The notes beneath the pieces are model-generated. The model had not been told where the DNA came from, did no database searches, and saw only the letters and a list, made by a program, of their open reading frames with translations. Source: a virus. From it: DNA of 64,000 nucleotides. A program made the translations under genes and the position numbers. Every line of letters begins with the position of its first letter. Positions within the stretch are counted from its first letter, which is position 1. The stretch covers positions 1-64,000 of IMG/VR virus record IMGVR_UViG_3300021962_000076; one strand, given 5' to 3'. Positions 1 through 64,000 of the stretch are shown piece by piece.

Positions 1-2
1 CT

Positions 3-593
3 GTTAAACCATCTGGAACTTCATCACTTGTATTAGGAACTTCATCAGGTATTCACGCTTGGCACAATGACTATTATTTAAGAAGAATTAGAGTTGGAAA
101 GAATGAAGCAATCTATTCTTACTTAGTGGCAAACCACCCAGAATTAGTTGAAGATGAATACTTTAGACCTCACGATACTGCGGTAATTACAATACCTCAG
201 AAAGCACCAGAAGGGTCAATTTTGAGGTATGAGTCAGTATTCCAAATGCTTGAAAGGGTTAAAAAAGTGTCACAAGAATGGGTTAAATCAGGACATAGAA
301 CAGGGCAAAATACACACAATGTGTCAGCAACAATCTCAATTAAACAAGATGAGTGGGACTTAGTTGGTGATTGGATGTGGAAAAATAGAAAATTCTATAA
401 TGGATTATCAGTACTACCATATTCAGACCACACATATACTCAAGCCCCATTTGAGGACTGTGATTCTGAAACATTTGACAAGTTATTATCAACTCTAAAA
501 AATGTTGATTTAAAAAAGATTGTTGAATTACAAGATAATACTAATTTAAGTGGAGAATTGGCTTGTGCAAACGGATCTTGCGAGATAATTTAA
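3..593 (+). CDS. Adenosylcobalamin-dependent (class II) ribonucleotide reductase, C-terminal part (5' end outside window)
   Basis: The frame is open from the first full codon, so the gene starts upstream of the window; the GTG at 126 is an internal valine. Visible motifs are KPSGTSSLVLGTSSGIHAW near the beginning (the PSGT loop of class II reductases), YYLRRIRVGKN, and a C-terminal ELACANGSCEII. The two cysteines of that tail (CxxxxC) match the mobile redox pair that re-reduces the active site and is itself recharged by thioredoxin. The enzyme makes deoxynucleotides for phage DNA synthesis. A thioredoxin and a glutaredoxin are encoded at 55598 and 55905. Assignment to the monomeric triphosphate reductase type rests on pattern memory; the class II call is firmer than the substrate level. 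An intrinsic terminator follows the stop. Confidence 0.85.
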   Translation, partial: VKPSGTSSLVLGTSSGIHAWHNDYYLRRIRVGKNEAIYSYLVANHPELVEDEYFRPHDTAVITIPQKAPEGSILRYESVFQMLERVKKVSQEWVKSGHRTGQNTHNVSATISIKQDEWDLVGDWMWKNRKFYNGLSVLPYSDHTYTQAPFEDCDSETFDKLLSTLKNVDLKKIVELQDNTNLSGELACANGSCEII

Positions 594-600
594 GATTAGA

Positions 601-638
601 AAAGTAAGGAATTTATTAAAAGTTCCTTACTTTTTTTA
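601..638 (+). terminator. Intrinsic terminator after ribonucleotide reductase
   Basis: The arms AAGTAAGGAA (602-611) and TTCCTTACTT (623-632) form a perfect 10-bp stem around an 11-nt loop, followed by a run of seven T. It closes the reductase transcript and insulates the endonuclease gene. Confidence 0.85.
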
Positions 639-648
639 TTTCACAATA

Positions 649-656
649 TATTTATA
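649..656 (+). promoter_or_regulatory. TATTTATA element (candidate late promoter) before HNH gene
   Basis: TATTTATA inside TATATTTATATG, 24 nt before the ATG at 681 and about 10 nt after the preceding terminator. Same element as before many other units in this window. Confidence 0.45.
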
Positions 657-680
657 TGTAATAACAAATACTTGTGAAAT

Positions 681-1292
681 ATGAAAAAAATTGAAATGAT
701 TGGTAAAGTTTTTGGAAAACTTAAAGTGGTTGAAGAACTAAAAAGAAATAAAAATGGTCATATAAGATATGGTTGTGAATGTGAATGTGGTAATATAACA
801 GAAGTTTTTGGGACACACCTACGTAGTGGTAGCATAATTTCTTGTGGTTGTAAAAATAGAATCAATAAAGAAGGCGGTATTAATGGTGATTTATGGTATA
901 ACATAACTAATCATAAAACCTCTAAAAGAGCGAACAGAAGAAATTTAGATTTTAATTTAACCAAAGAATATATTTATGAATTATTTAAAAAACAAAGTGG
1001 TAAGTGTAATTTATCCGGAATTAATATCACATTACCAATTAGTTGGAATGATAAATCATATACCGCATCATTAGATAGAATAGATAGTAAAAATGGTTAT
1101 GTTATTGGGAATGTACAATGGGTTCATAAACACATAAATGTAATGAAAAATATTTTCAGTCAAGATATGTTTATTTTTCTATGTAATCAAGTAACAAAAA
1201 ATAACAAATTAGTTGATTTTGATATTAAAAAAATTGATGAATTTAAATGGGGTTTAAACACAAAATATTATGAAAGTAACTTGGGGAAATAA
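681..1292 (+). CDS. HNH homing-type endonuclease with N-terminal zinc-binding region
   Basis: 203 residues. The N-terminal third carries a cysteine arrangement (GCECECGN, then SCGCK) typical of a small zinc-binding DNA-recognition module seen in phage HNH proteins. The centre to C-terminus has an HNH-like core: KCNLSG, then SLDRIDSKNGYVIGNVQWVH and a later HxxxN (HKHINVMKN). Such free-standing endonucleases nick or cut DNA and spread into phage genomes. It sits alone between the reductase and a DUF5522 gene, with a terminator and TATTTATA element in front, which fits an inserted selfish gene. Target site is unknown. Start ATG is supported by the AAAT-rich leader. Confidence 0.8.
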   Translation: MKKIEMIGKVFGKLKVVEELKRNKNGHIRYGCECECGNITEVFGTHLRSGSIISCGCKNRINKEGGINGDLWYNITNHKTSKRANRRNLDFNLTKEYIYELFKKQSGKCNLSGINITLPISWNDKSYTASLDRIDSKNGYVIGNVQWVHKHINVMKNIFSQDMFIFLCNQVTKNNKLVDFDIKKIDEFKWGLNTKYYESNLGK

Positions 1293-1351
1293 TGTAACAT
1301 TAACATATCAAGTATTGTTAGCGTTCTATAACTTAAGAAAACAAAACTAAA

Positions 1352-1582
1352 ATGACAGTTAACGCATCAAAAGATTGGGTACAACAATTATATGTTCAGG
1401 AGATTAATAAAAAGTCTCCTGAACCTGATTTTTATAAAGATAAATTTGGTAATATAGTTATGACTGAATCTTTTCATATTAAAAGAGGTAAATGTTGTGG
1501 ATCACAATGCCGTCACTGCCCCTACGAACCACTATATGAAAAAGGTAATACAAACTTAAAAGAATCATCGAGAAATCGGTGA
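1352..1582 (+). CDS. DUF5522 family small cysteine protein
   Basis: 76 residues with the cluster KCCGSQCRHCPY (cysteines 48, 49, 53, 56), the hallmark of the DUF5522 family found widely in Bacteroidota chromosomes. The cysteines probably bind a metal; no function is known to me. It follows the endonuclease gene after 59 nt with no clear promoter in between, so it may be read through from 649. The last codons lie inside the terminator hairpin at 1564-1583. A host-derived accessory gene is the simplest reading. Confidence 0.75.
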   Translation: MTVNASKDWVQQLYVQEINKKSPEPDFYKDKFGNIVMTESFHIKRGKCCGSQCRHCPYEPLYEKGNTNLKESSRNR

Positions 1583-1590
1583 TTTTTTTA
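1564..1590 (+). terminator. Intrinsic terminator overlapping end of DUF5522 gene
   Basis: Stem ATCATCGA (1564-1571) with TCGGTGAT (1576-1583), one G-T pair, closed by a GAAA tetraloop and followed by a T run to 1589. The stop codon lies in the right arm. Confidence 0.85.
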
Positions 1591-1614
1591 TTTATATAAA
1601 ATTATTACTAAGTA

Positions 1615-1622
1615 TATTTATA
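1615..1622 (+). promoter_or_regulatory. TATTTATA element before the baseplate operon
   Basis: TATTTATA within TATATTTATATAA, only 4 nt before the ATG of the gp25-like gene and about 25 nt after a terminator. If it acts like a -10 box the mRNA would be leaderless. Confidence 0.5.
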
Positions 1623-1626
1623 TAAT

Positions 1627-2088
1627 ATGGCAAATGGAATAACATATGGAATAACGTTTCCTTTTTCACAATCAACAATTGGTAGATTCTTAGGCGTTAC
1701 AGAAACATCTGATGATGAAATAAGGAGTAACATAATACACCTATTATTAACTAGAAAAGGATCAAGATATTTTTTACCTGATTTTGGTACTAGACTATAT
1801 GAATTTATTTTTGAACCATTAGATGGGCCAACATTCTCTGATATTGACGCAGAAATTAGACAAAGTATTGGTCAATATCTTCCTGGAGTTAGAGTTACAA
1901 ATATTGAAATAACTGATGCTAGTAATGATTTTGACAATAAAGGTGCCACATATATTAATTCAGAGGGTCAAAGAGAATATGTAATTCCTGGTTTAGCACA
2001 AAAAGAATATACAGCAAAAGTTAAAATCGATTATAAAATAACAAATTCAGCATTAGAGTCTAGTGATTTTGTTATAATTAATATTTAA
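1627..2088 (+). CDS. Baseplate wedge protein, T4 gp25-like (GPW/gp25 family)
   Basis: 153 residues, close to the 132 of T4 gp25. The diagnostic stretch is LLLTRKGSRYFLPDFGTRLY with FEPLDG after it, and a C-terminal beta region (RVTNIEITD, then KVKIDYKI). In contractile tails this protein is part of the wedge core and helps nucleate the sheath. The gp6-like gene follows after 5 nt, the same order as in T4 (25, 6), which supports both calls. Expected late structural gene. Confidence 0.88.
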   Translation: MANGITYGITFPFSQSTIGRFLGVTETSDDEIRSNIIHLLLTRKGSRYFLPDFGTRLYEFIFEPLDGPTFSDIDAEIRQSIGQYLPGVRVTNIEITDASNDFDNKGATYINSEGQREYVIPGLAQKEYTAKVKIDYKITNSALESSDFVIINI

Positions 2089-2093
2089 TATAT

Positions 2094-3932
2094 ATGGCAG
2101 ATAAAAAGATATCATATACTACTAGAGACTTTGAATCGGTAAGAACAGAGTTAATTAACTTTACAAGACAGTATTATCCAGATTTAATACAGAATTTTAA
2201 TGATGCTGGTATATTCTCTGTTTTTTTAGATTTAAATGCCGCGGTAACCGACAATTTAAATTTTCATATTGATAGAAGTCTACAAGAAACAGTTCTACAA
2301 TTTGCACAACAAAGATCTTCAATATATAATATAGCAAGAACATATGGATTAAAAATTCCTGGACAAAGACCATCAGTTGCCCTAGTTGACTTTTCAATCA
2401 CAGTACCAGCTTTTGGTGATAAGGAAGACTTAAGATATTGTGGTATTTTAAGAAGAGGAGCCCAAGTTCTTGGGTCAGGTCAAATTTTTGAGACAGTATA
2501 TGACATTGATTTTTCATCAGCAATTAACGCTGAAGGGTTTCCAAATAGACTAAAAATTCCAAATTTTGATACTAGTGGAAGGTTATTAAATTATACAATA
2601 ACAAAAAGAGAAGTTGTCGTTAATGGAATTACAAAAGTGTTTAAAAGAGTTATAACACCAAACGATGTTAGACCATTCTTAGAGTTATTTTTACCAGAAA
2701 AGAATGTATTAGGAATTACAAGTGTTTTAGTTAAGGAAGGTACGCAATACACTACAATCCCACCAACACAAGAATTTTTAGGTTTAAATAATAGATGGTA
2801 CGAAGTAAGAGCATTAGCTGAAGATAGAGTGTTTGTTGAAGACCCAACAAAAGTATCAGACAATCCAGGTATTAAAGTTGGTAAGTATATTACAACAAGT
2901 AATAAATTTATAAGTGAATACACAAATGAAGGGTTTTTAAAGATGACTTTTGGTGGTGGAAATATATCTGCTGAAGAACAAATTAGGGATTTTGCAAGAA
3001 CTGGATACGATTTAAATATATCAAAATACTCAAACAATTTAGCACTTGGTAGTGCACTAAAACCAAACACAACATTATTCATACAATATAGAACTGGTGG
3101 TGGTGCTACTAGTAATTTAGGTGTTAATGTTATAAATCAAATTGGAACCGTAACATTCGCTGTTAATGGACCACAAGAAACAACAAATAGAACTGTAATA
3201 AATTCATTAAGATGTAACAATTTAACTGCCGCAGTTGGTGGTGCTAATAGACCAACAATAGAAGAAGTTAGAAATATGGTATCATTTAACTTTGCAGCAC
3301 AAAATAGAGCCGTAACAGTTAATGATTATGAATCTATTATTAGAAATATGCCATCACAATTTGGAGCACCAGCAAAAGTAACAATAACAGAGGAAAATAA
3401 TAAAATAAAAATAAAACTACTATCTTATGATGAAGATGGTAAGTTAACTGAAATATCATCAAACACATTAAAACAAAATATTGCAAATTACCTATCAAAC
3501 TATAGAATGATAAATGATTATATCTCAGTTGAAAGTGCGAATGTAATTGATTTAGGTGTCACAGTTGATGTTGTCCTAGATGCCACACAAAACCAAGGAG
3601 CTTTAGTCACAAAGATTGTTGATATTGTGACACAATATTTCTCACCAAGTAATAGACAAATGGGTGAAAATGTTTACGTATCAGAAATACGTAAGAATAT
3701 ACAAAACGAAGATGGTGTAATTAGTGTGTCTGATATTTTGTTCTTTAATAAAGTAGGAGGTCAGTATTCATCATCTCAAACGTCACAAAAATATTCAGAT
3801 CCTGAGACAAAACAAATCCAACTTATAGCCGACACAATATTTGCGGAACCAACCCAAACGTACCAAGTAAGATTCCCAAATAAAGACATTAACGTTAGAG
3901 TTCTTAATTTTAAAGGAATCAATTTCTCTTGA
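2094..3932 (+). CDS. Baseplate wedge protein, T4 gp6-like (baseplate J family)
   Basis: 612 residues. The N-terminus (YTTRDFESVRTELINFTRQ) followed by LIQNFNDAGIFSVFLDLNA, and the C-terminal half with AVGGANRPTIEEVRNM, NRAVTVNDYESIIRNMP and a gpJ-like domain, match the baseplate J/gp47 superfamily to which T4 gp6 belongs. gp6 forms the dimeric ring that joins the six wedges. Position directly after the gp25-like gene supports it. Length is near T4 gp6 (660). High confidence for family, moderate for exact equivalence. Confidence 0.87.
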   Translation: MADKKISYTTRDFESVRTELINFTRQYYPDLIQNFNDAGIFSVFLDLNAAVTDNLNFHIDRSLQETVLQFAQQRSSIYNIARTYGLKIPGQRPSVALVDFSITVPAFGDKEDLRYCGILRRGAQVLGSGQIFETVYDIDFSSAINAEGFPNRLKIPNFDTSGRLLNYTITKREVVVNGITKVFKRVITPNDVRPFLELFLPEKNVLGITSVLVKEGTQYTTIPPTQEFLGLNNRWYEVRALAEDRVFVEDPTKVSDNPGIKVGKYITTSNKFISEYTNEGFLKMTFGGGNISAEEQIRDFARTGYDLNISKYSNNLALGSALKPNTTLFIQYRTGGGATSNLGVNVINQIGTVTFAVNGPQETTNRTVINSLRCNNLTAAVGGANRPTIEEVRNMVSFNFAAQNRAVTVNDYESIIRNMPSQFGAPAKVTITEENNKIKIKLLSYDEDGKLTEISSNTLKQNIANYLSNYRMINDYISVESANVIDLGVTVDVVLDATQNQGALVTKIVDIVTQYFSPSNRQMGENVYVSEIRKNIQNEDGVISVSDILFFNKVGGQYSSSQTSQKYSDPETKQIQLIADTIFAEPTQTYQVRFPNKDINVRVLNFKGINFS

Positions 3933-3982
3933 TGATTTATTTTTTTTAGAAAAAGATTATTTTTTGAAAATAGGAAATAAAC

Positions 3983-3990
3983 TATTTATC
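3983..3990 (+). promoter_or_regulatory. TATTTATC element before the 1923-residue gene
   Basis: TATTTATC 15 nt before the ATG at 4006. The same octamer with the same 15-nt gap is found on the minus strand before 28871. Confidence 0.4.
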
Positions 3991-4005
3991 AAGAAATAGA
4001 AATCA

Positions 4006-7000
4006 ATGCCAAAATCGCAAAGAATATCAACAAACATAGGTGTAGACAAATCATTACGAGTACAGTTAGATCAAGACTTTGAAACACTAAATATATTATC
4101 GCTTAAAATACTAAAAAGTGACATATATAGTAGACAATGTTCTGACTATGGGGTTGTTGTTGGTAGAGTATCAGTTAATGGTGGATTTGGATTACCAAAC
4201 GCCAAAGTATCTATTTTTATACCATTATCAGAAGAAGACAGCAATAATGAAGTTATAAAACAAATTTATCCATACGAGTCATTATCTGATTTTGACGATA
4301 ATGGTTATCGATATAATCTATTATCTAAAAATCCATCATATGATGGTCACGTTGTTACCGGGACATTTCCAGATAGAGAAGAAGTTCTAACAGATCAGAC
4401 ATATATTGAGTTATATGACAAATATTATAAGTTTACAACTAGAACAAACGATAGTGGGGATTATATGATATTTGGTGTACCAACTGGTAGCCAAACCGTT
4501 TTTATGGACGTTGATTTATCTGATATTGGGTGTTTTTCATTATCACCACAAGACTTAATCCAATCAGGACAAGCCACCGAATCACAAGTAAATGGGTCTA
4601 AGTTTAAATCATCAACAAATCTAAGTGAATTACCACAAATAAAAACAATAAATAAAATTATTGAGGTATCTCCACTATGGGGTGAACCTGAAATATGTGA
4701 GTTAGGAATTACTAGAACTGATTTTGATTTAACAGCTGAAGCAAACATTAGTATAAACCCAACAGCTGTTTTTATGGGTTCAATTATATCAACAACAGAA
4801 GATGACGCCTTAAAAACTAATTGTAAACCTAAAAATAATACTGGTAATTTATGTGAATTGGTTTCAGGTCCTGGACAAATATTAACGATAAGACAAACAA
4901 TAGATATTGATAATGAAGGAAGACCAATACTTGAACAATTTGATTTAGGTAATAATGGAAAAGTTATTGATGGAGATGGTTCCTATTTGGTTAATTTACC
5001 AATGAATTTAGATTACATCTACACCAATGAATTTGGTGAACAAGCAATATCTAATGACCCAAAAGTAGGTATACCAACTAAAGCAAAATATAGATTTAAA
5101 TTTAAATGGGAAAATGAAGGTGGATTACAAAATGATTTTTTAAGAGCAAATTACCTTGTACCAAACATTAAAGAGTATGGTTGGACTAGTTCATCATATA
5201 GTACAGATCCATTAAAAACAGGTCTAGAACAAACAATAGAATTTATAACACCAGTTGGAAATACCTCAACAACGGTTACTTTTACACAAGATGGTGGATT
5301 AGTTTTTGACGAAACAATAAATACATCATCATATAGTGTGACAATAAATGGACAACCTTATTTTGGTGATACGCAGGTTATTAGTGTTTTGGCTGGGGAC
5401 GTTGTTGAAATAACACCAGTATTTATAGACCCAAGTACACCATCCACTGTTAATTATACAAATTATAATCAAGAATATTTTGAATTATTAAAATCATATT
5501 CATTTAGTCTAGATTGGGATGATTACGTAAATCAACAGGAAGCCATCAACTGTGAAGATACTTTTTATGAGTTTAATTATAACAAGGTATATACAACAGC
5601 TATGTTTATTGATAGATATAAAAATGGTATTGGTAGAGGTCGACATTTAGGTATTAAAGAAATTGATAATCGAAGTTGTAAATCAGATGTTAATACATTT
5701 CCAGTAAATGATGTCATTAGAAATTTTGACTTTTTATTTTTTGCCTTTAACCTACTACTCAACATATTAACACCAATATTTGTTGTTGTTTTATTTGTAG
5801 CACATTTAATTGCTTTAATGTGGCCAATTTTAAAATGGATATTAATAGCATTAGGTCTATATTTTACAGTACAAGCTGTATTTGAAGTTATTGACATTGC
5901 TAGTCAAATAGCTAATATTGGAAACGAAATTGCTGGTTTATTTAGTTTTGGTATTGGAGCAGTATTTAATTTAACAAATTTATTACAGGCTATATTATTG
6001 TCACTAACTCTTCTAGCTTTAATAACTAAAGCAATTTTTATTATTGGTATATCTCTTGGATTTTTAACCTTAGCAATATTTGCAGCACTTAAAGTCAAAG
6101 GATTTCCAAGAATTGGCCTTCCAATGATAACTTATCCAGATTGCTCAACTTGTGATTGTAATTGCGGTGAAGCTGAATTGGGTGATGATTTTGATAGTTC
6201 ATCTGTTGAGTCATACGCAAACCAACAAGGAAGTCAAAATATAAATTTAGGTGGTGATTTACCATCTGGAATACCAGTAATGACTGCAACACAAAATTCG
6301 ATTTTTGCACCAATAAATAAACTTAATAGCTACATAGTAGAACACCCAAATTTAGATCAACCTTTAAATGATGATAATGAACCTTTAAGATGTTATGGTA
6401 ATTTTTGGTTTCAAGGGAGCGGTAATGACTGTTTTGGGGGAATTGGAGGACTAGATAGAGGAGCTCCAGAATATCAATATCGTTCATTCACAAATCAATC
6501 AGCAAATCAAACATTAGATGGTAGTGTTGGTGTTCCAGCAGGACTTGGGTTTCTTAGATTAGCTGCAGGTAGTGAGTCATTAGATGAGTCTAATATCCAA
6601 TATGGTATTCCAAGTAAATATTTATTACACGCACCACAACCATTTTTATTTGCGACATATAGAAGTGGGAATAATAGTGATTCACTAAGATATTTAGCAC
6701 AACCAGCAACTGAAGCTTACTCACAAAAACTAAATGAGTTTAATTATAGACAAAAATATTTTGATGTTGTTAATAGAATTAAAGTCACATTTAATGAACC
6801 AGATAATAATGGTTTGTCACATTACGATCAACCACTAGTTATTTTAGCAAGACCGGGAATGCTACAAACTTTAGGTATTGGACAGTTATTCACTTTCCAA
6901 GACCCTAATTTATCTAATTGTAATGTAAATATAACAGGAGCAACATTTGATGGTGACACAAATCAGTTTGGAACAAATGGTGTAACAGGAACAACACAAA

Positions 7001-9777
7001 CAGGTCCCGTAATTCCAATAAGTGTAAATTATGCTAATACACCAACAACAAACGCAACAGTACAATATAGCTTAATTAATACTGGAGATGCCGAAACTTA
7101 TTTACAGTATCCAATAGATCTCGAGTATTTCCAAGTTATAACAGGGTTTACATATAACGAGTTTATAAATAACCCAAATACACAGTCCCCTTTTACTTCA
7201 GACAAGTTCCCAAACAAGTACTTAAACCATAGAACTTTATATTTTTATACTAATCCTAATGGAATCACTGATAGTGGTAGTATATCTCCAAATTCAGTAT
7301 CATCACTAAATGGTAATAGTAGTTTAACATTTAAAGGTTTTGGTGTTGAGACATATTTAGATCCTAACGACAACCCAAACTCAACAACCATAACAAATAT
7401 GGTTGATTATGAAAACTTTGAAGTTATTATAATAACAAGAGGCGTTGACCCGCACTCACCAAAACAAAGAAATAGATATGATTTATCGGTTATTTTTGGA
7501 GAAACATCTGAAAATGGGTCAGTTGTTGTTGAAGGAGACTATTATTTAAATGTACCAATACAAGGTACTGGTGTTGGCCCAAAACCAAAAACACATAATA
7601 CATCTAATAACTTAGGTAATAATAAACTATATTTCGAACCTTATAATTTTAGATTAGGAGAAACAAATGGTGGTATAAATGAGTTTTCACAATTTACATC
7701 TACACTACCATATTATTATTCAAATATTGACGAAGTAGACTATACACCATGGGTTAACGTACTTCCAACAACAAACCAGATAGGAGTTAATACTAATGGA
7801 ACAATATCATCAACAAATAGAAATCTAGTTTTACCAAATACACCATTATTACCAACTAGTGGTGTATTTAATAATACACATACTGCAAACTATTATTACG
7901 CTGGAGGATCTTTTACTTCATCACAAATAAATAACGGAACAGCCGTTATGTACGCTAATTTAGGTAGTAGTGATGGTAAAAAAAGTGATACCTGGAATTA
8001 TGATTGGGCTAGCCCAACATTTAGGAGATATGCAGTATACTCTCCCGCATACTATAGATACCCATTTTATCAAAGTAACCCAGTACAATTTAGTGTGGAC
8101 CAATCAGTTGGTGGAGCGCAATATCTTGTAATGAGAAGTGATAGGATACCAACATCAACATCTGTCGAAGAAGGACAACCATTCCCAGGATCAGACTTAA
8201 ATTACACAAGTTATGGTTTACACCAAAACAATAATTTCCAGGTATATTCTGTAGGTAACGCAGCCGCACCAATAAATACTTTTGCACCAGATATAAACCA
8301 AGGACAGGGAGTTTATGATGAAACTGAGTTTGTACAATCATTAACATCAACACTAAGTTGTGAAAATATGGTTTCAGTACAATGTTATGAGTCTAGTAAT
8401 GGAACTGGGATAACAGTAAATCCAGATTGTGAAATAACTAGTGATATTGTTAAACAAGGTTGTTATTGTTTATTAAATGGAAAAGAGCTAGATAATCCAT
8501 TTATTAAAAAACTATATTTAATAGATGGTTTATATGCTAGAGATGCTAGACTATTAGTTGAATGGAAAACAAGATTTTTATTAACCTTTGCGGCTTGTAG
8601 AGGAGTATTTGGACAAACATTTCAGAATAATTGGTTAAATGGTGCGTTATATATGTTTACATTTAATAAAACATCAAGATATAAAATAGACCAACCAACT
8701 GAGCCAACATATAAGTATTGTAGAGACACAATTGTCTTTAATCAAATAACAAATAGTTTCTTTTATAGATCTTCACCATGGAATGGTAATAATTTTATTG
8801 GTGTTGAGTCACCTCCAAACCAAAACATACCACAAACACTTGTAAACAATTACCCAGGTTATGGGTATAATGAAAAAAGAATTCAGTTCCCAACAACAGT
8901 AATGGACCTTGGACCTAGAGAGAAGTTTATATCTGAAATATGTTCTAGTGATAAATTTAATGGATATTTAGTTGATCAAGTTAGAAGTACTTCGTATCAA
9001 GACAATTCAGATGTGCTCCAAATGGGCTTTATATCTAGAATATTAAACGTTGGATTCTGGAATCAATTATTACCTATTGGAAATCCTGGTGGTGGTTCAG
9101 CAGAAGGTAAAGGAATCATTCAGTTTTTTAATAGTAATAGAAAGGGAGATAGAATAGATGGTGATATTGCACAAGCGCTATCGATAAATTCAGAATGGAG
9201 AGTTAAACCATACTTAAGCGAAAACTATAGAGATGTTGATTTATTTATTGGTGAAAGTACATCTCCAGCAAGACCATTATTTGGAATATTCTTCTCATCT
9301 CAAACCGAGGATTATATATATAGAAGAAAATTAAGTCCAGGTATTGAGTATTTTAGTTTAGATTGTGGGGGCGTTTACACTAATTTTGGATACACAACAG
9401 ATCAAGTTGTACCACACTACAAATGGAAATTAGCACCTCAAAACGACCAAACTAACTTTATTTTTGGAACTGAAAATAATAATTGGGATACAAACTATAG
9501 TAGTGGAGGGTTTTATACTAATGAGTATCAAAACTTAAATTTTGACAATATACAAGAGTATTTTACAACAGGTGCGGATTTAAATCCAGGATTTATAACA
9601 AACTTTGACATAGATGGCGACCCAGTCCCACAAAATAATAGCATACCACAAATAACACATGGATTACCGGGTGAAAGTATTTTAGTTGGTGCACCATTTT
9701 ATTTTTATTTTGGATTAAACAATGGAAATACAGCAATAGATAAATTTATTAAATTTTATATAGAAACAACAAGCTAA
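4006..9777 (+). CDS. Giant baseplate/tail structural protein with internal membrane-like segment
   Basis: 1923 residues, the largest gene of the window. Residues about 45-180 look like a carboxypeptidase-regulatory-type beta domain (GRVSVNGGFGLPNAKVSIFIP, then TNDSGDYMIFGVPTG). Residues about 575-700 hold several long hydrophobic stretches (for example NLLLNILTPIFVVVLFVAHL), unusual in a soluble virion protein, directly followed by a cysteine cluster CSTCDCNCGE at about 713-722. The rest is Asn/Thr/Tyr-rich beta-type sequence. Its place after the gp25 and gp6 genes is that of T4 gene 7, so a wedge-peripheral role is possible, but I see no recognisable gp7 motif. The next gene starts 1 nt after the stop. 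Confidence 0.65.
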   Translation: MPKSQRISTNIGVDKSLRVQLDQDFETLNILSLKILKSDIYSRQCSDYGVVVGRVSVNGGFGLPNAKVSIFIPLSEEDSNNEVIKQIYPYESLSDFDDNGYRYNLLSKNPSYDGHVVTGTFPDREEVLTDQTYIELYDKYYKFTTRTNDSGDYMIFGVPTGSQTVFMDVDLSDIGCFSLSPQDLIQSGQATESQVNGSKFKSSTNLSELPQIKTINKIIEVSPLWGEPEICELGITRTDFDLTAEANISINPTAVFMGSIISTTEDDALKTNCKPKNNTGNLCELVSGPGQILTIRQTIDIDNEGRPILEQFDLGNNGKVIDGDGSYLVNLPMNLDYIYTNEFGEQAISNDPKVGIPTKAKYRFKFKWENEGGLQNDFLRANYLVPNIKEYGWTSSSYSTDPLKTGLEQTIEFITPVGNTSTTVTFTQDGGLVFDETINTSSYSVTINGQPYFGDTQVISVLAGDVVEITPVFIDPSTPSTVNYTNYNQEYFELLKSYSFSLDWDDYVNQQEAINCEDTFYEFNYNKVYTTAMFIDRYKNGIGRGRHLGIKEIDNRSCKSDVNTFPVNDVIRNFDFLFFAFNLLLNILTPIFVVVLFVAHLIALMWPILKWILIALGLYFTVQAVFEVIDIASQIANIGNEIAGLFSFGIGAVFNLTNLLQAILLSLTLLALITKAIFIIGISLGFLTLAIFAALKVKGFPRIGLPMITYPDCSTCDCNCGEAELGDDFDSSSVESYANQQGSQNINLGGDLPSGIPVMTATQNSIFAPINKLNSYIVEHPNLDQPLNDDNEPLRCYGNFWFQGSGNDCFGGIGGLDRGAPEYQYRSFTNQSANQTLDGSVGVPAGLGFLRLAAGSESLDESNIQYGIPSKYLLHAPQPFLFATYRSGNNSDSLRYLAQPATEAYSQKLNEFNYRQKYFDVVNRIKVTFNEPDNNGLSHYDQPLVILARPGMLQTLGIGQLFTFQDPNLSNCNVNITGATFDGDTNQFGTNGVTGTTQTGPVIPISVNYANTPTTNATVQYSLINTGDAETYLQYPIDLEYFQVITGFTYNEFINNPNTQSPFTSDKFPNKYLNHRTLYFYTNPNGITDSGSISPNSVSSLNGNSSLTFKGFGVETYLDPNDNPNSTTITNMVDYENFEVIIITRGVDPHSPKQRNRYDLSVIFGETSENGSVVVEGDYYLNVPIQGTGVGPKPKTHNTSNNLGNNKLYFEPYNFRLGETNGGINEFSQFTSTLPYYYSNIDEVDYTPWVNVLPTTNQIGVNTNGTISSTNRNLVLPNTPLLPTSGVFNNTHTANYYYAGGSFTSSQINNGTAVMYANLGSSDGKKSDTWNYDWASPTFRRYAVYSPAYYRYPFYQSNPVQFSVDQSVGGAQYLVMRSDRIPTSTSVEEGQPFPGSDLNYTSYGLHQNNNFQVYSVGNAAAPINTFAPDINQGQGVYDETEFVQSLTSTLSCENMVSVQCYESSNGTGITVNPDCEITSDIVKQGCYCLLNGKELDNPFIKKLYLIDGLYARDARLLVEWKTRFLLTFAACRGVFGQTFQNNWLNGALYMFTFNKTSRYKIDQPTEPTYKYCRDTIVFNQITNSFFYRSSPWNGNNFIGVESPPNQNIPQTLVNNYPGYGYNEKRIQFPTTVMDLGPREKFISEICSSDKFNGYLVDQVRSTSYQDNSDVLQMGFISRILNVGFWNQLLPIGNPGGGSAEGKGIIQFFNSNRKGDRIDGDIAQALSINSEWRVKPYLSENYRDVDLFIGESTSPARPLFGIFFSSQTEDYIYRRKLSPGIEYFSLDCGGVYTNFGYTTDQVVPHYKWKLAPQNDQTNFIFGTENNNWDTNYSSGGFYTNEYQNLNFDNIQEYFTTGADLNPGFITNFDIDGDPVPQNNSIPQITHGLPGESILVGAPFYFYFGLNNGNTAIDKFIKFYIETTS

Positions 9778-9778
9778 T

Positions 9779-11545
9779 ATGGTAGTTAATGAGGATAGTA
9801 AAATAGTGTTGGGTAAAAAAAGATTTCAGAACTCATTTAATGTTACTGAATCTGAAAAGGTAACACTTTCACAAACTGCAAAAGAATTTGTGGAGTACGA
9901 TAGAGCTATTGACGTTAGTTTACCACAGATTTTTGATGATGAAAGACAACAATCTACAGTTTTTAGGCCAACAACAAAATACTCATTCATATTTAAAAAC
10001 CAATATTCTGGATCAACTAATTACCAACCATACATTGATTATTTATATTACGTAAATTTAGATTCTATTGCTATACAAACAGCATGTAATCAAAATACAA
10101 ATAATACTTGGTATGGTTATCCACAATATACTGAATTTGACCTTATAAGAAATGATAATGATAAGATTGGATACACAACAGGTGGATTAGGTAATGAACA
10201 CCAACAATTTTTAAACAAAAGCGCTACAACGTATAATTGGACTCACTATGCTAGTTACGCATATAGCAATAATCCAAACAAACAATTAACCGCAAATGAC
10301 ACACAAACATTAACAACGTGGAACTGGACCGCCGGCGATGGTATCCCATTTATTATTACCTCAAACGCAGATAGCAATATTGAATTTAGATGTCCAATGA
10401 AGCATGGATTAAAAGAAGGCGAACACGTTGAGTTATCAATAGATTATAATGGTGAAAATATTTTTACAATAGAATTTTTAGGAAATGGTGGTGATGGTAG
10501 TGAGTATTATTATTTTAATATATATAATATTGGTTACTTAGGAAATACATTTGATGTTGGAACTATTGGTACATTTAAAAGAGTTTTAGATGTTGATAAT
10601 TTAACCGAGACAACATCAAAATACTATGTTAGACAACACAAAATATTAACAAATGTTGAGGATTGTGTTTTAACAAGAACTGCTTTTGATAATAATATTT
10701 TTAGTTTAAAGACACAATACGAAAAACCAATTTATGGTGGAACCCCACTAGCCCTAGTTACCCCAACAACACTTCCTAGAACATCAATTCTTGAAGGTAG
10801 TCAAAACTATACATTGTCCTTTAATAAGGATATTGACTTATCTACTTTAATTGATAATCAAAAAAGACCAGTAACAGAGTTATTTTTTACAACAATATGG
10901 AAAGGGTATTGGGGATGGACAAACAAACTAAAACAAGGCCATGAGTTTAATACACCACTATTCTTCCAAATACCAAGTACTTGGTGGGATCAGAATAACC
11001 CACAATCAAATACAAATATACTAACACAACAATACTCATCAAATCAGTTACCAGCAGAAGGACCATTTACATATATGTCAAATTTAAACGAAGGTGATAT
11101 TATTGATGGTGATTATTGTGAGTGGAATGATTTTGAACAAAGTGAAAGAGTAATATCAAGGTATGTTAATAAAATAACATTTAATCAAAACTATTTTGTT
11201 CAAAATTTAGGAGCGCTACCAGATAATACATTTGGATATTATTATTATCCACACAACCCAATAACAATACAAGTTTATTCTAGTTATATAGAAGAATCAG
11301 ATTCTAGTATTGATTTAGAGGGTATGCCAGACTATGCGTTTTACTCAAATGCCTCAAATAGTTTTAGATGGAGAGATATATACCCTTTTGGTTTTATAGA
11401 TAATGATGGATTAGGTGTTGATTATCCATTTACAAATGGTAAACATTATCCATATACTAATACAATTTTTAGAGTATTTCCAGAAGGAATTGGACTACCA
11501 AATATAAACGAAATTGCAGACCCAACAATAGATGAGTGTGAATAA
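9779..11545 (+). CDS. Structural protein, unrecognised (baseplate/tail)
   Basis: 588 residues, rich in Asn, Tyr, Thr and aromatic residues, no signal peptide or membrane helix, beta-rich appearance. The start ATG is 1 nt after the preceding stop and the end overlaps the next gene by 14 nt, so it is co-translated with the baseplate genes. Short motifs such as FRPTTKYSFIFKNQYSG and EGEHVELSIDYNGEN suggest small beta-sandwich parts. By gene order it could take the place of a wedge protein (T4 gp8), but this is positional inference only. Confidence 0.6.
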   Translation: MVVNEDSKIVLGKKRFQNSFNVTESEKVTLSQTAKEFVEYDRAIDVSLPQIFDDERQQSTVFRPTTKYSFIFKNQYSGSTNYQPYIDYLYYVNLDSIAIQTACNQNTNNTWYGYPQYTEFDLIRNDNDKIGYTTGGLGNEHQQFLNKSATTYNWTHYASYAYSNNPNKQLTANDTQTLTTWNWTAGDGIPFIITSNADSNIEFRCPMKHGLKEGEHVELSIDYNGENIFTIEFLGNGGDGSEYYYFNIYNIGYLGNTFDVGTIGTFKRVLDVDNLTETTSKYYVRQHKILTNVEDCVLTRTAFDNNIFSLKTQYEKPIYGGTPLALVTPTTLPRTSILEGSQNYTLSFNKDIDLSTLIDNQKRPVTELFFTTIWKGYWGWTNKLKQGHEFNTPLFFQIPSTWWDQNNPQSNTNILTQQYSSNQLPAEGPFTYMSNLNEGDIIDGDYCEWNDFEQSERVISRYVNKITFNQNYFVQNLGALPDNTFGYYYYPHNPITIQVYSSYIEESDSSIDLEGMPDYAFYSNASNSFRWRDIYPFGFIDNDGLGVDYPFTNGKHYPYTNTIFRVFPEGIGLPNINEIADPTIDECE

Positions 11546-12344
11546 GTATAAAATAACATTACCAAGTATTAATAAACAATTGGACATCCCAATTGAGATT
11601 AAATGGGATTTTACAGAACGAGATCAAGCAATTGATTCATACCAAGGTACTATAGTTGAGGATGTTATTGGTAAACCAATTGATTTTGAATTATCTAGAT
11701 TCCCACATAAAGAGTACTATTCAGACTCTTTAAATCAACTTATAACCAAAATAAATTACGAATTTTACTTTTTTAATACTGGGCAGACAATATCCAATCA
11801 AGCATCCTGGGTGAATACTTATACAGTATTAGGCTTCTCAAATAAAGATATTTATTCATATATAAAACCATTCACCAAATCTTTCTTTAAGTTAGATTTT
11901 TATGATACTAAAAATGAACTATCACAAAAAAATTATTTTACAATAATACTACCAGTACAACAGGGATATTTTGAAACTGTGGATATTAGTAATTACTTAA
12001 CAAACGTAGAAATACGAAAACCTAAATTTGGTTTAGATTATGTTGGTGATAAAGAAGGATTTTTTATTTATTGGTTAAGAAAAAAAGACTATATAGATCT
12101 TAGTGAATTTTATATGAGTGCTAAGTTTTTTAATGCAAGAACTGGACAGTTTATCACAATGATGAATAAATCACAAGCAACACTTGGAGGTAATTATAAT
12201 ACATTTAATGGTGAGGATTATCTATATTATAAAGTTAATATAGATTATAATGATATATCATATATTGTTAGTGATACACAAAATATGACTAGAGTTGGTG
12301 ACGACATAAACCCAATACAATGGTATCAATACGTTAATCCATAA
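11532..12344 (+). CDS. Structural protein, unrecognised
   Basis: 270 residues starting inside the 3' end of the previous gene (14-nt overlap) and ending on the A that starts the next ATG. The sequence is beta-type and aromatic (KYKITLPSINKQLDIPIEI at the N-terminus). No domain recognised. Tight coupling places it in the baseplate or tail-fibre attachment set. Confidence 0.55.
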   Translation: MSVNKYKITLPSINKQLDIPIEIKWDFTERDQAIDSYQGTIVEDVIGKPIDFELSRFPHKEYYSDSLNQLITKINYEFYFFNTGQTISNQASWVNTYTVLGFSNKDIYSYIKPFTKSFFKLDFYDTKNELSQKNYFTIILPVQQGYFETVDISNYLTNVEIRKPKFGLDYVGDKEGFFIYWLRKKDYIDLSEFYMSAKFFNARTGQFITMMNKSQATLGGNYNTFNGEDYLYYKVNIDYNDISYIVSDTQNMTRVGDDINPIQWYQYVNP

Positions 12345-13516
12345 TGCAAGAACAAAGATATTATTTTAGGATTTCACCAGAAAATATAAAAGGAGATATT
12401 ATTAATGTACCATATACTGGAGAAACAGATATTTCGGTTTTAATTGATCCATGTTGTCCAATAACTGCAACAACTATAAATACGTTAACAGGTACAACTG
12501 GTGTTTATGTACCAATGCCATCAATATTAAGTGGAGGGACACATGGTGAATCATTATTAACTTGTCTTACATTACCATTATTATTTACCGAAAACACAAA
12601 TGATTTGGGGTATTATACGCCATTTGATGGTGCAATTTATCAAAAAGATTTGGTAAATAACTTTGTGACATCAGCGACAACCTCATCACCATACGAGGTT
12701 ATTTTTTATAACACATCACAAACTAATTTTAAGAAATTTTTATCAATAAATACCTTTGTTGTTGATTGGGGAGACAATTCACCAGAAACGACAATAACAA
12801 GTTATACTCCAGTAACACATACCTATCCAATTGCAAACACAAATTACACAATAACTATGAAAAGTTATTCACCATGGGGTGTGTCAACAGTAAAAAAGGA
12901 AGTGATTGTACCATTTACTGGAACAACAATACCAAACCCAAATGGAACTGCATATTTTACTTCAGCGGGTTGTTATTGGAGTGGTACGCCAATAAGTTAT
13001 GACTACTTATTTACTGGTGATTCAAATACAAATATTTCAGATTATAATTCAAGCGGATATACAACAACACCATTCCTTATAACTGGATATACTAAAAGCT
13101 CATTAAGTGATTTAGCACAATATGGACCAAAATATAATTTATTTGGCGGGAAATACAAATTAAATGTACCAGTGACTGGAACATCAGGTGATTATGGAAT
13201 TGTATATGGTCCAGATCCATCTAATACATATACCGCATATACAATAAATGATATTTTGTATTGGGATATAAACGATGGTACTACAATATATTTTTTAACA
13301 TCAGATGGTATTGTTGATAGTAATTACACATTATCCGCATTAACCAAAAATGAGGCATTACTAAACGTTATTGACGAACCACAAATACAGTCAAATCTTT
13401 TTGTTGAGAGAGGTAAGATTTCTGGTTTAGAGGCAATACAAAGACTAGGAGAAGTCGATAATTTAGGAGATATTACTAAATATGGTTATGGATACTTTAA
13501 TGTCAAAAAATATTAA
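12344..13516 (+). CDS. Structural protein with PKD-like domain
   Basis: 390 residues. Residues about 139-196 form a PKD-type Ig-like domain: FVVDWGDNSPETT, then THTYPIANTNYTITM, with the WGDN and HTY signatures. PKD domains are common in surface and adhesion proteins of Bacteroidota and occur in phage fibres. The N-terminal YYFRISPENIKGDIINVPY and the C-terminal RGKISGLEAIQRLGEVDNLGD are not recognised. The start overlaps the previous stop by one base. A TATTTATA element lies just downstream, so the baseplate operon may be re-initiated after this gene. Confidence 0.65.
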   Translation: MQEQRYYFRISPENIKGDIINVPYTGETDISVLIDPCCPITATTINTLTGTTGVYVPMPSILSGGTHGESLLTCLTLPLLFTENTNDLGYYTPFDGAIYQKDLVNNFVTSATTSSPYEVIFYNTSQTNFKKFLSINTFVVDWGDNSPETTITSYTPVTHTYPIANTNYTITMKSYSPWGVSTVKKEVIVPFTGTTIPNPNGTAYFTSAGCYWSGTPISYDYLFTGDSNTNISDYNSSGYTTTPFLITGYTKSSLSDLAQYGPKYNLFGGKYKLNVPVTGTSGDYGIVYGPDPSNTYTAYTINDILYWDINDGTTIYFLTSDGIVDSNYTLSALTKNEALLNVIDEPQIQSNLFVERGKISGLEAIQRLGEVDNLGDITKYGYGYFNVKKY

Positions 13517-13522
13517 ATATAC

Positions 13523-13530
13523 TATTTATA
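13523..13530 (+). promoter_or_regulatory. TATTTATA element before 13562 gene
   Basis: TATTTATA in the only sizeable gap of this stretch, 31 nt before the GTG start at 13562. Confidence 0.4.
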
Positions 13531-13561
13531 AAAATAGATAAACTTAAATAATTAACTAGAC

Positions 13562-14470
13562 GTGGCAACAGGAACTTATGGAACTATTAGACCAGCAGAT
13601 GTTAGCCCAGATGATGTTGAAATCATATTAAATTACACACCATCTAGGGATGACACACAAAATTTTTTATTAACAAAACTAAACTCAAAAGAAGTTTTGA
13701 AACCATATTTTCATAATTCTAATACTGGTGGAAATGCTAATGTTGAAATTTTAGGTGGTCTATACAATTTAAAACTACCAGCTGATGTTTTTAATAGATT
13801 GGGAATATACACCCTATACATTAGACCAGCTGAAATTAGAACTAAAATAACTGATTGTGGCGTTTTATCAGCACTCCCAAATGTAAATGGGATTGTGATT
13901 GATATAAATGGAGTACCACCACAATTTAGAAATAAATTTGTAAATCAAGGACTAATTGGTTTTAGAGTTGAGTACTTAAATGATAATGGAACTAAAATAC
14001 CTAATTTCTTTAGGTTAATAACATCTTCTTTTTATTGTGAACCAGTATATCAAAACCTAACAAATACGTCACAAAAAGTTATTAGATACCGGTATGTTGA
14101 AAATGCAACAAATCTAATATTTTGTACACTATCACCATCAACATCGCCAACCAACAAACCAAGTGCGATACCATTCATTGGACAACCAAACCAAAATATA
14201 ATAATAACAAATACATTCTTTAATCCAATAACAACAGAGGTTGAGATTGTTGAACATGACGTATCAACATTAGCAATTGCTCTATATGGTAATCAAACCA
14301 AATCAATGGATGATGGGATTTACACAATTTACGATAACCAAAATAATATATATAAACAATACAATCTATTTGAAATTCGAGATCAATTTAACAATCTATT
14401 ATACGAAGTTAGACAAGATCGAGGAACAAATATTGATTTTAGTAAAGCATTTAATAACATAGTCGGATAA
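13562..14470 (+). CDS. Structural protein, unrecognised
   Basis: 302 residues beginning with GTG (MATGTYGTIRPADVSP). No in-frame ATG is near, and the GTG lies at a normal distance from the element at 13523, so GTG is chosen. The protein has beta-type sequence and a C-terminal LYEVRQDRGTNIDFSKAF. The stop overlaps the next ATG by one base. Probably a connector between baseplate and fibres; no family recognised. Confidence 0.6.
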   Translation: MATGTYGTIRPADVSPDDVEIILNYTPSRDDTQNFLLTKLNSKEVLKPYFHNSNTGGNANVEILGGLYNLKLPADVFNRLGIYTLYIRPAEIRTKITDCGVLSALPNVNGIVIDINGVPPQFRNKFVNQGLIGFRVEYLNDNGTKIPNFFRLITSSFYCEPVYQNLTNTSQKVIRYRYVENATNLIFCTLSPSTSPTNKPSAIPFIGQPNQNIIITNTFFNPITTEVEIVEHDVSTLAIALYGNQTKSMDDGIYTIYDNQNNIYKQYNLFEIRDQFNNLLYEVRQDRGTNIDFSKAFNNIVG

Positions 14471-17466
14471 TGGCAAATAAATTTACTTGTCCACCACAAG
14501 CCTCAGGTCAGGGGTCGTTTTCAGACAATCTAGTTGGATTCCAACTAGTTGATGGAGGGGGTTTTACACAAGGTAATTTTGAATTTACAACAGCTATTAG
14601 CGAAAAGCAGGATAGAAATTTTATTATTGGAACATTTTCAGACCCAATATCATTGGATAGTATGAATGTTACCAACATTGAGGAGTCTAGATTTCTAGTT
14701 GCAAAAAATTTCCAAATATACCCAAATTATGATTTAACAAATGTTACAAACTTTACACAATATGGGTCATTATCACTTAGGTTTTCAAACTCAATAACTA
14801 GAATTATAAATTATTTTCCTGCGGCATTAGACGTACAAAAAATTAGATCTAATTTTAGTGTTGGTAATACAGCCGAAAATATAACCTATGACCCAATAGA
14901 TAATGAGACAAAAATTGATATACCATTATTATCTATAAAAAACCCATTAGGGATTGATTATTCAGCAAACGCGGAAAATAATGTAAATGCCTTAGAAATC
15001 ACAGTATCAAATCTAAGGAATTTTAAAAATAATTTCCAAAAGTATGCGGTATATATTGACGAAGAACCATTTTCAATAAATGACATTGTACCAACAACAT
15101 TAGATAGTACTCATTTAAGATTATACATCAATGGTAATCCATTCCCAAACCAAACAACATCAGAAAAGAATTTCCTAATAAGACCAAATGATATGTATGT
15201 CAACAAAGTCTTTAATGATAATTTTGATGGTGTTGAAAATTTCTTATTAAATAGAAATATTACACCAAAATACATGGCATATTTTAATGTCCCTAAATTA
15301 CAAGAAGATGGTAATTATATTTTTACTTACGACTCTGCGGCATTTCCATTAGATGGTAATTGGAATTTAGATATTAGAACAAATGCTTTTAATCAATACC
15401 TAGATAAATTAAATAATTTTGCAATTAATTTTGATGAATATAAAACAAACTTAATATCTAGATTTTTAACAACCGCATCATTAAAAGAATTCGATACCGC
15501 GGATAAAAAAGTTGAGAAGATGTTACAGATATATGGTAGAAGTTTTGACAACACCAAAACTTTTATTGATGCACTTAGCATGATGAATTCTGTAAATTAT
15601 AATGTTAAAAACGATATACCATCTCAGTTACTAACCAATTTAGCACAAACACTAGGTTGGAAAACAAATATATCGCCAATAACAGAAGATGAATTACTTA
15701 ATTCTTTATTTAAATCAGAAGATAATACATTTACTGGCGTCTCACAAGGTAAAACACCAGATGAATTAAATTACCAGTACTATAGAAATCTAATTTTAAA
15801 TTCAGCATTTCTATTTAAATCTAAAGGTACTAGAAAATCAATTGAAATTTTATTAAGACTTATTGGCGCTCCAGATTTTTTAGTTGATTTTAATGAATAT
15901 ATCTACATAGCAGACCAAAAAATTAATATATCAGAGTTTAACACAAAATACGCCCAAATATCGGGAGGAACCTACGTTAGTCAAACACCAGTGTTAGACC
16001 CAACAGATACCTTCTCAATTATGGGAGTGCAATATACTGGAACCACGTATCAAACAACAACAACAGATATTAGTGTGACCAACATAGACTACCCAATTGA
16101 TAGCTTTGGATGTCCTAGTATGCCAGTTGAGAGTGAATCATATTTCTTCCAAATAGGTGGGGGTTGGTTTGAATCAACACCACAACATAGAATGCCAGAA
16201 CAAGTTGATTTAACAACAAGTGTTTTTACTGGATCAAATCCAAATTATCAAACAACGTTAAAACCATTCAATTATGGTGATGAATATCTAGAAAGATATA
16301 GAAATTTCCCATTTATGGATATGGGCTTTAGATTGAGAAGGGTTATTGATAACAAAAAAAGCTGGACTGATAAAGAAATTAATTTAAGAAATTCATCAGA
16401 TGGGAACTTTAATGCGTATTATAATATTGGAGAAGAGTGTTTAGCAATTAACGTTAAAAATGTTGATATTATGCTAAACCCAAGTTTCGGTCTATTATAT
16501 GATGTTTATACAATGTCAAGAACGTACAACTACCCAATACCAAATGAAGGGCTTCAATACGTCAAACCAACATACTGTAATCCAGACCCTATTAATAATT
16601 ACCCAAGAAGGGGTGGTATTGATTGGACTGAAATAATACCAAAACCAAAAGAAAAAACCTTCTTTGAGTTTGCACAGACTTTTTGGAGAAATATGATAAA
16701 TGTTAGAAATAGACAATTTATCACAGACGGAAAAACTGGAGGATACCCAACATTACAATCAATTTATTGGAAATATTTAGAATCAGATCAAGCGATTAAT
16801 ATACCAAATGATAATTTTACATATCGTACTATGATTGATTATGTAAATAAATTAGGCGACTATTGGGTTAGATTAATTGAACAAATGGTTCCAGCAACAA
16901 CGATATGGAACACTGGTGTTAGGTTAGAAAACTCAATATTTCATAGACAAAAATTTGTATGGAGAAGACAATTTGGTTGTAAGATTATACCAATACCTTG
17001 CAAACCTTGTGAATTAACAACACAATTATTTGCTTACGATTGTACATTACAAGAAATTACACATTGGTTATACCCATGGAATTATAATCCAAATATCGTA
17101 TCATTTGGTACTATATTAACTGAAACATTAAACACGTATTTAAGTAATCTTGGAATTACATTAAATCAATGTATTTTAAATACCCTAAACTCACAATGGT
17201 ATGTTGAAATTAAATTAAATGGAAATATTATAGCTCTTGAACAATTTGCGGAAACAAATGGATATGTACAGACACCAACAAATCAAGAGTGGGTTGATGG
17301 TGTAGCTAACGCCCTACAAACATTAGAAACTAGTGGTATTTATTATGCAATTGACTTAGATAACGAAACAATTATTATATATAATAATAACTGTGTACCA
17401 TACCAATATGACGATGAATTTGAAATCAACGTTGGGATAAACTTTAATATATTATGTAATCAATAA
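14470..17466 (+). CDS. Large tail/baseplate protein with KGTRKSIE-type tail-protein domain
   Basis: 998 residues. The middle (about residues 425-480) contains LNSAFLFKSKGTRKSIEILL followed by RLIGAPDFLVDFNEYIY, a pattern I associate with phage baseplate-periphery proteins related to tail protein I (SKGTR, then a small-domain FGI-type turn). The C-terminal 95 residues resemble the end of the next protein (743 residues): a short beta region, an acidic helix, then IDLDNETIII versus IDFNTNSIKI, both ending in a Cys-containing strand. That shared module suggests a common docking or trimerisation end. One-base overlap with both neighbours. Probably links baseplate to adhesins. Confidence 0.65.
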   Translation: MANKFTCPPQASGQGSFSDNLVGFQLVDGGGFTQGNFEFTTAISEKQDRNFIIGTFSDPISLDSMNVTNIEESRFLVAKNFQIYPNYDLTNVTNFTQYGSLSLRFSNSITRIINYFPAALDVQKIRSNFSVGNTAENITYDPIDNETKIDIPLLSIKNPLGIDYSANAENNVNALEITVSNLRNFKNNFQKYAVYIDEEPFSINDIVPTTLDSTHLRLYINGNPFPNQTTSEKNFLIRPNDMYVNKVFNDNFDGVENFLLNRNITPKYMAYFNVPKLQEDGNYIFTYDSAAFPLDGNWNLDIRTNAFNQYLDKLNNFAINFDEYKTNLISRFLTTASLKEFDTADKKVEKMLQIYGRSFDNTKTFIDALSMMNSVNYNVKNDIPSQLLTNLAQTLGWKTNISPITEDELLNSLFKSEDNTFTGVSQGKTPDELNYQYYRNLILNSAFLFKSKGTRKSIEILLRLIGAPDFLVDFNEYIYIADQKINISEFNTKYAQISGGTYVSQTPVLDPTDTFSIMGVQYTGTTYQTTTTDISVTNIDYPIDSFGCPSMPVESESYFFQIGGGWFESTPQHRMPEQVDLTTSVFTGSNPNYQTTLKPFNYGDEYLERYRNFPFMDMGFRLRRVIDNKKSWTDKEINLRNSSDGNFNAYYNIGEECLAINVKNVDIMLNPSFGLLYDVYTMSRTYNYPIPNEGLQYVKPTYCNPDPINNYPRRGGIDWTEIIPKPKEKTFFEFAQTFWRNMINVRNRQFITDGKTGGYPTLQSIYWKYLESDQAINIPNDNFTYRTMIDYVNKLGDYWVRLIEQMVPATTIWNTGVRLENSIFHRQKFVWRRQFGCKIIPIPCKPCELTTQLFAYDCTLQEITHWLYPWNYNPNIVSFGTILTETLNTYLSNLGITLNQCILNTLNSQWYVEIKLNGNIIALEQFAETNGYVQTPTNQEWVDGVANALQTLETSGIYYAIDLDNETIIIYNNNCVPYQYDDEFEINVGINFNILCNQ

Positions 17467-19697
17467 TGTCATTTCCTTTAGAAATATTAAATTTATCAAT
17501 AACTGGTGATTGTTCATTAGTTAGTGGCGGGTCAATTAACCTTTTATTTACTGGTGGGACAGCACCATTGGCGGTTTATGAAGCACCAATAACAACTGGA
17601 TTATTACCCACTTCAGGTTATACATCATTTGATTACACCCTTTATCAAGCTAGTGGATTACCACCCGGTGAATATTTTTTAACTATAGCAGATTCTTCAG
17701 CCTCAATCCCCGATATTGTTATACCATTCAATATTTCATCTGGAAGTACAGTACTAATAGATGCTGAAAATACAACTTGTGGTTTTAATAATGGATCAAT
17801 AACCGCATCAACTAGCAGTAATTTTGGACAAGTAACACTTAGTTTATATAATTCATTAGACAATTTAGTTGAAACACAAATAGCACCATACCCAACTTCA
17901 ACAGCATATTTTACAAATTTATCTGCTGATACATATTATGTTATTGGTGATGATGGTGGTGGCTGCACAGGACAAAGTGCTTCAGTTGTAATATTACCAT
18001 CAACAAGCTTTAATTATGGTGCTTATATTGTAAATGACTCAAGTTGTGTATCAACTGAAGGACAAGGAAAGATAATAATAACAGGTCTTACAACACCAAC
18101 AAGTGCGTATACAATAAATTGGATTAGTGATGTTAATGGTCAAACAGGAACAACAGTAACAGGATTAACACAAGGACTATATACTGTAGAAATAACAAAT
18201 CCTATTGGTTGTACCAATCAACAAGCATTTTTTGTTGACTTAGTACCATTAGTTGGAATTGGCTCTTTAATTGTAACCCAACCCCCAAGCTGTTTTACAA
18301 GTGATGGTGAAGTAACTGTTGTTGTTACTGGTGGTACGGCTCCATATTTTTATGTTGGGTCAAATGGGGATACATTTGTTAATTTTAGCACATCACAAAC
18401 ATTTACGAATTTACCAGGAGGTTTATTTACTGTGACAGTCACAGACGCTGGACTTTGTAGTGCTTCACAATCGGTACTATTAAATACACCAAATAGTTTT
18501 GGTGGAATTACAATACAAACAACAAACTCAACTTGTAGTAACAATAATGGTCAAGTCTCGATTAGTTTAGGATTTGCAGCACCAGGGTCTTATAATTATA
18601 GTATATCTGGTATTAGCGGATCACTATTTTTTCAAGAAAATGGGGTGGGGACACAAACGACATTCCCAAACCTAACATCAGATGATTATATAATAACAAT
18701 TGACAATGGTAGTGGATGTATTTTTACCGGAACAACAACCATTAGTAATTTAGATAAATTTACAATAGGGACTACAATTAGTGGAACTACTTGTGGTAGC
18801 AATAATGGAGAATTATTAGTTAGCTTATCTTCTGGTACAACAGGTAGTATCGCAACAACACCAGTGTTATATAACTTACAAGGACCATTACCTTCACTAT
18901 CAAATACAACACAACCTATTGGGTATTTCCCAAATTTACAAGAAGGGACATACCAATTAACAGTGACAGACTATAGTGGTTGTTCACAAATTGAAACAGT
19001 TTTTATTGACCCATCTAGCGCTGTTGATTTTATTTTAGTTGGTACAAACCCATTTACTGGTTATGATGGTGAAATTACGACTTTAATTACAAATGGGGTC
19101 CCACCATTTACATTAGTTTGGTCTGGAGATGTTATGGGGCAAACAGGCACAACAATAACTGGTTTAACATCAGGAACATACGAACTAACAGTTATAGATA
19201 GTGAAGGATGTTATAGAACTAGATCAATAACATTAAATGGTACTATATTAGTTGGTGGATATGAATCATACGTTGTATCAACAGAAACTTTTTCAGACAC
19301 AGATTCAGTTAGTAAACGAGGTATACTACAAATGTATAACGAAGGATTTTCTGATTTAACTAGTGGTGATACAAATTGTATTGTAACTGGTGCAACATTT
19401 ACATTAGATGTTATAGTTGGGTCTGAGTCGAAACAAAACTTATTTTATACATCGACAGGTTTAACAGACTATCCATCTGATTATTTGTGGAGTGAAGCAA
19501 TTAAAGAAACTTTAAATGAATTTGTTGGTATTGGAGAAGTTATTATAGATTTTAATACAAATAGTATTAAAATAACAAATGATTGTGATGAAATTAAAAA
19601 AGATTGTAAAAGGGAGACATATAATCTATTAAACGATGAGAAAATCATAATAAATTTAATTATTGATTATGACATTGCTTGTGTAGAATGTGCTTAA
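17466..19697 (+). CDS. Tail-fibre-like protein with SprB-type repeats
   Basis: 743 residues made of about seven tandem repeats of the SprB class, each with a small Gly turn, a GTAPY-like loop, and an ending such as GLYTVEITNPIGC or GTYELTVIDSEGC. Clear examples are GEVTVVVTGGTAPYFYVG and the GQTGTT(V/I)TGLT segments near residues 225 and 560. SprB repeats are known from gliding adhesins of flavobacteria, so the phage uses a host-type adhesive fold. The last 95 residues match the C-terminal module of the preceding protein. One-base overlap with that gene. Role as a receptor-binding or stalk protein is inferred. Confidence 0.75.
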   Translation: MSFPLEILNLSITGDCSLVSGGSINLLFTGGTAPLAVYEAPITTGLLPTSGYTSFDYTLYQASGLPPGEYFLTIADSSASIPDIVIPFNISSGSTVLIDAENTTCGFNNGSITASTSSNFGQVTLSLYNSLDNLVETQIAPYPTSTAYFTNLSADTYYVIGDDGGGCTGQSASVVILPSTSFNYGAYIVNDSSCVSTEGQGKIIITGLTTPTSAYTINWISDVNGQTGTTVTGLTQGLYTVEITNPIGCTNQQAFFVDLVPLVGIGSLIVTQPPSCFTSDGEVTVVVTGGTAPYFYVGSNGDTFVNFSTSQTFTNLPGGLFTVTVTDAGLCSASQSVLLNTPNSFGGITIQTTNSTCSNNNGQVSISLGFAAPGSYNYSISGISGSLFFQENGVGTQTTFPNLTSDDYIITIDNGSGCIFTGTTTISNLDKFTIGTTISGTTCGSNNGELLVSLSSGTTGSIATTPVLYNLQGPLPSLSNTTQPIGYFPNLQEGTYQLTVTDYSGCSQIETVFIDPSSAVDFILVGTNPFTGYDGEITTLITNGVPPFTLVWSGDVMGQTGTTITGLTSGTYELTVIDSEGCYRTRSITLNGTILVGGYESYVVSTETFSDTDSVSKRGILQMYNEGFSDLTSGDTNCIVTGATFTLDVIVGSESKQNLFYTSTGLTDYPSDYLWSEAIKETLNEFVGIGEVIIDFNTNSIKITNDCDEIKKDCKRETYNLLNDEKIIINLIIDYDIACVECA

Positions 19698-19706
19698 TAT
19701 ATTTTT

Positions 19707-20003
19707 ATGAGTGAAATAACAATAAATACCATTTCAGGACTAACACCACCATATAGTGTTTATGTGTGTAATGTTTATGGCGTTTATTGTGAATTTATAG
19801 GAGTTACAACAACAACACCAACAACAATAGTATTACCACCAGCTTTTGATTCAGCACCAATTGTGGGGATTAAAATAATTGATAGTACTGGTTGCGAGAG
19901 ATTTAAACTAGTTGAATGTCTTGATTTATCACTAGACGAAAAAGAATTCCAAAATGGAGACACATTTTATTTTATGGATTATGAAATATATCAATTCCAA
20001 TAA
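19707..20003 (+). CDS. Small fibre-associated beta protein (paralogue of 28650-28871)
   Basis: 98 residues. The pattern ITINTISGLTPPYSVYVCN, then C, then IIDSTGCE matches the 73-residue minus-strand protein at 28650-28871 (IINDISGQTPFNVYVCD, then VIDDNSCE). It resembles one shortened SprB-like repeat. It follows the SprB-repeat gene after 9 nt and probably caps or decorates a fibre. No characterised homologue known to me. Confidence 0.6.
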   Translation: MSEITINTISGLTPPYSVYVCNVYGVYCEFIGVTTTTPTTIVLPPAFDSAPIVGIKIIDSTGCERFKLVECLDLSLDEKEFQNGDTFYFMDYEIYQFQ

Positions 20004-20015
20004 CTTAGATTATTG

Positions 20016-20023
20016 TATTTATA
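20016..20023 (+). promoter_or_regulatory. TATTTATA element before YadA-type fibre gene
   Basis: TATTTATA 10 nt before the ATG at 20034. Confidence 0.45.
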
Positions 20024-20033
20024 ATTAAAAAAG

Positions 20034-20972
20034 ATGGCGTTATTAACAGATAGAACTTTAGCAACAGGCGTAACATTACAAGATTTAATACACATTGTAA
20101 TTCCAACAGATATTTCACAAAATCCAGCTGGATCATCATATAAAGCAACAATACAACAAATTGGGGACGCATTAAGTGGAAGTAGTTATTGGACTTCAGG
20201 GTCAACTGGGAATTATTCAGTTAAAACAATTAATGACAGTGGATTAGATGCTATAGGTGAATATTCAGTAGCAAGTGGTTATTTAACAACGGCAAGTGGT
20301 GATTATTCTTATGCGGAAGGAGTCGAAACAATAGCGTCAGCACCAATTTCGCATGCCGAGGGATATCAAACAATAGCTAGTGGCACAGCGTCTCATGCTG
20401 AGGGTGTGTTAACGATTGCCAGTGGTCAAACAGCCCACTCTGAGGGTTATAATACAATTGCTGGTGGTGTAGCAGCCCACTCTGAGGGTGGTTATAATCT
20501 AGCTTCTGGTGACTTTTCGCATGCTGAGGGTCATGAAACAAAAGCTTCTGGTTATTCTTCACATACTGAGGGTGATAATACTAGTGCTTCTGGTGATTAT
20601 TCTCACGCTGAAGGTAGATATACATATGCTAATGGTATGACATCACATGCTGAGGGTTCTGGTACCACTGCTAATGGTGCGGCAACACATTCTGGTGGGT
20701 TTAATACTAGCGCATTGGGGGACTATTCCTTTATACATTCAAATAATTCAATAGTAACTGGTGATAGAAGTGTTGTTTTGGGTGGTCAGGGTATAACTGG
20801 TACAACAAGTGATACTGTTTATGTTCCAGATTTTGTAATTAAAAAAACCGCATCTGTACCAACTAGCTCTGCTGATGCTGTTGGTGAAAATGGTTCCATT
20901 ACTTGGGATAATACTTATTTTTATTGGAAGGCAAATGGGCAATGGCTTAGAGTTTCTGGGTCAACATTTTAA
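20034..20972 (+). CDS. Tail fibre with YadA/Hep-Hag-type beta-roll repeats
   Basis: 312 residues. After an N-terminal attachment region, residues about 70-250 consist of a 14-16-residue repeat of the form ASGxxSHAEGxxTxA, for example ASGDYSHAEGRYTYA, more than ten copies. This is the left-handed parallel beta-roll head of trimeric autotransporter adhesins (YadA), which phages also use. The C-terminus (GSITWDNTYFYWKANGQWLR) looks like a small tip domain. Trimeric receptor-binding fibre is the natural inference. It follows a TATTTATA element and precedes a putative glycosyltransferase. Confidence 0.8.
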   Translation: MALLTDRTLATGVTLQDLIHIVIPTDISQNPAGSSYKATIQQIGDALSGSSYWTSGSTGNYSVKTINDSGLDAIGEYSVASGYLTTASGDYSYAEGVETIASAPISHAEGYQTIASGTASHAEGVLTIASGQTAHSEGYNTIAGGVAAHSEGGYNLASGDFSHAEGHETKASGYSSHTEGDNTSASGDYSHAEGRYTYANGMTSHAEGSGTTANGAATHSGGFNTSALGDYSFIHSNNSIVTGDRSVVLGGQGITGTTSDTVYVPDFVIKKTASVPTSSADAVGENGSITWDNTYFYWKANGQWLRVSGSTF

Positions 20973-21120
20973 TAATATATTAAAAATTTAACTAATCACA
21001 AAATAAAGATTTACACTTTTTCTAAAATCAAACTATCTATATTTATTTGGTATTTTTAACAAAAAAAATGTATTCATTATTTTAACATTTAAATTATATT
21101 TAAAAATATAATATTAAAGA
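20973..21120 (+). other. 148-nt AT-only-like intergenic leader
   Basis: Very AT-rich gap with no ORF or clear hairpin terminator. It contains TATATTTATT (element at 21040-21047). The longest leader before any structural gene here. Confidence 0.4.
21040..21047 (+). promoter_or_regulatory. TATTTATT element, 73 nt before glycosyltransferase gene
   Basis: TATTTATT in the AT-rich gap; longer leader than usual for this element, so support is weaker. Confidence 0.3.
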
Positions 21121-22095
21121 ATGAATAATTTAGTTTTTGTTACAGCACAACCAGACGTACCTTATTTTCATTGGCAAATAAAATTATATACACATAATTT
21201 TATTGAAAAAGGAATTGACCCAAAAAATATACACGTCATTTTAGCCATGGTCCATGGCGCTACAACACAATCAGAAGGTGCTAAAGAATTATTAAACCAA
21301 GGATATAACGTTCATTTTTATAAAGACGATAGAGATAAAAAGTCATATATCCCAAGTATAAAACCATACCTAGTTTCAAAATGGTTAGAAGAATATCCAG
21401 AATTTGGTAAAGTATTCTTTTTACATGATGCGGACATTATATTTAACAAATTACCAGATTTTGATAAATTATTAAGTGATGATATAAGTTATTTATCAGA
21501 TACAATTGGTTATATTGGATATAATTATATTATGGATTGTTGTGATCGATATGAAAAACAACACCCAGAATCAGAAAAAGGACAATTAATACAAGAAATG
21601 GCCAATGTTGTCGGACTAGATGTTGAGACAATTAAAAATAATCAAGAAAATTCTGGTGGAGGCCAGTATATTATAAAAAATACAGATTATAAACTTTGGG
21701 ATAAGATATACAAAGATTGTACACCATTATATAATCAAATGTTAGATTACCAAAGAAGATTCCCAATAAATCCTGGTCAAATACAATTTTGGACGGCAGA
21801 AATGTGGTCAGTACTTTGGAATTTATGGTTAGTTGGTAATGAAACCAAAATAACAAAAGAGTTAGATTTTTCTTGGGCAACAGACGATATAAAAAGGTAT
21901 GAAGAAATGCCAATACTTCATATGGCAGGTGTAACAGATAATTTAAAAGATGTTAAATTTTATAAGGGGGATTATATTAATAAAGACCCAATCAAATCAT
22001 TAATAAATAACCCAAACCATTTTGATTATATTGATAAAAATAGTTCTACAATAAAATATATCGAATTAATGAAATCTTTTATAAAAAATAAATAA
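21121..22095 (+). CDS. Putative GT-A-fold glycosyltransferase
   Basis: 324 residues. The N-terminus (NNLVFVTAQPDVPYFHWQ) looks like a Rossmann-type nucleotide-sugar domain. FFLHDADIIFNK around residue 100 gives an HDAD motif (D103, D105) like the DxD metal site of GT-A enzymes. Later motifs GGGQYIIKN, EMWSVLWNLWLVG and ILHMAGV resemble the acceptor side of peptidyl hydroxyproline or serine glycosyltransferases. It lies inside the tail-fibre block, so modification of fibre proteins (several very Thr-rich) is a plausible role. Family name is uncertain; sugar donor unknown. Confidence 0.6.
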   Translation: MNNLVFVTAQPDVPYFHWQIKLYTHNFIEKGIDPKNIHVILAMVHGATTQSEGAKELLNQGYNVHFYKDDRDKKSYIPSIKPYLVSKWLEEYPEFGKVFFLHDADIIFNKLPDFDKLLSDDISYLSDTIGYIGYNYIMDCCDRYEKQHPESEKGQLIQEMANVVGLDVETIKNNQENSGGGQYIIKNTDYKLWDKIYKDCTPLYNQMLDYQRRFPINPGQIQFWTAEMWSVLWNLWLVGNETKITKELDFSWATDDIKRYEEMPILHMAGVTDNLKDVKFYKGDYINKDPIKSLINNPNHFDYIDKNSSTIKYIELMKSFIKNK

Positions 22096-22100
22096 ATGAT

Positions 22101-22108
22101 TATTTATA
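22101..22108 (+). promoter_or_regulatory. TATTTATA element before 756-residue fibre gene
   Basis: TATTTATA 11 nt before the ATG at 22120. Confidence 0.45.
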
Positions 22109-22119
22109 TATAAAACAAT

Positions 22120-24390
22120 ATGGCAGGGTGCGATCAATGTAGGCAAACTATTTTAGTAAATACAGGTGTAACGGTTAGTGTTGCAACATTAATTGATTGT
22201 AGTGGTAATACAACATCTTTTAGTTTAGCACCAACATCTGGATTCACAACATACGAACCATATATTACCGATTTTTGTAGTGGAACCACAATTAGCGGTG
22301 ATACACTATATATCGATAATGATTATCCACTAACACATTGGTACTCCTTTAGTTCTTGTTGTAATAACGAAGAGTTTATCGTCTACTCAAGTTCAAAACT
22401 AATCCAAACAGGAGAGACAATAAATATAATTGATTCTAAATCATATAATGGAAATGTATATACCGGATGTTATACCTGTACAAATACTGATAAAATTGGT
22501 TCTAACGAACCTATTTTAGATAGATTAATATATTTTGAACCACAAGGAAGTCCTATTGAAGGCATTATTATCTATAAACTAGGCTGCGTAAGTTGTCTTG
22601 AAGTAAATCCATGTCCTACAATATGTTATAAATTATATTCTTGTGACAATCTATATGATCCATTTTATAGTAAAAACGAAGGACTATCTGGTTTTGTGAA
22701 TAATTATGTTTCTTTAACAACTAGTGGTATAACTAATGGATGTTTTTATGTTACAGGAGTTGAAAGTTGCGACAATTATGAAGATGTTACAATAAATTAT
22801 GATATAATGTGTGAGTGCACATGTAGTTGCTACACTTATACAATACCTGAGAATTCTAAACCAATAATAATAACTTATATTGATTGCAATGATAACGAAA
22901 TATCTAATTATGTTAATACAGGCGCCACAACAAGTATTTGTTCAAAGATAACTCCTTTATTTTATAATGAAGTAAATCGAATTATAATCCCAATTAAAAA
23001 TAATGGTCCATGTATTAATGGAGAATGTCAAAAACAACCAATAACAATAAAACCAAGAAATGAGTGTGATGTTATAACTATTTTCCCTATGGGAGTTAGT
23101 TGCTTAGTAACAAACCCATCATCAGTAAATTCATTTGATGGTTATACATACTTACAAATAACAGGAGGAACACCACCATATACAGTAATGTGGGAGAATG
23201 GAAGTTATGGACAATCTTTAAGTGATTTAAACATAGGTGAATATAGTGCGACAGTTACAGATTTTTATGGTGATTTTATAATTAACACAACTTGCGTATT
23301 AACAGCTACAACAACTACTAGCACAACAACCACAACAACAACAATACCAGTAATTTATGGACCATTATGTCTATCATATAATGAAAGTGTACATTATAAT
23401 ACCACAACAACACAAGTCCAATTTGAACCATCTATCAACATTAACAATCAACCAAGTTGGACTGGTACAACAGACTATTTACTATATTGGAACGAAAATC
23501 AATGGATTATAACTGGAAGTACAATTAATGGGGATTTAGTAAATAATAATCCAATAACACCACCATTAGTTGGTTGGCAATTCCTAGGTAATCCATATTA
23601 TGTTGCGGATACATTATTATTATATTCAGGTTTATGCACTAGTGGTGAAGCAATAATTTTAAATCAAATTGCAAATACAAATGTTGACTGTAATAATTTA
23701 GGATCAATTGCAATAACACCAAATGGAGGTACACAACCATATTTATACTCAATTAATGGAGGAATAAACTACTATAACACACCAATATTTAATAATTTAC
23801 AACCAGGCACATATTTCATTAAAACTAAAGATTCTTTAGATAATGAATCACAAATAACAGAGGTATTAGTTGAAAATATACCAACACAACAATATACATT
23901 ATCATTAAATGTTGATCAAAACACAAATACATTTACAATAACACCAGATAGTAGTTTACCACCATATCAAACTATATCATTTAATTTTGGACATATTAGT
24001 ACCTTCATTGGAGTATCAACAATAAATCCAGGGCAATCATATGACAATATAGTAAGTTTTGGTGCTTTAGGAACTATGACATATGTTGGACAAAATAATT
24101 CAACAGATACTATAATTTGTGGTGGATATGTTACTCCTAGACAAATACAACAAACAACATATACAAAAGCACTAACAATAAATGGTGGTGAGACAATAAC
24201 TGGATCATTTACTGATTTACTAAACTATGGGATTTGGACACCAACCGAATGTAGATATATAGATGGTCAGTACACATTATTCATTGAAAGTGCTAATTGT
24301 GGCGACTGTTGTATTGTAAAAATTATAAATCCACCATTAACACAAAATCTTGGAGGAGGTAATTTTGTGTTACCACCAAAATTACCATAA
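22120..24390 (+). CDS. Modular fibre protein: Cys-rich N-terminus, SprB-like repeat, Thr linker
   Basis: 756 residues. The N-terminal 300 residues are Cys-rich beta modules, one of which (ITYIDCNDNEISNYVNTGAT followed by SICS) resembles the C-terminal module of the minus-strand protein at 27556. Residues about 340-390 hold an SprB-like unit (LQITGGTPPYTVMWENGSYG, then GEYSATVTDFYG). A poly-Thr linker (TTTTSTTTTTTTIP) follows, and then another repeat-like unit with GGTQPYLYSINGG. This is the build of a long, linker-jointed adhesin. Thr linkers may be glycosylated by the neighbouring transferase (inference). Confidence 0.7.
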   Translation: MAGCDQCRQTILVNTGVTVSVATLIDCSGNTTSFSLAPTSGFTTYEPYITDFCSGTTISGDTLYIDNDYPLTHWYSFSSCCNNEEFIVYSSSKLIQTGETINIIDSKSYNGNVYTGCYTCTNTDKIGSNEPILDRLIYFEPQGSPIEGIIIYKLGCVSCLEVNPCPTICYKLYSCDNLYDPFYSKNEGLSGFVNNYVSLTTSGITNGCFYVTGVESCDNYEDVTINYDIMCECTCSCYTYTIPENSKPIIITYIDCNDNEISNYVNTGATTSICSKITPLFYNEVNRIIIPIKNNGPCINGECQKQPITIKPRNECDVITIFPMGVSCLVTNPSSVNSFDGYTYLQITGGTPPYTVMWENGSYGQSLSDLNIGEYSATVTDFYGDFIINTTCVLTATTTTSTTTTTTTIPVIYGPLCLSYNESVHYNTTTTQVQFEPSININNQPSWTGTTDYLLYWNENQWIITGSTINGDLVNNNPITPPLVGWQFLGNPYYVADTLLLYSGLCTSGEAIILNQIANTNVDCNNLGSIAITPNGGTQPYLYSINGGINYYNTPIFNNLQPGTYFIKTKDSLDNESQITEVLVENIPTQQYTLSLNVDQNTNTFTITPDSSLPPYQTISFNFGHISTFIGVSTINPGQSYDNIVSFGALGTMTYVGQNNSTDTIICGGYVTPRQIQQTTYTKALTINGGETITGSFTDLLNYGIWTPTECRYIDGQYTLFIESANCGDCCIVKIINPPLTQNLGGGNFVLPPKLP
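23306..23345 (+). repeat. ACA/ACT trinucleotide tract coding poly-Thr linker
   Basis: In-frame run of mostly ACA and ACT codons. Similar tracts occur at 25025-25059 and, on the other strand, at 27767-28367, so it can slip by whole codons and offers homology for recombination. Confidence 0.7.
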
Positions 24391-24405
24391 AATATCATTA
24401 CTTAG

Positions 24406-24413
24406 TATTTATT
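24406..24413 (+). promoter_or_regulatory. TATTTATT element before 825-residue gene
   Basis: TATTTATT only 4 nt before the ATG at 24418, the same close spacing as at 1615. Confidence 0.4.
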
Positions 24414-24417
24414 AGAA

Positions 24418-26895
24418 ATGGCATATATAATAAAAAATACATCGGGATTAGTAAACACTAGAGTTACAGACATTGGACGCCAAAAATTATCACAAGGTAA
24501 CTTTAAAATTTCATATTTTCAGATTGGAGATAGTGAAATTTCATATGATAAAATTCCACAAAATTATAACCAATCAAATAGCTTTGTATTAGAGCCGCAA
24601 TTTAATTCACAAAATGCCGCAGGTGTTCCACAATCAAATAGACAATATGTAAAATATCCATATTTAGTTGATGAAGCACAAACCAATATATATGGAATTC
24701 CATATATGGATTCACTAATTGAATCTGTATTTAATAGAGCACCACTTAGAGGATTTTTTACTGGGGACACAACACAAGGTATAATAAATTGGGACTTATT
24801 GACTAATGACAAATATGTTGTTAGTGCAAATTATATTGTAAATACTGCAACCCTAAATGGGTCTAATCAAATTGAAATTATATATTCAGGAACTAATACT
24901 AGTAATTTACAAACACCACAAATTGGTGATATAATTACAATATACTATGATGGTAAAGCCAAAAATAACGTTGAGTGTTTTAATTTGCCAACACCAACAC
25001 CAACACCAAGTATTAGTTCATCACCAACAACCGCAACTACAACAACTACAACAACAATAGTTGATTGTGCTTCACCAACACCTACACCTACACCAAGTAA
25101 GACACCTTGTTTAACACCAACACCAAGTCCACAATGTCCATTACCACCATACCCAGATTGTTTTATGGGTATGAATAGTTGTACTATAATGTTAACATAT
25201 AGAATTATTGATGTTTGTAAAAATACGTTAACATTAGATAGACCAACACCAGATTATAGATTTTTCCCAAGCGATTGTTATTCTAGAGTAATTATTTACC
25301 CATCGAATATGACACAAATATACGATAGCATAACCCCAGAGCCACATTGGAACGATCAGGTAATTGATTTTGAATCAATTTGTGATACTGACCAATTTGA
25401 TGTTAAAATATGGAATATGAATATACCTTGGACTGAAAATCCAGCAGGGATAATTGAAACACAATATGAAGGATACCAAAATTCATTATCTATTGACTAT
25501 ATTGGGTCTAAAGAATATTTTGGATATAACTCAAGTGAGGGACAAACAGATACTAGTGCAACTTTTTATTATAATTCATTAGGTGATATTGTAACAACAA
25601 AACCAGAAGACCAAAAAGCAATTGCGATTATACATTATACAAATCAAACAATAGATTTCTTTTATGGTGAAAAATTTGCATTAGAACCATATAACCCATC
25701 GAATCCTAGTGATACAACAGGACAAGCAAGAAACTTTAAACTACATATTCCTTGGTTAATGTGGCATAAAAACCCTAATTGTTGTAATGGTCAAACGTTT
25801 TGGGTTGACCCACCAGGATTTGATGACAAAGACTTATTTAAACCATATTATATTAAATCCACAAGGAATGAAACTATGAACCAACCAGGTATTAGGTATT
25901 ATCATTTGTGGGACACAAACAAAAATAACGATGGGCTACCAAATAGAATTGGTAAAGTATTTCCAGATAGTAAATTAGTTATTATTGATGATGATGAGAT
26001 TATTGCTGCAATGTCATATAAAGCAAATAGAAACTGGACATTACCAGCACCACAATTATCACTATTAACACCAAATACATGTGACACAACAACATCACAA
26101 TTTGGTATTTTAACAGGTAGTAATCAAACTATGTATGTAACATATAGATTAACAAATAAATTTGGATTTACAAATTCGTTACATTGTAATTATTATGTTA
26201 AAATACAAGGTAACAATAATGAATGTAATCCAGATACAACTAAAAATGTTGCTATTAGATTTGGCGAAGAGTTTGGATGTTTAATACAACCAGGATATTC
26301 ACCAGTTACAACTACTACAACATATTATCCAGTTACAACAACAAGTACTACATACCCATGTTATGGATGTGAACTACCAGATGGGTATTTTGGTGACGAA
26401 TTCCAAGTCCTAGCACAAATTGTTGCAACAGGAGAAAGACCGGACCCGACAAAGTGGAAAATAATTGATTTTACAAGTCAAATTAGTAACAATTTTATAA
26501 ATGGGTACATAACACAAGAATCAATTGTTAATAGTACCTTTGTTATAACAAATGAGAATTATCAAGCAGCACCTTATTATAATTTAAATGATTATATACC
26601 ATTAACACCATTAAATACAACAACTAAAAAATTAAATTTTGGCGATGAGTTTTATTTTTATGGTGCAATAGAAACAGACATACAAGCAACAATATATGAA
26701 ATGAAATACAAAATAAACCTAAGTTCAAACGAGTTTCAAGTATCAACAAACCCATCTTGGACATTGGGGACTCCATCATATATAACAGAAATTGCTCTAC
26801 TTGATGATAATAAAGATATTTTGGTTATGTCTAAATTACAATCACCTACATTAAGACAAGGTATACAGCAGTATGTGGTTAAGATAGATTTCTAA
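24418..26895 (+). CDS. Structural protein with Pro/Thr-rich linkers
   Basis: 825 residues. The N-terminal 190 residues (MAYIIKNTSGLVNTRVTDIG, then FQIGDSEISYDKIP) look like a virion-attachment domain. A linker with PTPTPTP, a poly-Thr run, and PTPTPTPSKTP follows. The central 350 residues are aromatic, beta-type and Cys-containing, with motifs such as LHIPWLMWHKNPNC. A second Thr linker (VTTTTTYYPVTTTSTT) precedes a C-terminal domain ending in IKLDF-like strands. No family recognised. Position and linkers mark it as an extended fibre or collar-type structure. Confidence 0.65.
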   Translation: MAYIIKNTSGLVNTRVTDIGRQKLSQGNFKISYFQIGDSEISYDKIPQNYNQSNSFVLEPQFNSQNAAGVPQSNRQYVKYPYLVDEAQTNIYGIPYMDSLIESVFNRAPLRGFFTGDTTQGIINWDLLTNDKYVVSANYIVNTATLNGSNQIEIIYSGTNTSNLQTPQIGDIITIYYDGKAKNNVECFNLPTPTPTPSISSSPTTATTTTTTTIVDCASPTPTPTPSKTPCLTPTPSPQCPLPPYPDCFMGMNSCTIMLTYRIIDVCKNTLTLDRPTPDYRFFPSDCYSRVIIYPSNMTQIYDSITPEPHWNDQVIDFESICDTDQFDVKIWNMNIPWTENPAGIIETQYEGYQNSLSIDYIGSKEYFGYNSSEGQTDTSATFYYNSLGDIVTTKPEDQKAIAIIHYTNQTIDFFYGEKFALEPYNPSNPSDTTGQARNFKLHIPWLMWHKNPNCCNGQTFWVDPPGFDDKDLFKPYYIKSTRNETMNQPGIRYYHLWDTNKNNDGLPNRIGKVFPDSKLVIIDDDEIIAAMSYKANRNWTLPAPQLSLLTPNTCDTTTSQFGILTGSNQTMYVTYRLTNKFGFTNSLHCNYYVKIQGNNNECNPDTTKNVAIRFGEEFGCLIQPGYSPVTTTTTYYPVTTTSTTYPCYGCELPDGYFGDEFQVLAQIVATGERPDPTKWKIIDFTSQISNNFINGYITQESIVNSTFVITNENYQAAPYYNLNDYIPLTPLNTTTKKLNFGDEFYFYGAIETDIQATIYEMKYKINLSSNEFQVSTNPSWTLGTPSYITEIALLDDNKDILVMSKLQSPTLRQGIQQYVVKIDF
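25025..25059 (+). repeat. ACA/ACT tract coding poly-Thr linker
   Basis: Second plus-strand Thr-codon tract, within the Pro/Thr linker of the 825-residue protein. Confidence 0.65.
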
Positions 26896-26946
26896 AAAAC
26901 ATTTAGTTTTAAATAAAATCAATTACTTTCTAATAAAACATAGTAT

Positions 26947-27555
26947 ATGGCAAAAGATATTAAAAACACACCAAAGGTTTTAGGATTAGACATATCAACA
27001 AAAACAATAGGGTGGGCATTATTTGACGTAAAAAGTCAAGAGTTACTAGAATTAACACACATCTCACCTAGGCCAAAAATGGATAAAAATAATGATGATA
27101 AATTAAAAGAGTTATTACTTAAGTCTGAAATTTTTGCACAAAAACTAATGGAATATAAAAATTTAGGTATATTAAAAGTGATAATTGAAGAACCATTATT
27201 AAACTCAAACAACATATACACAATACAAACACTATTAAGATTTAATAGCTTTATTTTTAAAGAAATTTATAATATTTTAGGAATTGTACCACAATTTATA
27301 TCAACATATAACGCAAGAAAATTTGCCTGGCCAGAACTAGTAAAAGAAAACGAAAAGGGTAAACACGTATTATTTGGCGGCCTACCAAAGGATATTGATA
27401 AAAAAATGTTAGTATGGGAAAAAGTAGCAAAAAAAGAACCACAAATTATATGGTCATACACAAAAAATAATACACTTAGAAAAGAAAATTTTGATCAAAC
27501 AGACGCGTATACTTGCGTCTTAGGCTATATGAAATCAAATGAAATTTGGAAATAA
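26947..27555 (+). CDS. RuvC-like Holliday junction resolvase (RNase H fold)
   Basis: 202 residues. The pattern VLGLDISTKTIGWALFD with D15, VIIEEP with E81/E82, and FDQTDAYTCVLGY with D183 and D186 gives the three acidic clusters of the RuvC/RNase H nuclease fold. Such phage enzymes resolve branched DNA before packaging. Length fits the family (about 170-200). It closes the plus-strand fibre block, and its stop directly abuts the stop of the convergent minus-strand gene. No clear promoter; the 51-nt gap upstream has only weak promoter-like sequence. Confidence 0.8.
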   Translation: MAKDIKNTPKVLGLDISTKTIGWALFDVKSQELLELTHISPRPKMDKNNDDKLKELLLKSEIFAQKLMEYKNLGILKVIIEEPLLNSNNIYTIQTLLRFNSFIFKEIYNILGIVPQFISTYNARKFAWPELVKENEKGKHVLFGGLPKDIDKKMLVWEKVAKKEPQIIWSYTKNNTLRKENFDQTDAYTCVLGYMKSNEIWK

Positions 27556-28653
27556 TTAATTACATAAATTACCAGTAACATCAATTTCCAGTAATGGCCC
27601 ACCTGGGAAACTAGTTTGCACTGGTGTAGTCGCTGAACAAAGAATTATTGTGTCTCCTTTATTAATAACCCCAGATATATTACCAGTACAATCAGAGAAT
27701 TCAAAACTAATTCCAATTTGGTTACCATTGTATATATGATACTCATTTAAAATACAAGGAGCTTCAGTTGTGGTAGTTGTTGTTGTCGAAGTTGAAGTCG
27801 AAGTTGTTGTTGTTTGAGGAGGTGGACACTCTAAACAAGCACCATCTTTCTCTAAACCAATCTCATACAAAACCTTAATATTGTCTATACCACTTATATT
27901 ATCGGCTAAACCAAGGAATGTAGCACATGTCGTATATGAATTAGTTAACGTATTAATCTGAATCTTGTAAACGACCCCCTGATTAATTATGGTATTTTCA
28001 GCAATTAAATTTAAGACCTCTGATGTATAATACTCAAAACCATTAAAACAATCCTTAAACACTTTTGTATTACCACATCTCATATACTCATCAAATATGT
28101 TAAATGTGACAATACCATCGAAAATACATTTACGATTAATTGTTGTTGTTGTAGTTGTTGTTGGAACAAATGTTGTAGTAGTTGTTGTATATGTTATAGC
28201 AGAATAACTAATAGAAACACCGCTACATAAATCTGGAGGTATTGTAGTTGTTGTAGTTGTTGTAGTTGTTGCAGATGTTGTCGTGGTAGTTGTTGGAACA
28301 ATACAATCAAAGATTGCGTCAAAATCAAAGACATCACAAGGTGAAGTTGTTGTAGTTGTAGTTGTAGGACAAGCACCAGAGGAGCTAGCAACAAGGGATA
28401 TACCGTCCCAAAAGTCAGGACATACCGAGAAACTATTTAAAGGACCAAATTGATCACAAGTCCCGCCCAATGAACTTGATAAACACCATAGATTTTCAGT
28501 TACCCCAGTGCTAAAATAAATAAAATAAGATGATGTTATACCAGTATAGTAATTGTATCCATTGTATGTACCACCAGAAAGGAATACATCATCATATACG
28601 TATCCAGTATTAAATATACAAACAGTACTTCCAGTACAAGTAAAAGACATCAA
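27556..28653 (-). CDS. Modular Thr-linker fibre protein (minus strand)
   Basis: 365 residues with short Cys-bounded modules joined by poly-Thr linkers: ACPTTTTTTTSPC, PTTTTTTSATTTTTTTTTIP, FVPTTTTTTTINRKC and QTTTTSTSTSTTTTTTTEAP. The C-terminal module (ISFEFSDCTGNISGVINKGD, then LCSATTP) resembles one in the 756-residue protein. It begins inside the 3' end of the 73-residue gene (4-nt overlap), so the pair is co-transcribed from the element at 28887. Opposite orientation to all other fibre genes is odd and may reflect inversion or insertion. Likely an adhesin or fibre tip component. Confidence 0.65.
   Translation of the reverse strand: MMSFTCTGSTVCIFNTGYVYDDVFLSGGTYNGYNYYTGITSSYFIYFSTGVTENLWCLSSSLGGTCDQFGPLNSFSVCPDFWDGISLVASSSGACPTTTTTTTSPCDVFDFDAIFDCIVPTTTTTTSATTTTTTTTTIPPDLCSGVSISYSAITYTTTTTTFVPTTTTTTTINRKCIFDGIVTFNIFDEYMRCGNTKVFKDCFNGFEYYTSEVLNLIAENTIINQGVVYKIQINTLTNSYTTCATFLGLADNISGIDNIKVLYEIGLEKDGACLECPPPQTTTTSTSTSTTTTTTTEAPCILNEYHIYNGNQIGISFEFSDCTGNISGVINKGDTIILCSATTPVQTSFPGGPLLEIDVTGNLCN
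27767..28367 (-). repeat. Cluster of four Thr-codon tracts
   Basis: Four blocks of GTTGTTGTAGTT-type sequence on the plus strand (about 27767-27814, 28140-28189, 28242-28294, 28345-28367), coding poly-Thr on the minus strand. They are near-identical to each other in base pattern and complementary to the tracts at 23306 and 25025, i.e. inverted copies. Confidence 0.7.
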
Positions 28654-28871
28654 ACATTAATTATTTCATTTATTTCACAACTATTATCATCAATAACTCT
28701 TAGTGTAAAATTTCCAGAGTTAGTCAGTAATGTAGGAACTTCAAAAGTGTAGGGAAAGTCACCAGGTGTTATTGTATTTACATAAATACAAGTTGTATAT
28801 CCAGTATCACAAACATAAACATTAAATGGTGTTTGGCCTGAAATATCGTTAATAATAACATCTGTTGGCAT
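28650..28871 (-). CDS. Small fibre-associated beta protein (paralogue of 19707-20003)
   Basis: 73 residues, MPTDVIINDISGQTPFNVYV at the N-terminus and RVIDDNSCE near the end. It aligns by eye with the 98-residue protein at 19707. In both places the small gene stands beside a larger fibre gene, but here it is first and there it is last. A TATTTATC element lies 15 nt upstream. Confidence 0.6.
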   Translation of the reverse strand: MPTDVIINDISGQTPFNVYVCDTGYTTCIYVNTITPGDFPYTFEVPTLLTNSGNFTLRVIDDNSCEINEIINV

Positions 28872-28886
28872 TATCTATCTTTTTAT

Positions 28887-28894
28887 GATAAATA
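28887..28894 (-). promoter_or_regulatory. TATTTATC element for the minus-strand fibre pair
   Basis: Reads TATTTATC on the minus strand, 15 nt before the ATG at 28871; identical to the arrangement at 3983. Confidence 0.4.
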
Positions 28895-28948
28895 TAGAAA
28901 ACTAAAAAAACTTGTATAGTTGATAATATAAAATATTATTATTAATCT

Positions 28949-28980
28949 TTGGTTTTTTAAAAAAAAATACATATATTTGT
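28949..28980 (+). promoter_or_regulatory. Bacteroidota-type promoter for replication genes
   Basis: TTTG at 28949-28952, 20-nt A-rich spacer, TATATTTG at 28973-28980; 37 nt before the ATG at 29018. Matches the TTTG / TAnnTTTG consensus of Bacteroidota housekeeping promoters. Confidence 0.75.
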
Positions 28981-29017
28981 CCTATAATTTTAAAATTGAA
29001 TAAATAACTGATAATAT

Positions 29018-29539
29018 ATGTTTGATGTAAAGGATTATTTTAATAAAAATAGAAGAGATCACTATTGGAAACCAAATAAAGAAAAATATAAAAGATTCTT
29101 TAGGAGAAAATTAATGGAATTAAAAATTGCAATTGATTTAAAAACATTAGAATCTGATTTAAAGTTAGACACTTATAGATCCCTAGGTTATATGGGAATT
29201 GGAACACAAAGTGGATTAAGTCTTGGAATAAAAACGGAAGATGTGATAAAAACTAAGAAAAAATTGGCTGATCATGTAATTGGTACAGTCCAAATTGGTA
29301 CGTTTATACATAGCGAGTGTGAAAAATATAATTGGGATTATGATTATATGGTCGACACATGGTTATATGATAATCTTTGGATTTGGGCTACAATTTTTGT
29401 ATCTAAAAATGAACATAAAAACGAAAACATTAGAATTAACGCAGATACTATCGAAGATAAAAGATTCTTAAGACACTATTTAAATGTTTCCGATTTTTAC
29501 GAATCAAAATTAAATGGTAAAAAATTAATATTTGATTAA
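29018..29539 (+). CDS. Unknown protein, first gene of replication unit
   Basis: 173 residues, basic N-terminus (NRRDHYWKPNKEKYKRFFRR), then a mixed alpha/beta body. No motif recognised. As the first gene behind a strong host-like promoter and 27 nt before the primase, it is likely an early protein. No signal peptide or membrane helix. Confidence 0.6.
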   Translation: MFDVKDYFNKNRRDHYWKPNKEKYKRFFRRKLMELKIAIDLKTLESDLKLDTYRSLGYMGIGTQSGLSLGIKTEDVIKTKKKLADHVIGTVQIGTFIHSECEKYNWDYDYMVDTWLYDNLWIWATIFVSKNEHKNENIRINADTIEDKRFLRHYLNVSDFYESKLNGKKLIFD

Positions 29540-29566
29540 TTAAAATATTTCATATAATATGTCTTA

Positions 29567-30469
29567 ATGGAAGAAGAAGAGGCAATAGTTGAACTATTAG
29601 AAGAAATACTAGGAGATTATGGACTACATTACTCAAATAAAGGACAGATATCCTTTAATTGTCCAGTTTGTGATGAAGGTAGAGGAAAACATAATTTAGA
29701 AATCAACTATATTTCAAACGTATATAAATGCTGGAGTTGTGGTGAAATAGAAGGAACACATGGTAGTTTAGGTAAACTATTTGATAAGTTTGGAACTAAA
29801 AAACAAAAAAAGTTATTTAATATTCTAAAACCAGATCAAGTAGAAACAAAAAAACAAAAAAAGAAACCAAAGTTAGTTATTCCGGAAAGCTATACCAAAT
29901 TTAAAGACTCTAGCCCTATATACCCAGTTAGAAGACAGGCGTATAACTACCTTAAAAGTCGTGGAATAACTGATGAAATAATTGAAAAATTTGACATTGG
30001 TTTTTGTGACAAAGGAAGTCATATTGGAAGAATTATAGTCCCTTCTTACAATAAAAAGGGTGAGTTAAATTATTATGTTGGTAGAAGTTGGGACATAAAA
30101 AGTAAGGCCAAATATAGAAATCCTGAAGCAGAAAAAGATCAAATAATTTTTTGGGAAAACCTAATTGATTGGAACAAAGATATATACCTTGTTGAAGGGG
30201 CTTTTGATGGGATGTTTTTAGATAACCCAGTTGTGATGCTTGGAAAACATATGTCAGAACTTCTTTTTGAAACAATATATAATAATGCAAAAGGAAATGT
30301 TATAATTTGTTTAGATGGTGATGCCTGGAGTAACGCTGTTAAATTATATCATGAACTTAATGGGGGCGAATTATGGGGTAGAGTTAAAATCGTAAAATTA
30401 CCAAAAGATCAGGATGTTTGTGACCTTAAAGGACAAATAGATGATTATTATTTTGAAATAAAGGACTAA
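29567..30469 (+). CDS. DnaG-like DNA primase (zinc ribbon plus Toprim)
   Basis: 300 residues. The N-terminal zinc site is C32, C35 (NCPVC) and C55, C58 (KCWSC), as in CHC2-type ribbons. RGITDEIIEKFDIGF is the typical linker helix of DnaG-like primases. The Toprim core has E210 (LVEGAFDGM) and D250/D252 (CLDGDAW). It makes RNA primers for lagging-strand synthesis. It is shorter than bacterial DnaG (about 600) because the helicase-binding C-terminal domain is missing, which is usual for phage versions. The next gene starts on its stop codon. Confidence 0.88.
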   Translation: MEEEEAIVELLEEILGDYGLHYSNKGQISFNCPVCDEGRGKHNLEINYISNVYKCWSCGEIEGTHGSLGKLFDKFGTKKQKKLFNILKPDQVETKKQKKKPKLVIPESYTKFKDSSPIYPVRRQAYNYLKSRGITDEIIEKFDIGFCDKGSHIGRIIVPSYNKKGELNYYVGRSWDIKSKAKYRNPEAEKDQIIFWENLIDWNKDIYLVEGAFDGMFLDNPVVMLGKHMSELLFETIYNNAKGNVIICLDGDAWSNAVKLYHELNGGELWGRVKIVKLPKDQDVCDLKGQIDDYYFEIKD

Positions 30470-30747
30470 TGGATATAAATTTAGAAGCAAACAAATTTTT
30501 ATTTGAACTCAAAGTGGGGGAAGGGTATAATGACATTGTAGTAATAAAAAGAACCAAAAAAAGAATATACTTTTCAAACAATATCATAGTTCATATAAAA
30601 AAACTTGAGAATGGGTTATTATATCTTGACTCAAAATTAAACAATAAAAAGTACCCAATAATCAACCAAGTATTAAGAGATATTGAAGGTTGGTTGGTTT
30701 ATAAAAAACTTACAGAAAATTATGGATTTAAAAAAAGTAGCAAATGA
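30469..30747 (+). CDS. Unknown small protein between primase and nuclease
   Basis: 92 residues; the ATG overlaps the primase stop and the 3' end overlaps the next gene by 26 nt. Beta-rich N-terminus (DIVVIKRTKKRIYFSNNIIV), helical C-terminus (IINQVLRDIEGWLVYKKL). Coupling suggests a replication accessory role. No family recognised. Confidence 0.6.
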   Translation: MDINLEANKFLFELKVGEGYNDIVVIKRTKKRIYFSNNIIVHIKKLENGLLYLDSKLNNKKYPIINQVLRDIEGWLVYKKLTENYGFKKSSK

Positions 30748-31588
30748 ATTGCGTCAAATTTTAGATAGAAAACGGGAAAATTTCCGATTATCCTTTGAGG
30801 AGGATACACACAAATACACAATGTTAGACGTTGATGGGGAGTTAAAATCGGACTTCCCATCAGTATCTAAAGTAATGAAATTATTTTATGATGAATTTCC
30901 CGCAGATAAAAAAGCTTTTGAAATGGCGGGAGGAGACCCAGATGAAACTGAAAGAATTTTAGCAGAATGGGCCGAAAAAGGAAGGATATCTACAAGCACA
31001 GGATCTAGAGTTCATTATTTTTTGGAAGAACATACCTTACAAGAATTTGATATTGATAAAGAAGTTAGACAACCAATTTTTGATTGTGATGCAGAACAAG
31101 TTGTTATTAGTGACACAATGATAACCGCTGGTAAAAGATATATTGATTTACTTAAGGAAAGGGGTTGTGTTTTACTAGATACTGAAATTGTTTTAGGTCA
31201 TCCAGAATTAGGATATACCGGACAACCTGATAAAGTTTGGGTTGTTGAAAGTGTTAATGGTGAACCAGGTCTACTAATCACAGACTGGAAAACAAATAAG
31301 GAAAAAAACTTTATAGTACAAAGATATATAAAACCAATGAGACCACCATTTGAGAACCTACCAAACAATGCCCTAGGTCACTATAAAACACAACTTCCAT
31401 TATATGGTAAGTTATTACTCAAAATGTTAGAAGGTACAAAATATGAAAATATACCATTACTAGGTTGTATCATTGTTAGGTTAACAGAAGATAGAGAATA
31501 TGTCGAATATAGAGTTGATAAATCCACAATAAATACTATACTTAATATGGATATTAAACCAATGTTGAAAAAAATAAAAAATAAATAA
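30722..31588 (+). CDS. PD-(D/E)XK nuclease, RecB/Cas4-like
   Basis: I choose ATG 30722 rather than the upstream TTG at 30683. From there 288 residues. Motifs in order: GSRVHYFLEE (helix with His), DTEIVLGHPELGYTGQPDKV (Glu and Asp of the core), LLITDWKTNK (the D-x-K motif), and HYKTQLPLYGKLL (the QxxxY helix). This is the order of the RecB/Cas4 family of PD-(D/E)XK nucleases. It probably processes DNA ends in phage recombination or replication. No cysteine cluster for an Fe-S site is present, unlike Cas4. Confidence 0.8.
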   Translation: MDLKKVANELRQILDRKRENFRLSFEEDTHKYTMLDVDGELKSDFPSVSKVMKLFYDEFPADKKAFEMAGGDPDETERILAEWAEKGRISTSTGSRVHYFLEEHTLQEFDIDKEVRQPIFDCDAEQVVISDTMITAGKRYIDLLKERGCVLLDTEIVLGHPELGYTGQPDKVWVVESVNGEPGLLITDWKTNKEKNFIVQRYIKPMRPPFENLPNNALGHYKTQLPLYGKLLLKMLEGTKYENIPLLGCIIVRLTEDREYVEYRVDKSTINTILNMDIKPMLKKIKNK

Positions 31589-31595
31589 TAATAAA

Positions 31596-31718
31596 ATGAG
31601 TGATAGACCAAAATGCGGATGTGGAAACACACAAAACCCAGAAGGTTATTGTGATGGATCACATTTAAAATTAGTAAAAGAAGAAACAAATAAAGAAAAA
31701 GAAGAAAAAAAAGATTAA
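31596..31718 (+). CDS. CDGSH iron-sulfur mini-protein (40 residues)
   Basis: The complete frame encodes 40 residues. KCGCGNTQNPEGYCDGSH contains C7, C9, C19 and H23 in the C-x-C-x9-C-x3-H arrangement that binds a 2Fe-2S cluster in CDGSH proteins. The rest is a Lys/Glu-rich tail. It lies 7 nt after the nuclease stop and 3 nt before the next ATG, as expected of a real operon gene. One CDGSH motif means it would have to dimerise, as in mitoNEET. The role in a phage is unknown; redox sensing or electron transfer is conceivable. Confidence 0.75.
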   Translation: MSDRPKCGCGNTQNPEGYCDGSHLKLVKEETNKEKEEKKD

Positions 31719-31721
31719 GTT

Positions 31722-31937
31722 ATGGAAGACATTATTAAACCAAGAATTGATTTAAAACAACAAGAAACTATAAAATGTGAAAAGTGTGAGTCAAAATTCT
31801 TTAAAGAAGTCACAATGCTTAAAAAGGTACCAAAATTATTAACAGGATCCCAAGAAGATACACTAGTACCATTCCCAACTTATATGTGCAATGAGTGTGG
31901 ACACGTAAATAAAGATTTTGAACTTTTTATTGATTAA
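31722..31937 (+). CDS. Small zinc-ribbon protein
   Basis: 71 residues with two CxxC pairs: KCEKC (C19, C22) and MCNEC (C56, C59, in MCNECGHVNKDF). This is a zinc ribbon of the rubredoxin-like type. No further domain. It sits between two minigenes in the replication operon; nucleic-acid or protein binding is possible. Confidence 0.7.
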   Translation: MEDIIKPRIDLKQQETIKCEKCESKFFKEVTMLKKVPKLLTGSQEDTLVPFPTYMCNECGHVNKDFELFID

Positions 31938-31939
31938 AA

Positions 31940-32086
31940 ATGGAAGTTGGAAAAATGACAATAAGTGAAGCCTATAAACATTTACAACCAATTGCTAATG
32001 CATATGGTTTAAGGTTAAATAGAGTTAAAGATTTTAGATTTGCAAGACTAGTTTTAGTAAACCTCTATAATAGGGAACTAATATGA
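31940..32086 (+). CDS. Unknown 48-residue protein
   Basis: ATG 2 nt after the previous stop; the frame encodes 48 residues with a single helical region (MTISEAYKHLQPIANAYGLR). The stop overlaps the next ATG (ATGA). Codon use and tight packing support a real gene. Confidence 0.55.
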   Translation: MEVGKMTISEAYKHLQPIANAYGLRLNRVKDFRFARLVLVNLYNRELI

Positions 32087-32187
32087 AAAAAATATTAAAT
32101 TATATAAAAAAATGGTGGAAAAGACATATAGTTGATGTTTGTCCACCACACTTAGAGGACGATGAATTTTCCAATAAGTACAGATAA
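32083..32187 (+). CDS. Unknown 34-residue cationic protein
   Basis: Starts in the ATGA overlap with the previous gene. The N-terminal half is basic and amphipathic (KKILNYIKKWWKRHIVD), the C-terminal half acidic. Too short for family assignment; supported only by translational coupling. Confidence 0.45.
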   Translation: MKKILNYIKKWWKRHIVDVCPPHLEDDEFSNKYR

Positions 32188-32188
32188 T

Positions 32189-32212
32189 AATAAACAAATT
32201 AAAAATTAAAAA
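32189..32212 (+). repeat. 24-nt leader repeat, copy 1
   Basis: AATAAACAAATTAAAAATTA followed by AAAA, directly before an ATGGGAAA start. The identical 24 nt stands before the next gene at 32979-33002. Confidence 0.8.
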
Positions 32213-32980
32213 ATGGGAAATTTTATTTATTCTAGGGTGACTATTGAACCTTCAGAAGCGATGGACAAAATTTGTGGTATGATTGAAAATATGCCAAAAT
32301 CCGAGTATGGAAAAGAAACAACAACAGTTGTTAAAACATTTTATACCGAAGAAGAATTAAAAAAACCATATAATAATGGTGAGGCAGAATATCCAATAAC
32401 AGATACTGGGGTAAATCACGGATGGTTATATGATAACGTTGGTACTAAATGGATTAGTGTTGGTGTTGACGATGATATTAGAATTGAGTCACCAAGTTAC
32501 ATACCTGATGGATTTCTTATTAAATTATATAGTCTATGTATAAATGAGTTTGAAAATGTTAGTGTGACCTGTAAATGGTACGATGAAACAGAAACTCAAT
32601 GTGGTACCGCTTTAGTTTGGAATGGTATTTACACTGAAGACGAGGAAACTTTAGAAGGTGAGAATATTTCTGATCCTATTTATGAGGTTATAGGTGAAGA
32701 AGATATTGACGAGATTAAAGAATGGGTTTTAAGTCAAATTAATGATAACTCATATACTAAACCAGAAGAAGTTGAGTCTATGAATGAAGAGGAACTTCGT
32801 TATCTATTTGAAGATTGGAAAAATCAGGGTAAATGGGACCACATTACTGATCGTCAACAATCTATGTATTATTCTTGTGAAGAAGCAATTGAAACTGAAG
32901 ATTTCGAGTTCCCAATATCAAAAGTTAAAAAAATCGCAAATATGAAATATGAAATGGTAACAGATTGTTATCCTTTTTAA
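32213..32980 (+). CDS. Unknown acidic protein
   Basis: 255 residues, acidic, with a beta-type N-terminal half (WLYDNVGTKWISVGVDDDIR, then CKWYDETETQCGTALVWNG) and a helical C-terminal half. The first half recalls ferredoxin-fold phage proteins that carry a TKW pattern, but I would not assign a family. The start follows the 24-nt leader repeat. Confidence 0.6.
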   Translation: MGNFIYSRVTIEPSEAMDKICGMIENMPKSEYGKETTTVVKTFYTEEELKKPYNNGEAEYPITDTGVNHGWLYDNVGTKWISVGVDDDIRIESPSYIPDGFLIKLYSLCINEFENVSVTCKWYDETETQCGTALVWNGIYTEDEETLEGENISDPIYEVIGEEDIDEIKEWVLSQINDNSYTKPEEVESMNEEELRYLFEDWKNQGKWDHITDRQQSMYYSCEEAIETEDFEFPISKVKKIANMKYEMVTDCYPF

Positions 32981-33002
32981 TAAACAAATTAAAAATTAAA
33001 AA
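32979..33002 (+). repeat. 24-nt leader repeat, copy 2
   Basis: Exact copy of 32189-32212; overlaps the stop codon of the preceding gene and precedes the ATG at 33004. Confidence 0.8.
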
Positions 33003-33003
33003 A

Positions 33004-33204
33004 ATGGGAAAAAAACTAATATGGTTTGAGTCTTACACTGTAATCAATAAGTACTCAGCAGAATTAACGGATGAACAAGCTAAACTATTTGAAGAAGATC
33101 AAGATAGATTTTACGATGAAGTTGATTATATGGAAAACCAAGACTTAGAATGGGATAAAATTAAAAACGAAGAAATGTACGATTTTACTATTGAGGAGGA
33201 TTAA
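33004..33204 (+). CDS. Unknown small acidic protein
   Basis: 66 residues from the ATG at 33004. A start 39 nt further up is in frame but would overlap the leader repeat, so it is rejected. Very acidic (EEDQDRFYDEVDYMENQD). Possibly a DNA mimic or regulatory protein; not recognised. Confidence 0.55.
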   Translation: MGKKLIWFESYTVINKYSAELTDEQAKLFEEDQDRFYDEVDYMENQDLEWDKIKNEEMYDFTIEED

Positions 33205-33206
33205 TT

Positions 33207-33503
33207 ATGTTTGAAGTTATTGGTTATATCACAGTATTCGCAATTTTAGCTGGATTAATCATCCTACAATATTCTTTAATGTCTTTAGGTTTATATAAGA
33301 AAAACTTAAATAATATTGAAAACGCAATTGGGTGGATACCACTACTACCATTTATATTAATGATTGTTGTTGGATTTTCATATATCTTAATATCTATTTT
33401 TAGACAATTAAAAATGTGGTTTGAAATTAATTGGGGTTGGATTTTTATTAAAAGAAAAAAAAGATCAGTTTGGGCCGAGTACATAAGAAAAAAATATAAA
33501 TAA
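33207..33503 (+). CDS. Small membrane protein, two helices
   Basis: 98 residues with two hydrophobic segments (VIGYITVFAILAGLIILQY and IPLLPFILMIVVGFSYILIS) and a basic C-terminal tail (KRKKRSVW). Topology with the tail in the cytoplasm is expected. Function unknown; lies in the replication operon 2 nt after the preceding gene. Confidence 0.6.
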   Translation: MFEVIGYITVFAILAGLIILQYSLMSLGLYKKNLNNIENAIGWIPLLPFILMIVVGFSYILISIFRQLKMWFEINWGWIFIKRKKRSVWAEYIRKKYK

Positions 33504-33504
33504 A

Positions 33505-33723
33505 ATGTTAAGTTATAAAGAATTTTATATTTGGTTAGAAGGATATCTATATGGAAAGTTGGAAAACAAAAATATAGATATCACACCTATTGTGGAAAAA
33601 ATGGGACAAGTAAAGGAAGATAAAGTGGTAAACACCCAAAGACCAATGAATATTCCAATGCCTATAAACCCATTTAAGTTTGAAGATGATGATTTAGGAA
33701 AACCACCAAAAATAGTAATGTAA
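33505..33723 (+). CDS. Unknown small protein
   Basis: 72 residues; helical N-terminus (SYKEFYIWLEGYLYGKLEN) and a Pro-rich end (RPMNIPMPINPFKFEDDD). One-base overlap with the gp47-like gene. The N-terminal pattern is common in small phage proteins, but I know no function. Confidence 0.55.
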   Translation: MLSYKEFYIWLEGYLYGKLENKNIDITPIVEKMGQVKEDKVVNTQRPMNIPMPINPFKFEDDDLGKPPKIVM

Positions 33724-34502
33724 TGATTAAAACCTTAGTTCACTTTTCAGATTTACATATTAGACTATTCAAAGATCACGACCTTTATAGGTCAATTATG
33801 GATAATGCAATTACTCAATGGAAAGAGATTAAACCAGACCGTATTGTGTTTACAGGTGATTTAGTGCACTCAAAAAACCAAATGACACCAGAGTTAATCG
33901 AAATTGTTTCATGGTTATTAGTTGAATGTTCAAAAATAACAAAAACAATAGTAATACCAGGAAACCACGATGCTGTAATAAATAACTTAGATAGATTAGA
34001 CGCACTAACACCAATAATTAATTCTTTAGATAATAACAATATTGTCTATTACAAAGATAGAGGGGTATATGAAGACGAAAATATAAGTTGGTGTGTATAT
34101 TCACAATTCCAAGCTAATATTCCACCAGACTTAAATGTCGCAACCGGGATTAAAATTGGTTTATTTCATGGGCCAATACAAGGAATGAAAACAGATCTTG
34201 GTTATGACTTTGGTGATCACGCTTATGATATTGAGAAGTTTGATGGGTTAGATGTTGTTCTTTGTGGTGACATACATAAAAGACAAGAGTTTAATATAAA
34301 AAATGGAAAAGGTTATATGATTGGATCAACAATACAACAAAATATTGGAGAAGCTATTGAAAGACATGGATATGGTATATACGATGTTGAAACAAAAGAA
34401 TATAATTATGTTGATTTGTTTAATCCTAAACCATTTTTAAAATTTGAAATCAAATCTTTTGATGACATAATAAATGGTACTGAAAAACTTAAAAACATTT
34501 AA
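33723..34502 (+). CDS. Recombination endonuclease subunit, T4 gp47 / SbcD / Mre11-like
   Basis: 259 residues. The metallophosphoesterase motifs are in order: FSDLHIR (D10, H12), VFTGDLVHS (G44-D45, H48), IPGNHD (79-82), LFHGPI, and CGDIHKRQ. With the gp46-like ATPase at 35944 it should form the Mre11/Rad50-type complex that trims DNA ends for recombination-dependent replication. T4 gp47 is 339 residues; here the C-terminal capping region is short. It is followed at once by a coiled-coil gene that separates it from its partner. Confidence 0.87.
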   Translation: MIKTLVHFSDLHIRLFKDHDLYRSIMDNAITQWKEIKPDRIVFTGDLVHSKNQMTPELIEIVSWLLVECSKITKTIVIPGNHDAVINNLDRLDALTPIINSLDNNNIVYYKDRGVYEDENISWCVYSQFQANIPPDLNVATGIKIGLFHGPIQGMKTDLGYDFGDHAYDIEKFDGLDVVLCGDIHKRQEFNIKNGKGYMIGSTIQQNIGEAIERHGYGIYDVETKEYNYVDLFNPKPFLKFEIKSFDDIINGTEKLKNI

Positions 34503-35164
34503 TGGAATTACCTAAAGATTTAAAAGACAAAATTTGGAATTATTGTCGTTTAAATGATATTACTGATTTGAATGATTTTATGATTAAAACACTTAAAAAA
34601 GGTTTTGATATCGAAGTCTATGGACTTTTAGGTGAAACTAATAATGATGGTGAAAACTTGGTTGAAAAGGAGATAATAGTTGAAAAACGAGTGGAAATCC
34701 CGGTCGAAGTAATCAAAGAAGTTGAAAAAGTGGTAGAAGTTATCAAAGAGATACCAGTTGATAGGGTGGTTGAAAAAGAAATTTATATCACAGATGACAA
34801 CCAAATAAATGAACTAGTTGGAAAGGTCAGTAATCTAGAGGAAAATATTTTCCAGTTAAATCAAGAAATTGAATCGGAACGTAAAATTTTTTCCACTAAG
34901 GTAGAAGAGATGGAAATTTTTTTCCAAAAAGAAATGTCTAAAAAGAATGAAGAATTAGACGAACTTAGACAAAGTTTAGACATTAAGTTAGACGATAACA
35001 AAGAAAAAATGCTACAGGATACACTACAAAAACTAAGAAAAGAACTATTAGATAAGAATAAAAAAATAGAAGAATTACAAAACATAAACAAAGATTTACA
35101 ATTATTAAACACACAGAAAAAAGGGTTTTATATGCGTGGATCAAATTTAAATGATACATTATGA
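34502..35164 (+). CDS. Coiled-coil protein with Val/Glu/Lys repeats
   Basis: 220 residues. The N-terminal 40 resemble a small helical anchor (LPKDLKDKIWNYCRLNDITD). Residues about 54-95 are degenerate repeats of the EKxVEVIKEIPV type; residues about 100-205 are continuous heptad coiled coil. It lies between the gp47-like and gp46-like genes and overlaps both neighbours by 1-4 nt. A structural or bridging role with the recombination complex is possible but unproven. Confidence 0.6.
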   Translation: MELPKDLKDKIWNYCRLNDITDLNDFMIKTLKKGFDIEVYGLLGETNNDGENLVEKEIIVEKRVEIPVEVIKEVEKVVEVIKEIPVDRVVEKEIYITDDNQINELVGKVSNLEENIFQLNQEIESERKIFSTKVEEMEIFFQKEMSKKNEELDELRQSLDIKLDDNKEKMLQDTLQKLRKELLDKNKKIEELQNINKDLQLLNTQKKGFYMRGSNLNDTL

Positions 35165-35511
35165 CACAATTATTAATTTTTATTTTAGCCGCCTATGGGA
35201 TGACAACTATACTAGTATATGGGTCAATATTTAATAACCTTAGAGAATCTATACATAGATGGGGTAATAGTGACTATATGGCTTTTAATGGTCTTGGTAA
35301 ATTCCTATCAGGTCTTATTTCTTGTGTGTTATGCACCTCAGCATGGGTTGGATTCTTTTTTTCTTTAACAATGTTTTCACCAATACATCATTTTATTGGA
35401 CTTAATGAATGTTTTTCAGTATTCTTTGATGGAATGCTATCAGCAGGTTCCGTATGGGCAATAAATGGAATAATTGAATGGTTTGAAGAAAATAGACCAA
35501 GTAGTAATTAA
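35161..35511 (+). CDS. Small membrane protein (DUF1360-like)
   Basis: 116 residues with hydrophobic segments at the N-terminus (LLIFILAAYGMTTILVYGS), the middle (FLSGLISCVLCTSAWVGFFF) and near the C-terminus. The SCVLCTSAWVG stretch recalls the C-x-x-C-x-x-x-W-V-G of DUF1360 proteins found in many phages. Starts in an ATGA overlap. Function unknown. Confidence 0.55.
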   Translation: MTQLLIFILAAYGMTTILVYGSIFNNLRESIHRWGNSDYMAFNGLGKFLSGLISCVLCTSAWVGFFFSLTMFSPIHHFIGLNECFSVFFDGMLSAGSVWAINGIIEWFEENRPSSN

Positions 35512-35530
35512 TTAACAAAAATAAATAAAA

Positions 35531-35935
35531 ATGGGAAAAAAAGCAAAAGAACATAGAAAAAAAGTCGCTAAAAGAAATCAAAGAATTTCACAACAAAGGT
35601 ATTCAGCACAAAACGCATTAACAAAAATGATGGAGCAAATGGCAAAAATGCAAGATAGTGAAAATTTAAACGTTAATGCTGGAGGTAAAGAGGTACCATT
35701 TGAATTTGTTGCAGAACCTGAATCTTCTGGAATAAAAGGATTTGAACTTAGCGATGAACCAGTAGTTAAACACGATGGAATGACATATAATCCAGAAAAT
35801 CCAATTGAAACACTAAAAGTAGATGAGGTTGAACCAGAATTTGATAGTGCTGGATTTAGTATTGAAGATAGAGAGATTGATATTGACATTGATATGCCAG
35901 GTGAGTTTGTTAAAGTTAAAGATAGTAATGACTAA
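35531..35935 (+). CDS. Unknown protein with basic N-terminus and acidic C-terminus
   Basis: 134 residues: basic first 30 residues (GKKAKEHRKKVAKRNQRISQ), then an acidic, mostly disordered-looking tail ending in DIDIDMPGEF. ATGGGAAAA start with an A-rich leader like those at 32213 and 33004. Not recognised. Confidence 0.55.
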   Translation: MGKKAKEHRKKVAKRNQRISQQRYSAQNALTKMMEQMAKMQDSENLNVNAGGKEVPFEFVAEPESSGIKGFELSDEPVVKHDGMTYNPENPIETLKVDEVEPEFDSAGFSIEDREIDIDIDMPGEFVKVKDSND

Positions 35936-35943
35936 TAGTTCTT

Positions 35944-38316
35944 ATGGATTTATTCAATCCACCAAAACCATTCAATTACAAGATTATGATAAAAGATTTG
36001 GACTTTTCAAAATTTGATAACCCAACAATACAAGTTGTATGGGAAGACCAACAAGAAAATTTCACACAAGATAAGATTAAAAGTGTTAAACACTACTTTC
36101 AAAAAAAGTATAACACTACTAACGTTAACATACTAACAAAGGTTAAAAACGTTGATCAAGAAACTGAACAAACAATAGATGTTTCATTAAATGTAACTGA
36201 CACTAACTATCAAACCAATTTACTTAAATCACATTTAAAAAATGTTGGTAATGAAGAATATCTAGAAAAAGTATTAGAGTTAAATCAAATTGTTGAGAAC
36301 AAAATGCAAGAAAACAATGTTGATACCACACAATTTAAAAAGTGGTATATTAGAAACATTGAGTTTTCTAACTTTTTATCTTATGGTGAAAATCAAAGAT
36401 TAGATTTTGACAAAATAGATGGTCTAATTGTTGTTGAATCAAACCCACCAAACTTTGGCGGTAAAACAGTTTTAACTGTCGACTTACTAATGTTTTTATT
36501 TTTTAATGAAACAACAAAGACATCAAAAGCCGAAGAAGTTTTTAATAGGTTTAGTAATAGAGATGAAGTTAATGTTAAAGGTGAAATTACTATTGATGGT
36601 GAGGACTATATCATAATTAGAAAAATTGAAAGAAAGAAGACTAAAAAAGGTGATTGGAATGTAAAAACAGAATTAGACTTCTTTAAAAAACTATCCGATG
36701 GTAGTCTACAAAACTTTACAGGAGAACAAAGACGAGAAACTGAAGCCTTTATTAAGAACTCAATTGGTACAAAAGAAGACTTCTTAATGACAATTCTAAC
36801 GACAGCCACAAATCTAGAAGAATTATTAGAATCAAAACCAACAGCTAGAGGACAGATCTTATCTAGATTTATGGGATTAGAGTTTTTAAAAACTAAAGAA
36901 GAAACCGGAAAAGAAATATATTCAGAATTTAATAAATCAAAACTATCAAATTTATATAATTCAGAAGAATTAAAAAATGGAATTGAAGACTATAAAAACG
37001 ACATCATAGATTATGAAACAATAATCAAAGAATGCGAAGACGACTTACTTGAGATTGAAAATAATATCAAAAAAGGTAAATCGTATAGGGATGAAATGTT
37101 GAGTAAAAAACATATGGATATTGACAATGAAATATTAACATTAAATCCTGAAAAAACAAAAGAAAAAATCATAGAGTTAAATGGTGAAAAAGAAACCATT
37201 GTTACCAAACTAAAAGATTTAAACGTAATTGAACCATCCAAGTATTATCACGAAGATAAACACGATGAGGTTAAAGAGGAATATAGTACATTAAACAAAG
37301 AACTAATTCAACTAGAAACAAAGATTGAGGACATTGAAAACCTAAAGTCATCAGTTGAAGGTGGAATTAAATGTGAACATTGCGGAATTGAGCTTATGAA
37401 CGCAGCAATTACAAATGCAAAAATTGCCGAACTTGATGGTTTTATCCTTCATAAAGGTAAGATAATTAAGTTAATGAGTGATTTATCCAACAAAGAACAA
37501 ATATTTGTTAAGTTAAAAAAGGAGTTTGATGAGTATGAAAAAAATAAACTCATTAAAGAAAAGTACGACTTGAGTATTGAAGGATATAATCTTAAAATTG
37601 AAAATCTAGAAACAAAATTAAAGAGATGGAACGAAATCCAGGATAAGGTCGTTACAAATAAAAAGATTGACGAAATGTTAATCAAAGCCGACTTAAGATT
37701 AGATGAATTAGACTCTTTAAAAACGACTAACAACACAAAGATTGCGACTAACAAAAAGAATATTGAAAATACACACGAAAAAATTAAAAACAACGAAAAT
37801 CTTATAACAAAGATTAAAGATGAGGATGATAAAGATAGAATATATAAAATATATCTAGAACTTTATGGTAAGAATGGTATTTCTAAAACTATAATGAAAA
37901 CTATGATGCCATTAATTAATTCAGAACTACAAAGATTAATGGAGGATAGTTCATATTTTAAACTCGAAATAAGAATTAGTGAAAAAAATGAGGTTGAGTT
38001 TATTATGATTGATAATGGTACTGGTATTGAAAAATTAATGATATCAGGATCTGGTTATGAAAAAACAATTGCATCACTAGCACTAAGAGCTGTATTAAGT
38101 AAAGTATGTTCACTACCAAAGCCAAACGTTGTTGTTTTTGATGAGGTTTTTGGTAAAATCTCAAATGAGAACTTAGAAATGGTCGCAGAGTTTTTTATTA
38201 AGATTAAAGAATACTTTGACAAAATATTTATAATAACACACAATCCAATTGTTAATCAATGGGCTGACTATGTTGTTAAGATTACTAAAGAAAATAATAT
38301 ATCAAAAATTGTATAA
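35944..38316 (+). CDS. Recombination endonuclease subunit, T4 gp46 / SbcC / Rad50-like, with N-terminal extension
   Basis: 790 residues. The SMC-type head starts only near residue 133 (KWYIRNIEFSNFLSYGENQR) with the P-loop NPPNFGGKT (K174). There is a long coiled coil with a zinc hook KCEHC (C477, C480), then the signature ISGSGYEKT, Walker B VVVFDEVFG and the THN switch. The first 130 residues are an extra domain (TIQVVWEDQQENFTQDKIKS) absent from T4 gp46 (560 residues). The P-loop has Pro where the first Gly usually stands. It partners the gp47-like nuclease at 33723. Confidence 0.87.
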   Translation: MDLFNPPKPFNYKIMIKDLDFSKFDNPTIQVVWEDQQENFTQDKIKSVKHYFQKKYNTTNVNILTKVKNVDQETEQTIDVSLNVTDTNYQTNLLKSHLKNVGNEEYLEKVLELNQIVENKMQENNVDTTQFKKWYIRNIEFSNFLSYGENQRLDFDKIDGLIVVESNPPNFGGKTVLTVDLLMFLFFNETTKTSKAEEVFNRFSNRDEVNVKGEITIDGEDYIIIRKIERKKTKKGDWNVKTELDFFKKLSDGSLQNFTGEQRRETEAFIKNSIGTKEDFLMTILTTATNLEELLESKPTARGQILSRFMGLEFLKTKEETGKEIYSEFNKSKLSNLYNSEELKNGIEDYKNDIIDYETIIKECEDDLLEIENNIKKGKSYRDEMLSKKHMDIDNEILTLNPEKTKEKIIELNGEKETIVTKLKDLNVIEPSKYYHEDKHDEVKEEYSTLNKELIQLETKIEDIENLKSSVEGGIKCEHCGIELMNAAITNAKIAELDGFILHKGKIIKLMSDLSNKEQIFVKLKKEFDEYEKNKLIKEKYDLSIEGYNLKIENLETKLKRWNEIQDKVVTNKKIDEMLIKADLRLDELDSLKTTNNTKIATNKKNIENTHEKIKNNENLITKIKDEDDKDRIYKIYLELYGKNGISKTIMKTMMPLINSELQRLMEDSSYFKLEIRISEKNEVEFIMIDNGTGIEKLMISGSGYEKTIASLALRAVLSKVCSLPKPNVVVFDEVFGKISNENLEMVAEFFIKIKEYFDKIFIITHNPIVNQWADYVVKITKENNISKIV

Positions 38317-38344
38317 TAATTTTTTTTTAAGAAAGATTATTTTA

Positions 38345-38352
38345 TATATTTG
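38345..38352 (+). promoter_or_regulatory. Bacteroidota-type -7 element before sigma operon
   Basis: TATATTTG 14 nt before the ATG at 38367, preceded by an A/T-rich spacer; a TTTG box at the -33 position is not evident (only a T run). Confidence 0.6.
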
Positions 38353-38366
38353 TAAAAAATAAATCT

Positions 38367-38894
38367 ATGAAATACTTACTTTTTATTTACCCATGTGATA
38401 ATACTTGGGACAAAGACGAACACAACAAGATTGTCGCAACAGAGATATCAACAGTGATTGAATCAGTTGAGGTTAAATTCATTTTTGGTGAAAACCATTC
38501 AATATTTCATTTTAATAGTGGACTATCATATTCTGAATTGGAAATTTTTGTTGAGCTATTAAAAGATGATGTCCCAGAATTTATGTACTTTATCGTTGAA
38601 GATGCAAAAAATGTTGCGTCAAATATGGATAAAAATCATTTAACTTATTTAATGGATTTAGAGGTCAAGCCAAAAAAGAAGAATAGAATTAAAGATATAT
38701 TTAAAAATAATCAAGACATCTTTAGTTTTTATAATTTAACTAAAATAATAAACAATGATCAGTATAATTTCTTAAAAGAGGAGACCTGTGATTTGACTAT
38801 TGATGAAATTTTAGATAAAATTATAGAACAAGGTATTGACTCTTTGACAAAACTAGAAAAATTGAAATTAGATGAATATTCAAAAGAACAATAA
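38367..38894 (+). CDS. Unknown protein co-transcribed with sigma factor
   Basis: 175 residues, first gene behind the TATATTTG promoter. N-terminal beta region (KYLLFIYPCDNTWDKDEHNK), C-terminal helices. The sigma gene begins 1 nt after its stop. No domain recognised; a sigma-associated regulator is a guess from position only. Confidence 0.55.
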   Translation: MKYLLFIYPCDNTWDKDEHNKIVATEISTVIESVEVKFIFGENHSIFHFNSGLSYSELEIFVELLKDDVPEFMYFIVEDAKNVASNMDKNHLTYLMDLEVKPKKKNRIKDIFKNNQDIFSFYNLTKIINNDQYNFLKEETCDLTIDEILDKIIEQGIDSLTKLEKLKLDEYSKEQ

Positions 38895-38895
38895 T

Positions 38896-39696
38896 ATGAA
38901 GGAAAAAAATAGTGGAGCACCAATAAACCAAGAAGAGATTTACCATTACCTAAAAGATATTAGGGGTATTAAGGTTATGACACCTGAAAGAGAAAAGGAG
39001 TTGGCAACTATTATGAAATCAGCTGACACAAGTCAGAGAGAACGTGATAGGATTGAAAGAGAATTACTTGAGGGTAATTTAAGGTTTGTAATTACTGTTG
39101 CAAAAAAATATCAAAACCAAGGTTTAGATCTTTCTGATTTAATTGCAGAAGGTAATTTAGGACTTATGAAGGCAATCAAAAACTTTGATTGGAGTAAAGA
39201 CCTAAGATTTATTTCTTATGCTGTTTGGTGGGTTAAACAGTCAATTCTACAATCATTAAATGATAACTCTAGAACAATTAGACTTCCAGTTAATGTAATC
39301 CAAGATTTACATAAAGCAAAAAAAGAAGTCGAGCAAAGTGGTAATAAATTAGATGATAGATTTGCTGAACTACCATCGATTATTAATCTAGATATGAACA
39401 TTAACGATGAGGGTGACACCCTAATTGATATCATTAGAAACAATGAAGCTGAATCACCCGATGCTGCATTTGATACTAAAGATATTTTAAAAACTAAATT
39501 AATTTCACTTTTAGATAATTTAGATAATAGAGAAAAATCAATTGTTGGTGATTACTTTGGTCTAACAGGAACACCAAGAACTTTGGAAGATATTGGCTCT
39601 GACTTTAATTTAACAAAGGAAAGGGTTAGACAAATAAAAGAAAAAGCATTAAGACGATTACGTAATGAATCATCTGAATTATTTGATTATTTATAG
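38896..39696 (+). CDS. RpoD-like sigma-70 factor
   Basis: 266 residues from the ATG at 38896. Region 1.2 is IYHYLKDIRGIKVMTPEREK. Region 2 has GNLRFVITVAKKYQNQGLDL, DLIAEGNLGLMKAIKNFDW and FISYAVWWVKQSILQ. Region 3 starts at SRTIRLPVNV. Region 4 has LEDIGSDFNLTKERVRQIKE. The short form without region 1.1 and the RFV..VAK.YQNQGL pattern closely resemble the housekeeping sigma of Bacteroidota (about 287 residues), suggesting capture from the host. It should redirect host RNA polymerase to phage promoters, perhaps the TATTTAT elements. A cytosine methyltransferase follows after 3 nt. Confidence 0.9.
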   Translation: MKEKNSGAPINQEEIYHYLKDIRGIKVMTPEREKELATIMKSADTSQRERDRIERELLEGNLRFVITVAKKYQNQGLDLSDLIAEGNLGLMKAIKNFDWSKDLRFISYAVWWVKQSILQSLNDNSRTIRLPVNVIQDLHKAKKEVEQSGNKLDDRFAELPSIINLDMNINDEGDTLIDIIRNNEAESPDAAFDTKDILKTKLISLLDNLDNREKSIVGDYFGLTGTPRTLEDIGSDFNLTKERVRQIKEKALRRLRNESSELFDYL

Positions 39697-39699
39697 TAT

Positions 39700-40551
39700 A
39701 TGAATGTATTAAGTTTATTTGACGGAATTAGCTGTGGACAGATAGCACTAGAAAGGTGTGGTATTGATTATGAAAATTACTTTGCATCAGAAATTGATAA
39801 GTATGCAATCCAAATCACACAAAAGAATTATCCTAACACAACCCAACTAGGGGATATTACAAACCTAAAGACAAGTGATTTACCAAAGATAGATATTGTT
39901 TTTGGTGGATCTCCTTGTCAATCATTTAGTAATCTAGGTAATGGAAAAGGATTTGATGGTAAGAGTGGTTTATTTTGGGAATATGTTAGAGTTTTAAACG
40001 AACTAAAAGAAACAAATCCAGATATTTTATTTCTTTTAGAAAATGTTAAAATGAAAAAAGAGTGGCAAGATATTATATCAGAAGCTTTAGGTGTTAAACC
40101 AATTGAGATTAATAGTAGATTAGTTTCAGCACAAAATAGGCCAAGACTATATTGGACCAATATCCCAAACATAACACAACCAAAAAATAAAAAACTAAAA
40201 CTAAAAGATGTTTTAGAAAAAAATGTCGATAACAAGTTTTATTTATCTGAAGCTGCAGTTAATAGAATTACCGCAAGCAAATTTGGTAGAGAGTTCGCAA
40301 CTATTGATACAGAAAAAACTAGAACTCTCACAGCGGGATATTATAAGATTCCCTCGGATGGTGCGTACTTTAGTGAAGGCGAAAGAAAAAGAAAGTATAC
40401 CCCAAAAGAGTTTGAAAGATTACAAACACTACCAGAGGATTATACAAAAGATTTAAGTAACTCACAGAGATACAAAACAATTGGAAATGGATGGACTGTT
40501 GATGTGATTTCTCATATATTTTCACATATCCCTGTGAAAGTAATAGTATAA
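39700..40551 (+). CDS. Cytosine-C5 DNA methyltransferase 1 of 3
   Basis: 283 residues. Motif I LSLFDGISCG, motif IV GGSPCQSFS with the catalytic C73, motif VI FLLENV (114-116), motif VIII SAQNRPRLYWTNIP and motif X IGNGWTVDVI. It transfers a methyl group to cytosine C5 at a sequence set by the variable region between motifs VIII and IX. No partner restriction enzyme is near, so protection of phage DNA is likely. The first 40 nt are nearly identical to those of the two following genes. Confidence 0.9.
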   Translation: MNVLSLFDGISCGQIALERCGIDYENYFASEIDKYAIQITQKNYPNTTQLGDITNLKTSDLPKIDIVFGGSPCQSFSNLGNGKGFDGKSGLFWEYVRVLNELKETNPDILFLLENVKMKKEWQDIISEALGVKPIEINSRLVSAQNRPRLYWTNIPNITQPKNKKLKLKDVLEKNVDNKFYLSEAAVNRITASKFGREFATIDTEKTRTLTAGYYKIPSDGAYFSEGERKRKYTPKEFERLQTLPEDYTKDLSNSQRYKTIGNGWTVDVISHIFSHIPVKVIV

Positions 40552-40556
40552 AAATT

Positions 40557-41441
40557 ATGAATGTATTAAGTTTATTTGATGGAATTAGTTGTGGTAGATT
40601 AGCCCTTGATAGAGCTAATATAAAGTACGATAGATACTATTCTAGTGAGATAGACAAGAAAGCCATTGAGGTTGCTATGTGTAACTATCCAGACACAATA
40701 CAAATTGGGGATATAAAAAAAATCAATACGTCATTTGCACCAAAAATAGATTTAATCATTGGCGGCTCCCCTTGTCAATCATTTAGTAGATCAGGAGATG
40801 GAACCGGGTTTAAAGGTAAGAGTGGATTATTTTGGGAGTACGTAAGAGTTTTAAAAGGACTAAACCCAAAGTATTTTTTACTAGAAAATGTTGTAATGAA
40901 AAAAGAGTGGGAGGATATTATAACTGAAGCTATTGGTGTTGAACCATTTATGATTGATAGTAAATTCTTTTCTGCACAAAAAAGACAAAGATTATATTGG
41001 ACCAATATCCCATTCGATAAAAATATTGTTGATAGAAACATCAATATATTAGACATATTAGAACCAAATGGCGATGAGAAAATAATAAATGATCACCCAG
41101 TTGTAATTAGTGAAACTAATAATATTTTTAAAATTAGAAACGCAACAAAATTAGGTTACCTTGAAGCCATTAATGGTGATTGCGTTAATCTAGAAGTCCC
41201 AAATAGTAAGACAAGAAGAGGTAGGGTAAGCAATGGAAAAACAAATACATTAAACACCGCTTGTAATTATGGAGTTGTTGTTAATGATAATATTAGAGAA
41301 TTAAACATAACAGAATACGAGAGATTACAAACATTACCTGATGGTTTCACAGAAGGCCCATCAATTAGGGAAAGAAAAAAAATGATTGGTAATGGTTGGA
41401 CAGTTGATGTAATTTCTCATATATTTAAAGGTATAAAATAA
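40557..41441 (+). CDS. Cytosine-C5 DNA methyltransferase 2 of 3
   Basis: 294 residues, paralogue of its neighbours. Motifs: LSLFDGISCG, GGSPCQSFSRSG (C73), FLLENVVMKKEW, FSAQKRQRLYWTNIPF and IGNGWTVDVI. Its recognition region (about 165-255) differs from copies 1 and 3, so a different target is expected. 5 nt separate it from both flanking genes. Confidence 0.9.
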   Translation: MNVLSLFDGISCGRLALDRANIKYDRYYSSEIDKKAIEVAMCNYPDTIQIGDIKKINTSFAPKIDLIIGGSPCQSFSRSGDGTGFKGKSGLFWEYVRVLKGLNPKYFLLENVVMKKEWEDIITEAIGVEPFMIDSKFFSAQKRQRLYWTNIPFDKNIVDRNINILDILEPNGDEKIINDHPVVISETNNIFKIRNATKLGYLEAINGDCVNLEVPNSKTRRGRVSNGKTNTLNTACNYGVVVNDNIRELNITEYERLQTLPDGFTEGPSIRERKKMIGNGWTVDVISHIFKGIK

Positions 41442-41446
41442 AAACT

Positions 41447-42322
41447 ATGAACGTATTAAGCTTATTTGATGGAATGTCGTGTGGACAAATCGCACTAGAA
41501 AGGATTGGAATTAAAGTTGAAAACTATTATGCTAGCGAAATAAAAAAACATGCAATCCAGGTAACACAAAAAAACTACCCAAACACAATACAAGTTGGTG
41601 ATGTTACAAAACTAAAAGGTAGTGATTTACCAAAAATTGATTTACTAATTGGTGGATCACCATGTCAAGACTTTAGTAGGGCCAATAAAACAAAAAAAGG
41701 TCTTGATGGAGATAAGAGTGGACTATTTTGGGAATATGTTAGACTAGTAAAAGAAACAAAACCAACCTATTTTCTTTTGGAAAATGTTAAAATGAAAAAA
41801 GAGTGGCAAGATATTATTTCAGAAGAGCTTGGTGTACAACCAGTTAAAATTAATTCATCTTTAGTTACTGGAATGTTAAGAGAACGTTTTTATTGGACTA
41901 ATATACCATTCGATACCAATATTAAAGATAAAGGAATTAAATTAGCCGATATTATTGATGATGGATATGTTGATCGAGAAAAGGGTTATTGTCTACTCGA
42001 AAGTTATTCTAGACCATTAAAAACACCAGCTAAAATCGCTAGAAGATATTTCCTATACGGATTTTGGCAAGTTGTATTCAAAGATGAAGAAACCTATAAT
42101 AGACTAAAAGAAGATTATAACTTAGCTCAAGAAGGTGATGTTAGATATATGACACACGAAGAAATGGAAAGAGCACAAAGTGTACCACCTGGATACACAT
42201 CAGATTTAACAAGAAATGAATCAGCATGCCTTTTAGGTGACGGATGGACAGTCGATGTTATAGCACATATATTCCAAGGACTAAAAGTTGAAAAAAATAT
42301 CGAAAAAGTTATTGTAGATTAA
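41447..42322 (+). CDS. Cytosine-C5 DNA methyltransferase 3 of 3
   Basis: 291 residues. LSLFDGMSCG, GGSPCQDFSRAN (C73) and FLLENVKMKKEW are conserved. Motif VIII is changed to TGMLRERFYWTNIPF and motif X to LGDGWTVDVI, both still plausible. The target region contains SRPLKTPAKIARRYFLYGFW, unlike the other two copies. Most diverged of the three. Followed by a host-type promoter starting a new unit. Confidence 0.88.
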   Translation: MNVLSLFDGMSCGQIALERIGIKVENYYASEIKKHAIQVTQKNYPNTIQVGDVTKLKGSDLPKIDLLIGGSPCQDFSRANKTKKGLDGDKSGLFWEYVRLVKETKPTYFLLENVKMKKEWQDIISEELGVQPVKINSSLVTGMLRERFYWTNIPFDTNIKDKGIKLADIIDDGYVDREKGYCLLESYSRPLKTPAKIARRYFLYGFWQVVFKDEETYNRLKEDYNLAQEGDVRYMTHEEMERAQSVPPGYTSDLTRNESACLLGDGWTVDVIAHIFQGLKVEKNIEKVIVD

Positions 42323-42340
42323 AAATTATTCCTATCTTTG
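42312..42340 (+). promoter_or_regulatory. Bacteroidota-type promoter for small-gene unit
   Basis: TTG at 42312-42314 (inside the end of the methyltransferase gene), 18-nt spacer, TATCTTTG at 42333-42340; 29 nt before the ATG at 42370. Confidence 0.65.
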
Positions 42341-42369
42341 TTTAAGATAATTAATTAAAGAATATTAAA

Positions 42370-42663
42370 ATGAGCGTAACCTACTTCAACCGACACGAAA
42401 ATATGGATTCAGAAACTCGATTTATGATTCTCGATGTAATCAAAGAACTTTGCTATAAATGTGAAACAACAAACACCGCAAGAATCGAAAATTGGTTATA
42501 TGGTACATTCGATGGATATGATTATTCTGAAGTTGCAATTAAATCTAAAGAACTTACTGAACTCACTCACGAAAACGTGGACCTTGCCTGTAAAGTAACC
42601 GACATCTTTGCTATCATTGAAAAATATCCTAGAACGGCAGAACCTAACAATAATCAATTTTAA
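42370..42663 (+). CDS. Unknown small protein
   Basis: 97 residues, probably helical (MILDVIKELCYKCETTNTAR). GC content and codon use look slightly higher than neighbours. First gene behind the promoter at 42312. Not recognised. Confidence 0.55.
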   Translation: MSVTYFNRHENMDSETRFMILDVIKELCYKCETTNTARIENWLYGTFDGYDYSEVAIKSKELTELTHENVDLACKVTDIFAIIEKYPRTAEPNNNQF

Positions 42664-42687
42664 ACATTTAAACCAAAACAAAGATGA
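42664..42687 (+). repeat. 24-nt leader repeat, copy 1
   Basis: ACATTTAAACCAAAACAAAG followed by ATGA, containing the start codon of the 42684 gene. Perfect copy at 42891-42914. Confidence 0.85.
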
Positions 42688-42914
42688 CTAAGAAGATGAC
42701 AGCAGTTGAACGGTTAGAAGATGAGATTAATAAAGTTTTATTACATCTACCAATTGAAAGAGATGAAGTAAAAATTCTTATTCAACAAGCCAAACAGATG
42801 GAGAAAGAGCAGATGAAAGATTGCTATTGGTACGGTGATTATGACGGACGTAATGGCTCAGATAGAAACTTTGAACAATACTACAACGAAACATTTAAAC
42901 CAAAACAAAGATGA
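42684..42914 (+). CDS. Small phage protein of the MTAVE..KEQ type
   Basis: 76 residues. TAVERLEDEINK followed by IQQAKQMEKEQMKDCYWYGD and a YYNETFK end is a pattern I have met in many Bacteroidota phages and prophages, always hypothetical. The last codons (ETFKPKQR and stop) are the second copy of the 24-nt leader repeat, so the repeat serves as coding end here and as leader for the next gene. Confidence 0.65.
   Translation: MTKKMTAVERLEDEINKVLLHLPIERDEVKILIQQAKQMEKEQMKDCYWYGDYDGRNGSDRNFEQYYNETFKPKQR
42891..42914 (+). repeat. 24-nt leader repeat, copy 2
   Basis: Exact copy of 42664-42687, carrying the ATGA start/stop overlap of the 42911 gene. Confidence 0.85.
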
Positions 42915-43126
42915 GTAAAGAAGAAGAAATTAAAAAAATATTACTTGAGTCTGGATTTGAAGATAAAGACATAATGTTTGGTACAACAAATTTTGGAACT
43001 GGTGACAAATATTTAAGGGTTGGTTATTGGAGACCATTATCATATGAATTAGTAGAAAAACTAAACTTATATGAAGATCGGTATTACGATGAAGATTGTG
43101 GTTATAAATACTCTTATGAATATTAA
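42911..43126 (+). CDS. Unknown small protein
   Basis: 71 residues, acidic and Tyr-rich (YYDEDCGYKYSYEY at the end). Starts in an ATGA overlap. It is the last gene before a strong terminator. Not recognised. Confidence 0.55.
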   Translation: MSKEEEIKKILLESGFEDKDIMFGTTNFGTGDKYLRVGYWRPLSYELVEKLNLYEDRYYDEDCGYKYSYEY

Positions 43127-43133
43127 TTAACCT

Positions 43134-43168
43134 AAAACCATACAATTATCTGTATGGTTTTTTATTTT
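43134..43168 (+). terminator. Intrinsic terminator
   Basis: AAAACCATACA (43134-43144) pairs with TGTATGGTTTT (43151-43161) around a 6-nt loop; T-rich tail follows. Ends the small-gene unit. Confidence 0.88.
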
Positions 43169-43181
43169 TTAATAAAAATAA

Positions 43182-43189
43182 TATTTATA
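43182..43189 (+). promoter_or_regulatory. TATTTATA element before lysis region
   Basis: TATTTATA 13 nt before the ATG at 43203 and about 14 nt after the terminator. Confidence 0.5.
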
Positions 43190-43202
43190 TAAAAAAGAAA
43201 GT

Positions 43203-43535
43203 ATGAAAAAATTTATTGATTTAGTTAAAAAATATAAAGTTTACATTTTAACTATACTATTACTATTTTACTTTTTTAGATCATGTTCTAAATCTACTGA
43301 AATTAAAAAATTAACAAGAGAAGTTAATAATAATGATTTAGTTGTTGACAGCCTAAAAAATGAAATAAAACTAAGACAACAAAAAATCGATAGTGTACCT
43401 GAAATAATTAGAATTGAAAAAATTAATATTCATCTTGAATATGATGAGTGGATTTCTTCTAAGGATAGAGGACAACAATTAATGGAATTACATTCTATTG
43501 TTAAAAATAACGTTAAAAACTTACAAAAAAAATAA
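43203..43535 (+). CDS. Single-pass membrane protein with coiled coil (spanin-like)
   Basis: 110 residues: short basic N-terminus, one hydrophobic helix (VYILTILLLFYFFRSC), then a helical region (KLTREVNNNDLVVDSLKNEI). This is the build of an inner-membrane spanin or similar cell-envelope protein. It opens the unit that holds the amidase. Role in lysis is inferred from neighbours. Confidence 0.55.
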   Translation: MKKFIDLVKKYKVYILTILLLFYFFRSCSKSTEIKKLTREVNNNDLVVDSLKNEIKLRQQKIDSVPEIIRIEKINIHLEYDEWISSKDRGQQLMELHSIVKNNVKNLQKK

Positions 43536-43539
43536 TATT

Positions 43540-43707
43540 ATGATTAATTGGGTAAATTCCTGGAAAAGTGGTAATAAAAAAAATAAATATAGTCTAACAT
43601 TTAGATTAGGCACATTAACAGTATTTGAATTTAAATTTTGTCCCTGCAATAATGAAAGTTGTAGTAAGTTTAGATTTATGATATTTAATTTAGGTTTTGA
43701 ATTATGA
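43540..43707 (+). CDS. Unknown 55-residue protein
   Basis: Start chosen at ATG 43540, 4 nt after the previous stop, rather than an upstream frame extension overlapping that gene. Contains FCPCNNESCSKF (three cysteines), perhaps a metal site. Overlaps the next gene by 4 nt (ATGA). Confidence 0.5.
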   Translation: MINWVNSWKSGNKKNKYSLTFRLGTLTVFEFKFCPCNNESCSKFRFMIFNLGFEL

Positions 43708-44369
43708 AACAAATTTGGAGCTGGATAAAAAATAACCCCATTAGATCCATGTTCCTACTACCAATACTATTGGTTGCAGGAATCTCGATATCACACGTTG
43801 TATCTTGGTATGATATGGCAAACCCAATAAGTTGGGCAATATACCTATCAATAGCAATTGAGGTTGGTGCAATAACAGCACTAGTCGCAGCAACAAATAG
43901 AGTAAAAGGTGGTATATGGTTTATGTTTGGGATAGTTACATTTATTCAGATGCTTGGGAATATATTTTACTCATATAAAGAAATTGATCCTAATGGTGAT
44001 TTATTTAAATCCTGGGTAGAATTAACAGGACCAGTATGGGAAGCTATGGGAACAGAATTAACTGACACTATAGGAATGAAAAGATGGTTAGCATTTTTAG
44101 AAGGAGGATTATTACCTATCATATCATTAACATCATTACACTTTTTTGTTAAATATGAAGAGCCTAGCGAAAAAACCGCTAAGGTAGAAACCGAGGATGA
44201 GGAGGAGAGTAAAGCCAAGAGGGTTAAAGCCCCAACTCCCACCCCGGTTTTATCTGACGAAGAGTATTTTGATGAACTACCAATAACAAAAACTGAAGAA
44301 CTAGAAGAAAGGATTGAAAAAAAGAATAAAAGGTTAGTCTACACAAAAAATAATGGAGATAATCAATAA
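43704..44369 (+). CDS. Polytopic membrane protein (candidate holin or envelope protein)
   Basis: 221 residues with three to four hydrophobic segments in the first 150 (for example SMFLLPILLVAGISISHVVS and FMFGIVTFIQMLGNIFYSY) and a long charged cytoplasmic-type tail (KVETEDEEESKAKRVKAPTP). The amidase gene starts inside its 3' end. A holin role is suggested by position only; it is larger than typical holins. Confidence 0.5.
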   Translation: MKQIWSWIKNNPIRSMFLLPILLVAGISISHVVSWYDMANPISWAIYLSIAIEVGAITALVAATNRVKGGIWFMFGIVTFIQMLGNIFYSYKEIDPNGDLFKSWVELTGPVWEAMGTELTDTIGMKRWLAFLEGGLLPIISLTSLHFFVKYEEPSEKTAKVETEDEEESKAKRVKAPTPTPVLSDEEYFDELPITKTEELEERIEKKNKRLVYTKNNGDNQ

Positions 44370-44946
44370 AATAATAGAGTCAAATAAGACATCAACAAAT
44401 ATTAAAAAACAGATTGTACTCACTCACACATCAATTAATGTTAAGTCTTACTTAAAATCCTTAAAATTAAGACATTTTGGTAACTATGATAAAATACCAA
44501 ATTATGTAATAACAAAAGAAGGTTACATTTTAAATACATTAGAAGATAATCAATACAGTAATTTACTAAGCCAAAAACTGATAAATTCTAAATCAATTAC
44601 AATATCATTAGAGAATTTAGGATGGTTAGAAAAAGAACCATTAAAAAATTACCACATTAACTGGATTGGTGATATTTATAAAGAAAAAGTTTTTGAAAAG
44701 AAATGGAGAGAAAAGTTTTTTTGGGATCCATATACTGAAAAACAAATTGATAGTTTAGTTTTTTTATGTAAAAAATTATGTAAAAACTATAAAATAGATT
44801 TAAAAAGTATTGGACATAACACTAAAATAAAAGGAACAGAATCTTTTAATGGAATTATATGTAGATCTAATTTTGATGAAACAAAAACAGATTTAAGTCC
44901 AGCATTTGATTTTGAATTATTTGAAAAAAAATTAACAAATGAGTAA
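44353..44946 (+). CDS. N-acetylmuramoyl-L-alanine amidase (Amidase_2-like endolysin)
   Basis: 197 residues. QIVLTHTSIN gives the first zinc His (H25), NYVITKEGYIL the beta hairpin, SITISLENLGWL the second core strand, DPYTEKQIDSLVFLCKKLCK the long helix, GHNTKIKG the second His (H155), and KTDLSPAFDF (D180) replaces the usual KxDPGP. This matches the Amidase_2/T7-lysozyme layout. It would cut the amide bond between muramic acid and the stem peptide. No signal peptide, so release needs a holin. Divergent but convincing. Confidence 0.75.
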   Translation: MEIINKIIESNKTSTNIKKQIVLTHTSINVKSYLKSLKLRHFGNYDKIPNYVITKEGYILNTLEDNQYSNLLSQKLINSKSITISLENLGWLEKEPLKNYHINWIGDIYKEKVFEKKWREKFFWDPYTEKQIDSLVFLCKKLCKNYKIDLKSIGHNTKIKGTESFNGIICRSNFDETKTDLSPAFDFELFEKKLTNE

Positions 44947-45568
44947 TTACGAAGAAATTAAAAAATTATTAAAAGCATCTAAAAGTATGCTATCAAATAG
45001 TAAAACAATAAACGAAAATAGAGTTATTGGTAGTAAGTATGGTATTATTTTAGAACAACCATTAGATGTTGAGGAGCCAAATAATATAACTAAAAAAGAT
45101 AATCCGTATGATAGTATTGAAAACGAAATTAAAAAAGATGAATACGAAACCGCGGACTCTAAAAATACTGAAAAAGACATAAAAAAAGATAAGAAAAAAG
45201 GTTATAGAATTTCTGGTGGTTTATTTTATATACATGGTAAAACAAATAAGGATTTACAATTAACAACAGATGATAAAACCGCCTTCCAAGAAAGTATGGA
45301 TGAGTTTGTAAATGAAGTAGCAGAAATTGTCGATTTTAATAAGTTAAATCTATATCCAAATAATGTAGAGTGGTCTGGAAAAATAACAGAGTACGACATT
45401 GAATTCTTTTTTTCTATTGGTGAAAATAATGGTGTTTATATTAATGGAACAATGATGAAAGTTGACGATGAATTCTTAGATATGATGAATAAGTTAAAAA
45501 CTTATTATGAAAAATTTAAGACTAAATGGTCTAAAATTATTGCATCAAGAAAAAAAACTAAAGAATAA
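44939..45568 (+). CDS. Unknown protein in lysis region
   Basis: 209 residues: Lys/Glu-rich disordered middle (NTEKDIKKDKKKG), then a folded C-terminal part (GYRISGGLFYIHGKTNKDLQ, LYPNNVEWSGKITEYDIEFF). 8-nt overlap with the amidase gene and a one-base overlap with the next. No family recognised. Confidence 0.55.
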   Translation: MSNYEEIKKLLKASKSMLSNSKTINENRVIGSKYGIILEQPLDVEEPNNITKKDNPYDSIENEIKKDEYETADSKNTEKDIKKDKKKGYRISGGLFYIHGKTNKDLQLTTDDKTAFQESMDEFVNEVAEIVDFNKLNLYPNNVEWSGKITEYDIEFFFSIGENNGVYINGTMMKVDDEFLDMMNKLKTYYEKFKTKWSKIIASRKKTKE

Positions 45569-45921
45569 TGAAAACCTTTTTTTTAAAATATATTAAAGAA
45601 ATTTTATTAGTTGTATTAACACTACTTATTGTTTTTTTATTATATCTAATTTTTAAACCAACTAATGATAAGTCAGAATTATTACAGTATAAATTAGAAC
45701 AATTAGACAACTCAATAAATAGTTTAAAATTAGACCAAAAAAGACTAACAGACTCAATAGTATCATATAAAAATGATATAAACAAAATTGATGGTAAGCT
45801 TGAAGTAATTAAAAATAAGAAATCAACTGTTAATAACTTTTATAGTGAAAAGAATGGTGAGATTGAAAACTCAACCAATAAACAATTAGATAGCTTATTT
45901 AGAAAAAGATATAATTATTAA
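45568..45921 (+). CDS. Membrane-anchored coiled-coil protein (i-spanin candidate)
   Basis: 117 residues: N-terminal membrane helix (EILLVVLTLLIVFLLYLIF) followed by heptad-rich coiled coil (LDNSINSLKLDQKRLTDSIV). This is the classic Rz-like inner-membrane spanin layout. Located after the amidase and 1 nt before a signal-peptide protein that could be its partner. Confidence 0.55.
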   Translation: MKTFFLKYIKEILLVVLTLLIVFLLYLIFKPTNDKSELLQYKLEQLDNSINSLKLDQKRLTDSIVSYKNDINKIDGKLEVIKNKKSTVNNFYSEKNGEIENSTNKQLDSLFRKRYNY

Positions 45922-45922
45922 T

Positions 45923-46339
45923 ATGAAAGGAATTCTAATAATATTATTTTGTTTTTTTACTGGAAATGTATTTACCCAGGATACAAGTAAAACCATAATT
46001 AAAGTTGACGACATTTGTATACCAAATAATATTGCAAAGGAGATTTTAAAAGACTTAAATGACTTAGATAGACTTAAAGAGATTGAGAAATTAAACAATG
46101 AGGAAATCCAAACTCTAGAAGAAAAAATAAAAAAACAAGAGTTAATTATTTTAGCTCTAGAAGAGAAGAACAAGAATAGTGAGTTAATTATTAGTAAAAC
46201 TGAAGAAAAAGTTACATTAATTGACGAAGATAATAAAGAGCTAAGAAAACAAAATAAAAAACTTAGAATAAAAAATACAGTAATTGAGATTTTTACTGGT
46301 GTCGCTATTGGCACAATGATCATACTACAAATTTTTTAA
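45923..46339 (+). CDS. Secreted coiled-coil protein with C-terminal membrane helix
   Basis: 138 residues: signal peptide-like start (GILIILFCFFTGNVFTQ), coiled coil of about 80 residues (LEEKIKKQELIILALEEKNK), and a C-terminal hydrophobic segment (IEIFTGVAIGTMIILQIF). This could bridge the periplasm as a unimolecular or partner spanin. No lipobox cysteine at the signal cleavage region, so not an o-spanin lipoprotein. Confidence 0.55.
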   Translation: MKGILIILFCFFTGNVFTQDTSKTIIKVDDICIPNNIAKEILKDLNDLDRLKEIEKLNNEEIQTLEEKIKKQELIILALEEKNKNSELIISKTEEKVTLIDEDNKELRKQNKKLRIKNTVIEIFTGVAIGTMIILQIF

Positions 46340-46341
46340 AT

Positions 46342-46590
46342 ATGGCATTAACAAATACAGATAAAAAAGAAATTGAAGCCATAACTCGTAGGGAGATACG
46401 AGACTTTTTTAATTCAAATACTGCAAAACAGTTTGAAGATAAATTGGTTGATAGAATAAAAAAAGAAATGGGTAGAAATGGTAAATTAAACGATGATATT
46501 AAAGATTTAATTATAAAATCGTTTAGAGAATTTTATACAATAATGTACCAGCAAAGGAGTTTCTGGGAGTCAAAATTTAAAGGACTATGA
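46342..46590 (+). CDS. Unknown small helical protein
   Basis: 82 residues, helical and charged (KKEIEAITRREIRDFFNSNT, then FEDKLVDRIKKEMG). I have seen this type in other Bacteroidota phages near structural genes, without function. Its stop overlaps the next ATG. Confidence 0.6.
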   Translation: MALTNTDKKEIEAITRREIRDFFNSNTAKQFEDKLVDRIKKEMGRNGKLNDDIKDLIIKSFREFYTIMYQQRSFWESKFKGL

Positions 46591-47309
46591 CTATTCTTGA
46601 AAACTTTAAAGACGCACTAAATAAAGCATTTTTTGAAGCTGGTGTACTAGGTATTGACGCGGCGAATGCTAAAAAAGATTTTTTAGGTGAAGAAAGTGAT
46701 TTTGACTCATTAAATTTTTTAACATATCTAAATGATGTGGACGACATCTTTAAAGTTTTAAAACTTGTAAAGAATAAAAAATTATCAAATAATAAAATTA
46801 AAGATGAAATTAGAAAACTTTTAAAAGATCCAGAAGATTTAAATAAGTTTTTAAAATCAGTATTAAATGTTTATAAAACAAATAAAGAAAAACCAAAAAA
46901 AGAAGAAAATAAAGAGGCAACAGGCACCGGAGCAAGTTCTGGATCTTTTGAACCTCTTTTTGGTGGTGATATGTCTAAAGATGATATAAAAAAAACTGAA
47001 ACTAAGGAAGCCACGGGATCAGCATCATCCGGACAATACTCAACGAATAAAATTTGGGCCAAATCAACAAGTAAGAAAGACTGGAGAGGAAGAGCTAAAA
47101 CACAAATTCCTGGTGGAAAATTTGTCCAGGTTAAAAAAAAATGTAAAAAATTCCCTTATTGTAATCAAGGAGATATTAATGCGGTTAATATTTTTGAGAA
47201 TCAAACACTAATGACTGTTATTGAAACCACAGCTAGAAAGTATGGAATAACAAAAAATAAAGTTATTGATATTATTATTAATGAAATTAAGATAAATACT
47301 AAAAACTAA
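46587..47309 (+). CDS. Unknown protein with duplicated EATG..SSG motif
   Basis: 240 residues. Helical N-terminal half. The middle has two copies of a short motif: EATGTGASSGSFEPLFGGD at about 112-130 and EATGSASSGQYSTNKIWAK at about 142-160. The C-terminal 50 residues have CKKFPYC and a helical end with a ribbon-helix-like look. The duplicated flexible motif could be a processing or docking site. Function unknown; 22 nt before the next gene. Confidence 0.55.
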   Translation: MTILENFKDALNKAFFEAGVLGIDAANAKKDFLGEESDFDSLNFLTYLNDVDDIFKVLKLVKNKKLSNNKIKDEIRKLLKDPEDLNKFLKSVLNVYKTNKEKPKKEENKEATGTGASSGSFEPLFGGDMSKDDIKKTETKEATGSASSGQYSTNKIWAKSTSKKDWRGRAKTQIPGGKFVQVKKKCKKFPYCNQGDINAVNIFENQTLMTVIETTARKYGITKNKVIDIIINEIKINTKN

Positions 47310-47310
47310 A

Positions 47311-47318
47311 TATTTATA
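47311..47318 (+). promoter_or_regulatory. TATTTATA element before 408-residue gene
   Basis: TATTTATA 13 nt before the ATG at 47332, the same spacing as at 43182. Confidence 0.45.
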
Positions 47319-47331
47319 ATAAAAAATTATT

Positions 47332-48558
47332 ATGAAAGATATTGAAAATTATATAAGAGGTATTAAAAATAGACTAATCAATGAAACTATCGACTCTAAG
47401 GTTGATGAGATTCTAGAAAAATTAAATAGTGATGAATTTGATTATGTTGCCGAGGGAAATCTTTGTGAGTGTGGAGGATCTATTTATGAAAACGAATGTA
47501 TTGAGTGTGGTAAAATGTATGAAGACGATTGTATGGAGTGTGGTGGTAAAAAATTAGACATTCTAGAATTAGAAGACCCAAGTTGGTTTGAAGAAACTGA
47601 CGACATAATACGAAGTAATCGTTTTAGTAAAGACAAATACGATAAATGGAATCTTAAAGGTAAAAAACATCACAATAAAAAACGTCAAAAATATGATGAT
47701 AAAGATGAAGATGAAATCTTATTTGATTTAGAAATAGACGAAGATGATATGGGAGAAGGAAACGCTTTTGGATATAAATTAAAAAAAGCTAGAGAGGATG
47801 GTGATGATGAGTTTGAACTTGGTGGAAGAAAGATTCGTGTTACAAACGAGTCTATACTATATAGTCTTTCAGATGAGAAAGGTAGTGAATTATTTACCGA
47901 GGATGAAGTCATTGATTTGATAGAGAGTATTGTTAATGAAGAAAATGTAAAATCTAACATTAAAAAAGGTGTTACACCAGTTGGTTTAGCAACATATGAA
48001 AAAGCACACAAAGGGTCTAAAAAGGAAAATGATGAGTATTTAAATTCTGTTGTAAAAAAACTAAAAGATTATTTAAAAGATGGGTCAAAAGGTGACTTTG
48101 AAATGGACCCAAAGAAATTCCCAAAGGGTAATGGCGAGTTAGAAAAAATGAAAACTAAAAAATACACAATGTCAGATGATGGTAAAGAATTTTTAGACGA
48201 TTTTATGCACCCAGGAATGGAAGACCTTGTACCTGACGAGATTCAATACGATGAAGATTGGGTTGATGATTTAATTGGCGGTGCTTCTAGAACTGGAAAT
48301 AATTCAGAGTGGGCAAATGGTGAAGAAACAGATTTAGGCGAAAAACTAAATAAAAAGAGAAAAACTAAAAAATTCCATAACGCAAAAATGATGGCCTATA
48401 GAAAATCACCACAACCAGTTACAGATGGTACCGGTGAAAATAGTGGAAGTGGTGTGAATATTAAAGTTGAAAACACAAACGAGAAACAAAAACAAAAACT
48501 AAATGAAGAATTTAGTAGAATTCAACAACTAATGGGATATACAAAAAAGACACAATAA
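47332..48558 (+). CDS. Acidic protein with triple Cys-pair zinc finger and LMGY end
   Basis: 408 residues. Residues about 44-70 contain CECGG, CIECGK and CMECGG in tandem, probably one or two zinc sites. The body is highly charged (DDKDEDEILFDLEIDEDD) with KKGVTPVGLATYEKAHKG. The end, EEFSRIQQLMGYTKKTQ, has an LMGY tail that recurs in phage proteins associated with heads, as I remember. A scaffold-like or packaged protein is possible. A terminator with embedded promoter follows. Confidence 0.55.
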   Translation: MKDIENYIRGIKNRLINETIDSKVDEILEKLNSDEFDYVAEGNLCECGGSIYENECIECGKMYEDDCMECGGKKLDILELEDPSWFEETDDIIRSNRFSKDKYDKWNLKGKKHHNKKRQKYDDKDEDEILFDLEIDEDDMGEGNAFGYKLKKAREDGDDEFELGGRKIRVTNESILYSLSDEKGSELFTEDEVIDLIESIVNEENVKSNIKKGVTPVGLATYEKAHKGSKKENDEYLNSVVKKLKDYLKDGSKGDFEMDPKKFPKGNGELEKMKTKKYTMSDDGKEFLDDFMHPGMEDLVPDEIQYDEDWVDDLIGGASRTGNNSEWANGEETDLGEKLNKKRKTKKFHNAKMMAYRKSPQPVTDGTGENSGSGVNIKVENTNEKQKQKLNEEFSRIQQLMGYTKKTQ

Positions 48559-48582
48559 TTTACTTAAAATAAATCTTATATT

Positions 48583-48626
48583 ATTATTCTCCATAGATAG
48601 ATATATTTATGGAGAATAATTTTTTT
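48583..48626 (+). terminator. Intrinsic terminator whose loop holds a TATTTAT element
   Basis: ATTATTCTCCATA (48583-48595) and TATGGAGAATAAT (48608-48620) form a perfect 13-bp stem with a 12-nt loop, followed by a run of seven T. The right arm and T run also encode the first residues of the next gene. Confidence 0.85.
48604..48611 (+). promoter_or_regulatory. TATTTATG element inside terminator loop
   Basis: TATTTATG spans the end of the hairpin loop and the ATG at 48609. RNA started here would lack the left arm and escape the terminator. Confidence 0.4.
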
Positions 48627-49097
48627 AACTACATTACAAACCCATTAAGTAAAGATGAGGTTGATGTTTGGTTTAAATCTAATAATATTATTTTTGAAAA
48701 ACTAGAATTATATTTTGATTTTTCATATAGTTTATATAGTATAATATATAATACGTATCTTGGTGAATCAGAGATAAATCAAAAACAAAGTGTTATTATG
48801 TCAGATAATGACAATATTAACCATTTTAATTGGTGTTGGAAAAAAAACATAGAAAATTTTAAAAAAGAAAATATTTCATTTAATAAAGAAGGATCACACT
48901 ATCTATATTTTAAAGATTTTTTTAATGAAATTTTTTATAGTCCAGAAAAAAAAGAGTTTAAAGAAACTATTGATAAATTTTTACTAGACATATTTAGTTT
49001 AGACACTAACTTTAGTAAATCAGACTTGGATTTATTATTAACAATTTATAAATCTTTGGACTTAAATATGACGTATATATCTTTACATAAAAATTAA
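48609..49097 (+). CDS. Unknown acidic protein
   Basis: 162 residues, Asn/Phe/Asp-rich and helical-looking (ENNFFNYITNPLSKDEVDVW). The start codon lies in the right arm of the preceding terminator; no later Met is close, so the start stands. Not recognised. Confidence 0.55.
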   Translation: MENNFFNYITNPLSKDEVDVWFKSNNIIFEKLELYFDFSYSLYSIIYNTYLGESEINQKQSVIMSDNDNINHFNWCWKKNIENFKKENISFNKEGSHYLYFKDFFNEIFYSPEKKEFKETIDKFLLDIFSLDTNFSKSDLDLLLTIYKSLDLNMTYISLHKN

Positions 49098-49137
49098 TTT
49101 TTTTATTATATAACAAATAAACAATAAATTTTATAAT

Positions 49138-49308
49138 ATGAAAACTTTAGAAGAAATTAAAAATATGGTAGACACACTAACTGTCGATGTTACTAAATTT
49201 TATGGTGGTAATAATTCCGCTGGGACTAGAGCTAGAAAAGACGCACAGGAATTAACTAAACTACTAAAACAACTTAGATCTGAAATCCTAGATGAGAGAA
49301 AGAAATAA
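49138..49308 (+). CDS. Histone H1-like (Hc1-type) DNA-binding mini-protein
   Basis: 56 residues. The order is a helix MKTLEEIKNMVDTLTVDV, then FYGGNNSAGTRARKDAQEL and a second helix KLLKQLRSEILDERKK. The G-N-x-(A/S)-A-G-T-R-A-R-K core is the signature of the short histone H1-like proteins of Bacteroidota, which compact DNA. In a phage it could bind host or packaged DNA. The next ATG overlaps its stop. Upstream 40 nt are AT-rich without a clear element. Confidence 0.78.
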   Translation: MKTLEEIKNMVDTLTVDVTKFYGGNNSAGTRARKDAQELTKLLKQLRSEILDERKK

Positions 49309-49493
49309 TGGTAGATATTAAAAATATATTTTTATTTGTTTTTATATTCACTTTATTAGTGTGTATTAGGAATATTGTAATATTGTTTATATCGATATTT
49401 AAAACACCACCAAAACAAGTTAAATATACTAATAAAGAAATTATATATATAGGACTTAGTATTTCATATATAATAACCTACTTACTAAATTAA
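49308..49493 (+). CDS. Small membrane protein, two helices
   Basis: 61 residues with hydrophobic stretches IFLFVFIFTLLVCIRNIVIL and IIYIGLSISYIITYLL joined by a basic loop. Starts on the stop codon of the H1-like gene. Function unknown. Confidence 0.55.
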   Translation: MVDIKNIFLFVFIFTLLVCIRNIVILFISIFKTPPKQVKYTNKEIIYIGLSISYIITYLLN

Positions 49494-49498
49494 TAATT

Positions 49499-49927
49499 AT
49501 GACATTTTACGAAGAAATTGAACTAGTATATCCATACTTAGTTTCTATTAGAAAACTAAAAGAATATCTTAGTTTTGATATCGAATTCCCTGAGAAGTGG
49601 AGAATACCAAAAAAATATATAAATGAGGATAAGTTTGTTAAACAGGAAAAACAAAATCCAGGTAAAAACCTAGTTTCTTTTGTATCGGAGTTAAAAGAAG
49701 ATGAGTTAAATTTAACTGTTGAGAACATAAAAAAGATTATAAATTTTAACAAAGAGATAGAACAGAAAGAAGCGCTATTTTCAAACAAAGTAGAGGAATT
49801 AAAAAAGATATTTGAATTGCAAGATATTGGTAGTTTAAAGACTCTAAAGTTTGAAATAAACGAATTTAATTTACAACTTGAAAATGATGAACAAGTCGGA
49901 GAACCAGATGAACTTACTAAAGAGTGA
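49499..49927 (+). CDS. Unknown protein with coiled-coil end
   Basis: 142 residues; N-terminal YEEIELVYPYLVSIRKLKEY, then IEFPEKWRIPKKYI, then a helical, coiled-coil C-terminus. I remember this arrangement from other marine-type phages as a conserved hypothetical. Overlaps the next gene by 20 nt. Confidence 0.6.
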   Translation: MTFYEEIELVYPYLVSIRKLKEYLSFDIEFPEKWRIPKKYINEDKFVKQEKQNPGKNLVSFVSELKEDELNLTVENIKKIINFNKEIEQKEALFSNKVEELKKIFELQDIGSLKTLKFEINEFNLQLENDEQVGEPDELTKE

Positions 49928-50072
49928 ATTCAAAAAGGACCAAGAAGATTTAGAACGAGAAAAAAACGAGTTAATAGACAAAATAAAAAAATATAAAAAA
50001 GAGGATATCTTACCTAAAAAGGTTAAAATAAGTTTATGGGAGAGAATAAAAATGATTTTAATACCAAATTAA
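49908..50072 (+). CDS. Unknown small coiled-coil protein
   Basis: 54 residues from the ATG at 49908; earlier in-frame starts at 49884 and 49887 are possible. Strongly charged helix (KKDQEDLEREKNELIDKIKK) followed by SLWERIKMILIPN. Overlaps both neighbours. Confidence 0.45.
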   Translation: MNLLKSEFKKDQEDLEREKNELIDKIKKYKKEDILPKKVKISLWERIKMILIPN

Positions 50073-50365
50073 TTGATTTAGCAGAAATCGTTGATAAGAC
50101 ACAAAATGTATTTCCAAATAGTAAATCTGTAATTCTCTATGAAATGAGTCAAAATGAGTTCAATTATGTTAAATCAAACTTTCAGAATGTTAAAGTCGAT
50201 CAGACGCAGATTTCAATAGAAATCTCAAATACAGAAATTGTTTTTATATTAGAAAACTCATATAAAATAGAAAATAAAGTAGAAGAGTTAGTTGTTGAAA
50301 AACCTAAACAAAAAAAAAGTAGATTTTTTAAAAGATGGTTTAAAAAATTTAATTTAATTTTTTAA
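50036..50365 (+). CDS. Unknown small protein
   Basis: 109 residues with a basic end (KKSRFFKRWFKKFN). Overlaps the preceding gene by 37 nt and the convergent minus-strand gene by 17 nt. The shared end is an A6/T6 inverted repeat that could work as a weak bidirectional terminator. Not recognised. Confidence 0.5.
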   Translation: MGENKNDFNTKLIDLAEIVDKTQNVFPNSKSVILYEMSQNEFNYVKSNFQNVKVDQTQISIEISNTEIVFILENSYKIENKVEELVVEKPKQKKSRFFKRWFKKFNLIF

Positions 50366-50999
50366 ATTTTGTTGATTTACGATATAGACTACTTTTTGAA
50401 AATCCATTCTTACTTAACAAATCATATAGGTATTTTTTTTGGTCACTACTAGAGTCCTTAACTATGATACTATCAATACGACCATTGGATATCATATAGT
50501 TTTCTAAAACATCTAAAAATCTATCACAATCAAATTCTGTTTTTAGTGAAAAAATATTAAAATTATTTTCGTTTTGAACTATCACCTTATTGTTTAATTT
50601 TGATATTAGTTTTACACTTCCTTTAGGTAGGTATAGCCTATTAAATTGGGTGATTGTTATTTTTTTATTTTTTTGTAAATCATATATTAACTCCTCAACT
50701 GAATAACTATTAATTTTTATGATGTTGTAATCCGGACTATCCAGTTGAATCCTATTTTGACGACCAAACTCATCTTTAGCAAAATAAGTATAATTTTTAT
50801 TAACTCTAACTGACTCCAATAAACCAAGTTCGAAACTACACAATTCACCATTCTCAACCATCTTACCAAAAATAGGACTATTATTTATTTTATCATCAAA
50901 AAAAGTTGTAGCCCTATCTTTAGTTATAAATTTCTTTATTATTTTTTTCTTTTCTTTATTCTTAAATAGAACAATTATATAGTTATATTTTGATTCCAT
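50349..50999 (-). CDS. Unknown protein (minus strand)
   Basis: 216 residues, basic N-terminus (FKNKEKKKIIKKFITKDRAT), then mixed alpha/beta. GELCSFELGLLE and YFAKDEFGRQNRI are distinctive and I associate them with unnamed phage proteins. Preceded by a TATTTATT element 29 nt upstream. Divergent from DnaJ. Confidence 0.6.
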   Translation of the reverse strand: MESKYNYIIVLFKNKEKKKIIKKFITKDRATTFFDDKINNSPIFGKMVENGELCSFELGLLESVRVNKNYTYFAKDEFGRQNRIQLDSPDYNIIKINSYSVEELIYDLQKNKKITITQFNRLYLPKGSVKLISKLNNKVIVQNENNFNIFSLKTEFDCDRFLDVLENYMISNGRIDSIIVKDSSSDQKKYLYDLLSKNGFSKSSLYRKSTKFKKLN

Positions 51000-51028
51000 A
51001 AATTAAAGTATAATTTAGTATTCGTTTA

Positions 51029-51036
51029 AATAAATA
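51029..51036 (-). promoter_or_regulatory. TATTTATT element for minus-strand 50999 gene
   Basis: Reads TATTTATT on the minus strand, 29 nt before the ATG at 50999, in the 43-nt gap shared with DnaJ. Confidence 0.35.
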
Positions 51037-51042
51037 TTCCAT

Positions 51043-51966
51043 ATGAATCAGGACAACTATTATAAAATATTAGACGTTGAAGAAAACGCCACACAAGATG
51101 AAATAAAAAAGGCTTATAGAAAACTAGCTAGAGAAACACATCCTGATAAAGGTGGTGATGAGGAGTTATTTAAGAAAATTTCATTAGCTTATGACACAAT
51201 TGGAGATGAAAACAAAAGAAAAGAATACGACATACAACAAAAAAACCCATTTGGTGGTGGTAACTTTAATGATATTTTTAGTAGTTTTTTTGGGGGTAGT
51301 TTTAACAATAGATCCGAACCAGTAAGGCACACAACAACAATTAATTTAAGTATTGGAGCAATAGAAGCATATAACGCAGGTAAAAAAACCATAAATTACA
51401 AAAGAAAAAAAATGTGTGACACCTGCAGTGGTGGTGGTGGTGATAAAAAAACGTGTAATATATGTAATGGGCAAGGACAAATTAGAAGACAAATAAATAT
51501 GGGCGGTTTTGCGCAAATAATCGCAACAGAATGTCCAACGTGTTATGGGTCTGGACAAATAATATATAACCCATGTTTCGTTTGTAATGGTAATGGAAAT
51601 AATGATGAAATTAAAAGTATTGATGTTAATTTACCAAACGACATTGATGAAGGTCAATTTTTAAGATTAAAAGGTTTGGGCGATTTTAAAAATGGTAATT
51701 ATGGCGACTTACTTGTTAGAATTAACATTACCAAAGAAAATGATTTTAGTAAATTTGGTGCTAATTTAGTATATGATTTATATCTAGATTTAGAAAAAAT
51801 AAATAAAGAAACATTTACTATCCCACACCCAAGTGGAGATCTAACGATTAAATTCCCAAAGTTAATAGATACATCAAAACCATTAAGAGTTAAAGGTAAG
51901 GGATTTAAAAATCAAACAACCGGGGATCTAATTATTAATCAATATTTAAAGTATTATAGAGATTAA
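51043..51966 (+). CDS. dnaJ: DnaJ co-chaperone (type I)
   Basis: 307 residues. The J domain has the HPD motif (33-35). A Gly/Phe region (PFGGGNFNDIFSSFFGG) follows. Four zinc-binding CxxCxGxG units sit at C125/C128, C138/C141, C164/C167 and C178/C181. Two C-terminal beta domains with DIDEGQFLRLKGLGD and LRVKGKGF complete it. It is shorter than E. coli DnaJ (376) mainly at the C-terminus, without the dimerisation tail. It would recruit the host DnaK for folding or disassembly. No DnaK in the window. Start ATG is 43 nt from the divergent gene. Confidence 0.92.
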   Translation: MNQDNYYKILDVEENATQDEIKKAYRKLARETHPDKGGDEELFKKISLAYDTIGDENKRKEYDIQQKNPFGGGNFNDIFSSFFGGSFNNRSEPVRHTTTINLSIGAIEAYNAGKKTINYKRKKMCDTCSGGGGDKKTCNICNGQGQIRRQINMGGFAQIIATECPTCYGSGQIIYNPCFVCNGNGNNDEIKSIDVNLPNDIDEGQFLRLKGLGDFKNGNYGDLLVRINITKENDFSKFGANLVYDLYLDLEKINKETFTIPHPSGDLTIKFPKLIDTSKPLRVKGKGFKNQTTGDLIINQYLKYYRD

Positions 51967-52112
51967 AAGTAAAACATGATGTCTTTTATTAGACTAATCA
52001 AACCATATATTGATAAAAACAAAAATATTACGCCAGTTATAAAAACAAAATTTTTAGTCTTAACAATACCTCTAGTTGTCCCACATGTTTTACATCTTTT
52101 ATTATTTTCCAT
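51963..52112 (-). CDS. Zinc-motif small membrane protein (minus strand)
   Basis: 49 residues. RCKTCGTTRGIVKTKNF (CxxC) followed by one membrane helix (FVFITGVIFLFLSIYGLISL). Its stop overlaps the DnaJ stop by 4 nt. The opposite strand has a 50-residue frame here, but the CxxC plus helix arrangement looks more protein-like. The minus-strand leader contains TATATTTTTATATATGG, one T longer than the usual element. Confidence 0.55.
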   Translation of the reverse strand: MENNKRCKTCGTTRGIVKTKNFVFITGVIFLFLSIYGLISLIKDIMFYF

Positions 52113-52170
52113 ATATAAAAATATATAAGTTCTTATTTTTTTTTAAACTATATTTTTTATTAATATATAA

Positions 52171-52178
52171 TATTTATT
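52171..52178 (+). promoter_or_regulatory. TATTTATT element before LRR gene
   Basis: TATTTATT 15 nt before the ATG at 52194. Confidence 0.4.
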
Positions 52179-52193
52179 ATAAAAACATAATTT

Positions 52194-54128
52194 ATGGAAT
52201 TAATTGGACTTTTATCTAAAGTTGTTAAAGAAAATATAACAACTAAAAAAATATTATTAGAATATCCTGAATCTACTATTAAAAAACTTGTAGATAAGTT
52301 TATCGAACAAACTAATGATACTGAGGAAGAGATTAGGAAAACTATTGCGGATTTTGAAAGATTTAAAGCAGCATTTAATAATGAGGATAAGGATATTTTT
52401 AGACATACATATGATAAAGTTAAAGAATTAGTTAAAGATAAAAGTGAAAAACAAAAAAGTAAGAAGAATCTAGAAGATTTAGTACAAGACTATATCACAA
52501 AATATAAAGGAGCGGATTTACAGTTAGTAAAACTTAATATTAAAAAATTCTTTGAACTTAAAACACATTTAAAAAACGTAAAAGAATTTAAAAAAGAAGT
52601 TACAAGTTATAACCCATCAGAGTTAAATTCATTAGTTAATAAATACTTTACAAAATTTAACGAAGATGGATTAAATCCTTTTGTTGTTGCGATGTTTGAA
52701 AAATTCAAGAAAGAAAATCCAGATGACGACCCACTAACAATTATATTACCTAGGGTTAAAAGATTTATTAACCATTTTGAATTAATACCACTTAACGCCA
52801 AATTAAGTGCTTTTATGACATTTGATGAGTTTGAACATATAGTTGATGGGTACACACCAATGGAAGAAAGTGAATATGATGTGCCTGAAATTGATACAAG
52901 CGATGTTGATATTGCGTATGAAGATGATAACGTATTAATTTTTGCACCAGATCAAAAACATAAGTGTATTAACATTAGAAAAAAACACGCACCAGATAGA
53001 AGATGGTGTACATCATGGGAGGGTTCATCAAACTATTATTACAATTACAGACTTAATCAAAATTTAACACTATATTACATTATAAATAAAACTTTACCAT
53101 CATCTGATTTAAATTATGCATCCGTAATATTAGTTGATAGATATGGTGATATGAGACTAGCCGATGGTTCTAACTCTGGAAGATTTGCAGGATCAACAGT
53201 TATTCCATGGAGTGAGATACTTTCTAAAATTCCGGTATTAAAAGGTAAAGAAGGTTATCTAAAAGCAAAACCATTTAGCGATAGTGACCAGGAAAAAATG
53301 CAAAGATACAAAAGCTATAATCTAAAAACCACAGACCCAATCCAAGAACTTGGAGGGGAAGAGGAAGTTGAATTATGGATTGAATTGCGAGGACCTGATT
53401 TTAGACATATTAACAATGGTGGTGAAATTTTTGGTAATTTACCAGAAGAAATGCAAAAGAAATATATTGGATTAGGAAATGAGTTATCTGCTGAGATGGT
53501 TAGAGCTTTAACACCAAGCGCAAGAACATATTATATATCTAAAAGGAAAGAAAAAATATTACAAAAGTCATTAAGTGAATTAAATGAAAATGATATGGAA
53601 GTAATCATGAGTAGAGAGATGAGACCATATTATAAAAGTTTGAAAACTAAGTTTGAAAAAGACATCTCACAATCATTCAAACCGGACTTTGTACAAATAG
53701 CATATCCTAATGACCCAAATGCTAAATTTGCAAGAATGTTTGGATTAGACTTACTATTTGATTTATTACCAGAAGATGTTGAATTTCTACAGATAGAGAA
53801 TAAATCAAAAGATGATATAATTTTAACTATACCACCAACAATTGGTAAATTCACACAAATGGGGACACTTGTTTGTGAAAATATAATCAAAGAATTACCA
53901 AGTGAGGTTGGAAACTGTACTAGTTTAGCATTTTTAAATTTGACAAATAACAAGCAATTAACTACTCTTCCAGAGTCGATAGTAAAGTTAACTTGTCTTG
54001 ACTTTTTATCAGTTATGGGTTCTAGTATTGATATTGAAAAACTACCAAAAGAAATATTTAAATACTTTGATCCATCTGATGTGTTTTGGGATATAAATTT
54101 CCCATCTGAGATGAGAGGAAATTGTTAA
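52194..54128 (+). CDS. Leucine-rich-repeat protein with RRWCTSW domain
   Basis: 644 residues. Residues 1-215 are helical. Residues about 240-355 form a distinct domain: VLIFAPDQKHKCINI, RRWCTSW, NYYYNYRLNQNLTLYYIINK and YASVILVDRYGDMRLADG. This W-C-T ... LYYI pattern recurs in large phage proteins, as I remember, without known function. The C-terminal 110 residues are degenerate LRRs (IKELPSEVGNCTSLAFLNLT, then LTTLPESIVKLTCLDFLSVM). LRRs mediate protein binding; host-target interaction or a virion role are both open. Last residue is Cys. Confidence 0.65.
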   Translation: MELIGLLSKVVKENITTKKILLEYPESTIKKLVDKFIEQTNDTEEEIRKTIADFERFKAAFNNEDKDIFRHTYDKVKELVKDKSEKQKSKKNLEDLVQDYITKYKGADLQLVKLNIKKFFELKTHLKNVKEFKKEVTSYNPSELNSLVNKYFTKFNEDGLNPFVVAMFEKFKKENPDDDPLTIILPRVKRFINHFELIPLNAKLSAFMTFDEFEHIVDGYTPMEESEYDVPEIDTSDVDIAYEDDNVLIFAPDQKHKCINIRKKHAPDRRWCTSWEGSSNYYYNYRLNQNLTLYYIINKTLPSSDLNYASVILVDRYGDMRLADGSNSGRFAGSTVIPWSEILSKIPVLKGKEGYLKAKPFSDSDQEKMQRYKSYNLKTTDPIQELGGEEEVELWIELRGPDFRHINNGGEIFGNLPEEMQKKYIGLGNELSAEMVRALTPSARTYYISKRKEKILQKSLSELNENDMEVIMSREMRPYYKSLKTKFEKDISQSFKPDFVQIAYPNDPNAKFARMFGLDLLFDLLPEDVEFLQIENKSKDDIILTIPPTIGKFTQMGTLVCENIIKELPSEVGNCTSLAFLNLTNNKQLTTLPESIVKLTCLDFLSVMGSSIDIEKLPKEIFKYFDPSDVFWDINFPSEMRGNC

Positions 54129-54147
54129 ATTAAAAAAAAATAAAATT

Positions 54148-54435
54148 ATGGGGGATTTAGAGGTTGATATTTATATGAGTAATCTAATTCATTTTTTTGA
54201 AAATAATGAAAATGATTTAATTACATTAATTGGTGAAATACAAAAAGAAAAATTTTATAATTACTTAAGGGATGAATGCGAAAATAATCTAAGGTTAGGT
54301 AAAGATGTTTCACTAACTAGAGAACAAATTATTGAAATAGTTTTAAAACTTAAATTAGGAGATATAAAATCCACAAAAACTAGCTTAAATAATATTATTA
54401 TGAAAACAAAGTTTGGTGATATTATTTTAAATTAA
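54148..54435 (+). CDS. Unknown small protein
   Basis: 95 residues, helical and acidic (MSNLIHFFENNENDLITLIG). 19 nt after the LRR gene and probably co-transcribed. A later ATG (MSNLIHFF) is also possible. Not recognised. Confidence 0.5.
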   Translation: MGDLEVDIYMSNLIHFFENNENDLITLIGEIQKEKFYNYLRDECENNLRLGKDVSLTREQIIEIVLKLKLGDIKSTKTSLNNIIMKTKFGDIILN

Positions 54436-54447
54436 TTTACATAAATG

Positions 54448-54478
54448 TTTGGTAATTAAAAAAAAATTACTATATTTG
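54448..54478 (+). promoter_or_regulatory. Bacteroidota-type promoter before DUF932 gene
   Basis: TTTG at 54448-54451, 19-nt spacer, TATATTTG at 54471-54478, 24 nt before the ATG at 54503. Spacer carries the same A-tract as at 28949. Confidence 0.75.
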
Positions 54479-54502
54479 TAATGTAAATAAAATTTAAAAG
54501 AT

Positions 54503-55258
54503 ATGATTTATACACCAGAATTAATTAAAGAATTAGCACCATCAGTTTTTTCTACAACACCATCACAAAAGATGACAAACAAATATACCTTTGTTCCAAC
54601 GGACCAGGTATTGGAATTTTTTAATCGAGAAGGATGGGAGGTATCGTCCGTTAAACAAACAGGAAAAGGATTTCATTCTTTACACGAAATTAAGTTTAGA
54701 AACAATGAACTACCTAAAGTTGGTGACACATTAGTTGAGGCTATAGTTAGAAACTCACACAATGGTGCAACAGCATTTTCTATGTCAGCAGGACTACATA
54801 GGCTAGTTTGTTCTAATGGTCTAACAGTACCAACAGCGGTAGCAGAAAAGTTCTCAATGAGACACAACCACTTCCAGCTTGACGATGTTAAGGAATTAGC
54901 CGAAAAGTTCTCAAAGAAATTACCAATGATTCAGAATTCAGTTGGTAGAATGATGGCTCGTGAAATGTCAGACGATGATAAGATTGACTTTATTCGTAAA
55001 TCAGCTAAGATTAGATTTAACTTGGAAAAGACATTTAACGATCTTGAAATCTTAGACTTACTAACACCAAATAGAGTTGAGGATGAAGGAAATGACTTGT
55101 GGAGTGTTTTTAATGTAGTACAAGAGAAGTTTATTCGTGGTGGAGCAAAAGTCTCAAATAATCGAGGAAAATCCACAAAGATGAGAAAAGTTGATAGTAT
55201 TTTAACACAGAATAAAATTAACACACAACTCTGGGAGTTGGCAGAAACAATGGTTTAA
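54503..55258 (+). CDS. DUF932 family protein
   Basis: 251 residues. EAIVRNSHNGATAFSMSAGL followed by HRLVCSNGLTVPTAV and a conserved His-containing helix matches DUF932, a family common in phages and plasmids with no firm function. It has its own host-type promoter, so early expression is likely. The next gene starts 1 nt after the stop. Confidence 0.78.
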   Translation: MIYTPELIKELAPSVFSTTPSQKMTNKYTFVPTDQVLEFFNREGWEVSSVKQTGKGFHSLHEIKFRNNELPKVGDTLVEAIVRNSHNGATAFSMSAGLHRLVCSNGLTVPTAVAEKFSMRHNHFQLDDVKELAEKFSKKLPMIQNSVGRMMAREMSDDDKIDFIRKSAKIRFNLEKTFNDLEILDLLTPNRVEDEGNDLWSVFNVVQEKFIRGGAKVSNNRGKSTKMRKVDSILTQNKINTQLWELAETMV

Positions 55259-55259
55259 T

Positions 55260-55607
55260 ATGGATGAGGTAACCCTTTTTAGAATTGAAGAAAAATTTCT
55301 TAAATCTCTTTTTGAAACAAAAGGGGTTACCTACTCCAAAAACAAATTGATGACAACAATAAATCTAACACCTGAAATACTTTTAGAAAAAGATTATATT
55401 TTAGAGTATTGTGATATTGCAACATACCAGGAAGGATTTTCATATTTAGAAGCAATTTTTAGGAATAAATCTGATTTTTATATATATTTATCAAAAAGAA
55501 ATACAGAAAGTATTAATTATGATATTAAAATTTACTTTGAACCAAAAGATTTTACTGAGGTTAAGTTTTTTATAAAAAAATTATTAAAATTAAATCAATG
55601 GAAATAA
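55260..55607 (+). CDS. Unknown protein
   Basis: 115 residues, alpha/beta (LTPEILLEKDYILEYCDIAT). One nt after the DUF932 stop and overlapping the thioredoxin gene by 10 nt. Not recognised. Confidence 0.55.
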   Translation: MDEVTLFRIEEKFLKSLFETKGVTYSKNKLMTTINLTPEILLEKDYILEYCDIATYQEGFSYLEAIFRNKSDFYIYLSKRNTESINYDIKIYFEPKDFTEVKFFIKKLLKLNQWK

Positions 55608-55912
55608 ATAGTACAGAGCTACAACAACAAATTAATAGTGGTGAAAAAATTATAGTTGAATTTTGGGCACCATGGTGTGGTCCATGTCGTATGATGAAAC
55701 CAGGATTTGAGAAAGTCGCTAGAGAAAACACCTCTAATGTTAAGATGTATACAATGAACATAGACGAGAATAGAGAGGCCGCGGTAGGCCTAGGGATTAG
55801 AAGTATACCAACAATAAAGATTTTTAATTCTGGTGAAACTATAGAGACAAAAGTTGGTGTGTTATCTGAACAACAAATAAATGGAATGTTAAAAGAATTG
55901 ATTAATGGATAA
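55598..55912 (+). CDS. Thioredoxin
   Basis: 104 residues. EFWAPWCGPCRMMKP has the WCGPC active site (C27, C30), and IRSIPTIKIF the cis-Pro loop. Full-length single domain. It probably reduces the C-terminal cysteine pair of the ribonucleotide reductase at 3-593. Overlaps both neighbours (10 and 8 nt), with the glutaredoxin-like gene next. Confidence 0.9.
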   Translation: MEINSTELQQQINSGEKIIVEFWAPWCGPCRMMKPGFEKVARENTSNVKMYTMNIDENREAAVGLGIRSIPTIKIFNSGETIETKVGVLSEQQINGMLKELING

Positions 55913-56192
55913 GGTTGCTGTTTTATTCACAATGGATGGTTGTCCTTTTTGTGTTGATTTAAAAAATATGTTAAATGAGGCTGGTATTGAGTACTATGAT
56001 AGAGATATTCATAAATATGAAGATGAATACAACCTTTTTGTTGAAATAACTGAAAATGAATATGTTCCGGCCTTTATGTTGATTGAAGCCCCAGAGACAG
56101 AAGCCCCAATCACAAATTTATTTGCACCAGATCGAGACTTCCAGGATATAAATGAAGGGTTTGATATTATAAAATCATTCTTAGTTGATTAA
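55905..56192 (+). CDS. Glutaredoxin-like protein
   Basis: 95 residues. LFTMDGCPFCVDLKNML has a CPFC site (C13, C16); EYVPAFML provides the cis-Pro; YYDRDIHKYEDE is the typical second strand. It may serve the reductase or protect against oxidative stress. Overlaps thioredoxin by 8 nt and is followed by a strong bidirectional terminator. Confidence 0.82.
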   Translation: MDKVAVLFTMDGCPFCVDLKNMLNEAGIEYYDRDIHKYEDEYNLFVEITENEYVPAFMLIEAPETEAPITNLFAPDRDFQDINEGFDIIKSFLVD

Positions 56193-56194
56193 CA

Positions 56195-56220
56195 AAAAAC
56201 CCCCTTAATTGGGGGTTTTT
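56195..56220. terminator. Bidirectional intrinsic terminator
   Basis: AAAAACCCCC (56195-56204) and GGGGGTTTTT (56211-56220) around TTAATT. A and T runs on both sides let it serve the glutaredoxin unit and the convergent minus-strand unit. Confidence 0.92.
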
Positions 56221-56223
56221 AAT

Positions 56224-56919
56224 TTAAACTAGTACTACGTGTTCTAACATATCTTGTTTTAGATATGGTTTTTCTCTATCAGGTGATAATATATCTTGTA
56301 ATAAGTCATATTCATCAAGTCTACTATTAAACTCTTCTAAATCAAAGGAAAACACATCAAGAATTAATGATTTAATTTTATGTTTATTAATTTTTGAATT
56401 GGATACAATTTTAATTTTTAAATCACCATCCTCATCTTCATTTTTTGTAAAGAAAAAATCTAAAGATTTAACACCAAGTAGACTATACATATGATTAAAA
56501 ATATAGTGTGAGTAATAAACCATAGACCTACCACAATTTAAACTATAACCATATGGAAATTCAGATGATGTAGATAACTCAAAAACCGGTTCATCTTCCT
56601 CAATAAAGACATCCTTATTTACATTTACCCAACCTTTCTCAATATTATTTAATTCAACCTCGTATTTTATTAAATCTATTGTATTTATACGATCAATACC
56701 AACATCTTTTAATTCTTTATCAAACCAATTAGTAAAATCTGTTTTTATTTTTTCTAGGTCTAGTAAAGTATTTGATGTTGTAAGACCATGAATAACCATA
56801 AATGATTCACAATCTGTAACCTGGATAATTGAGTTTTCTTTTTTATCTATTCTTGAAAGAATAAAATCGGCAAATAAATTAACAATGCCTCTTCTTGAAT
56901 TTTTATTAATTTTTCTCAT
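56224..56919 (-). CDS. Unknown protein (minus strand)
   Basis: 231 residues. N-terminal FADFILSRIDKKENSIIQVT, then CESFMVIHGLTTSNTLLDLE. This faintly recalls the first domain of S-adenosylmethionine synthetases, but the catalytic motifs are not evident, so no assignment. A TATTCATT variant lies 15 nt upstream (56935-56942). Confidence 0.55.
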   Translation of the reverse strand: MRKINKNSRRGIVNLFADFILSRIDKKENSIIQVTDCESFMVIHGLTTSNTLLDLEKIKTDFTNWFDKELKDVGIDRINTIDLIKYEVELNNIEKGWVNVNKDVFIEEDEPVFELSTSSEFPYGYSLNCGRSMVYYSHYIFNHMYSLLGVKSLDFFFTKNEDEDGDLKIKIVSNSKINKHKIKSLILDVFSFDLEEFNSRLDEYDLLQDILSPDREKPYLKQDMLEHVVLV

Positions 56920-56968
56920 ATTCTATTTTTTTATAATGAATATGATTTTTATTTCAATAACTAAATAG

Positions 56969-57976
56969 TTATTCTACGTAATCAAAAAATCGCTCATTGA
57001 TTTCTTGATTAACTTTTCTAAAATCTGGATATCCTAATTTTCTAAACTTAAACTCATCTATAATACCAAACCTTTGTAAACTATTTATAAAATAAAGGTA
57101 ATCGGTATAATCTGTGATACTTTCATCTGTTGACGTATCAAAAAACATTTTTAATGTGGTACCAAAAAGTTTAATTTTTATTTTAGCCATATCACCTTCC
57201 CATCTAATATTAGGATCAAAGTATTCACTAATAGAATCTAAAACAATATCTGTCATTTCTTCATTCCAAGCCTCATTATATGAAAGTGAATATAAGTTTT
57301 CTAAGTCCCTTTGCAATTCACCAAAATAATTCATCATAATAACCTCATTAAAAAGGTCATCTTCATTATTCATAATAGCATTTATATTTTCGTGAAAACT
57401 AAAAACACCATCTTCATTTACATAATCAAGTAAAGCACTCCAAAAACCATCAGAATCTATTATATCACTCTCTGATAATGTAATACCTTTAGTTTTTTCT
57501 AAAATAACTTTAGTTAGATATTTTTTATTTTCATTATTTAATACACTAATAACATCATCATATAAATCATTAGTTTCAACATAAAAAGGTTCATACCAGT
57601 CCTGACCAAATAAATCTGAAATAAAATCCATATTAGGACCAATAAATAAATCACGAATATCAGATAGGTATTTTAAATTTAGGTAGTAGTCATCACCTTC
57701 TTTTGTAATGTAATTACTAGCATACTGACTAAAATAGCGAACAAAGAAATCAGGACCAAACTCTTTTAAATATAAATTACATATTTTACCAAAATCCCAA
57801 AGTTCAGCCTCCTCCATTCCATAATATATTTTATATAAATTAACATCTTTTAGTCTATTTTTTTTATAGACATACCCAAATATAAAATTTTTCATACCAC
57901 CAAAAATAGTATGTAACTTTTCTAAAACATCCGGGTCATTAGTGTTAATCCCATGTATAAAATAATCAATATTCAT
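56969..57976 (-). CDS. Unknown acidic protein, paralogue of 57976-59091
   Basis: 335 residues, rich in Asp, Tyr and Phe. Shared landmarks with the next upstream gene: NDLYDDVISVLNNENKKYLT with DDVYRDVIDELNSANEARLA, and the end YPDFRKVNQEINERFFDYVE with YPDYRLVDKYINDYFGDYI. One-base overlap with the upstream gene, so one transcript. Family and function unknown. Confidence 0.6.
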   Translation of the reverse strand: MNIDYFIHGINTNDPDVLEKLHTIFGGMKNFIFGYVYKKNRLKDVNLYKIYYGMEEAELWDFGKICNLYLKEFGPDFFVRYFSQYASNYITKEGDDYYLNLKYLSDIRDLFIGPNMDFISDLFGQDWYEPFYVETNDLYDDVISVLNNENKKYLTKVILEKTKGITLSESDIIDSDGFWSALLDYVNEDGVFSFHENINAIMNNEDDLFNEVIMMNYFGELQRDLENLYSLSYNEAWNEEMTDIVLDSISEYFDPNIRWEGDMAKIKIKLFGTTLKMFFDTSTDESITDYTDYLYFINSLQRFGIIDEFKFRKLGYPDFRKVNQEINERFFDYVE

Positions 57977-59091
57977 TATATATAATCACCAAAATAATCA
58001 TTTATGTATTTGTCAACTAATCGATAGTCAGGATAATCAGGTATTCTAAAACTAATTTCATCAAGTACACCATCGTAAAACAAGAATCCCATCATTTCAG
58101 TATAAGAGCCTTGATATTCTAAAGTATTATAACGTATATTCTCTTCTAGATATGATTTTACATTAGAATAAAAATCACGTATTTTAATTTTTGGATAATA
58201 TCTAACCTTACCACTTGTTTGTTTAATTTCTTCCCAATCAAACTTACCAACAAAATATTCCTGTAAACCATCCATTACAAGTTCGTAACACTCACTCTCA
58301 TAAGCATTATTATATGCATTATTATGAATAGAATGTAATTCAGATTTCAAATCATCTAAATCACCATTAAGAAGTTCGTCCATAGCTGATTCATCACCAA
58401 TTAAATTCATAACATTACTATTTGTTATTTGAAAGGTATTTTTAGTTCCTTGTTCTTCTGAAAATTCATGAAATAAATCATCGTTATAGTCATCTAAATT
58501 TAAATCTCTATTACCAATTTCATTAAGAATATATTTTGCAAGTCTAGCTTCATTAGCACTATTTAATTCATCAATAACATCTCTATAAACATCATCTGTT
58601 GTGTCCCACCACCGTTCAAAGAAGTCGTCTTCAGCTAAGACAGCCTTTGCTAAATCCCTAGGACTTGTTTCCCTACTATAACTCTCAAAAAAAAATGATA
58701 AATCATCTCTACCATTAAGACTAAGATAATAACCGTCTTTTTCTACAATAACATCACTATTTAAAATAGTACTAGCAATAAAATCTAAAGTATCACTTTC
58801 ATTATTATTTAAAGACCAAAGTAAAAATCTATTTTTTACCTCATCATCCTCTAAACTATTATAATCACTAACACCACTAATAAAACCATTATCACCTAGA
58901 AAATTTATAAGCTCAGGGTCCCTCTCCCATTCATCTGTTGGAATATAACCAATATCAACATCTTCCTGCAGGTTATATTTTGCAACAATTTTTAAGAAAT
59001 TACGTGTGGTGTTAAAGACCTGTAATATTTTTTCATATTCAGATTCCCTACCATCGTGAAATAACTCTAAAAATCTATCAAGTTTTGTCAT
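57976..59091 (-). CDS. Unknown acidic protein, paralogue of 56969-57976
   Basis: 371 residues. Contains RELHDGRE-type acidic helices, a central DDVYRDVIDELN helix and a C-terminal YPKIKIRDFYSNVKSYL plus YPDYRLVDKYINDYFGDYI. Element TATTTATA lies 4 nt before its ATG, right after a terminator. Duplication with its downstream neighbour is visible over most of the length. Confidence 0.6.
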   Translation of the reverse strand: MTKLDRFLELFHDGRESEYEKILQVFNTTRNFLKIVAKYNLQEDVDIGYIPTDEWERDPELINFLGDNGFISGVSDYNSLEDDEVKNRFLLWSLNNNESDTLDFIASTILNSDVIVEKDGYYLSLNGRDDLSFFFESYSRETSPRDLAKAVLAEDDFFERWWDTTDDVYRDVIDELNSANEARLAKYILNEIGNRDLNLDDYNDDLFHEFSEEQGTKNTFQITNSNVMNLIGDESAMDELLNGDLDDLKSELHSIHNNAYNNAYESECYELVMDGLQEYFVGKFDWEEIKQTSGKVRYYPKIKIRDFYSNVKSYLEENIRYNTLEYQGSYTEMMGFLFYDGVLDEISFRIPDYPDYRLVDKYINDYFGDYI

Positions 59092-59095
59092 ATTC

Positions 59096-59103
59096 TATAA
59101 ATA
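59096..59103 (-). promoter_or_regulatory. TATTTATA element for 59091 gene
   Basis: Reads TATTTATA on the minus strand, 4 nt before the ATG, directly after the T tract of the minus-strand terminator. Confidence 0.45.
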
Positions 59104-59104
59104 C

Positions 59105-59130
59105 AAAAAGGTGGGAAAAAATAACCCACC
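59105..59130 (-). terminator. Minus-strand intrinsic terminator
   Basis: GGTGGG and CCCACC (59110-59115, 59125-59130) with a 9-nt loop; on the minus strand TTTTT follows. Ends the MGCGC gene. Confidence 0.75.
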
Positions 59131-59157
59131 TATATGTATTCTTTAGTTAAATGAAAT

Positions 59158-59307
59158 TTATTTACTATAATACTTTTGAATAATTTTTTTAACAGATTCC
59201 TGAACACTTTGTGTTTGAGTATTAGTACTACTAGTAGTATTTGAGGATTTAATTTGTTGTTGTGTAGTGTTATTATTGTTTCCCTTATTTTTGCAACCAC
59301 ATCCCAT
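59158..59307 (-). CDS. MGCGC small protein
   Basis: 49 residues: MGCGCKNKGN, a Thr/Ser/Gln-rich linker, and a C-terminal helix QESVKKIIQKYYSK. The frame has a TATTTATA element 29 nt upstream and a terminator downstream, i.e. a complete single-gene unit. A longer frame in another register over the same bases lacks these protein-like features. I recall similar MGCGC proteins in other Bacteroidota phages. The cysteines could bind metal, or be an acylation site. Confidence 0.65.
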   Translation of the reverse strand: MGCGCKNKGNNNNTTQQQIKSSNTTSSTNTQTQSVQESVKKIIQKYYSK

Positions 59308-59336
59308 AACAATTGTTTTTATTAAGTTTATTTAAT

Positions 59337-59344
59337 TATAAATA
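59337..59344 (-). promoter_or_regulatory. TATTTATA element for MGCGC gene
   Basis: Minus-strand TATTTATA, 29 nt before the ATG at 59307; the plus-strand element at 59377 serves the divergent gene. Confidence 0.45.
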
Positions 59345-59376
59345 TTATGATATATTCATATTTGTAAAGTTTAAGG

Positions 59377-59384
59377 TATTTATT
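59377..59384 (+). promoter_or_regulatory. TATTTATT element before 433-residue gene
   Basis: TATTTATT 5 nt before the ATG at 59390. Confidence 0.4.
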
Positions 59385-59389
59385 GTTGT

Positions 59390-60691
59390 ATGAAAACAAA
59401 ACTTTTAAATGTTTTATCAAGGATCATTAAAGAAGAAGTTGAAGATGTAAGAATTTCAGCTGAAGATTATATGAAACTCTTAAAAAGAGTAAATTATGCC
59501 GCTCAAGCAATTCCAAAACTACCACAGTTTAAAGGAAAACACCTTGTTGTTGTTGGTGATGTTACTCTTAGAGACAATGATAAAATAATAGATTTAGGAC
59601 CAATTACAATTGATGGTGATTTAGATGTCTCACGAACAAATATAAAATCATTAGACCACACAAAAGTAACAGGGTATAGCCGCTATTGGCAAACACCATA
59701 TGAAAAAGTTGTGTATAGTAGAAGACAAGCTGCCAAAATGGAGGAGCAAAAAGAAAAAAGAAGAGATGGTGAGTGGGATATGAATAGTAATTTAGATGAA
59801 GAAGGAATAAGAGCAAATTTAGTATTCCAATTTGCAGTTGATGAAGGTCATATTGAAGAATTAGATGATGAAGAAAAAGAAAGAGTCCAAGAGATAAAAA
59901 AAGAAATAAAAAGACTAGAAGAAGATGAAGATGAAATCCAGGAAACTCAAGATGAAATTGACGAATTAGAAGATGAATTAAGCGACCTTTTAAGTGGTAA
60001 ATTTGATGTATATTATTTATATCCTAGTGGTCGTTTTTATGCTATGGATGAATTTGAACTACTAGAAGATGGATCTAGATATGCAATTGGAACAGAAGAT
60101 GAAGCCGAAGAGTCAATGAGAGATTATTACCAAGAATGGGTTGATTACCCTGAAAATTATTTAGATAACAATTTCCTATCATATTATATCGATGAAGAAG
60201 CCGTTGTAGATGATGCAAGATATGCTATTGAAGACTGGGTTCGAGAATCACCAGAAGATTATGGTGTTGAAAGAATAGAATTATCATCATCCCAAGAAGA
60301 AGAAATAGAAAGATTAGAAAATCAAATTAGTGAATTAGAAGAAAAGTTAGAAGAGCTAGAAGACGAAGATGAAATCCAGGAAACTCAAGATGAAATTGAC
60401 CAACTTGAAAGTGAAATACAAGATATTAAAGATTTTCCAGAAGGTGATTATAGTGAAGATGATATAGAACAAGCAATAGAAGACTACCTAAACGACAACG
60501 TAAGATATGATCCAGCTGATTGGTTAAGAGAGATGGGAAGGGATATTACTGATTATATTGATAAAGATGATTTACTAGACGCATTAGTTCGTGATGGTGA
60601 TTACGGAGACACTCTAAATTCATATGATGGAACATATGAAAGTGTTAGATATGGTAATGATTATTACATTATTATGAGAATAGACGCATAA
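59390..60691 (+). CDS. Acidic coiled-coil virion-type protein with internal duplication
   Basis: 433 residues. Residues about 40-90 (HLVVVGDVTLRDNDKIIDLG and ITIDGDLDVSRTNIKSLD) look like a short beta-solenoid. The rest alternates acidic coiled coil and YPSGRFYAM / DWVRESPEDYG segments, a pattern I associate with unnamed structural proteins of large T4-related phages. EDEIQETQDEID occurs twice, at about 180-191 and 326-337. The end is YIIMRIDA. Function unknown. Confidence 0.6.
   Translation: MKTKLLNVLSRIIKEEVEDVRISAEDYMKLLKRVNYAAQAIPKLPQFKGKHLVVVGDVTLRDNDKIIDLGPITIDGDLDVSRTNIKSLDHTKVTGYSRYWQTPYEKVVYSRRQAAKMEEQKEKRRDGEWDMNSNLDEEGIRANLVFQFAVDEGHIEELDDEEKERVQEIKKEIKRLEEDEDEIQETQDEIDELEDELSDLLSGKFDVYYLYPSGRFYAMDEFELLEDGSRYAIGTEDEAEESMRDYYQEWVDYPENYLDNNFLSYYIDEEAVVDDARYAIEDWVRESPEDYGVERIELSSSQEEEIERLENQISELEEKLEELEDEDEIQETQDEIDQLESEIQDIKDFPEGDYSEDDIEQAIEDYLNDNVRYDPADWLREMGRDITDYIDKDDLLDALVRDGDYGDTLNSYDGTYESVRYGNDYYIIMRIDA
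59927..59962 (+). repeat. 36-nt intragenic repeat, copy 1
   Basis: Encodes EDEIQETQDEID; identical at the base level to 60365-60400. Confidence 0.8.
60365..60400 (+). repeat. 36-nt intragenic repeat, copy 2
   Basis: Identical to 59927-59962, including all third codon positions. Confidence 0.8.
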
Positions 60692-60733
60692 ATAATATTT
60701 ACAGATTATATTATATGGTTATTTTTAAATTAA

Positions 60734-61507
60734 ATGAGAAAAAAGAAAAAGATAGAATTTTTAATGGACACAGATTGGATGTTCGAAAAACCCATAGACC
60801 GGGAACACAAAGAATATAAACTACTATCTTATTTTCAAAAAATGGGCGAAAGACTCGACAATATGGAGTTATACCCAGGATTCATAGAACTTTCATTACA
60901 CTTAGCAAATGCACAAACATTACTTAAGGATAAAAAAATGTTATATACTGATAAGAGGTTTAAAACACCTGATGATGAATTATTAGTAAAAGACCTTAAG
61001 TTAAAAGAACTACCACATATGTCAAATGAAGAATATTTTGAGTTTGTCAAAATATTAGGATATTCATTACCAAGACTTATGGAATATTTTAGTATTGCTA
61101 AATCAGTATGGGAATTAGTATTTGATAGTGTACATTTAATTGTAAAAAAGAATAAAAAAAATATAACATCAATAGATGGTTTTTTTTATTTTAAAGACAA
61201 AAAGGAAAATAAAATTTATTTATGGGAATATACAGAAAAACCAGCAACAAGAGGTGCAAATGAAAATAAAATAATAACAAAACTTATTTATTGTGATGAA
61301 ATAAATAAATCAACAGTCCCAAAAATAATAAGTGAGAATGTAACTAGAGAGGATAAATCAAAACTACCAGTAATTGAGATGGTAAGTAGAGGTGAATTCC
61401 CAATTGAAGAAACATTACTACCACTTTTTAAAAGAAAGTTATTATCTTATCTATATCAAAAAAGATTAATTAAGGAAAATGAAGAAGTCGAAAATAAAGA
61501 AAGCTAA
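60734..61507 (+). CDS. Unknown protein
   Basis: 257 residues, basic start (RKKKKIEFLMDTDWMFEKPI), helical body, C-terminal ETLLPLFKRKLLSYLYQKRL. I have met relatives of this kind in marine phages as hypotheticals. Its 3' end overlaps the DUF3310 gene by 29 nt. The 42-nt gap before it has only a TATTTACA variant. Confidence 0.6.
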   Translation: MRKKKKIEFLMDTDWMFEKPIDREHKEYKLLSYFQKMGERLDNMELYPGFIELSLHLANAQTLLKDKKMLYTDKRFKTPDDELLVKDLKLKELPHMSNEEYFEFVKILGYSLPRLMEYFSIAKSVWELVFDSVHLIVKKNKKNITSIDGFFYFKDKKENKIYLWEYTEKPATRGANENKIITKLIYCDEINKSTVPKIISENVTREDKSKLPVIEMVSRGEFPIEETLLPLFKRKLLSYLYQKRLIKENEEVENKES

Positions 61508-61718
61508 AGAACAAGTCGACCACCCAAAACATTATGGTGGTGAAGACAATACATATGAAGCAATAAAAGTAATTGACGCCTGGGATTTAAACTTTTCTTT
61601 GGGTAATACAGTAAAGTATATATCAAGAGCTGGTAAAAAAGATAAAGAAAAAGAAATCGAAGATTTAGAAAAAGCTTTATGGTATTTAGAGCACCATATT
61701 AATAAATTAAAAGATTAA
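61479..61718 (+). CDS. DUF3310 protein
   Basis: 79 residues. QVDHPKHYGGEDNTYEAIKV followed by GNTVKYISRAGKK and DLEKALWYLEHHI is the DUF3310 signature, common in phages and sometimes described as nucleotide-kinase-like without firm proof. The stop overlaps the stop of the convergent DUF192 gene. Confidence 0.85.
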   Translation: MKKSKIKKAKEQVDHPKHYGGEDNTYEAIKVIDAWDLNFSLGNTVKYISRAGKKDKEKEIEDLEKALWYLEHHINKLKD

Positions 61719-62065
61719 TCTGTTATAAAAACAGAGTCACCTTCTTTTATGTCATATTTTTCACAATCACCACCATTTATTTCTAAAATCAAATCAGCAA
61801 CACCACTATATCTAGGACAGTTATCTTCTCTACATGGAGGGCAATTACTATGAATTTTATTAATTTTTAAATCTTTTATGAAAATAATATCTAAAGACGT
61901 TATGCAGTTTTTCATCCAAAAAGAATGGGAACTAATTTCATTAAAAACGAATAACATACCATTAAAATCATCGTTAAATTTTTTATACATCATACCATTT
62001 TCAATATCCTGTCTAGTAATAACTGGTATGACTTTAAGTAGATTATCATTTATAATTAACTCCAT
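61715..62065 (-). CDS. DUF192 family protein (minus strand)
   Basis: 116 residues. GMMYKKFNDDFNGMLFVFNE, then SFWMKNCITSLDIIFI and LILEINGGDCEKYDIKEGDS match DUF192, a small beta-barrel family of unknown role, in bacteria often exported. An inserted NCPPCREDNCP adds three cysteines. No signal peptide. Divergent from the Nudix gene across a palindromic element. Confidence 0.85.
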   Translation of the reverse strand: MELIINDNLLKVIPVITRQDIENGMMYKKFNDDFNGMLFVFNEISSHSFWMKNCITSLDIIFIKDLKINKIHSNCPPCREDNCPRYSGVADLILEINGGDCEKYDIKEGDSVFITD

Positions 62066-62078
62066 ATTTATAAATATG
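62063..62078. promoter_or_regulatory. Palindromic bidirectional TATTTATA element
   Basis: CATATTTATAAATATG is a perfect 16-bp palindrome. It gives TATTTATA on the plus strand (62065-62072, 11 nt before the Nudix ATG) and on the minus strand (62076-62069, 3 nt before the DUF192 ATG). Confidence 0.55.
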
Positions 62079-62083
62079 TAATT

Positions 62084-62497
62084 ATGGATAAATTTAAAAG
62101 ATATTCAGGTGTAATTTTAAAAGTTGATGATGACATTTTACTATGTAAAAGATCACCAAAAGAATCAATGGCAAATGAATGGTCAATACCATCTGGTGGT
62201 ATTGAATCAAACGAAACACCAATTAACGCGGCTCATAGAGAGTTTAAAGAAGAAACAAATATTTCATTACCAGATAATTTAAATTTAGTTGGATTAATAA
62301 ATAAGTATAAAAAAGACGGCACTACAAAAAAAGGTATTTTGTATGTATTTTTATCTAAATGTGATAAAAAATATAAACCAAATTTAGTTAAGGCTAAAGA
62401 TGGTCATGAACATACTAGTTGTAAGTATTTTACTAAAAAAACATTACCAATTAGTGAAAATAATAAAGATTTAATTAAAATTATTAAATTTTTATAA
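62084..62497 (+). CDS. Nudix hydrolase
   Basis: 137 residues. The Nudix box runs from G38 to I60 (E44, R52, E53, E56, E57), with the last Gly replaced by Asn, in GGIESNETPINAAHREFKEE. WSIPSGG precedes it. Such enzymes hydrolyse nucleoside diphosphate derivatives; phage versions clear dNTP by-products, (p)ppGpp or RNA caps. Substrate cannot be read from sequence. Confidence 0.88.
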   Translation: MDKFKRYSGVILKVDDDILLCKRSPKESMANEWSIPSGGIESNETPINAAHREFKEETNISLPDNLNLVGLINKYKKDGTTKKGILYVFLSKCDKKYKPNLVKAKDGHEHTSCKYFTKKTLPISENNKDLIKIIKFL

Positions 62498-62525
62498 AAA
62501 AAATTGATTTTTTATAAAAAACATA

Positions 62526-62533
62526 TATTTATA
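62526..62533 (+). promoter_or_regulatory. TATTTATA element without adjacent gene
   Basis: TATTTATA inside CATATATTTATATG, 28 nt after the Nudix stop. The next intrinsic terminator is about 70 nt downstream, so the transcript would be a short RNA. Confidence 0.35.
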
Positions 62534-62592
62534 TGTTACATAAAAAACTAAATCAACCTTCTTCTTATCAATAAAAAATGGTTTAGAATATT

Positions 62593-62631
62593 AAAACCCA
62601 TAAAACTTTAAATTTTTTATGGGTTTTTTTG
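62593..62631 (+). terminator. Intrinsic terminator
   Basis: AAAACCCATAAAA (62593-62605) pairs with the TTTTATGGGTTTT that ends near 62627, followed by T. The -33 TTTG of the next promoter is taken from the T run. Confidence 0.85.
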
Positions 62632-62658
62632 TTTATTTTAAAAATTTACTTATATTTG
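62628..62658 (+). promoter_or_regulatory. Bacteroidota-type promoter with almost no leader
   Basis: TTTG at 62628-62631, 19-nt spacer, TATATTTG at 62651-62658, only 4 nt before the ATG at 62663. Confidence 0.75.
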
Positions 62659-62662
62659 TAAT

Positions 62663-62935
62663 ATGAAAGTAGGATATAATATTAAGGTAATAAACGAAAA
62701 GTTTGGTGAATTGGTAAACGAAACGTTTATGAATGAAATTCAGTTTAAACTTTTTTTAAAAATGATACACGCAAGTATTGAATTAAAACAAAATTTAACT
62801 TTTTTTAATGGAGATACTTTTTTTGTTAATATACCAGCTAGTACTCTAAAAGATTCTATTGTTGTTACAAACACAAAAGAATTGTCTATGACTGAACAGG
62901 TTAGAAGTAAAATTGAAGCATTAGTAACTAAATAA
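62663..62935 (+). CDS. Unknown small protein
   Basis: 90 residues. VINEKFGELVNETFMNEIQF, then FFNGDTFFVNIPASTLKDSI, a small alpha/beta protein. It is driven by a host-type promoter and followed 2 nt later by a lipoprotein gene. Not recognised. Confidence 0.6.
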   Translation: MKVGYNIKVINEKFGELVNETFMNEIQFKLFLKMIHASIELKQNLTFFNGDTFFVNIPASTLKDSIVVTNTKELSMTEQVRSKIEALVTK

Positions 62936-62937
62936 TT

Positions 62938-63378
62938 ATGAAAAATTTATATATAGCATTTTTAATCTTTTTTTCATTAATATCTTGTGAAAAAGAGCCA
63001 ATTGGACCACCAAATCCACCAGAACCAATAATAAGTGACACATTAGAAATTGACTCTACCTATAATTTAACTGGACAAATTTGGGTTATATCACAATATA
63101 GGGTTGGCCAATTTGGTGAAATTTTTCCATTAAACGATACTATAACGTTCCTAGATTTAAATACGTATACATATAATGGTTTTGAATCGTCATATTCGTT
63201 TTATCCAACGGCATCAGCTTATAATTTAACATTAAATTATACACCATTTGGTAATCTTAGCGGTACCATATATCAGGGCAACTTAAATCTTGGTGTTATG
63301 AATGGTTTAAAGTTTACTGACATTACAATTGGATCTAGTAATCAAACTGAGTATTATTTTTGGATGACAAGACAGTAA
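62938..63378 (+). CDS. Lipoprotein
   Basis: 146 residues. Signal peptide MKNLYIAFLIFFSLISC with lipobox LISC (C17), then a charged EKEP and a Pro-rich spacer (PIGPPNPPEPI), followed by a beta-type domain (LTGQIWVISQYRVGQFGEIF) of lipocalin-like length. The acidic residues after the Cys resemble the surface-export signal of Bacteroidota lipoproteins. Early expression from the promoter at 62628 suits a superinfection-exclusion role, which is inference. Confidence 0.75.
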   Translation: MKNLYIAFLIFFSLISCEKEPIGPPNPPEPIISDTLEIDSTYNLTGQIWVISQYRVGQFGEIFPLNDTITFLDLNTYTYNGFESSYSFYPTASAYNLTLNYTPFGNLSGTIYQGNLNLGVMNGLKFTDITIGSSNQTEYYFWMTRQ

Positions 63379-63396
63379 ATTAATAAACTAATTTTT

Positions 63397-63440
63397 CCTT
63401 GTTTAGAAAAACAAGGTGGTGGAGTCGGAATATATATTCC
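63397..63440. other. Two adjacent hairpins between lipoprotein and sigma genes
   Basis: CCTTGTTT/AAACAAGG (63397-63404, 63409-63416; loop AGAA), then TGGTGGAGTC, then the palindrome GGAATATATATTCC (63427-63440). No T run after either, so these are not ordinary terminators. Confidence 0.6.
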
Positions 63441-63443
63441 ATT

Positions 63444-63480
63444 AAAAAATAAAGGAGGGTTATACCTCCTTTATTTTTTC
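63444..63480. terminator. Bidirectional terminator
   Basis: AAAGGAGG (63451-63458) with CCTCCTTT (63465-63472), A and T runs outside, loop GTTATA. Serves the lipoprotein unit and the convergent sigma gene, whose stop lies in the loop region. Confidence 0.88.
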
Positions 63481-63999
63481 TAACTCAATCTTAAGATTTT
63501 TTTTAGCCTTATGTAACTGTGATTTAGATGTGCCAATGTTAATACCTAATTTATCAGCAATTTCATCGTGCTGTAAATCATCAAAGTAATATAAATTAAA
63601 AATCTCTTGTTGTTTTTTTGGTAATTCTAAAATAGCATTTTTTATATCACTATCATCATATAGTCCCATATATCTATCATCATATTCATCTTCTTCACTA
63701 TCATATCTATCAAAATCAAAATCTGAAACCTTATTACCTTTTTGTTTTCTAATTGTATCTATTGTGTTGTTTCTAACAATCATAGCAAGCCACGCACCAA
63801 TTTTATCTGGGTTATCACTAAATTTTTCTAAATTATTAAAAGCTTTTATAAAACCATCTTGACAAAAATCCTTAGCCTTTTCCCTATCACCATCAGCGTA
63901 CTTTAAACAAACATTATTATATATTGGATTAAACCAATTACGATATGCTAAATCAAAATCTATATTTTCATTTAGTTTATTATATAATTTAGCCTCATT
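63460..63999 (-). CDS. ECF-type sigma-70 factor (5' end outside window)
   Basis: The minus-strand frame is open to the window edge; the Met at 63783 is internal. 179 residues are visible. Region 2: AYRNWFNPIYNNVCLKYADG, DFCQDGFIKAFNNLEKF and GAWLAMIVRNNTIDTIRK. An acidic linker follows. Region 4: AILELPKKQQEIFNLYYFDD and EIADKLGINIGTSKSQLHKA. This is a group 4 (ECF) sigma factor. No anti-sigma gene is visible on this side. With the RpoD-like factor at 38896 it makes two sigma factors in 25 kb. Confidence 0.88.
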   Translation of the reverse strand, partial: NEAKLYNKLNENIDFDLAYRNWFNPIYNNVCLKYADGDREKAKDFCQDGFIKAFNNLEKFSDNPDKIGAWLAMIVRNNTIDTIRKQKGNKVSDFDFDRYDSEEDEYDDRYMGLYDDSDIKNAILELPKKQQEIFNLYYFDDLQHDEIADKLGINIGTSKSQLHKAKKNLKIELEKIKEV

Positions 64000-64000
64000 T

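Follow-up and report, generated by a model that had tools for sequence, protein, structure and literature searches.

TATTTAT boxes as a putative phage-specific promoter class in a group of T4-like phages

Based on its enrichment, strand-specificity, conservation among orthologues, gene content and spacing and on the controls, the assignment of the heptamer TATTTAT to a phage-specific promoter class is strongly supported, as far as sequence can tell. The window analyzed here comprises bases 1–64,000 of the 74,650-base IMG/VR virus record IMGVR_UViG_3300021962_000076. Its G+C content is 25–32%, it has almost no Shine-Dalgarno sequences, and it encodes T4-like baseplate proteins (gp25-like at 1627, gp6-like at 2094). 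Megablast against named phages gave zero matches. By gp6, the closest named relatives are a huge uncultured phage, a Microcystis phage and Flavobacterium phage immuto (26–28% identity), and the close relatives are uncultured contigs of up to 296 kb. Since some promoters fit the TAnnTTTG -7 box of Bacteroidota, the host most likely belongs to this phylum. No description of a TATTTAT box was found in the open-access literature.

The 98 genes were called with a codon-usage script, and the start positions are our own calls. Comparisons were made with 160 related IMG/VR loci. As the relatives overlap phylogenetically, their counts lack independence, a problem that the orthologue test and the use of separate genomes remedy only partially. 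Four large relatives (G001, G002, G004 and G005; 208–296 kb) were tested, and gene identities in relatives were guided by the annotation of immuto.

Over the whole window TATTTAT occurs at chance level (80 copies against 75.9±8.9 expected). Of the 51 upstream windows in the 74.65-kb record whose gap measures 18 nt or more, 19 contain it, compared to 4.7±1.9 in 500 dinucleotide shuffles, none of which reached 19; only 1 of 45 operon-internal genes is preceded by it. Across the related loci the box is present in 39.2% of gap windows (n = 1,227) and in 2.8% of operon-internal windows (n = 1,411). The near-absence inside operons described in an earlier note on this DNA is borne out, and both the count against shuffles and operon-internal starts and the de novo motif search suggested there recover the box. 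Its reverse complement ATAAATA is far weaker (9 against 4.5 expected in the record; 7.5% of gap windows and 5.8% of operon-internal ones across the loci), while TATTTATA is found in 11 such windows of the record against 2.1 expected. In the four large relatives TATTTAT precedes 36–52% of the genes with an intergenic gap, far over shuffles (42–102 boxed windows per genome against 8–16 expected), and the box class is likewise enriched in the cultured phage immuto, whose host is Flavobacterium sp. LMO8. The identical pipeline recovered TATAAATA, the T4 late box, from T4 as a positive control (15 against 1.6 expected), with a slight excess of TATTTAT (7 against 3.4 expected). In the first 50 kb of the unrelated flavophages phi38:1 (0/37) and phiST (1/40) there is no TATTTAT enrichment; both do carry TAnnTTTG there.

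Conservation of the box by orthologue is nearly all-or-none (Table 1). At most promoters the flanks have diverged and the box itself is kept. E.g., at the 47332 promoter the box is retained in all orthologues and the other 7-mers of its window have a median retention of 11%. Conservation is higher all along the 4006 promoter (median 51%). All 18 copies listed in the earlier note are present, and 17 of the listed starts have a copy 4–32 nt from the start codon, 1627 having two. The copy assigned to 21121 exists as well, but lies 74 nt away and may be a chance occurrence. Further copies precede 64473(-), 64532 and 68300, beyond the window. A GTGGG/CCCACC hairpin with a T-run is seen in front of the box of 59091(-), and a host-type TATTTG sequence occurs further upstream of the box of 59390.

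Table 1. TATTTAT boxes and two contrasting features in the window, with the evidence for each.
Feature	Position	Strand	Evidence
Box before 681 (HNH/endonuclease VII-like gene)	649..655	+	10/10 orthologues boxed
Outer box before 1627 (gp25-like baseplate gene)	1589..1595	+	positional enrichment
Inner box before 1627 (gp25-like baseplate gene), 12 nt from ATG	1615..1621	+	boxed in 99% of 69 orthologues
Box before 4006 (1923-aa protein downstream of gp6-like baseplate gene)	3983..3989	+	boxed in 100% of 77 orthologues
Box before 13562 (GTG start, 32 nt off)	13523..13529	+	boxed in 88% of 24 orthologues
Box before 20034	20016..20022	+	positional enrichment
Box before 22120	22101..22107	+	positional enrichment
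Box before 24418, 12 nt from ATG	24406..24412	+	positional enrichment
Box before 28871(-)	28888..28894	-	positional enrichment
Box before 43203	43182..43188	+	7/7 orthologues boxed
Box before 47332	47311..47317	+	boxed in 100% of 62 orthologues
Box before 50999(-)	51030..51036	-	weaker: boxed in 36% of 42 orthologues
Box before 52194	52171..52177	+	positional enrichment
Box before 59091(-), 12 nt from ATG	59097..59103	-	positional enrichment
Box before 59307(-)	59338..59344	-	positional enrichment
Box before 59390 (433-aa protein, weak scaffold-protein matches)	59377..59383	+	boxed in 4/4 whole relatives
Box before 62084 (NUDIX), overlaps opposite-strand box	62065..62071	+	positional enrichment
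Box before 62065(-) (DUF192), overlaps opposite-strand box	62070..62076	-	positional enrichment
Host-type TATATTTG promoter of the 38367-39696 operon (holds the RpoD-like sigma)	38345..38352	+	contrasting class
RpoD-like sigma factor (sigma37), candidate alternative reader	38872..39696	+	Pfam Sigma70_r2 and r4

De novo expectation maximization (EM) returned TATTTAT with 89–99% conservation per position and the consensus TATTTAT(A/T/C). The base preceding the box is seldom T, and in the EM alignment A-richness appears at +11 to +13 counted from the first T. No conserved block that could be a -35 partner was found 15–45 nt upstream. The distance from the first T to the start codon, which overall runs from 11 to more than 40 nt, clusters at 11–14 (114 of 351) and at 19–23 nt, with few cases at 15–18. 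The -7 box of Bacteroidota hosts occupies the register -12 to -5 (PMC9723704), and in the genomes studied here the host box, like TATTTAT, peaks at 12 nt. TATTTAT would fit a register of -12 to -6. Most simply, either box would fix the transcription start some 12 nt further downstream, and leaders only a few nucleotides long would be avoided. The spacing suggests that about one-third of the boxed mRNAs are leaderless.

The orientation of the box follows transcription and is strand-specific: in tandem gaps (n = 525) it lies forward in 248 and reverse in 55, in divergent gaps (n = 94) forward in 58 and reverse in 61. The palindromic TATTTATAAATA was considered as a bidirectional promoter and rejected, as most gaps carrying it are tandem and it mainly reflects the A-rich downstream preference. 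The earlier note had placed several copies right after an intrinsic terminator, which holds in part, a terminator-like hairpin being present in 60 of 251 boxed tandem gaps and in 32 of 274 unboxed ones.

The genes behind the box are not exclusively structural. Sheath, tube, gp25 and gp6 are located directly behind a box or one gene into a boxed unit in all four large relatives, and the same applies to terminase, portal, protease and capsid in G001 and G002, where these were found. In immuto, boxes stand before the genes for terminase, portal, sheath, tube, tape measure and a tail spike, with the 67–75 kb region using repeats around TATATTTAGGTATCAATAATTAAAAC instead. In relatives of the window, units with ssb, the RecA-like recombinase and DnaB are boxed as well. 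The proposal of a phage-specific promoter is supported, but "late" fits the virion genes and is too narrow for a class that is slightly wider, middle-and-late, in the window's clade.

Host-type TAnnTTTG promoters form a separate class. The promoters of the 38367 operon carry TAnnTTTG in 88% of 80 orthologues and TATTTAT in 3%. When boxed windows are removed from the four large relatives, the strongest leftover motifs are TATCTTTG and TATATTTG, with TTGACA also raised, which corresponds to the host promoter. Sigma37 stands behind TAnnTTTG in all four, and ThyA and DnaJ in two each.

We propose that TATTTAT acts in vivo as the -10 element (about -12 to -6), without a -35 partner, of the phage-specific middle and late promoters used by a large group of T4-like myoviruses that infect Bacteroidota. 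A phage sigma resembling T4 gp55 in type, expressed from a long operon that lacks TATTTAT boxes, would replace the host sigma on the host core RNA polymerase, recognize TATTTAT and open the DNA there. The transcript would begin with an A located about 11–13 nt past the first T, in many cases that of the start codon itself, and the early genes as well as the operon of the RpoD-like sigma would use the host-type TAnnTTTG promoter. Taken as a whole, from the -10 element and its gp55-type reader to the downstream start and the host-type early promoters, we consider this explanation probable, with considerable room for doubt.

The candidate reader is a gp55-like protein of about 230–250 amino acids, first noticed through weak phrog_234 matches in immuto and five relatives. 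The gene is present in immuto (gp118) and in G001, G002, G003, G008 and G012, among them the large relatives with head genes; in G001 and G002 it lies within about 20 kb of the capsid gene. The versions of immuto and of the clade are homologous (hhalign E 3e-12). Scans for the gene matched at least 600 stretches. T4 gp55 aligns weakly with it in pairwise hhalign (E about 0.001, probability 9–17%). The late-sigma PHROG is matched by 24 of 57 members and Sigma70_r2 by 30, and no other family comes near these two in frequency. An AlphaFold model (pLDDT 75) places mostly sigma structures on top in Foldseek, none of them significant; the best local fits are the N-terminal domain of SigE (2.0 Å over 67 columns) and SigA domain 2. 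A PDB sequence search with the profile gave zero matches. The gene co-occurs with the box: around clade gp55-like genes the box is found in 50% of the gap windows and in 4% of operon-internal ones, immuto has both the box class and the gene, and phi38:1 and phiST have neither the gene nor box enrichment. In 70 of 80 loci there is no promoter-type motif upstream of the gp55-like gene as far as the available sequence reaches, usually about 10 kb, so the gene is not part of a short boxed unit.

The gp55-like gene was not found in the 74.65-kb record or in a near-identical 81-kb contig, for which incompleteness is the sole explanation we offer; in this phage it would lie outside the sequenced fragment. 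G004 and G005 also gave no gp55-like gene, nor did they yield terminase, portal or protease, so that these contigs are probably incomplete. The window record may be incomplete in the same way. Judging from its relatives, the reader in this phage is probably the gp55-like protein. Counting against such a reader are the weak similarity to T4 gp55 and the lack of a significant Foldseek match. In addition, boxed units with replication genes would require it at an early stage, when a late sigma of T4 is not normally needed.

The reader could instead be sigma37, made from a host-type promoter and altered in its -10 specificity. It is encoded within this very fragment and occurs as a single copy in 14 of the 15 large relatives. 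Of 42 loci tested, 41 have it under a host-type promoter and one is mixed, which fits a middle/late cascade. Its sequence shares at most about 44% identity with cellular RpoD proteins (one 65% match is to a 3.3-kb contig, probably phage) and lacks about 24 residues of region 3 compared to Bacteroidota RpoD, with host-like regions 2.4 and 4.2; its predicted fold was of low confidence (pLDDT 58.5) and was set aside. This assignment is nevertheless unlikely: immuto has the box class without sigma37 and without any Sigma70_r2 match, and sigma37 has almost the same region 2.4 as host RpoD, which reads TAnnTTTG rather than TATTTAT. An ECF-type sigma (63460-64473) was also considered and rejected as the reader, its own gene being boxed and only some relatives having one. 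A host primary or alternative sigma, perhaps with a phage activator, might read the box as a -7 variant, as the two share their register and some copies have TAnnTTT-like letters. We regard this as quite improbable, given that the TATTTAT and TAnnTTTG classes separate sharply by orthologue, the host -33 element is absent from boxed promoters, TATTTAT is not among the six sigma motifs described in F. psychrophilum (PMC9723704), and phi38:1 and phiST use host-type promoters without TATTTAT enrichment.

Proximity to start codons in phages whose hosts lack Shine-Dalgarno sequences could also point to a signal for translation or the mRNA 5' end, such as a Bacteroidota start-site enhancer, instead of a promoter. 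Operon-internal starts need the same translation signals yet are nearly boxless, and the distance between box and start is variable with two clusters, so that we give this reading very little credence. That the copies are mere chance hits in AT-rich DNA would agree with the whole-window count; all positional, orthologue and control tests exclude it, which leaves it with a practically negligible probability.

As a putative promoter box, TATTTAT makes the promoters of a large and almost uncultured group of aquatic phages readable, so that late genes can be called from sequence. A natural recoding of the T4 late box together with a matching candidate sigma would help to learn how gp55-type sigmas read DNA, and to judge if coupling to the sliding clamp is an ancestral trait. 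From the bimodal spacing, many late mRNAs are predicted to be leaderless, whereas only 5.5% of mapped host mRNAs are leaderless (PMC9723704). More tentatively, and with more doubt than confidence, a widespread group of T4-like phages of Bacteroidota may run its late transcription with a gp55-type sigma whose specificity (TATTTAT) is new. Neither gp33 nor a T4-type clamp would seem to take part, and many of the mRNAs would be leaderless. In the window's clade, an RpoD paralogue of host origin that has lost part of region 3, plus an ECF sigma in some members, would extend this to a multi-sigma cascade.

Compared to known systems, the closest parallel is the T4 late promoter, read by gp55, gp33 and gp45 (PMC2988020). 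It likewise consists of a -10-only box without -35 conservation in front of virion genes, and a gp55-type sigma and T4-like virion genes are also present in the group studied here. The resemblance of TATTTAT to the reverse complement of the T4 box, pointed out in the earlier note, is uninformative; a comparison in the same orientation, with 5 of 7 positions identical to TATAAAT, is useful since both are -10-only boxes and both phage groups have a gp55-type sigma. The systems differ in the box itself (TATAAATA in T4), the Bacteroidota host sigma context, the size of the sigma (185 amino acids for T4 gp55, to which the gp55-like protein is weakly similar) and the sharing of the TATTTAT class by some replication genes. 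A search without positive control did not find the co-activator gp33 (PF16805) in 15 relatives; the gp45-type clamp profile PF09116 matched in T4 and no relative exceeded its cut-off, and a DnaN-type clamp was not found. Because the DNA polymerase of the window's clade is of family B (family A in immuto), a diverged clamp is possible there. Since TATAAATA occurs in 3.7% of gap windows and 2.7% of operon-internal ones across the 160 loci, and gp33 and gp45 were not found, TATTTAT is not filed as a T4 late promoter. Variant T4-type late boxes, as in Aeromonas phage Aeh1 (a/gC for TA), KVP40, 44RR and S-PM2 (cited in PMC2988020), show that gp55 systems elsewhere use boxes that are related or altered, but here the change is central (AA to TT) and the phages infect Bacteroidota. 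The Bacteroidota primary-sigma promoter TAnnTTTG (PMC9723704) has the same register, with about 12 nt from the first T to the start, and is used by other genes of the same phages; TATTTAT differs from it by the absence of the G after the T-run and of the TTG -33 element and by serving a separate gene class.

The TATTTAT box, the proposed phage-specific middle/late promoter element, precedes 12 of the 18 proteins (among 1,507 of these genomes) that share the MKIIITESQ start of the ECF-type sigma. This start could, as a guess, be a capsid-targeting or processing signal. Threonine runs as in the minus-strand protein listed below are typical of flavophage structural proteins.

Coordinates of the features discussed (L005, locus holding the ECF-type sigma; L167, locus of the cultured Flavobacterium phage immuto)
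Feature	Position	Strand	Remark
4006 promoter	window 3950-4005		
Threonine-rich protein	window 27556-28650	-	many TTTTTT runs
sigma37 (RpoD-like)	window 38872-39696	+	
Three tandem cytosine-methyltransferase-like genes	window 39700-42322		similar to one another; translations inspected by eye
Divergent gap	window 62065-62084		18 nt
ECF-type sigma	record 63460-64473 (L005:3461-4474)	-	fused behind MKIIITESQY...FSLNE
Repeat region	immuto 67.6-75.1 kb (L167 about 17600-25100)		

The sigma37 gene is single copy in most large relatives, region 3 of its product is short by about 24 residues, and a host-type promoter precedes it (41/42 loci tested, one mixed). In immuto, small genes in a row each follow a near-identical promoter-like repeat, TATATTTAGGTATCAATAATTAAAAC, probably an early promoter family.

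Two TATTTAT boxes of opposite orientation overlap in the divergent gap, and the predicted promoters are thus probably mutually exclusive. Upstream of gene 4006, the sequence 5' of the box, AAATAGGAAATAAAC, is also kept in relatives, which suggests an additional regulatory or RNA element; in this it differs from other boxed promoters.

Follow-up and report, generated by a model that had tools for sequence, protein, structure and literature searches.

Poly-threonine tracts in fibre-type genes of a virus as probable acceptor sites of a phage-encoded glycosyltransferase

Three neighbouring genes of a viral genome encode long runs of threonine, and we asked whether these tracts serve the DNA, as joints at which gene modules are shuffled, or the proteins. 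Within the window (the whole stretch of 64,000 nucleotides that was analysed), runs of at least five Thr are confined to these three genes, just where the first-pass annotation had placed them, and no run of more than four Thr was found in the other window proteins above 150 aa. FIB756 (22120..24390, plus strand) is a modular fibre-like protein with a SprB-like stretch and the Thr-run linker TTTTSTTTTTTT (23308..23343, plus). ANCH825 (24418..26895, plus), a conserved structural-type protein with about 350 relatives in IMG/VR, has two Thr-run linkers, namely TTTTTTT (25036..25056, plus) and TTTTT (26308..26322, plus), and its linker 190-243 is predicted to be disordered. Its structure model (pLDDT 58.7) was too poor for fold matching, and no PDB hits were obtained at E 0.001. 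FIBm365 (27556..28653, minus strand), a modular protein in opposite orientation, consists of 20% Thr and shows six runs. The longest is TTTTTTSATTTTTTTTT (28243..28293, minus); the others are TTTTTTT (28345..28365), TTTTTT plus TTTTTTT (28141..28188) and TTTT plus TTTTTTT (27766..27813), all minus. A tblastn search of FIBm365 and ANCH825 against cultured phages gave zero matches.

First, we consider the tracts as DNA. The annotation had proposed that they act as recombination or slippage joints which shuffle receptor-binding modules, with inversion possible between opposed tracts, and had pointed to their common base pattern. The 77 tract codons comprise 53 ACA, 19 ACT, 4 ACC and 1 ACG, i.e., the ordinary Thr usage of the window (600 ACA, 257 ACT, 75 ACC and 34 ACG among 966 Thr codons outside the tracts). 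The shared pattern is thus correctly described but trivial. Furthermore, adjacent identical codons are rarer than expected by chance in 253 distinct tracts of relatives (454 observed vs. 521 ± 14). On codon usage and the codon-repeat test, a slippage or microsatellite reading was rejected. Nor did we see any single-codon change of tract length between close relatives, which speaks against the suggestion that tracts vary by whole codons. In favour of shuffling, inverted repeats do exist across the strands; these are largely Thr-codon matches, of which the longest perfect one among those listed spans 22 nt.

Next, we studied the Cys-bounded modules between the tracts. A related module was said to occur on both strands, and this is borne out: the module ITYIDCNDNEIS..G..CS of FIB756 (22870..22950, plus) and the C-terminal module FEFSDCTGNIS..G..CS of FIBm365 (27610..27712, minus) align locally with a score of 58, which is reached by 0/2000 shuffles (mean 24), and match in BLASTP with E 3e-5. 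Modules shared across genes have at most 66% amino-acid identity and are old paralogues; since they are too diverged, module exchange within the genome was rejected. Between close relatives, modules or entire alleles are gained or replaced (SprB in L116/L159, ANCH in L162/L170, FIBm in L022/L031), and whole-unit changes between Thr runs are found in the pairs L021/L176, L116/L126 and L162/L170. Both observations are in line with shuffling. That is, the genes are modular and their modules exchangeable, as had been claimed, but this does not extend to the Thr tracts as the machinery. Invariance of tracts and module order across isolates had been put forward as evidence against shuffling; here, the record L002, which is near-identical to the window (99.996% identity across 22.5 kb), agrees with it in tracts and order.

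We also investigated the orientation of the surrounding genes. The block comprising o98, Yad312, GT, FIB, ANCH and RuvC (19707..27555, plus) differs in orientation, in whole or in part, between lineages. On one side it is bounded by the 3' end of SprB743 (17466..19697, plus), an SprB-repeat adhesin-like gene (PF13573, E 1.8e-10) whose 40.7 bits pass the gathering score of 28, with FIB756 at 25.9 bits remaining below this cut-off. The block between SprB743 and FIBm365 is inverted in 12 of 99 lineages, which corresponds to six changes on the tree, at least four of them forced by well-supported branches. The gene block thus inverts occasionally on evolutionary time, by some recombination route. 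The one recent flip separates phages of about 97% identity (L116/L159), and its breakpoint lies in a C-terminal module, at a shared 18-mer, and not in a Thr run. Repeated inversion of the block speaks in favour of shuffling, but the breakpoint examined falls outside the tracts. The homologous SprB/FIBm ends were rejected as a general inversion substrate, given that shared nucleotide stretches occur in only 12 of 86 loci and are mostly short.

A programmed, site-specific phase-variation switch of the fibre genes would likewise account for inversion of the same block in at least four supported lineages and for a flip between phages as similar as L116 and L159. Nevertheless, we regard such a switch as highly improbable: no site-specific invertase was recognised among the block genes, which offer only a RuvC-like resolvase gene (26947..27555, plus; phrog_159, E 1e-5), and in the window the block ends share no inverted crossover sites, the longest inverted matches being Thr runs inside genes. 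Moreover, the first 80 loci contained no flipped near-identical pair (L116/L159 emerged later), and the L116 contig ends just past the junction.

Within the block, the gene next to FIB756 encodes GT324 (21121..22095, plus; PHROG 4417, E 4e-70), which we propose to be a poly-Thr O-glycosyltransferase. Its AF2 model has a pLDDT of 94.5, and Foldseek relates it to glycogenin, UGGT and xyloside xylosyltransferase with probability 1.00 and E ~1e-6, though with TM scores of only ~0.4-0.5. The motif D103-x-D105 is invariant in 48 relatives, and the corresponding Asp residues are present in 11 diverse members. Based on the predicted model, we are confident that GT324 is a glycosyltransferase of GT-A fold with a DxD motif. 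A sequence search of PDB returned nothing relevant. We know of no assayed PHROG 4417 enzyme, and our literature search on poly-Thr and phage glycosylation found nothing on PHROG 4417 among the papers covered.

To relate enzyme and tracts, we compared 106 related loci. Both GT and Thr runs are present in 79 and both absent in 22; 5 have the GT only and none has the runs only. In the five exceptions ANCH is without runs, and two of them also have none in FIB. The whole records of 20 GT-less loci tested do not encode the GT elsewhere. Along the tree, every independent pair that differs in the tract shows the tract together with the GT, never the opposite; the independent contrasts with good support number just three in this family and two in one tail-protein family, such that each tree alone is not significant. 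Genes unlinked to the GT follow the same pattern. When whole records are screened, runs of at least seven Thr occur in 7/10 records with GT vs. 0/8 without (the latter 107-322 kb long). The tail sheath (identified by PHROG 23, E 3e-54) contains runs of at least five Thr in 4/10 GT-bearing records (G022, G023, G027 and G032), i.e., in a minority to half of them, vs. 0/8 GT-less ones; a further GT-bearing record (G028) has TTTT and Ser-Thr runs in its sheath.

The association extends to unrelated Bacillota phages, where the GT adjoins capsid or tail proteins with poly-Thr C-terminal ends in 11 of 13 regions, while GT-less homologues of the tail proteins show such a tail in 0/8 cases (e.g., the pair TPWB06 vs. 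SEP9, with tail proteins of 70% identity). Bacillota prophage loci with an identity of at least 45% have Thr runs near the GT throughout (36/36), and in prophage bIL285 of Lactococcus lactis IL1403 a protein with a tail of 9 Thr is encoded near the GT; no runs are nearby for the divergent GTs of SAC12B and LP65. Tract DNA that shuffles modules would leave all of this unexplained, i.e., the tracts tracking the GT gene, the runs in tail sheaths and, in other phages, the C-terminal tails on capsid or tail proteins. Together with the ordinary, de-repeated codon mix, the lack of single-codon length changes between close relatives and the location of the recent breakpoint, this makes shuffling by the tracts very unlikely. 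The tracts are probably not a DNA-shuffling device, and sugar-acceptor sites are their most likely role.

An alternative at the protein level is that the Thr runs stay unmodified and act as flexible spacers, maintained only for their low complexity, and that the GT targets DNA, a host glycan or another protein. GT-less relatives carry Pro-Thr linkers at the equivalent place, as this alternative would allow. In the reverse test, a PHROG 4417 GT is encoded by 8 of 60 coding poly-Thr viral loci vs. 0/79 poly-Gly loci, which speaks for the link between GT and Thr runs; the remaining 52/60 show none in the sequence stretch examined, which speaks for the spacers. Hence, poly-Thr does not require a PHROG 4417 enzyme, and these loci may have other GTs or unmodified linkers. 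Still, we judge the spacer explanation to be unlikely in view of the way in which GT and Thr runs come and go together, both in phage groups unrelated to each other and at genes that are not linked, the position of the GT beside capsid and tail genes, and the setting of its cellular homologues. The latter are often found in lanthipeptide-type clusters beside LanC/LanB/PqqD genes, which is consistent with a peptide acceptor.

We therefore favour, with a probability of roughly three in four, that the poly-Thr tracts are acceptor sites of the phage-encoded peptide O-glycosyltransferase GT324, the block flips being a separate matter. The tracts would form extended, mucin-like linkers of virion surface proteins, and GT324 would attach sugar, taken from a nucleotide-sugar donor, to their Thr hydroxyls. 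Once glycosylated, the tracts would be stiff rods with a sugar coat, resistant to proteases, which hold the Cys-bounded modules for receptor binding or adhesion apart, and the coat would perhaps mask or decorate the virion. Glycosylation of Thr is what we infer from these data; which sugar is used and to what end is presumptive.

With somewhat less assurance, although we still lean towards it, PHROG 4417 would represent a widespread virion-glycosylation system, hitherto without assigned function, in phages of Bacillota and Bacteroidota. Its GT would be kin to enzymes of lanthipeptide-type clusters, the poly-Thr tails or linkers that serve as its simple acceptor code would be borne by proteins of capsid, tail tube, tail sheath and fibres, and a Thr run beside the GT gene would predict a glycosylated virion. 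If true, a phage protein family gains a function and its enzymes are tied to the peptide-modifying enzymes of bacterial natural-product clusters, virion glycosylation is no longer limited to actinobacterial phages but also covers many whose hosts are Gram-positive bacteria or Bacteroidota, and poly-Thr combined with PHROG 4417 becomes a sequence signature for glycosylated virion proteins. Cultured phages open to direct test include Lactococcus bIL285 and 1706, Enterococcus phiFL and Chryseobacterium MA9V-3. Stability, antibody recognition and adsorption could all be influenced by glycans on the virion.

Finally, we compared the locus with known systems. As in the invertible tail-fibre systems of the Mu gin and Min type, a fibre-type block flips relative to its flanks; in contrast to them, neither an invertase nor common crossover sites were recognised in it, and its flips are seen between lineages. 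GT324 shares fold and invariant DxD with GT8/GT24-type GT-A enzymes (glycogenin, UGGT, xyloside xylosyltransferase), but only ~10% identity, and matches no Pfam or NCBIfam entry. The GT-like proteins of Bacteroidota RiPP/lanthipeptide clusters have a homologous GT domain (~26-36% identity to the GT of phage phiFL2B) and cluster with LanB/LanC-like genes; they differ in being cellular, usually 500-600 aa long with an extra domain, and without a poly-Thr partner. In mycobacteriophages, the capsid and tail tube subunits of the virion carry glycans at their C-termini, as described in PMC12619734, and the O-glycosylation is due to phage-encoded glycosyltransferase(s), according to the work of Freeman et al. 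2023 (Cell Host Microbe) as cited in PMC12619734 and PMC11256854. The predicted enzyme GT324 is phage-encoded as well, the GT of Bacillota relatives adjoins capsid or tail proteins with poly-Thr C-termini, and Thr-rich segments, including tail-sheath inserts, are found on capsid and tail subunits of relatives. In contrast, the putative modification here concerns an almost pure Thr acceptor, which in the window takes the form of internal linkers of fibre-like proteins. There is no Mycobacterium phage among the 74 phage records of the collection that match PHROG 4417 (E 1e-5); PHROG 4417 would thus work like the mycobacteriophage system with a different enzyme family.

All runs of at least five Thr among the window's proteins above 150 aa lie in the three genes to which the first-pass annotation had assigned poly-Thr tracts, i.e., FIB756 (22120-24390, +), ANCH825 (24418-26895, +) and FIBm365 (27556-28653, -). 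Its claim that a related Cys module occurs on both strands is borne out as well (as high a score in 0/2000 shuffles). The IMG/VR virus record containing the window has 74,650 bases; the window encodes baseplate-wedge proteins (phrog_219, phrog_6) plus a series of large structural-type genes. The YadA-head-like protein (20034-20972, +) and its homologues range from ~180 to 1700 aa across relatives and are candidate hypervariable fibre proteins. An HNH/endonuclease VII-like gene (681-1292, +) adjoins a ribonucleotide reductase fragment and possibly encodes a homing endonuclease.

Immediately upstream of FIB756 lies a gene (GT, 21121-22095, +) of PHROG 4417, a family without assigned function. 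AlphaFold2 gives a confident structure for its product (pLDDT 94.5), and the matches of this model are GT-A glycosyltransferases (glycogenin, UGGT, xyloside xylosyltransferase); a DxD motif is invariant.

We compared the presence of GT with that of the ANCH Thr run among 106 distinct relatives, i.e., those with GT or with upstream sequence long enough to show its absence. Both are found in 79/106, neither in 22/106 and GT only in 5/106, while the run never occurs alone (0/106). Some relatives were retrieved via GT itself, which inflates the GT-positive count and leaves the GT/tract contrast unaffected. For 20 GT-less genomes, we tested the entire records and found no GT elsewhere; the linkers of GT-less genomes are of Pro-Thr or other types. 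On the tree, 7 changes of GT are needed, and wherever independent pairs differ in the tract, it goes with GT and never the opposite (only 3 of the pairs being on well-supported branches). Scanning whole records, runs of at least seven Thr are present in 7/10 GT-positive vs. 0/8 GT-negative records.

In GT-positive genomes, the tail sheath protein (phrog_23, Phage_sheath), encoded far from GT, accounts for some of the Thr runs. Here, runs of at least five Thr are observed for G022, G023, G027 and G032 (among 10 GT-positive records with readable sheath), and G028, also GT-positive, shows Ser-Thr runs along with TTTT. In the 8 GT-negative records, no sheath run exceeds TTTT. The variable sheath site (~residues 255-395; loci L309-L327) carries either a linker (Thr-run or Pro-Thr) or a longer domain-like insert, depending on the relative; the insert is found in most GT-negative records and one GT-positive record.

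GT homologues are also encoded in 74 cultured-phage records (Enterococcus, Lactobacillus, Staphylococcus, Lactococcus, Arcanobacterium, Chryseobacterium). They are 27-38% identical to the window protein or, for the most distant, to the GT of phage Bacchae. A poly-Thr segment is close to GT in 11/13 phage regions examined (e.g., phiFL2B, Bacchae, 1706, bIL285, nattely), usually as the C-terminal end of a capsid or tail protein; the two regions without one (SAC12B, LP65) have the most divergent GTs. Homologous tail proteins of GT-less phages show no poly-Thr (0/8). The tail proteins of TPWB06 (with GT) and SEP9 (without) are 70% identical, with a Thr tail in TPWB06 only, and in one tail-protein family 7 GT-positive members, including L184, whose tail the search pattern overlooked, have Thr tails and 5 GT-negative members have none. 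Within bacterial genomes, Thr runs occur close to GT in 36/36 Bacillota loci with at least 45% identity, mostly at protein C-termini, and L213 and L214 (35% identity) have none. RQ1 and TPWB06 each have a major tail protein (L094:4232-4934, L095:4158-4920) whose terminal Thr run overlaps a second frame encoding a longer poly-Thr segment, which looks like a programmed frameshift that would give a minor Thr-extended tail protein.

Among viral loci chosen solely for a poly-Thr coding run, 8/60 encode a PHROG 4417 GT compared to 0/79 poly-Gly-chosen loci (hypergeometric ~0.0009, the loci not being fully independent). That is, the association stands even without selecting on GT. The other 52/60 poly-Thr loci (among L338-L415) have no such GT within the sequence stretch examined per locus. 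Tracts, GT fold and the linked presence/absence of GT and tracts in several phage groups are established.

Bacteroidota chromosomal homologues of GT are mostly longer and without poly-Thr partners. Many adjoin LanC-like, LanB or SPASM genes, LanC-like being the commonest family (12/75 neighbours), and the GT gene of L213 (L213:9848-11203) additionally encodes a PqqD-type domain. Such surroundings imply peptide modification, which agrees with a ribosomal-peptide acceptor. The homologues in lanthipeptide-like clusters (L213, L215, L216, L221, L233, L236, L246) are possibly uncharacterised peptide glycosyltransferases.

The tracts had also been proposed to share a base pattern and so to be able to change length by whole codons. 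We find nothing special in the tract DNA. The tract codons follow ordinary Thr codon usage, and over 253 distinct tracts from relatives the longest pure codon run is 6, with fewer adjacent identical codons than expected (454 vs. 521 +/- 14), contrary to expectation for a slippage device; given the shared descent of the tracts, this deviation should be read as an indication and not as a strict test. Comparisons of close relatives revealed no single-codon length change, and a whole unit (e.g., TTTTTLNPIV) or module is occasionally gained or lost.

The suggested module shuffling holds for allele or module replacement among close relatives. L022 is 99.5-99.8% identical to L020/L031 (99.5% over 13 kb to L031, ending just beyond the RuvC-like resolvase gene, 26947-27555, + in the window), and directly after that gene, from position 13253, its FIBm allele is wholly replaced. 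The SprB of L159 has a C-terminal module that is absent from the SprB of L116. It does not hold between genes: modules common to different genes are old, sharing at most 66% amino-acid identity.

Inversion, which had been placed between oppositely oriented tracts, is seen in another form. The block between SprB743 (17466-19697, +) and FIBm365 is, in whole or part, flipped relative to SprB in 12/99 distinct lineages, with 6 orientation changes on the ANCH tree, at least 4 of them required by well-supported branches. L116 and L159 are 96-97% identical on either side of the block and opposite in its orientation, but their junction (GTAGGTACAAATAGTTGT) is in the FIBm C-terminal module, outside any Thr run; L116 stops at a contig end just past the GT side of the junction. 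A programmed switch would likewise flip the block, but is not supported, no invertase being recognised among the block's genes. We regard block inversion as an occasional evolutionary rearrangement. Close to opposite block ends, the small proteins o98 (19707-20003, +) and m73 (28650-28871, -) look like inverted-orientation paralogues (ISG.TP..VYVC); some relatives have an o98-like gene on the FIBm side.

O-glycosylation of the Thr residues, the identity of the sugar and the benefit are what we infer. The closest known phenomenon is mycobacteriophage virion glycosylation, for which two papers (PMC12619734; PMC11256854) describe glycans that capsid and tail tube subunits carry at their C-termini. 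The mode of action proposed here would be alike, but the enzyme family is a different one and the acceptor is almost pure Thr.
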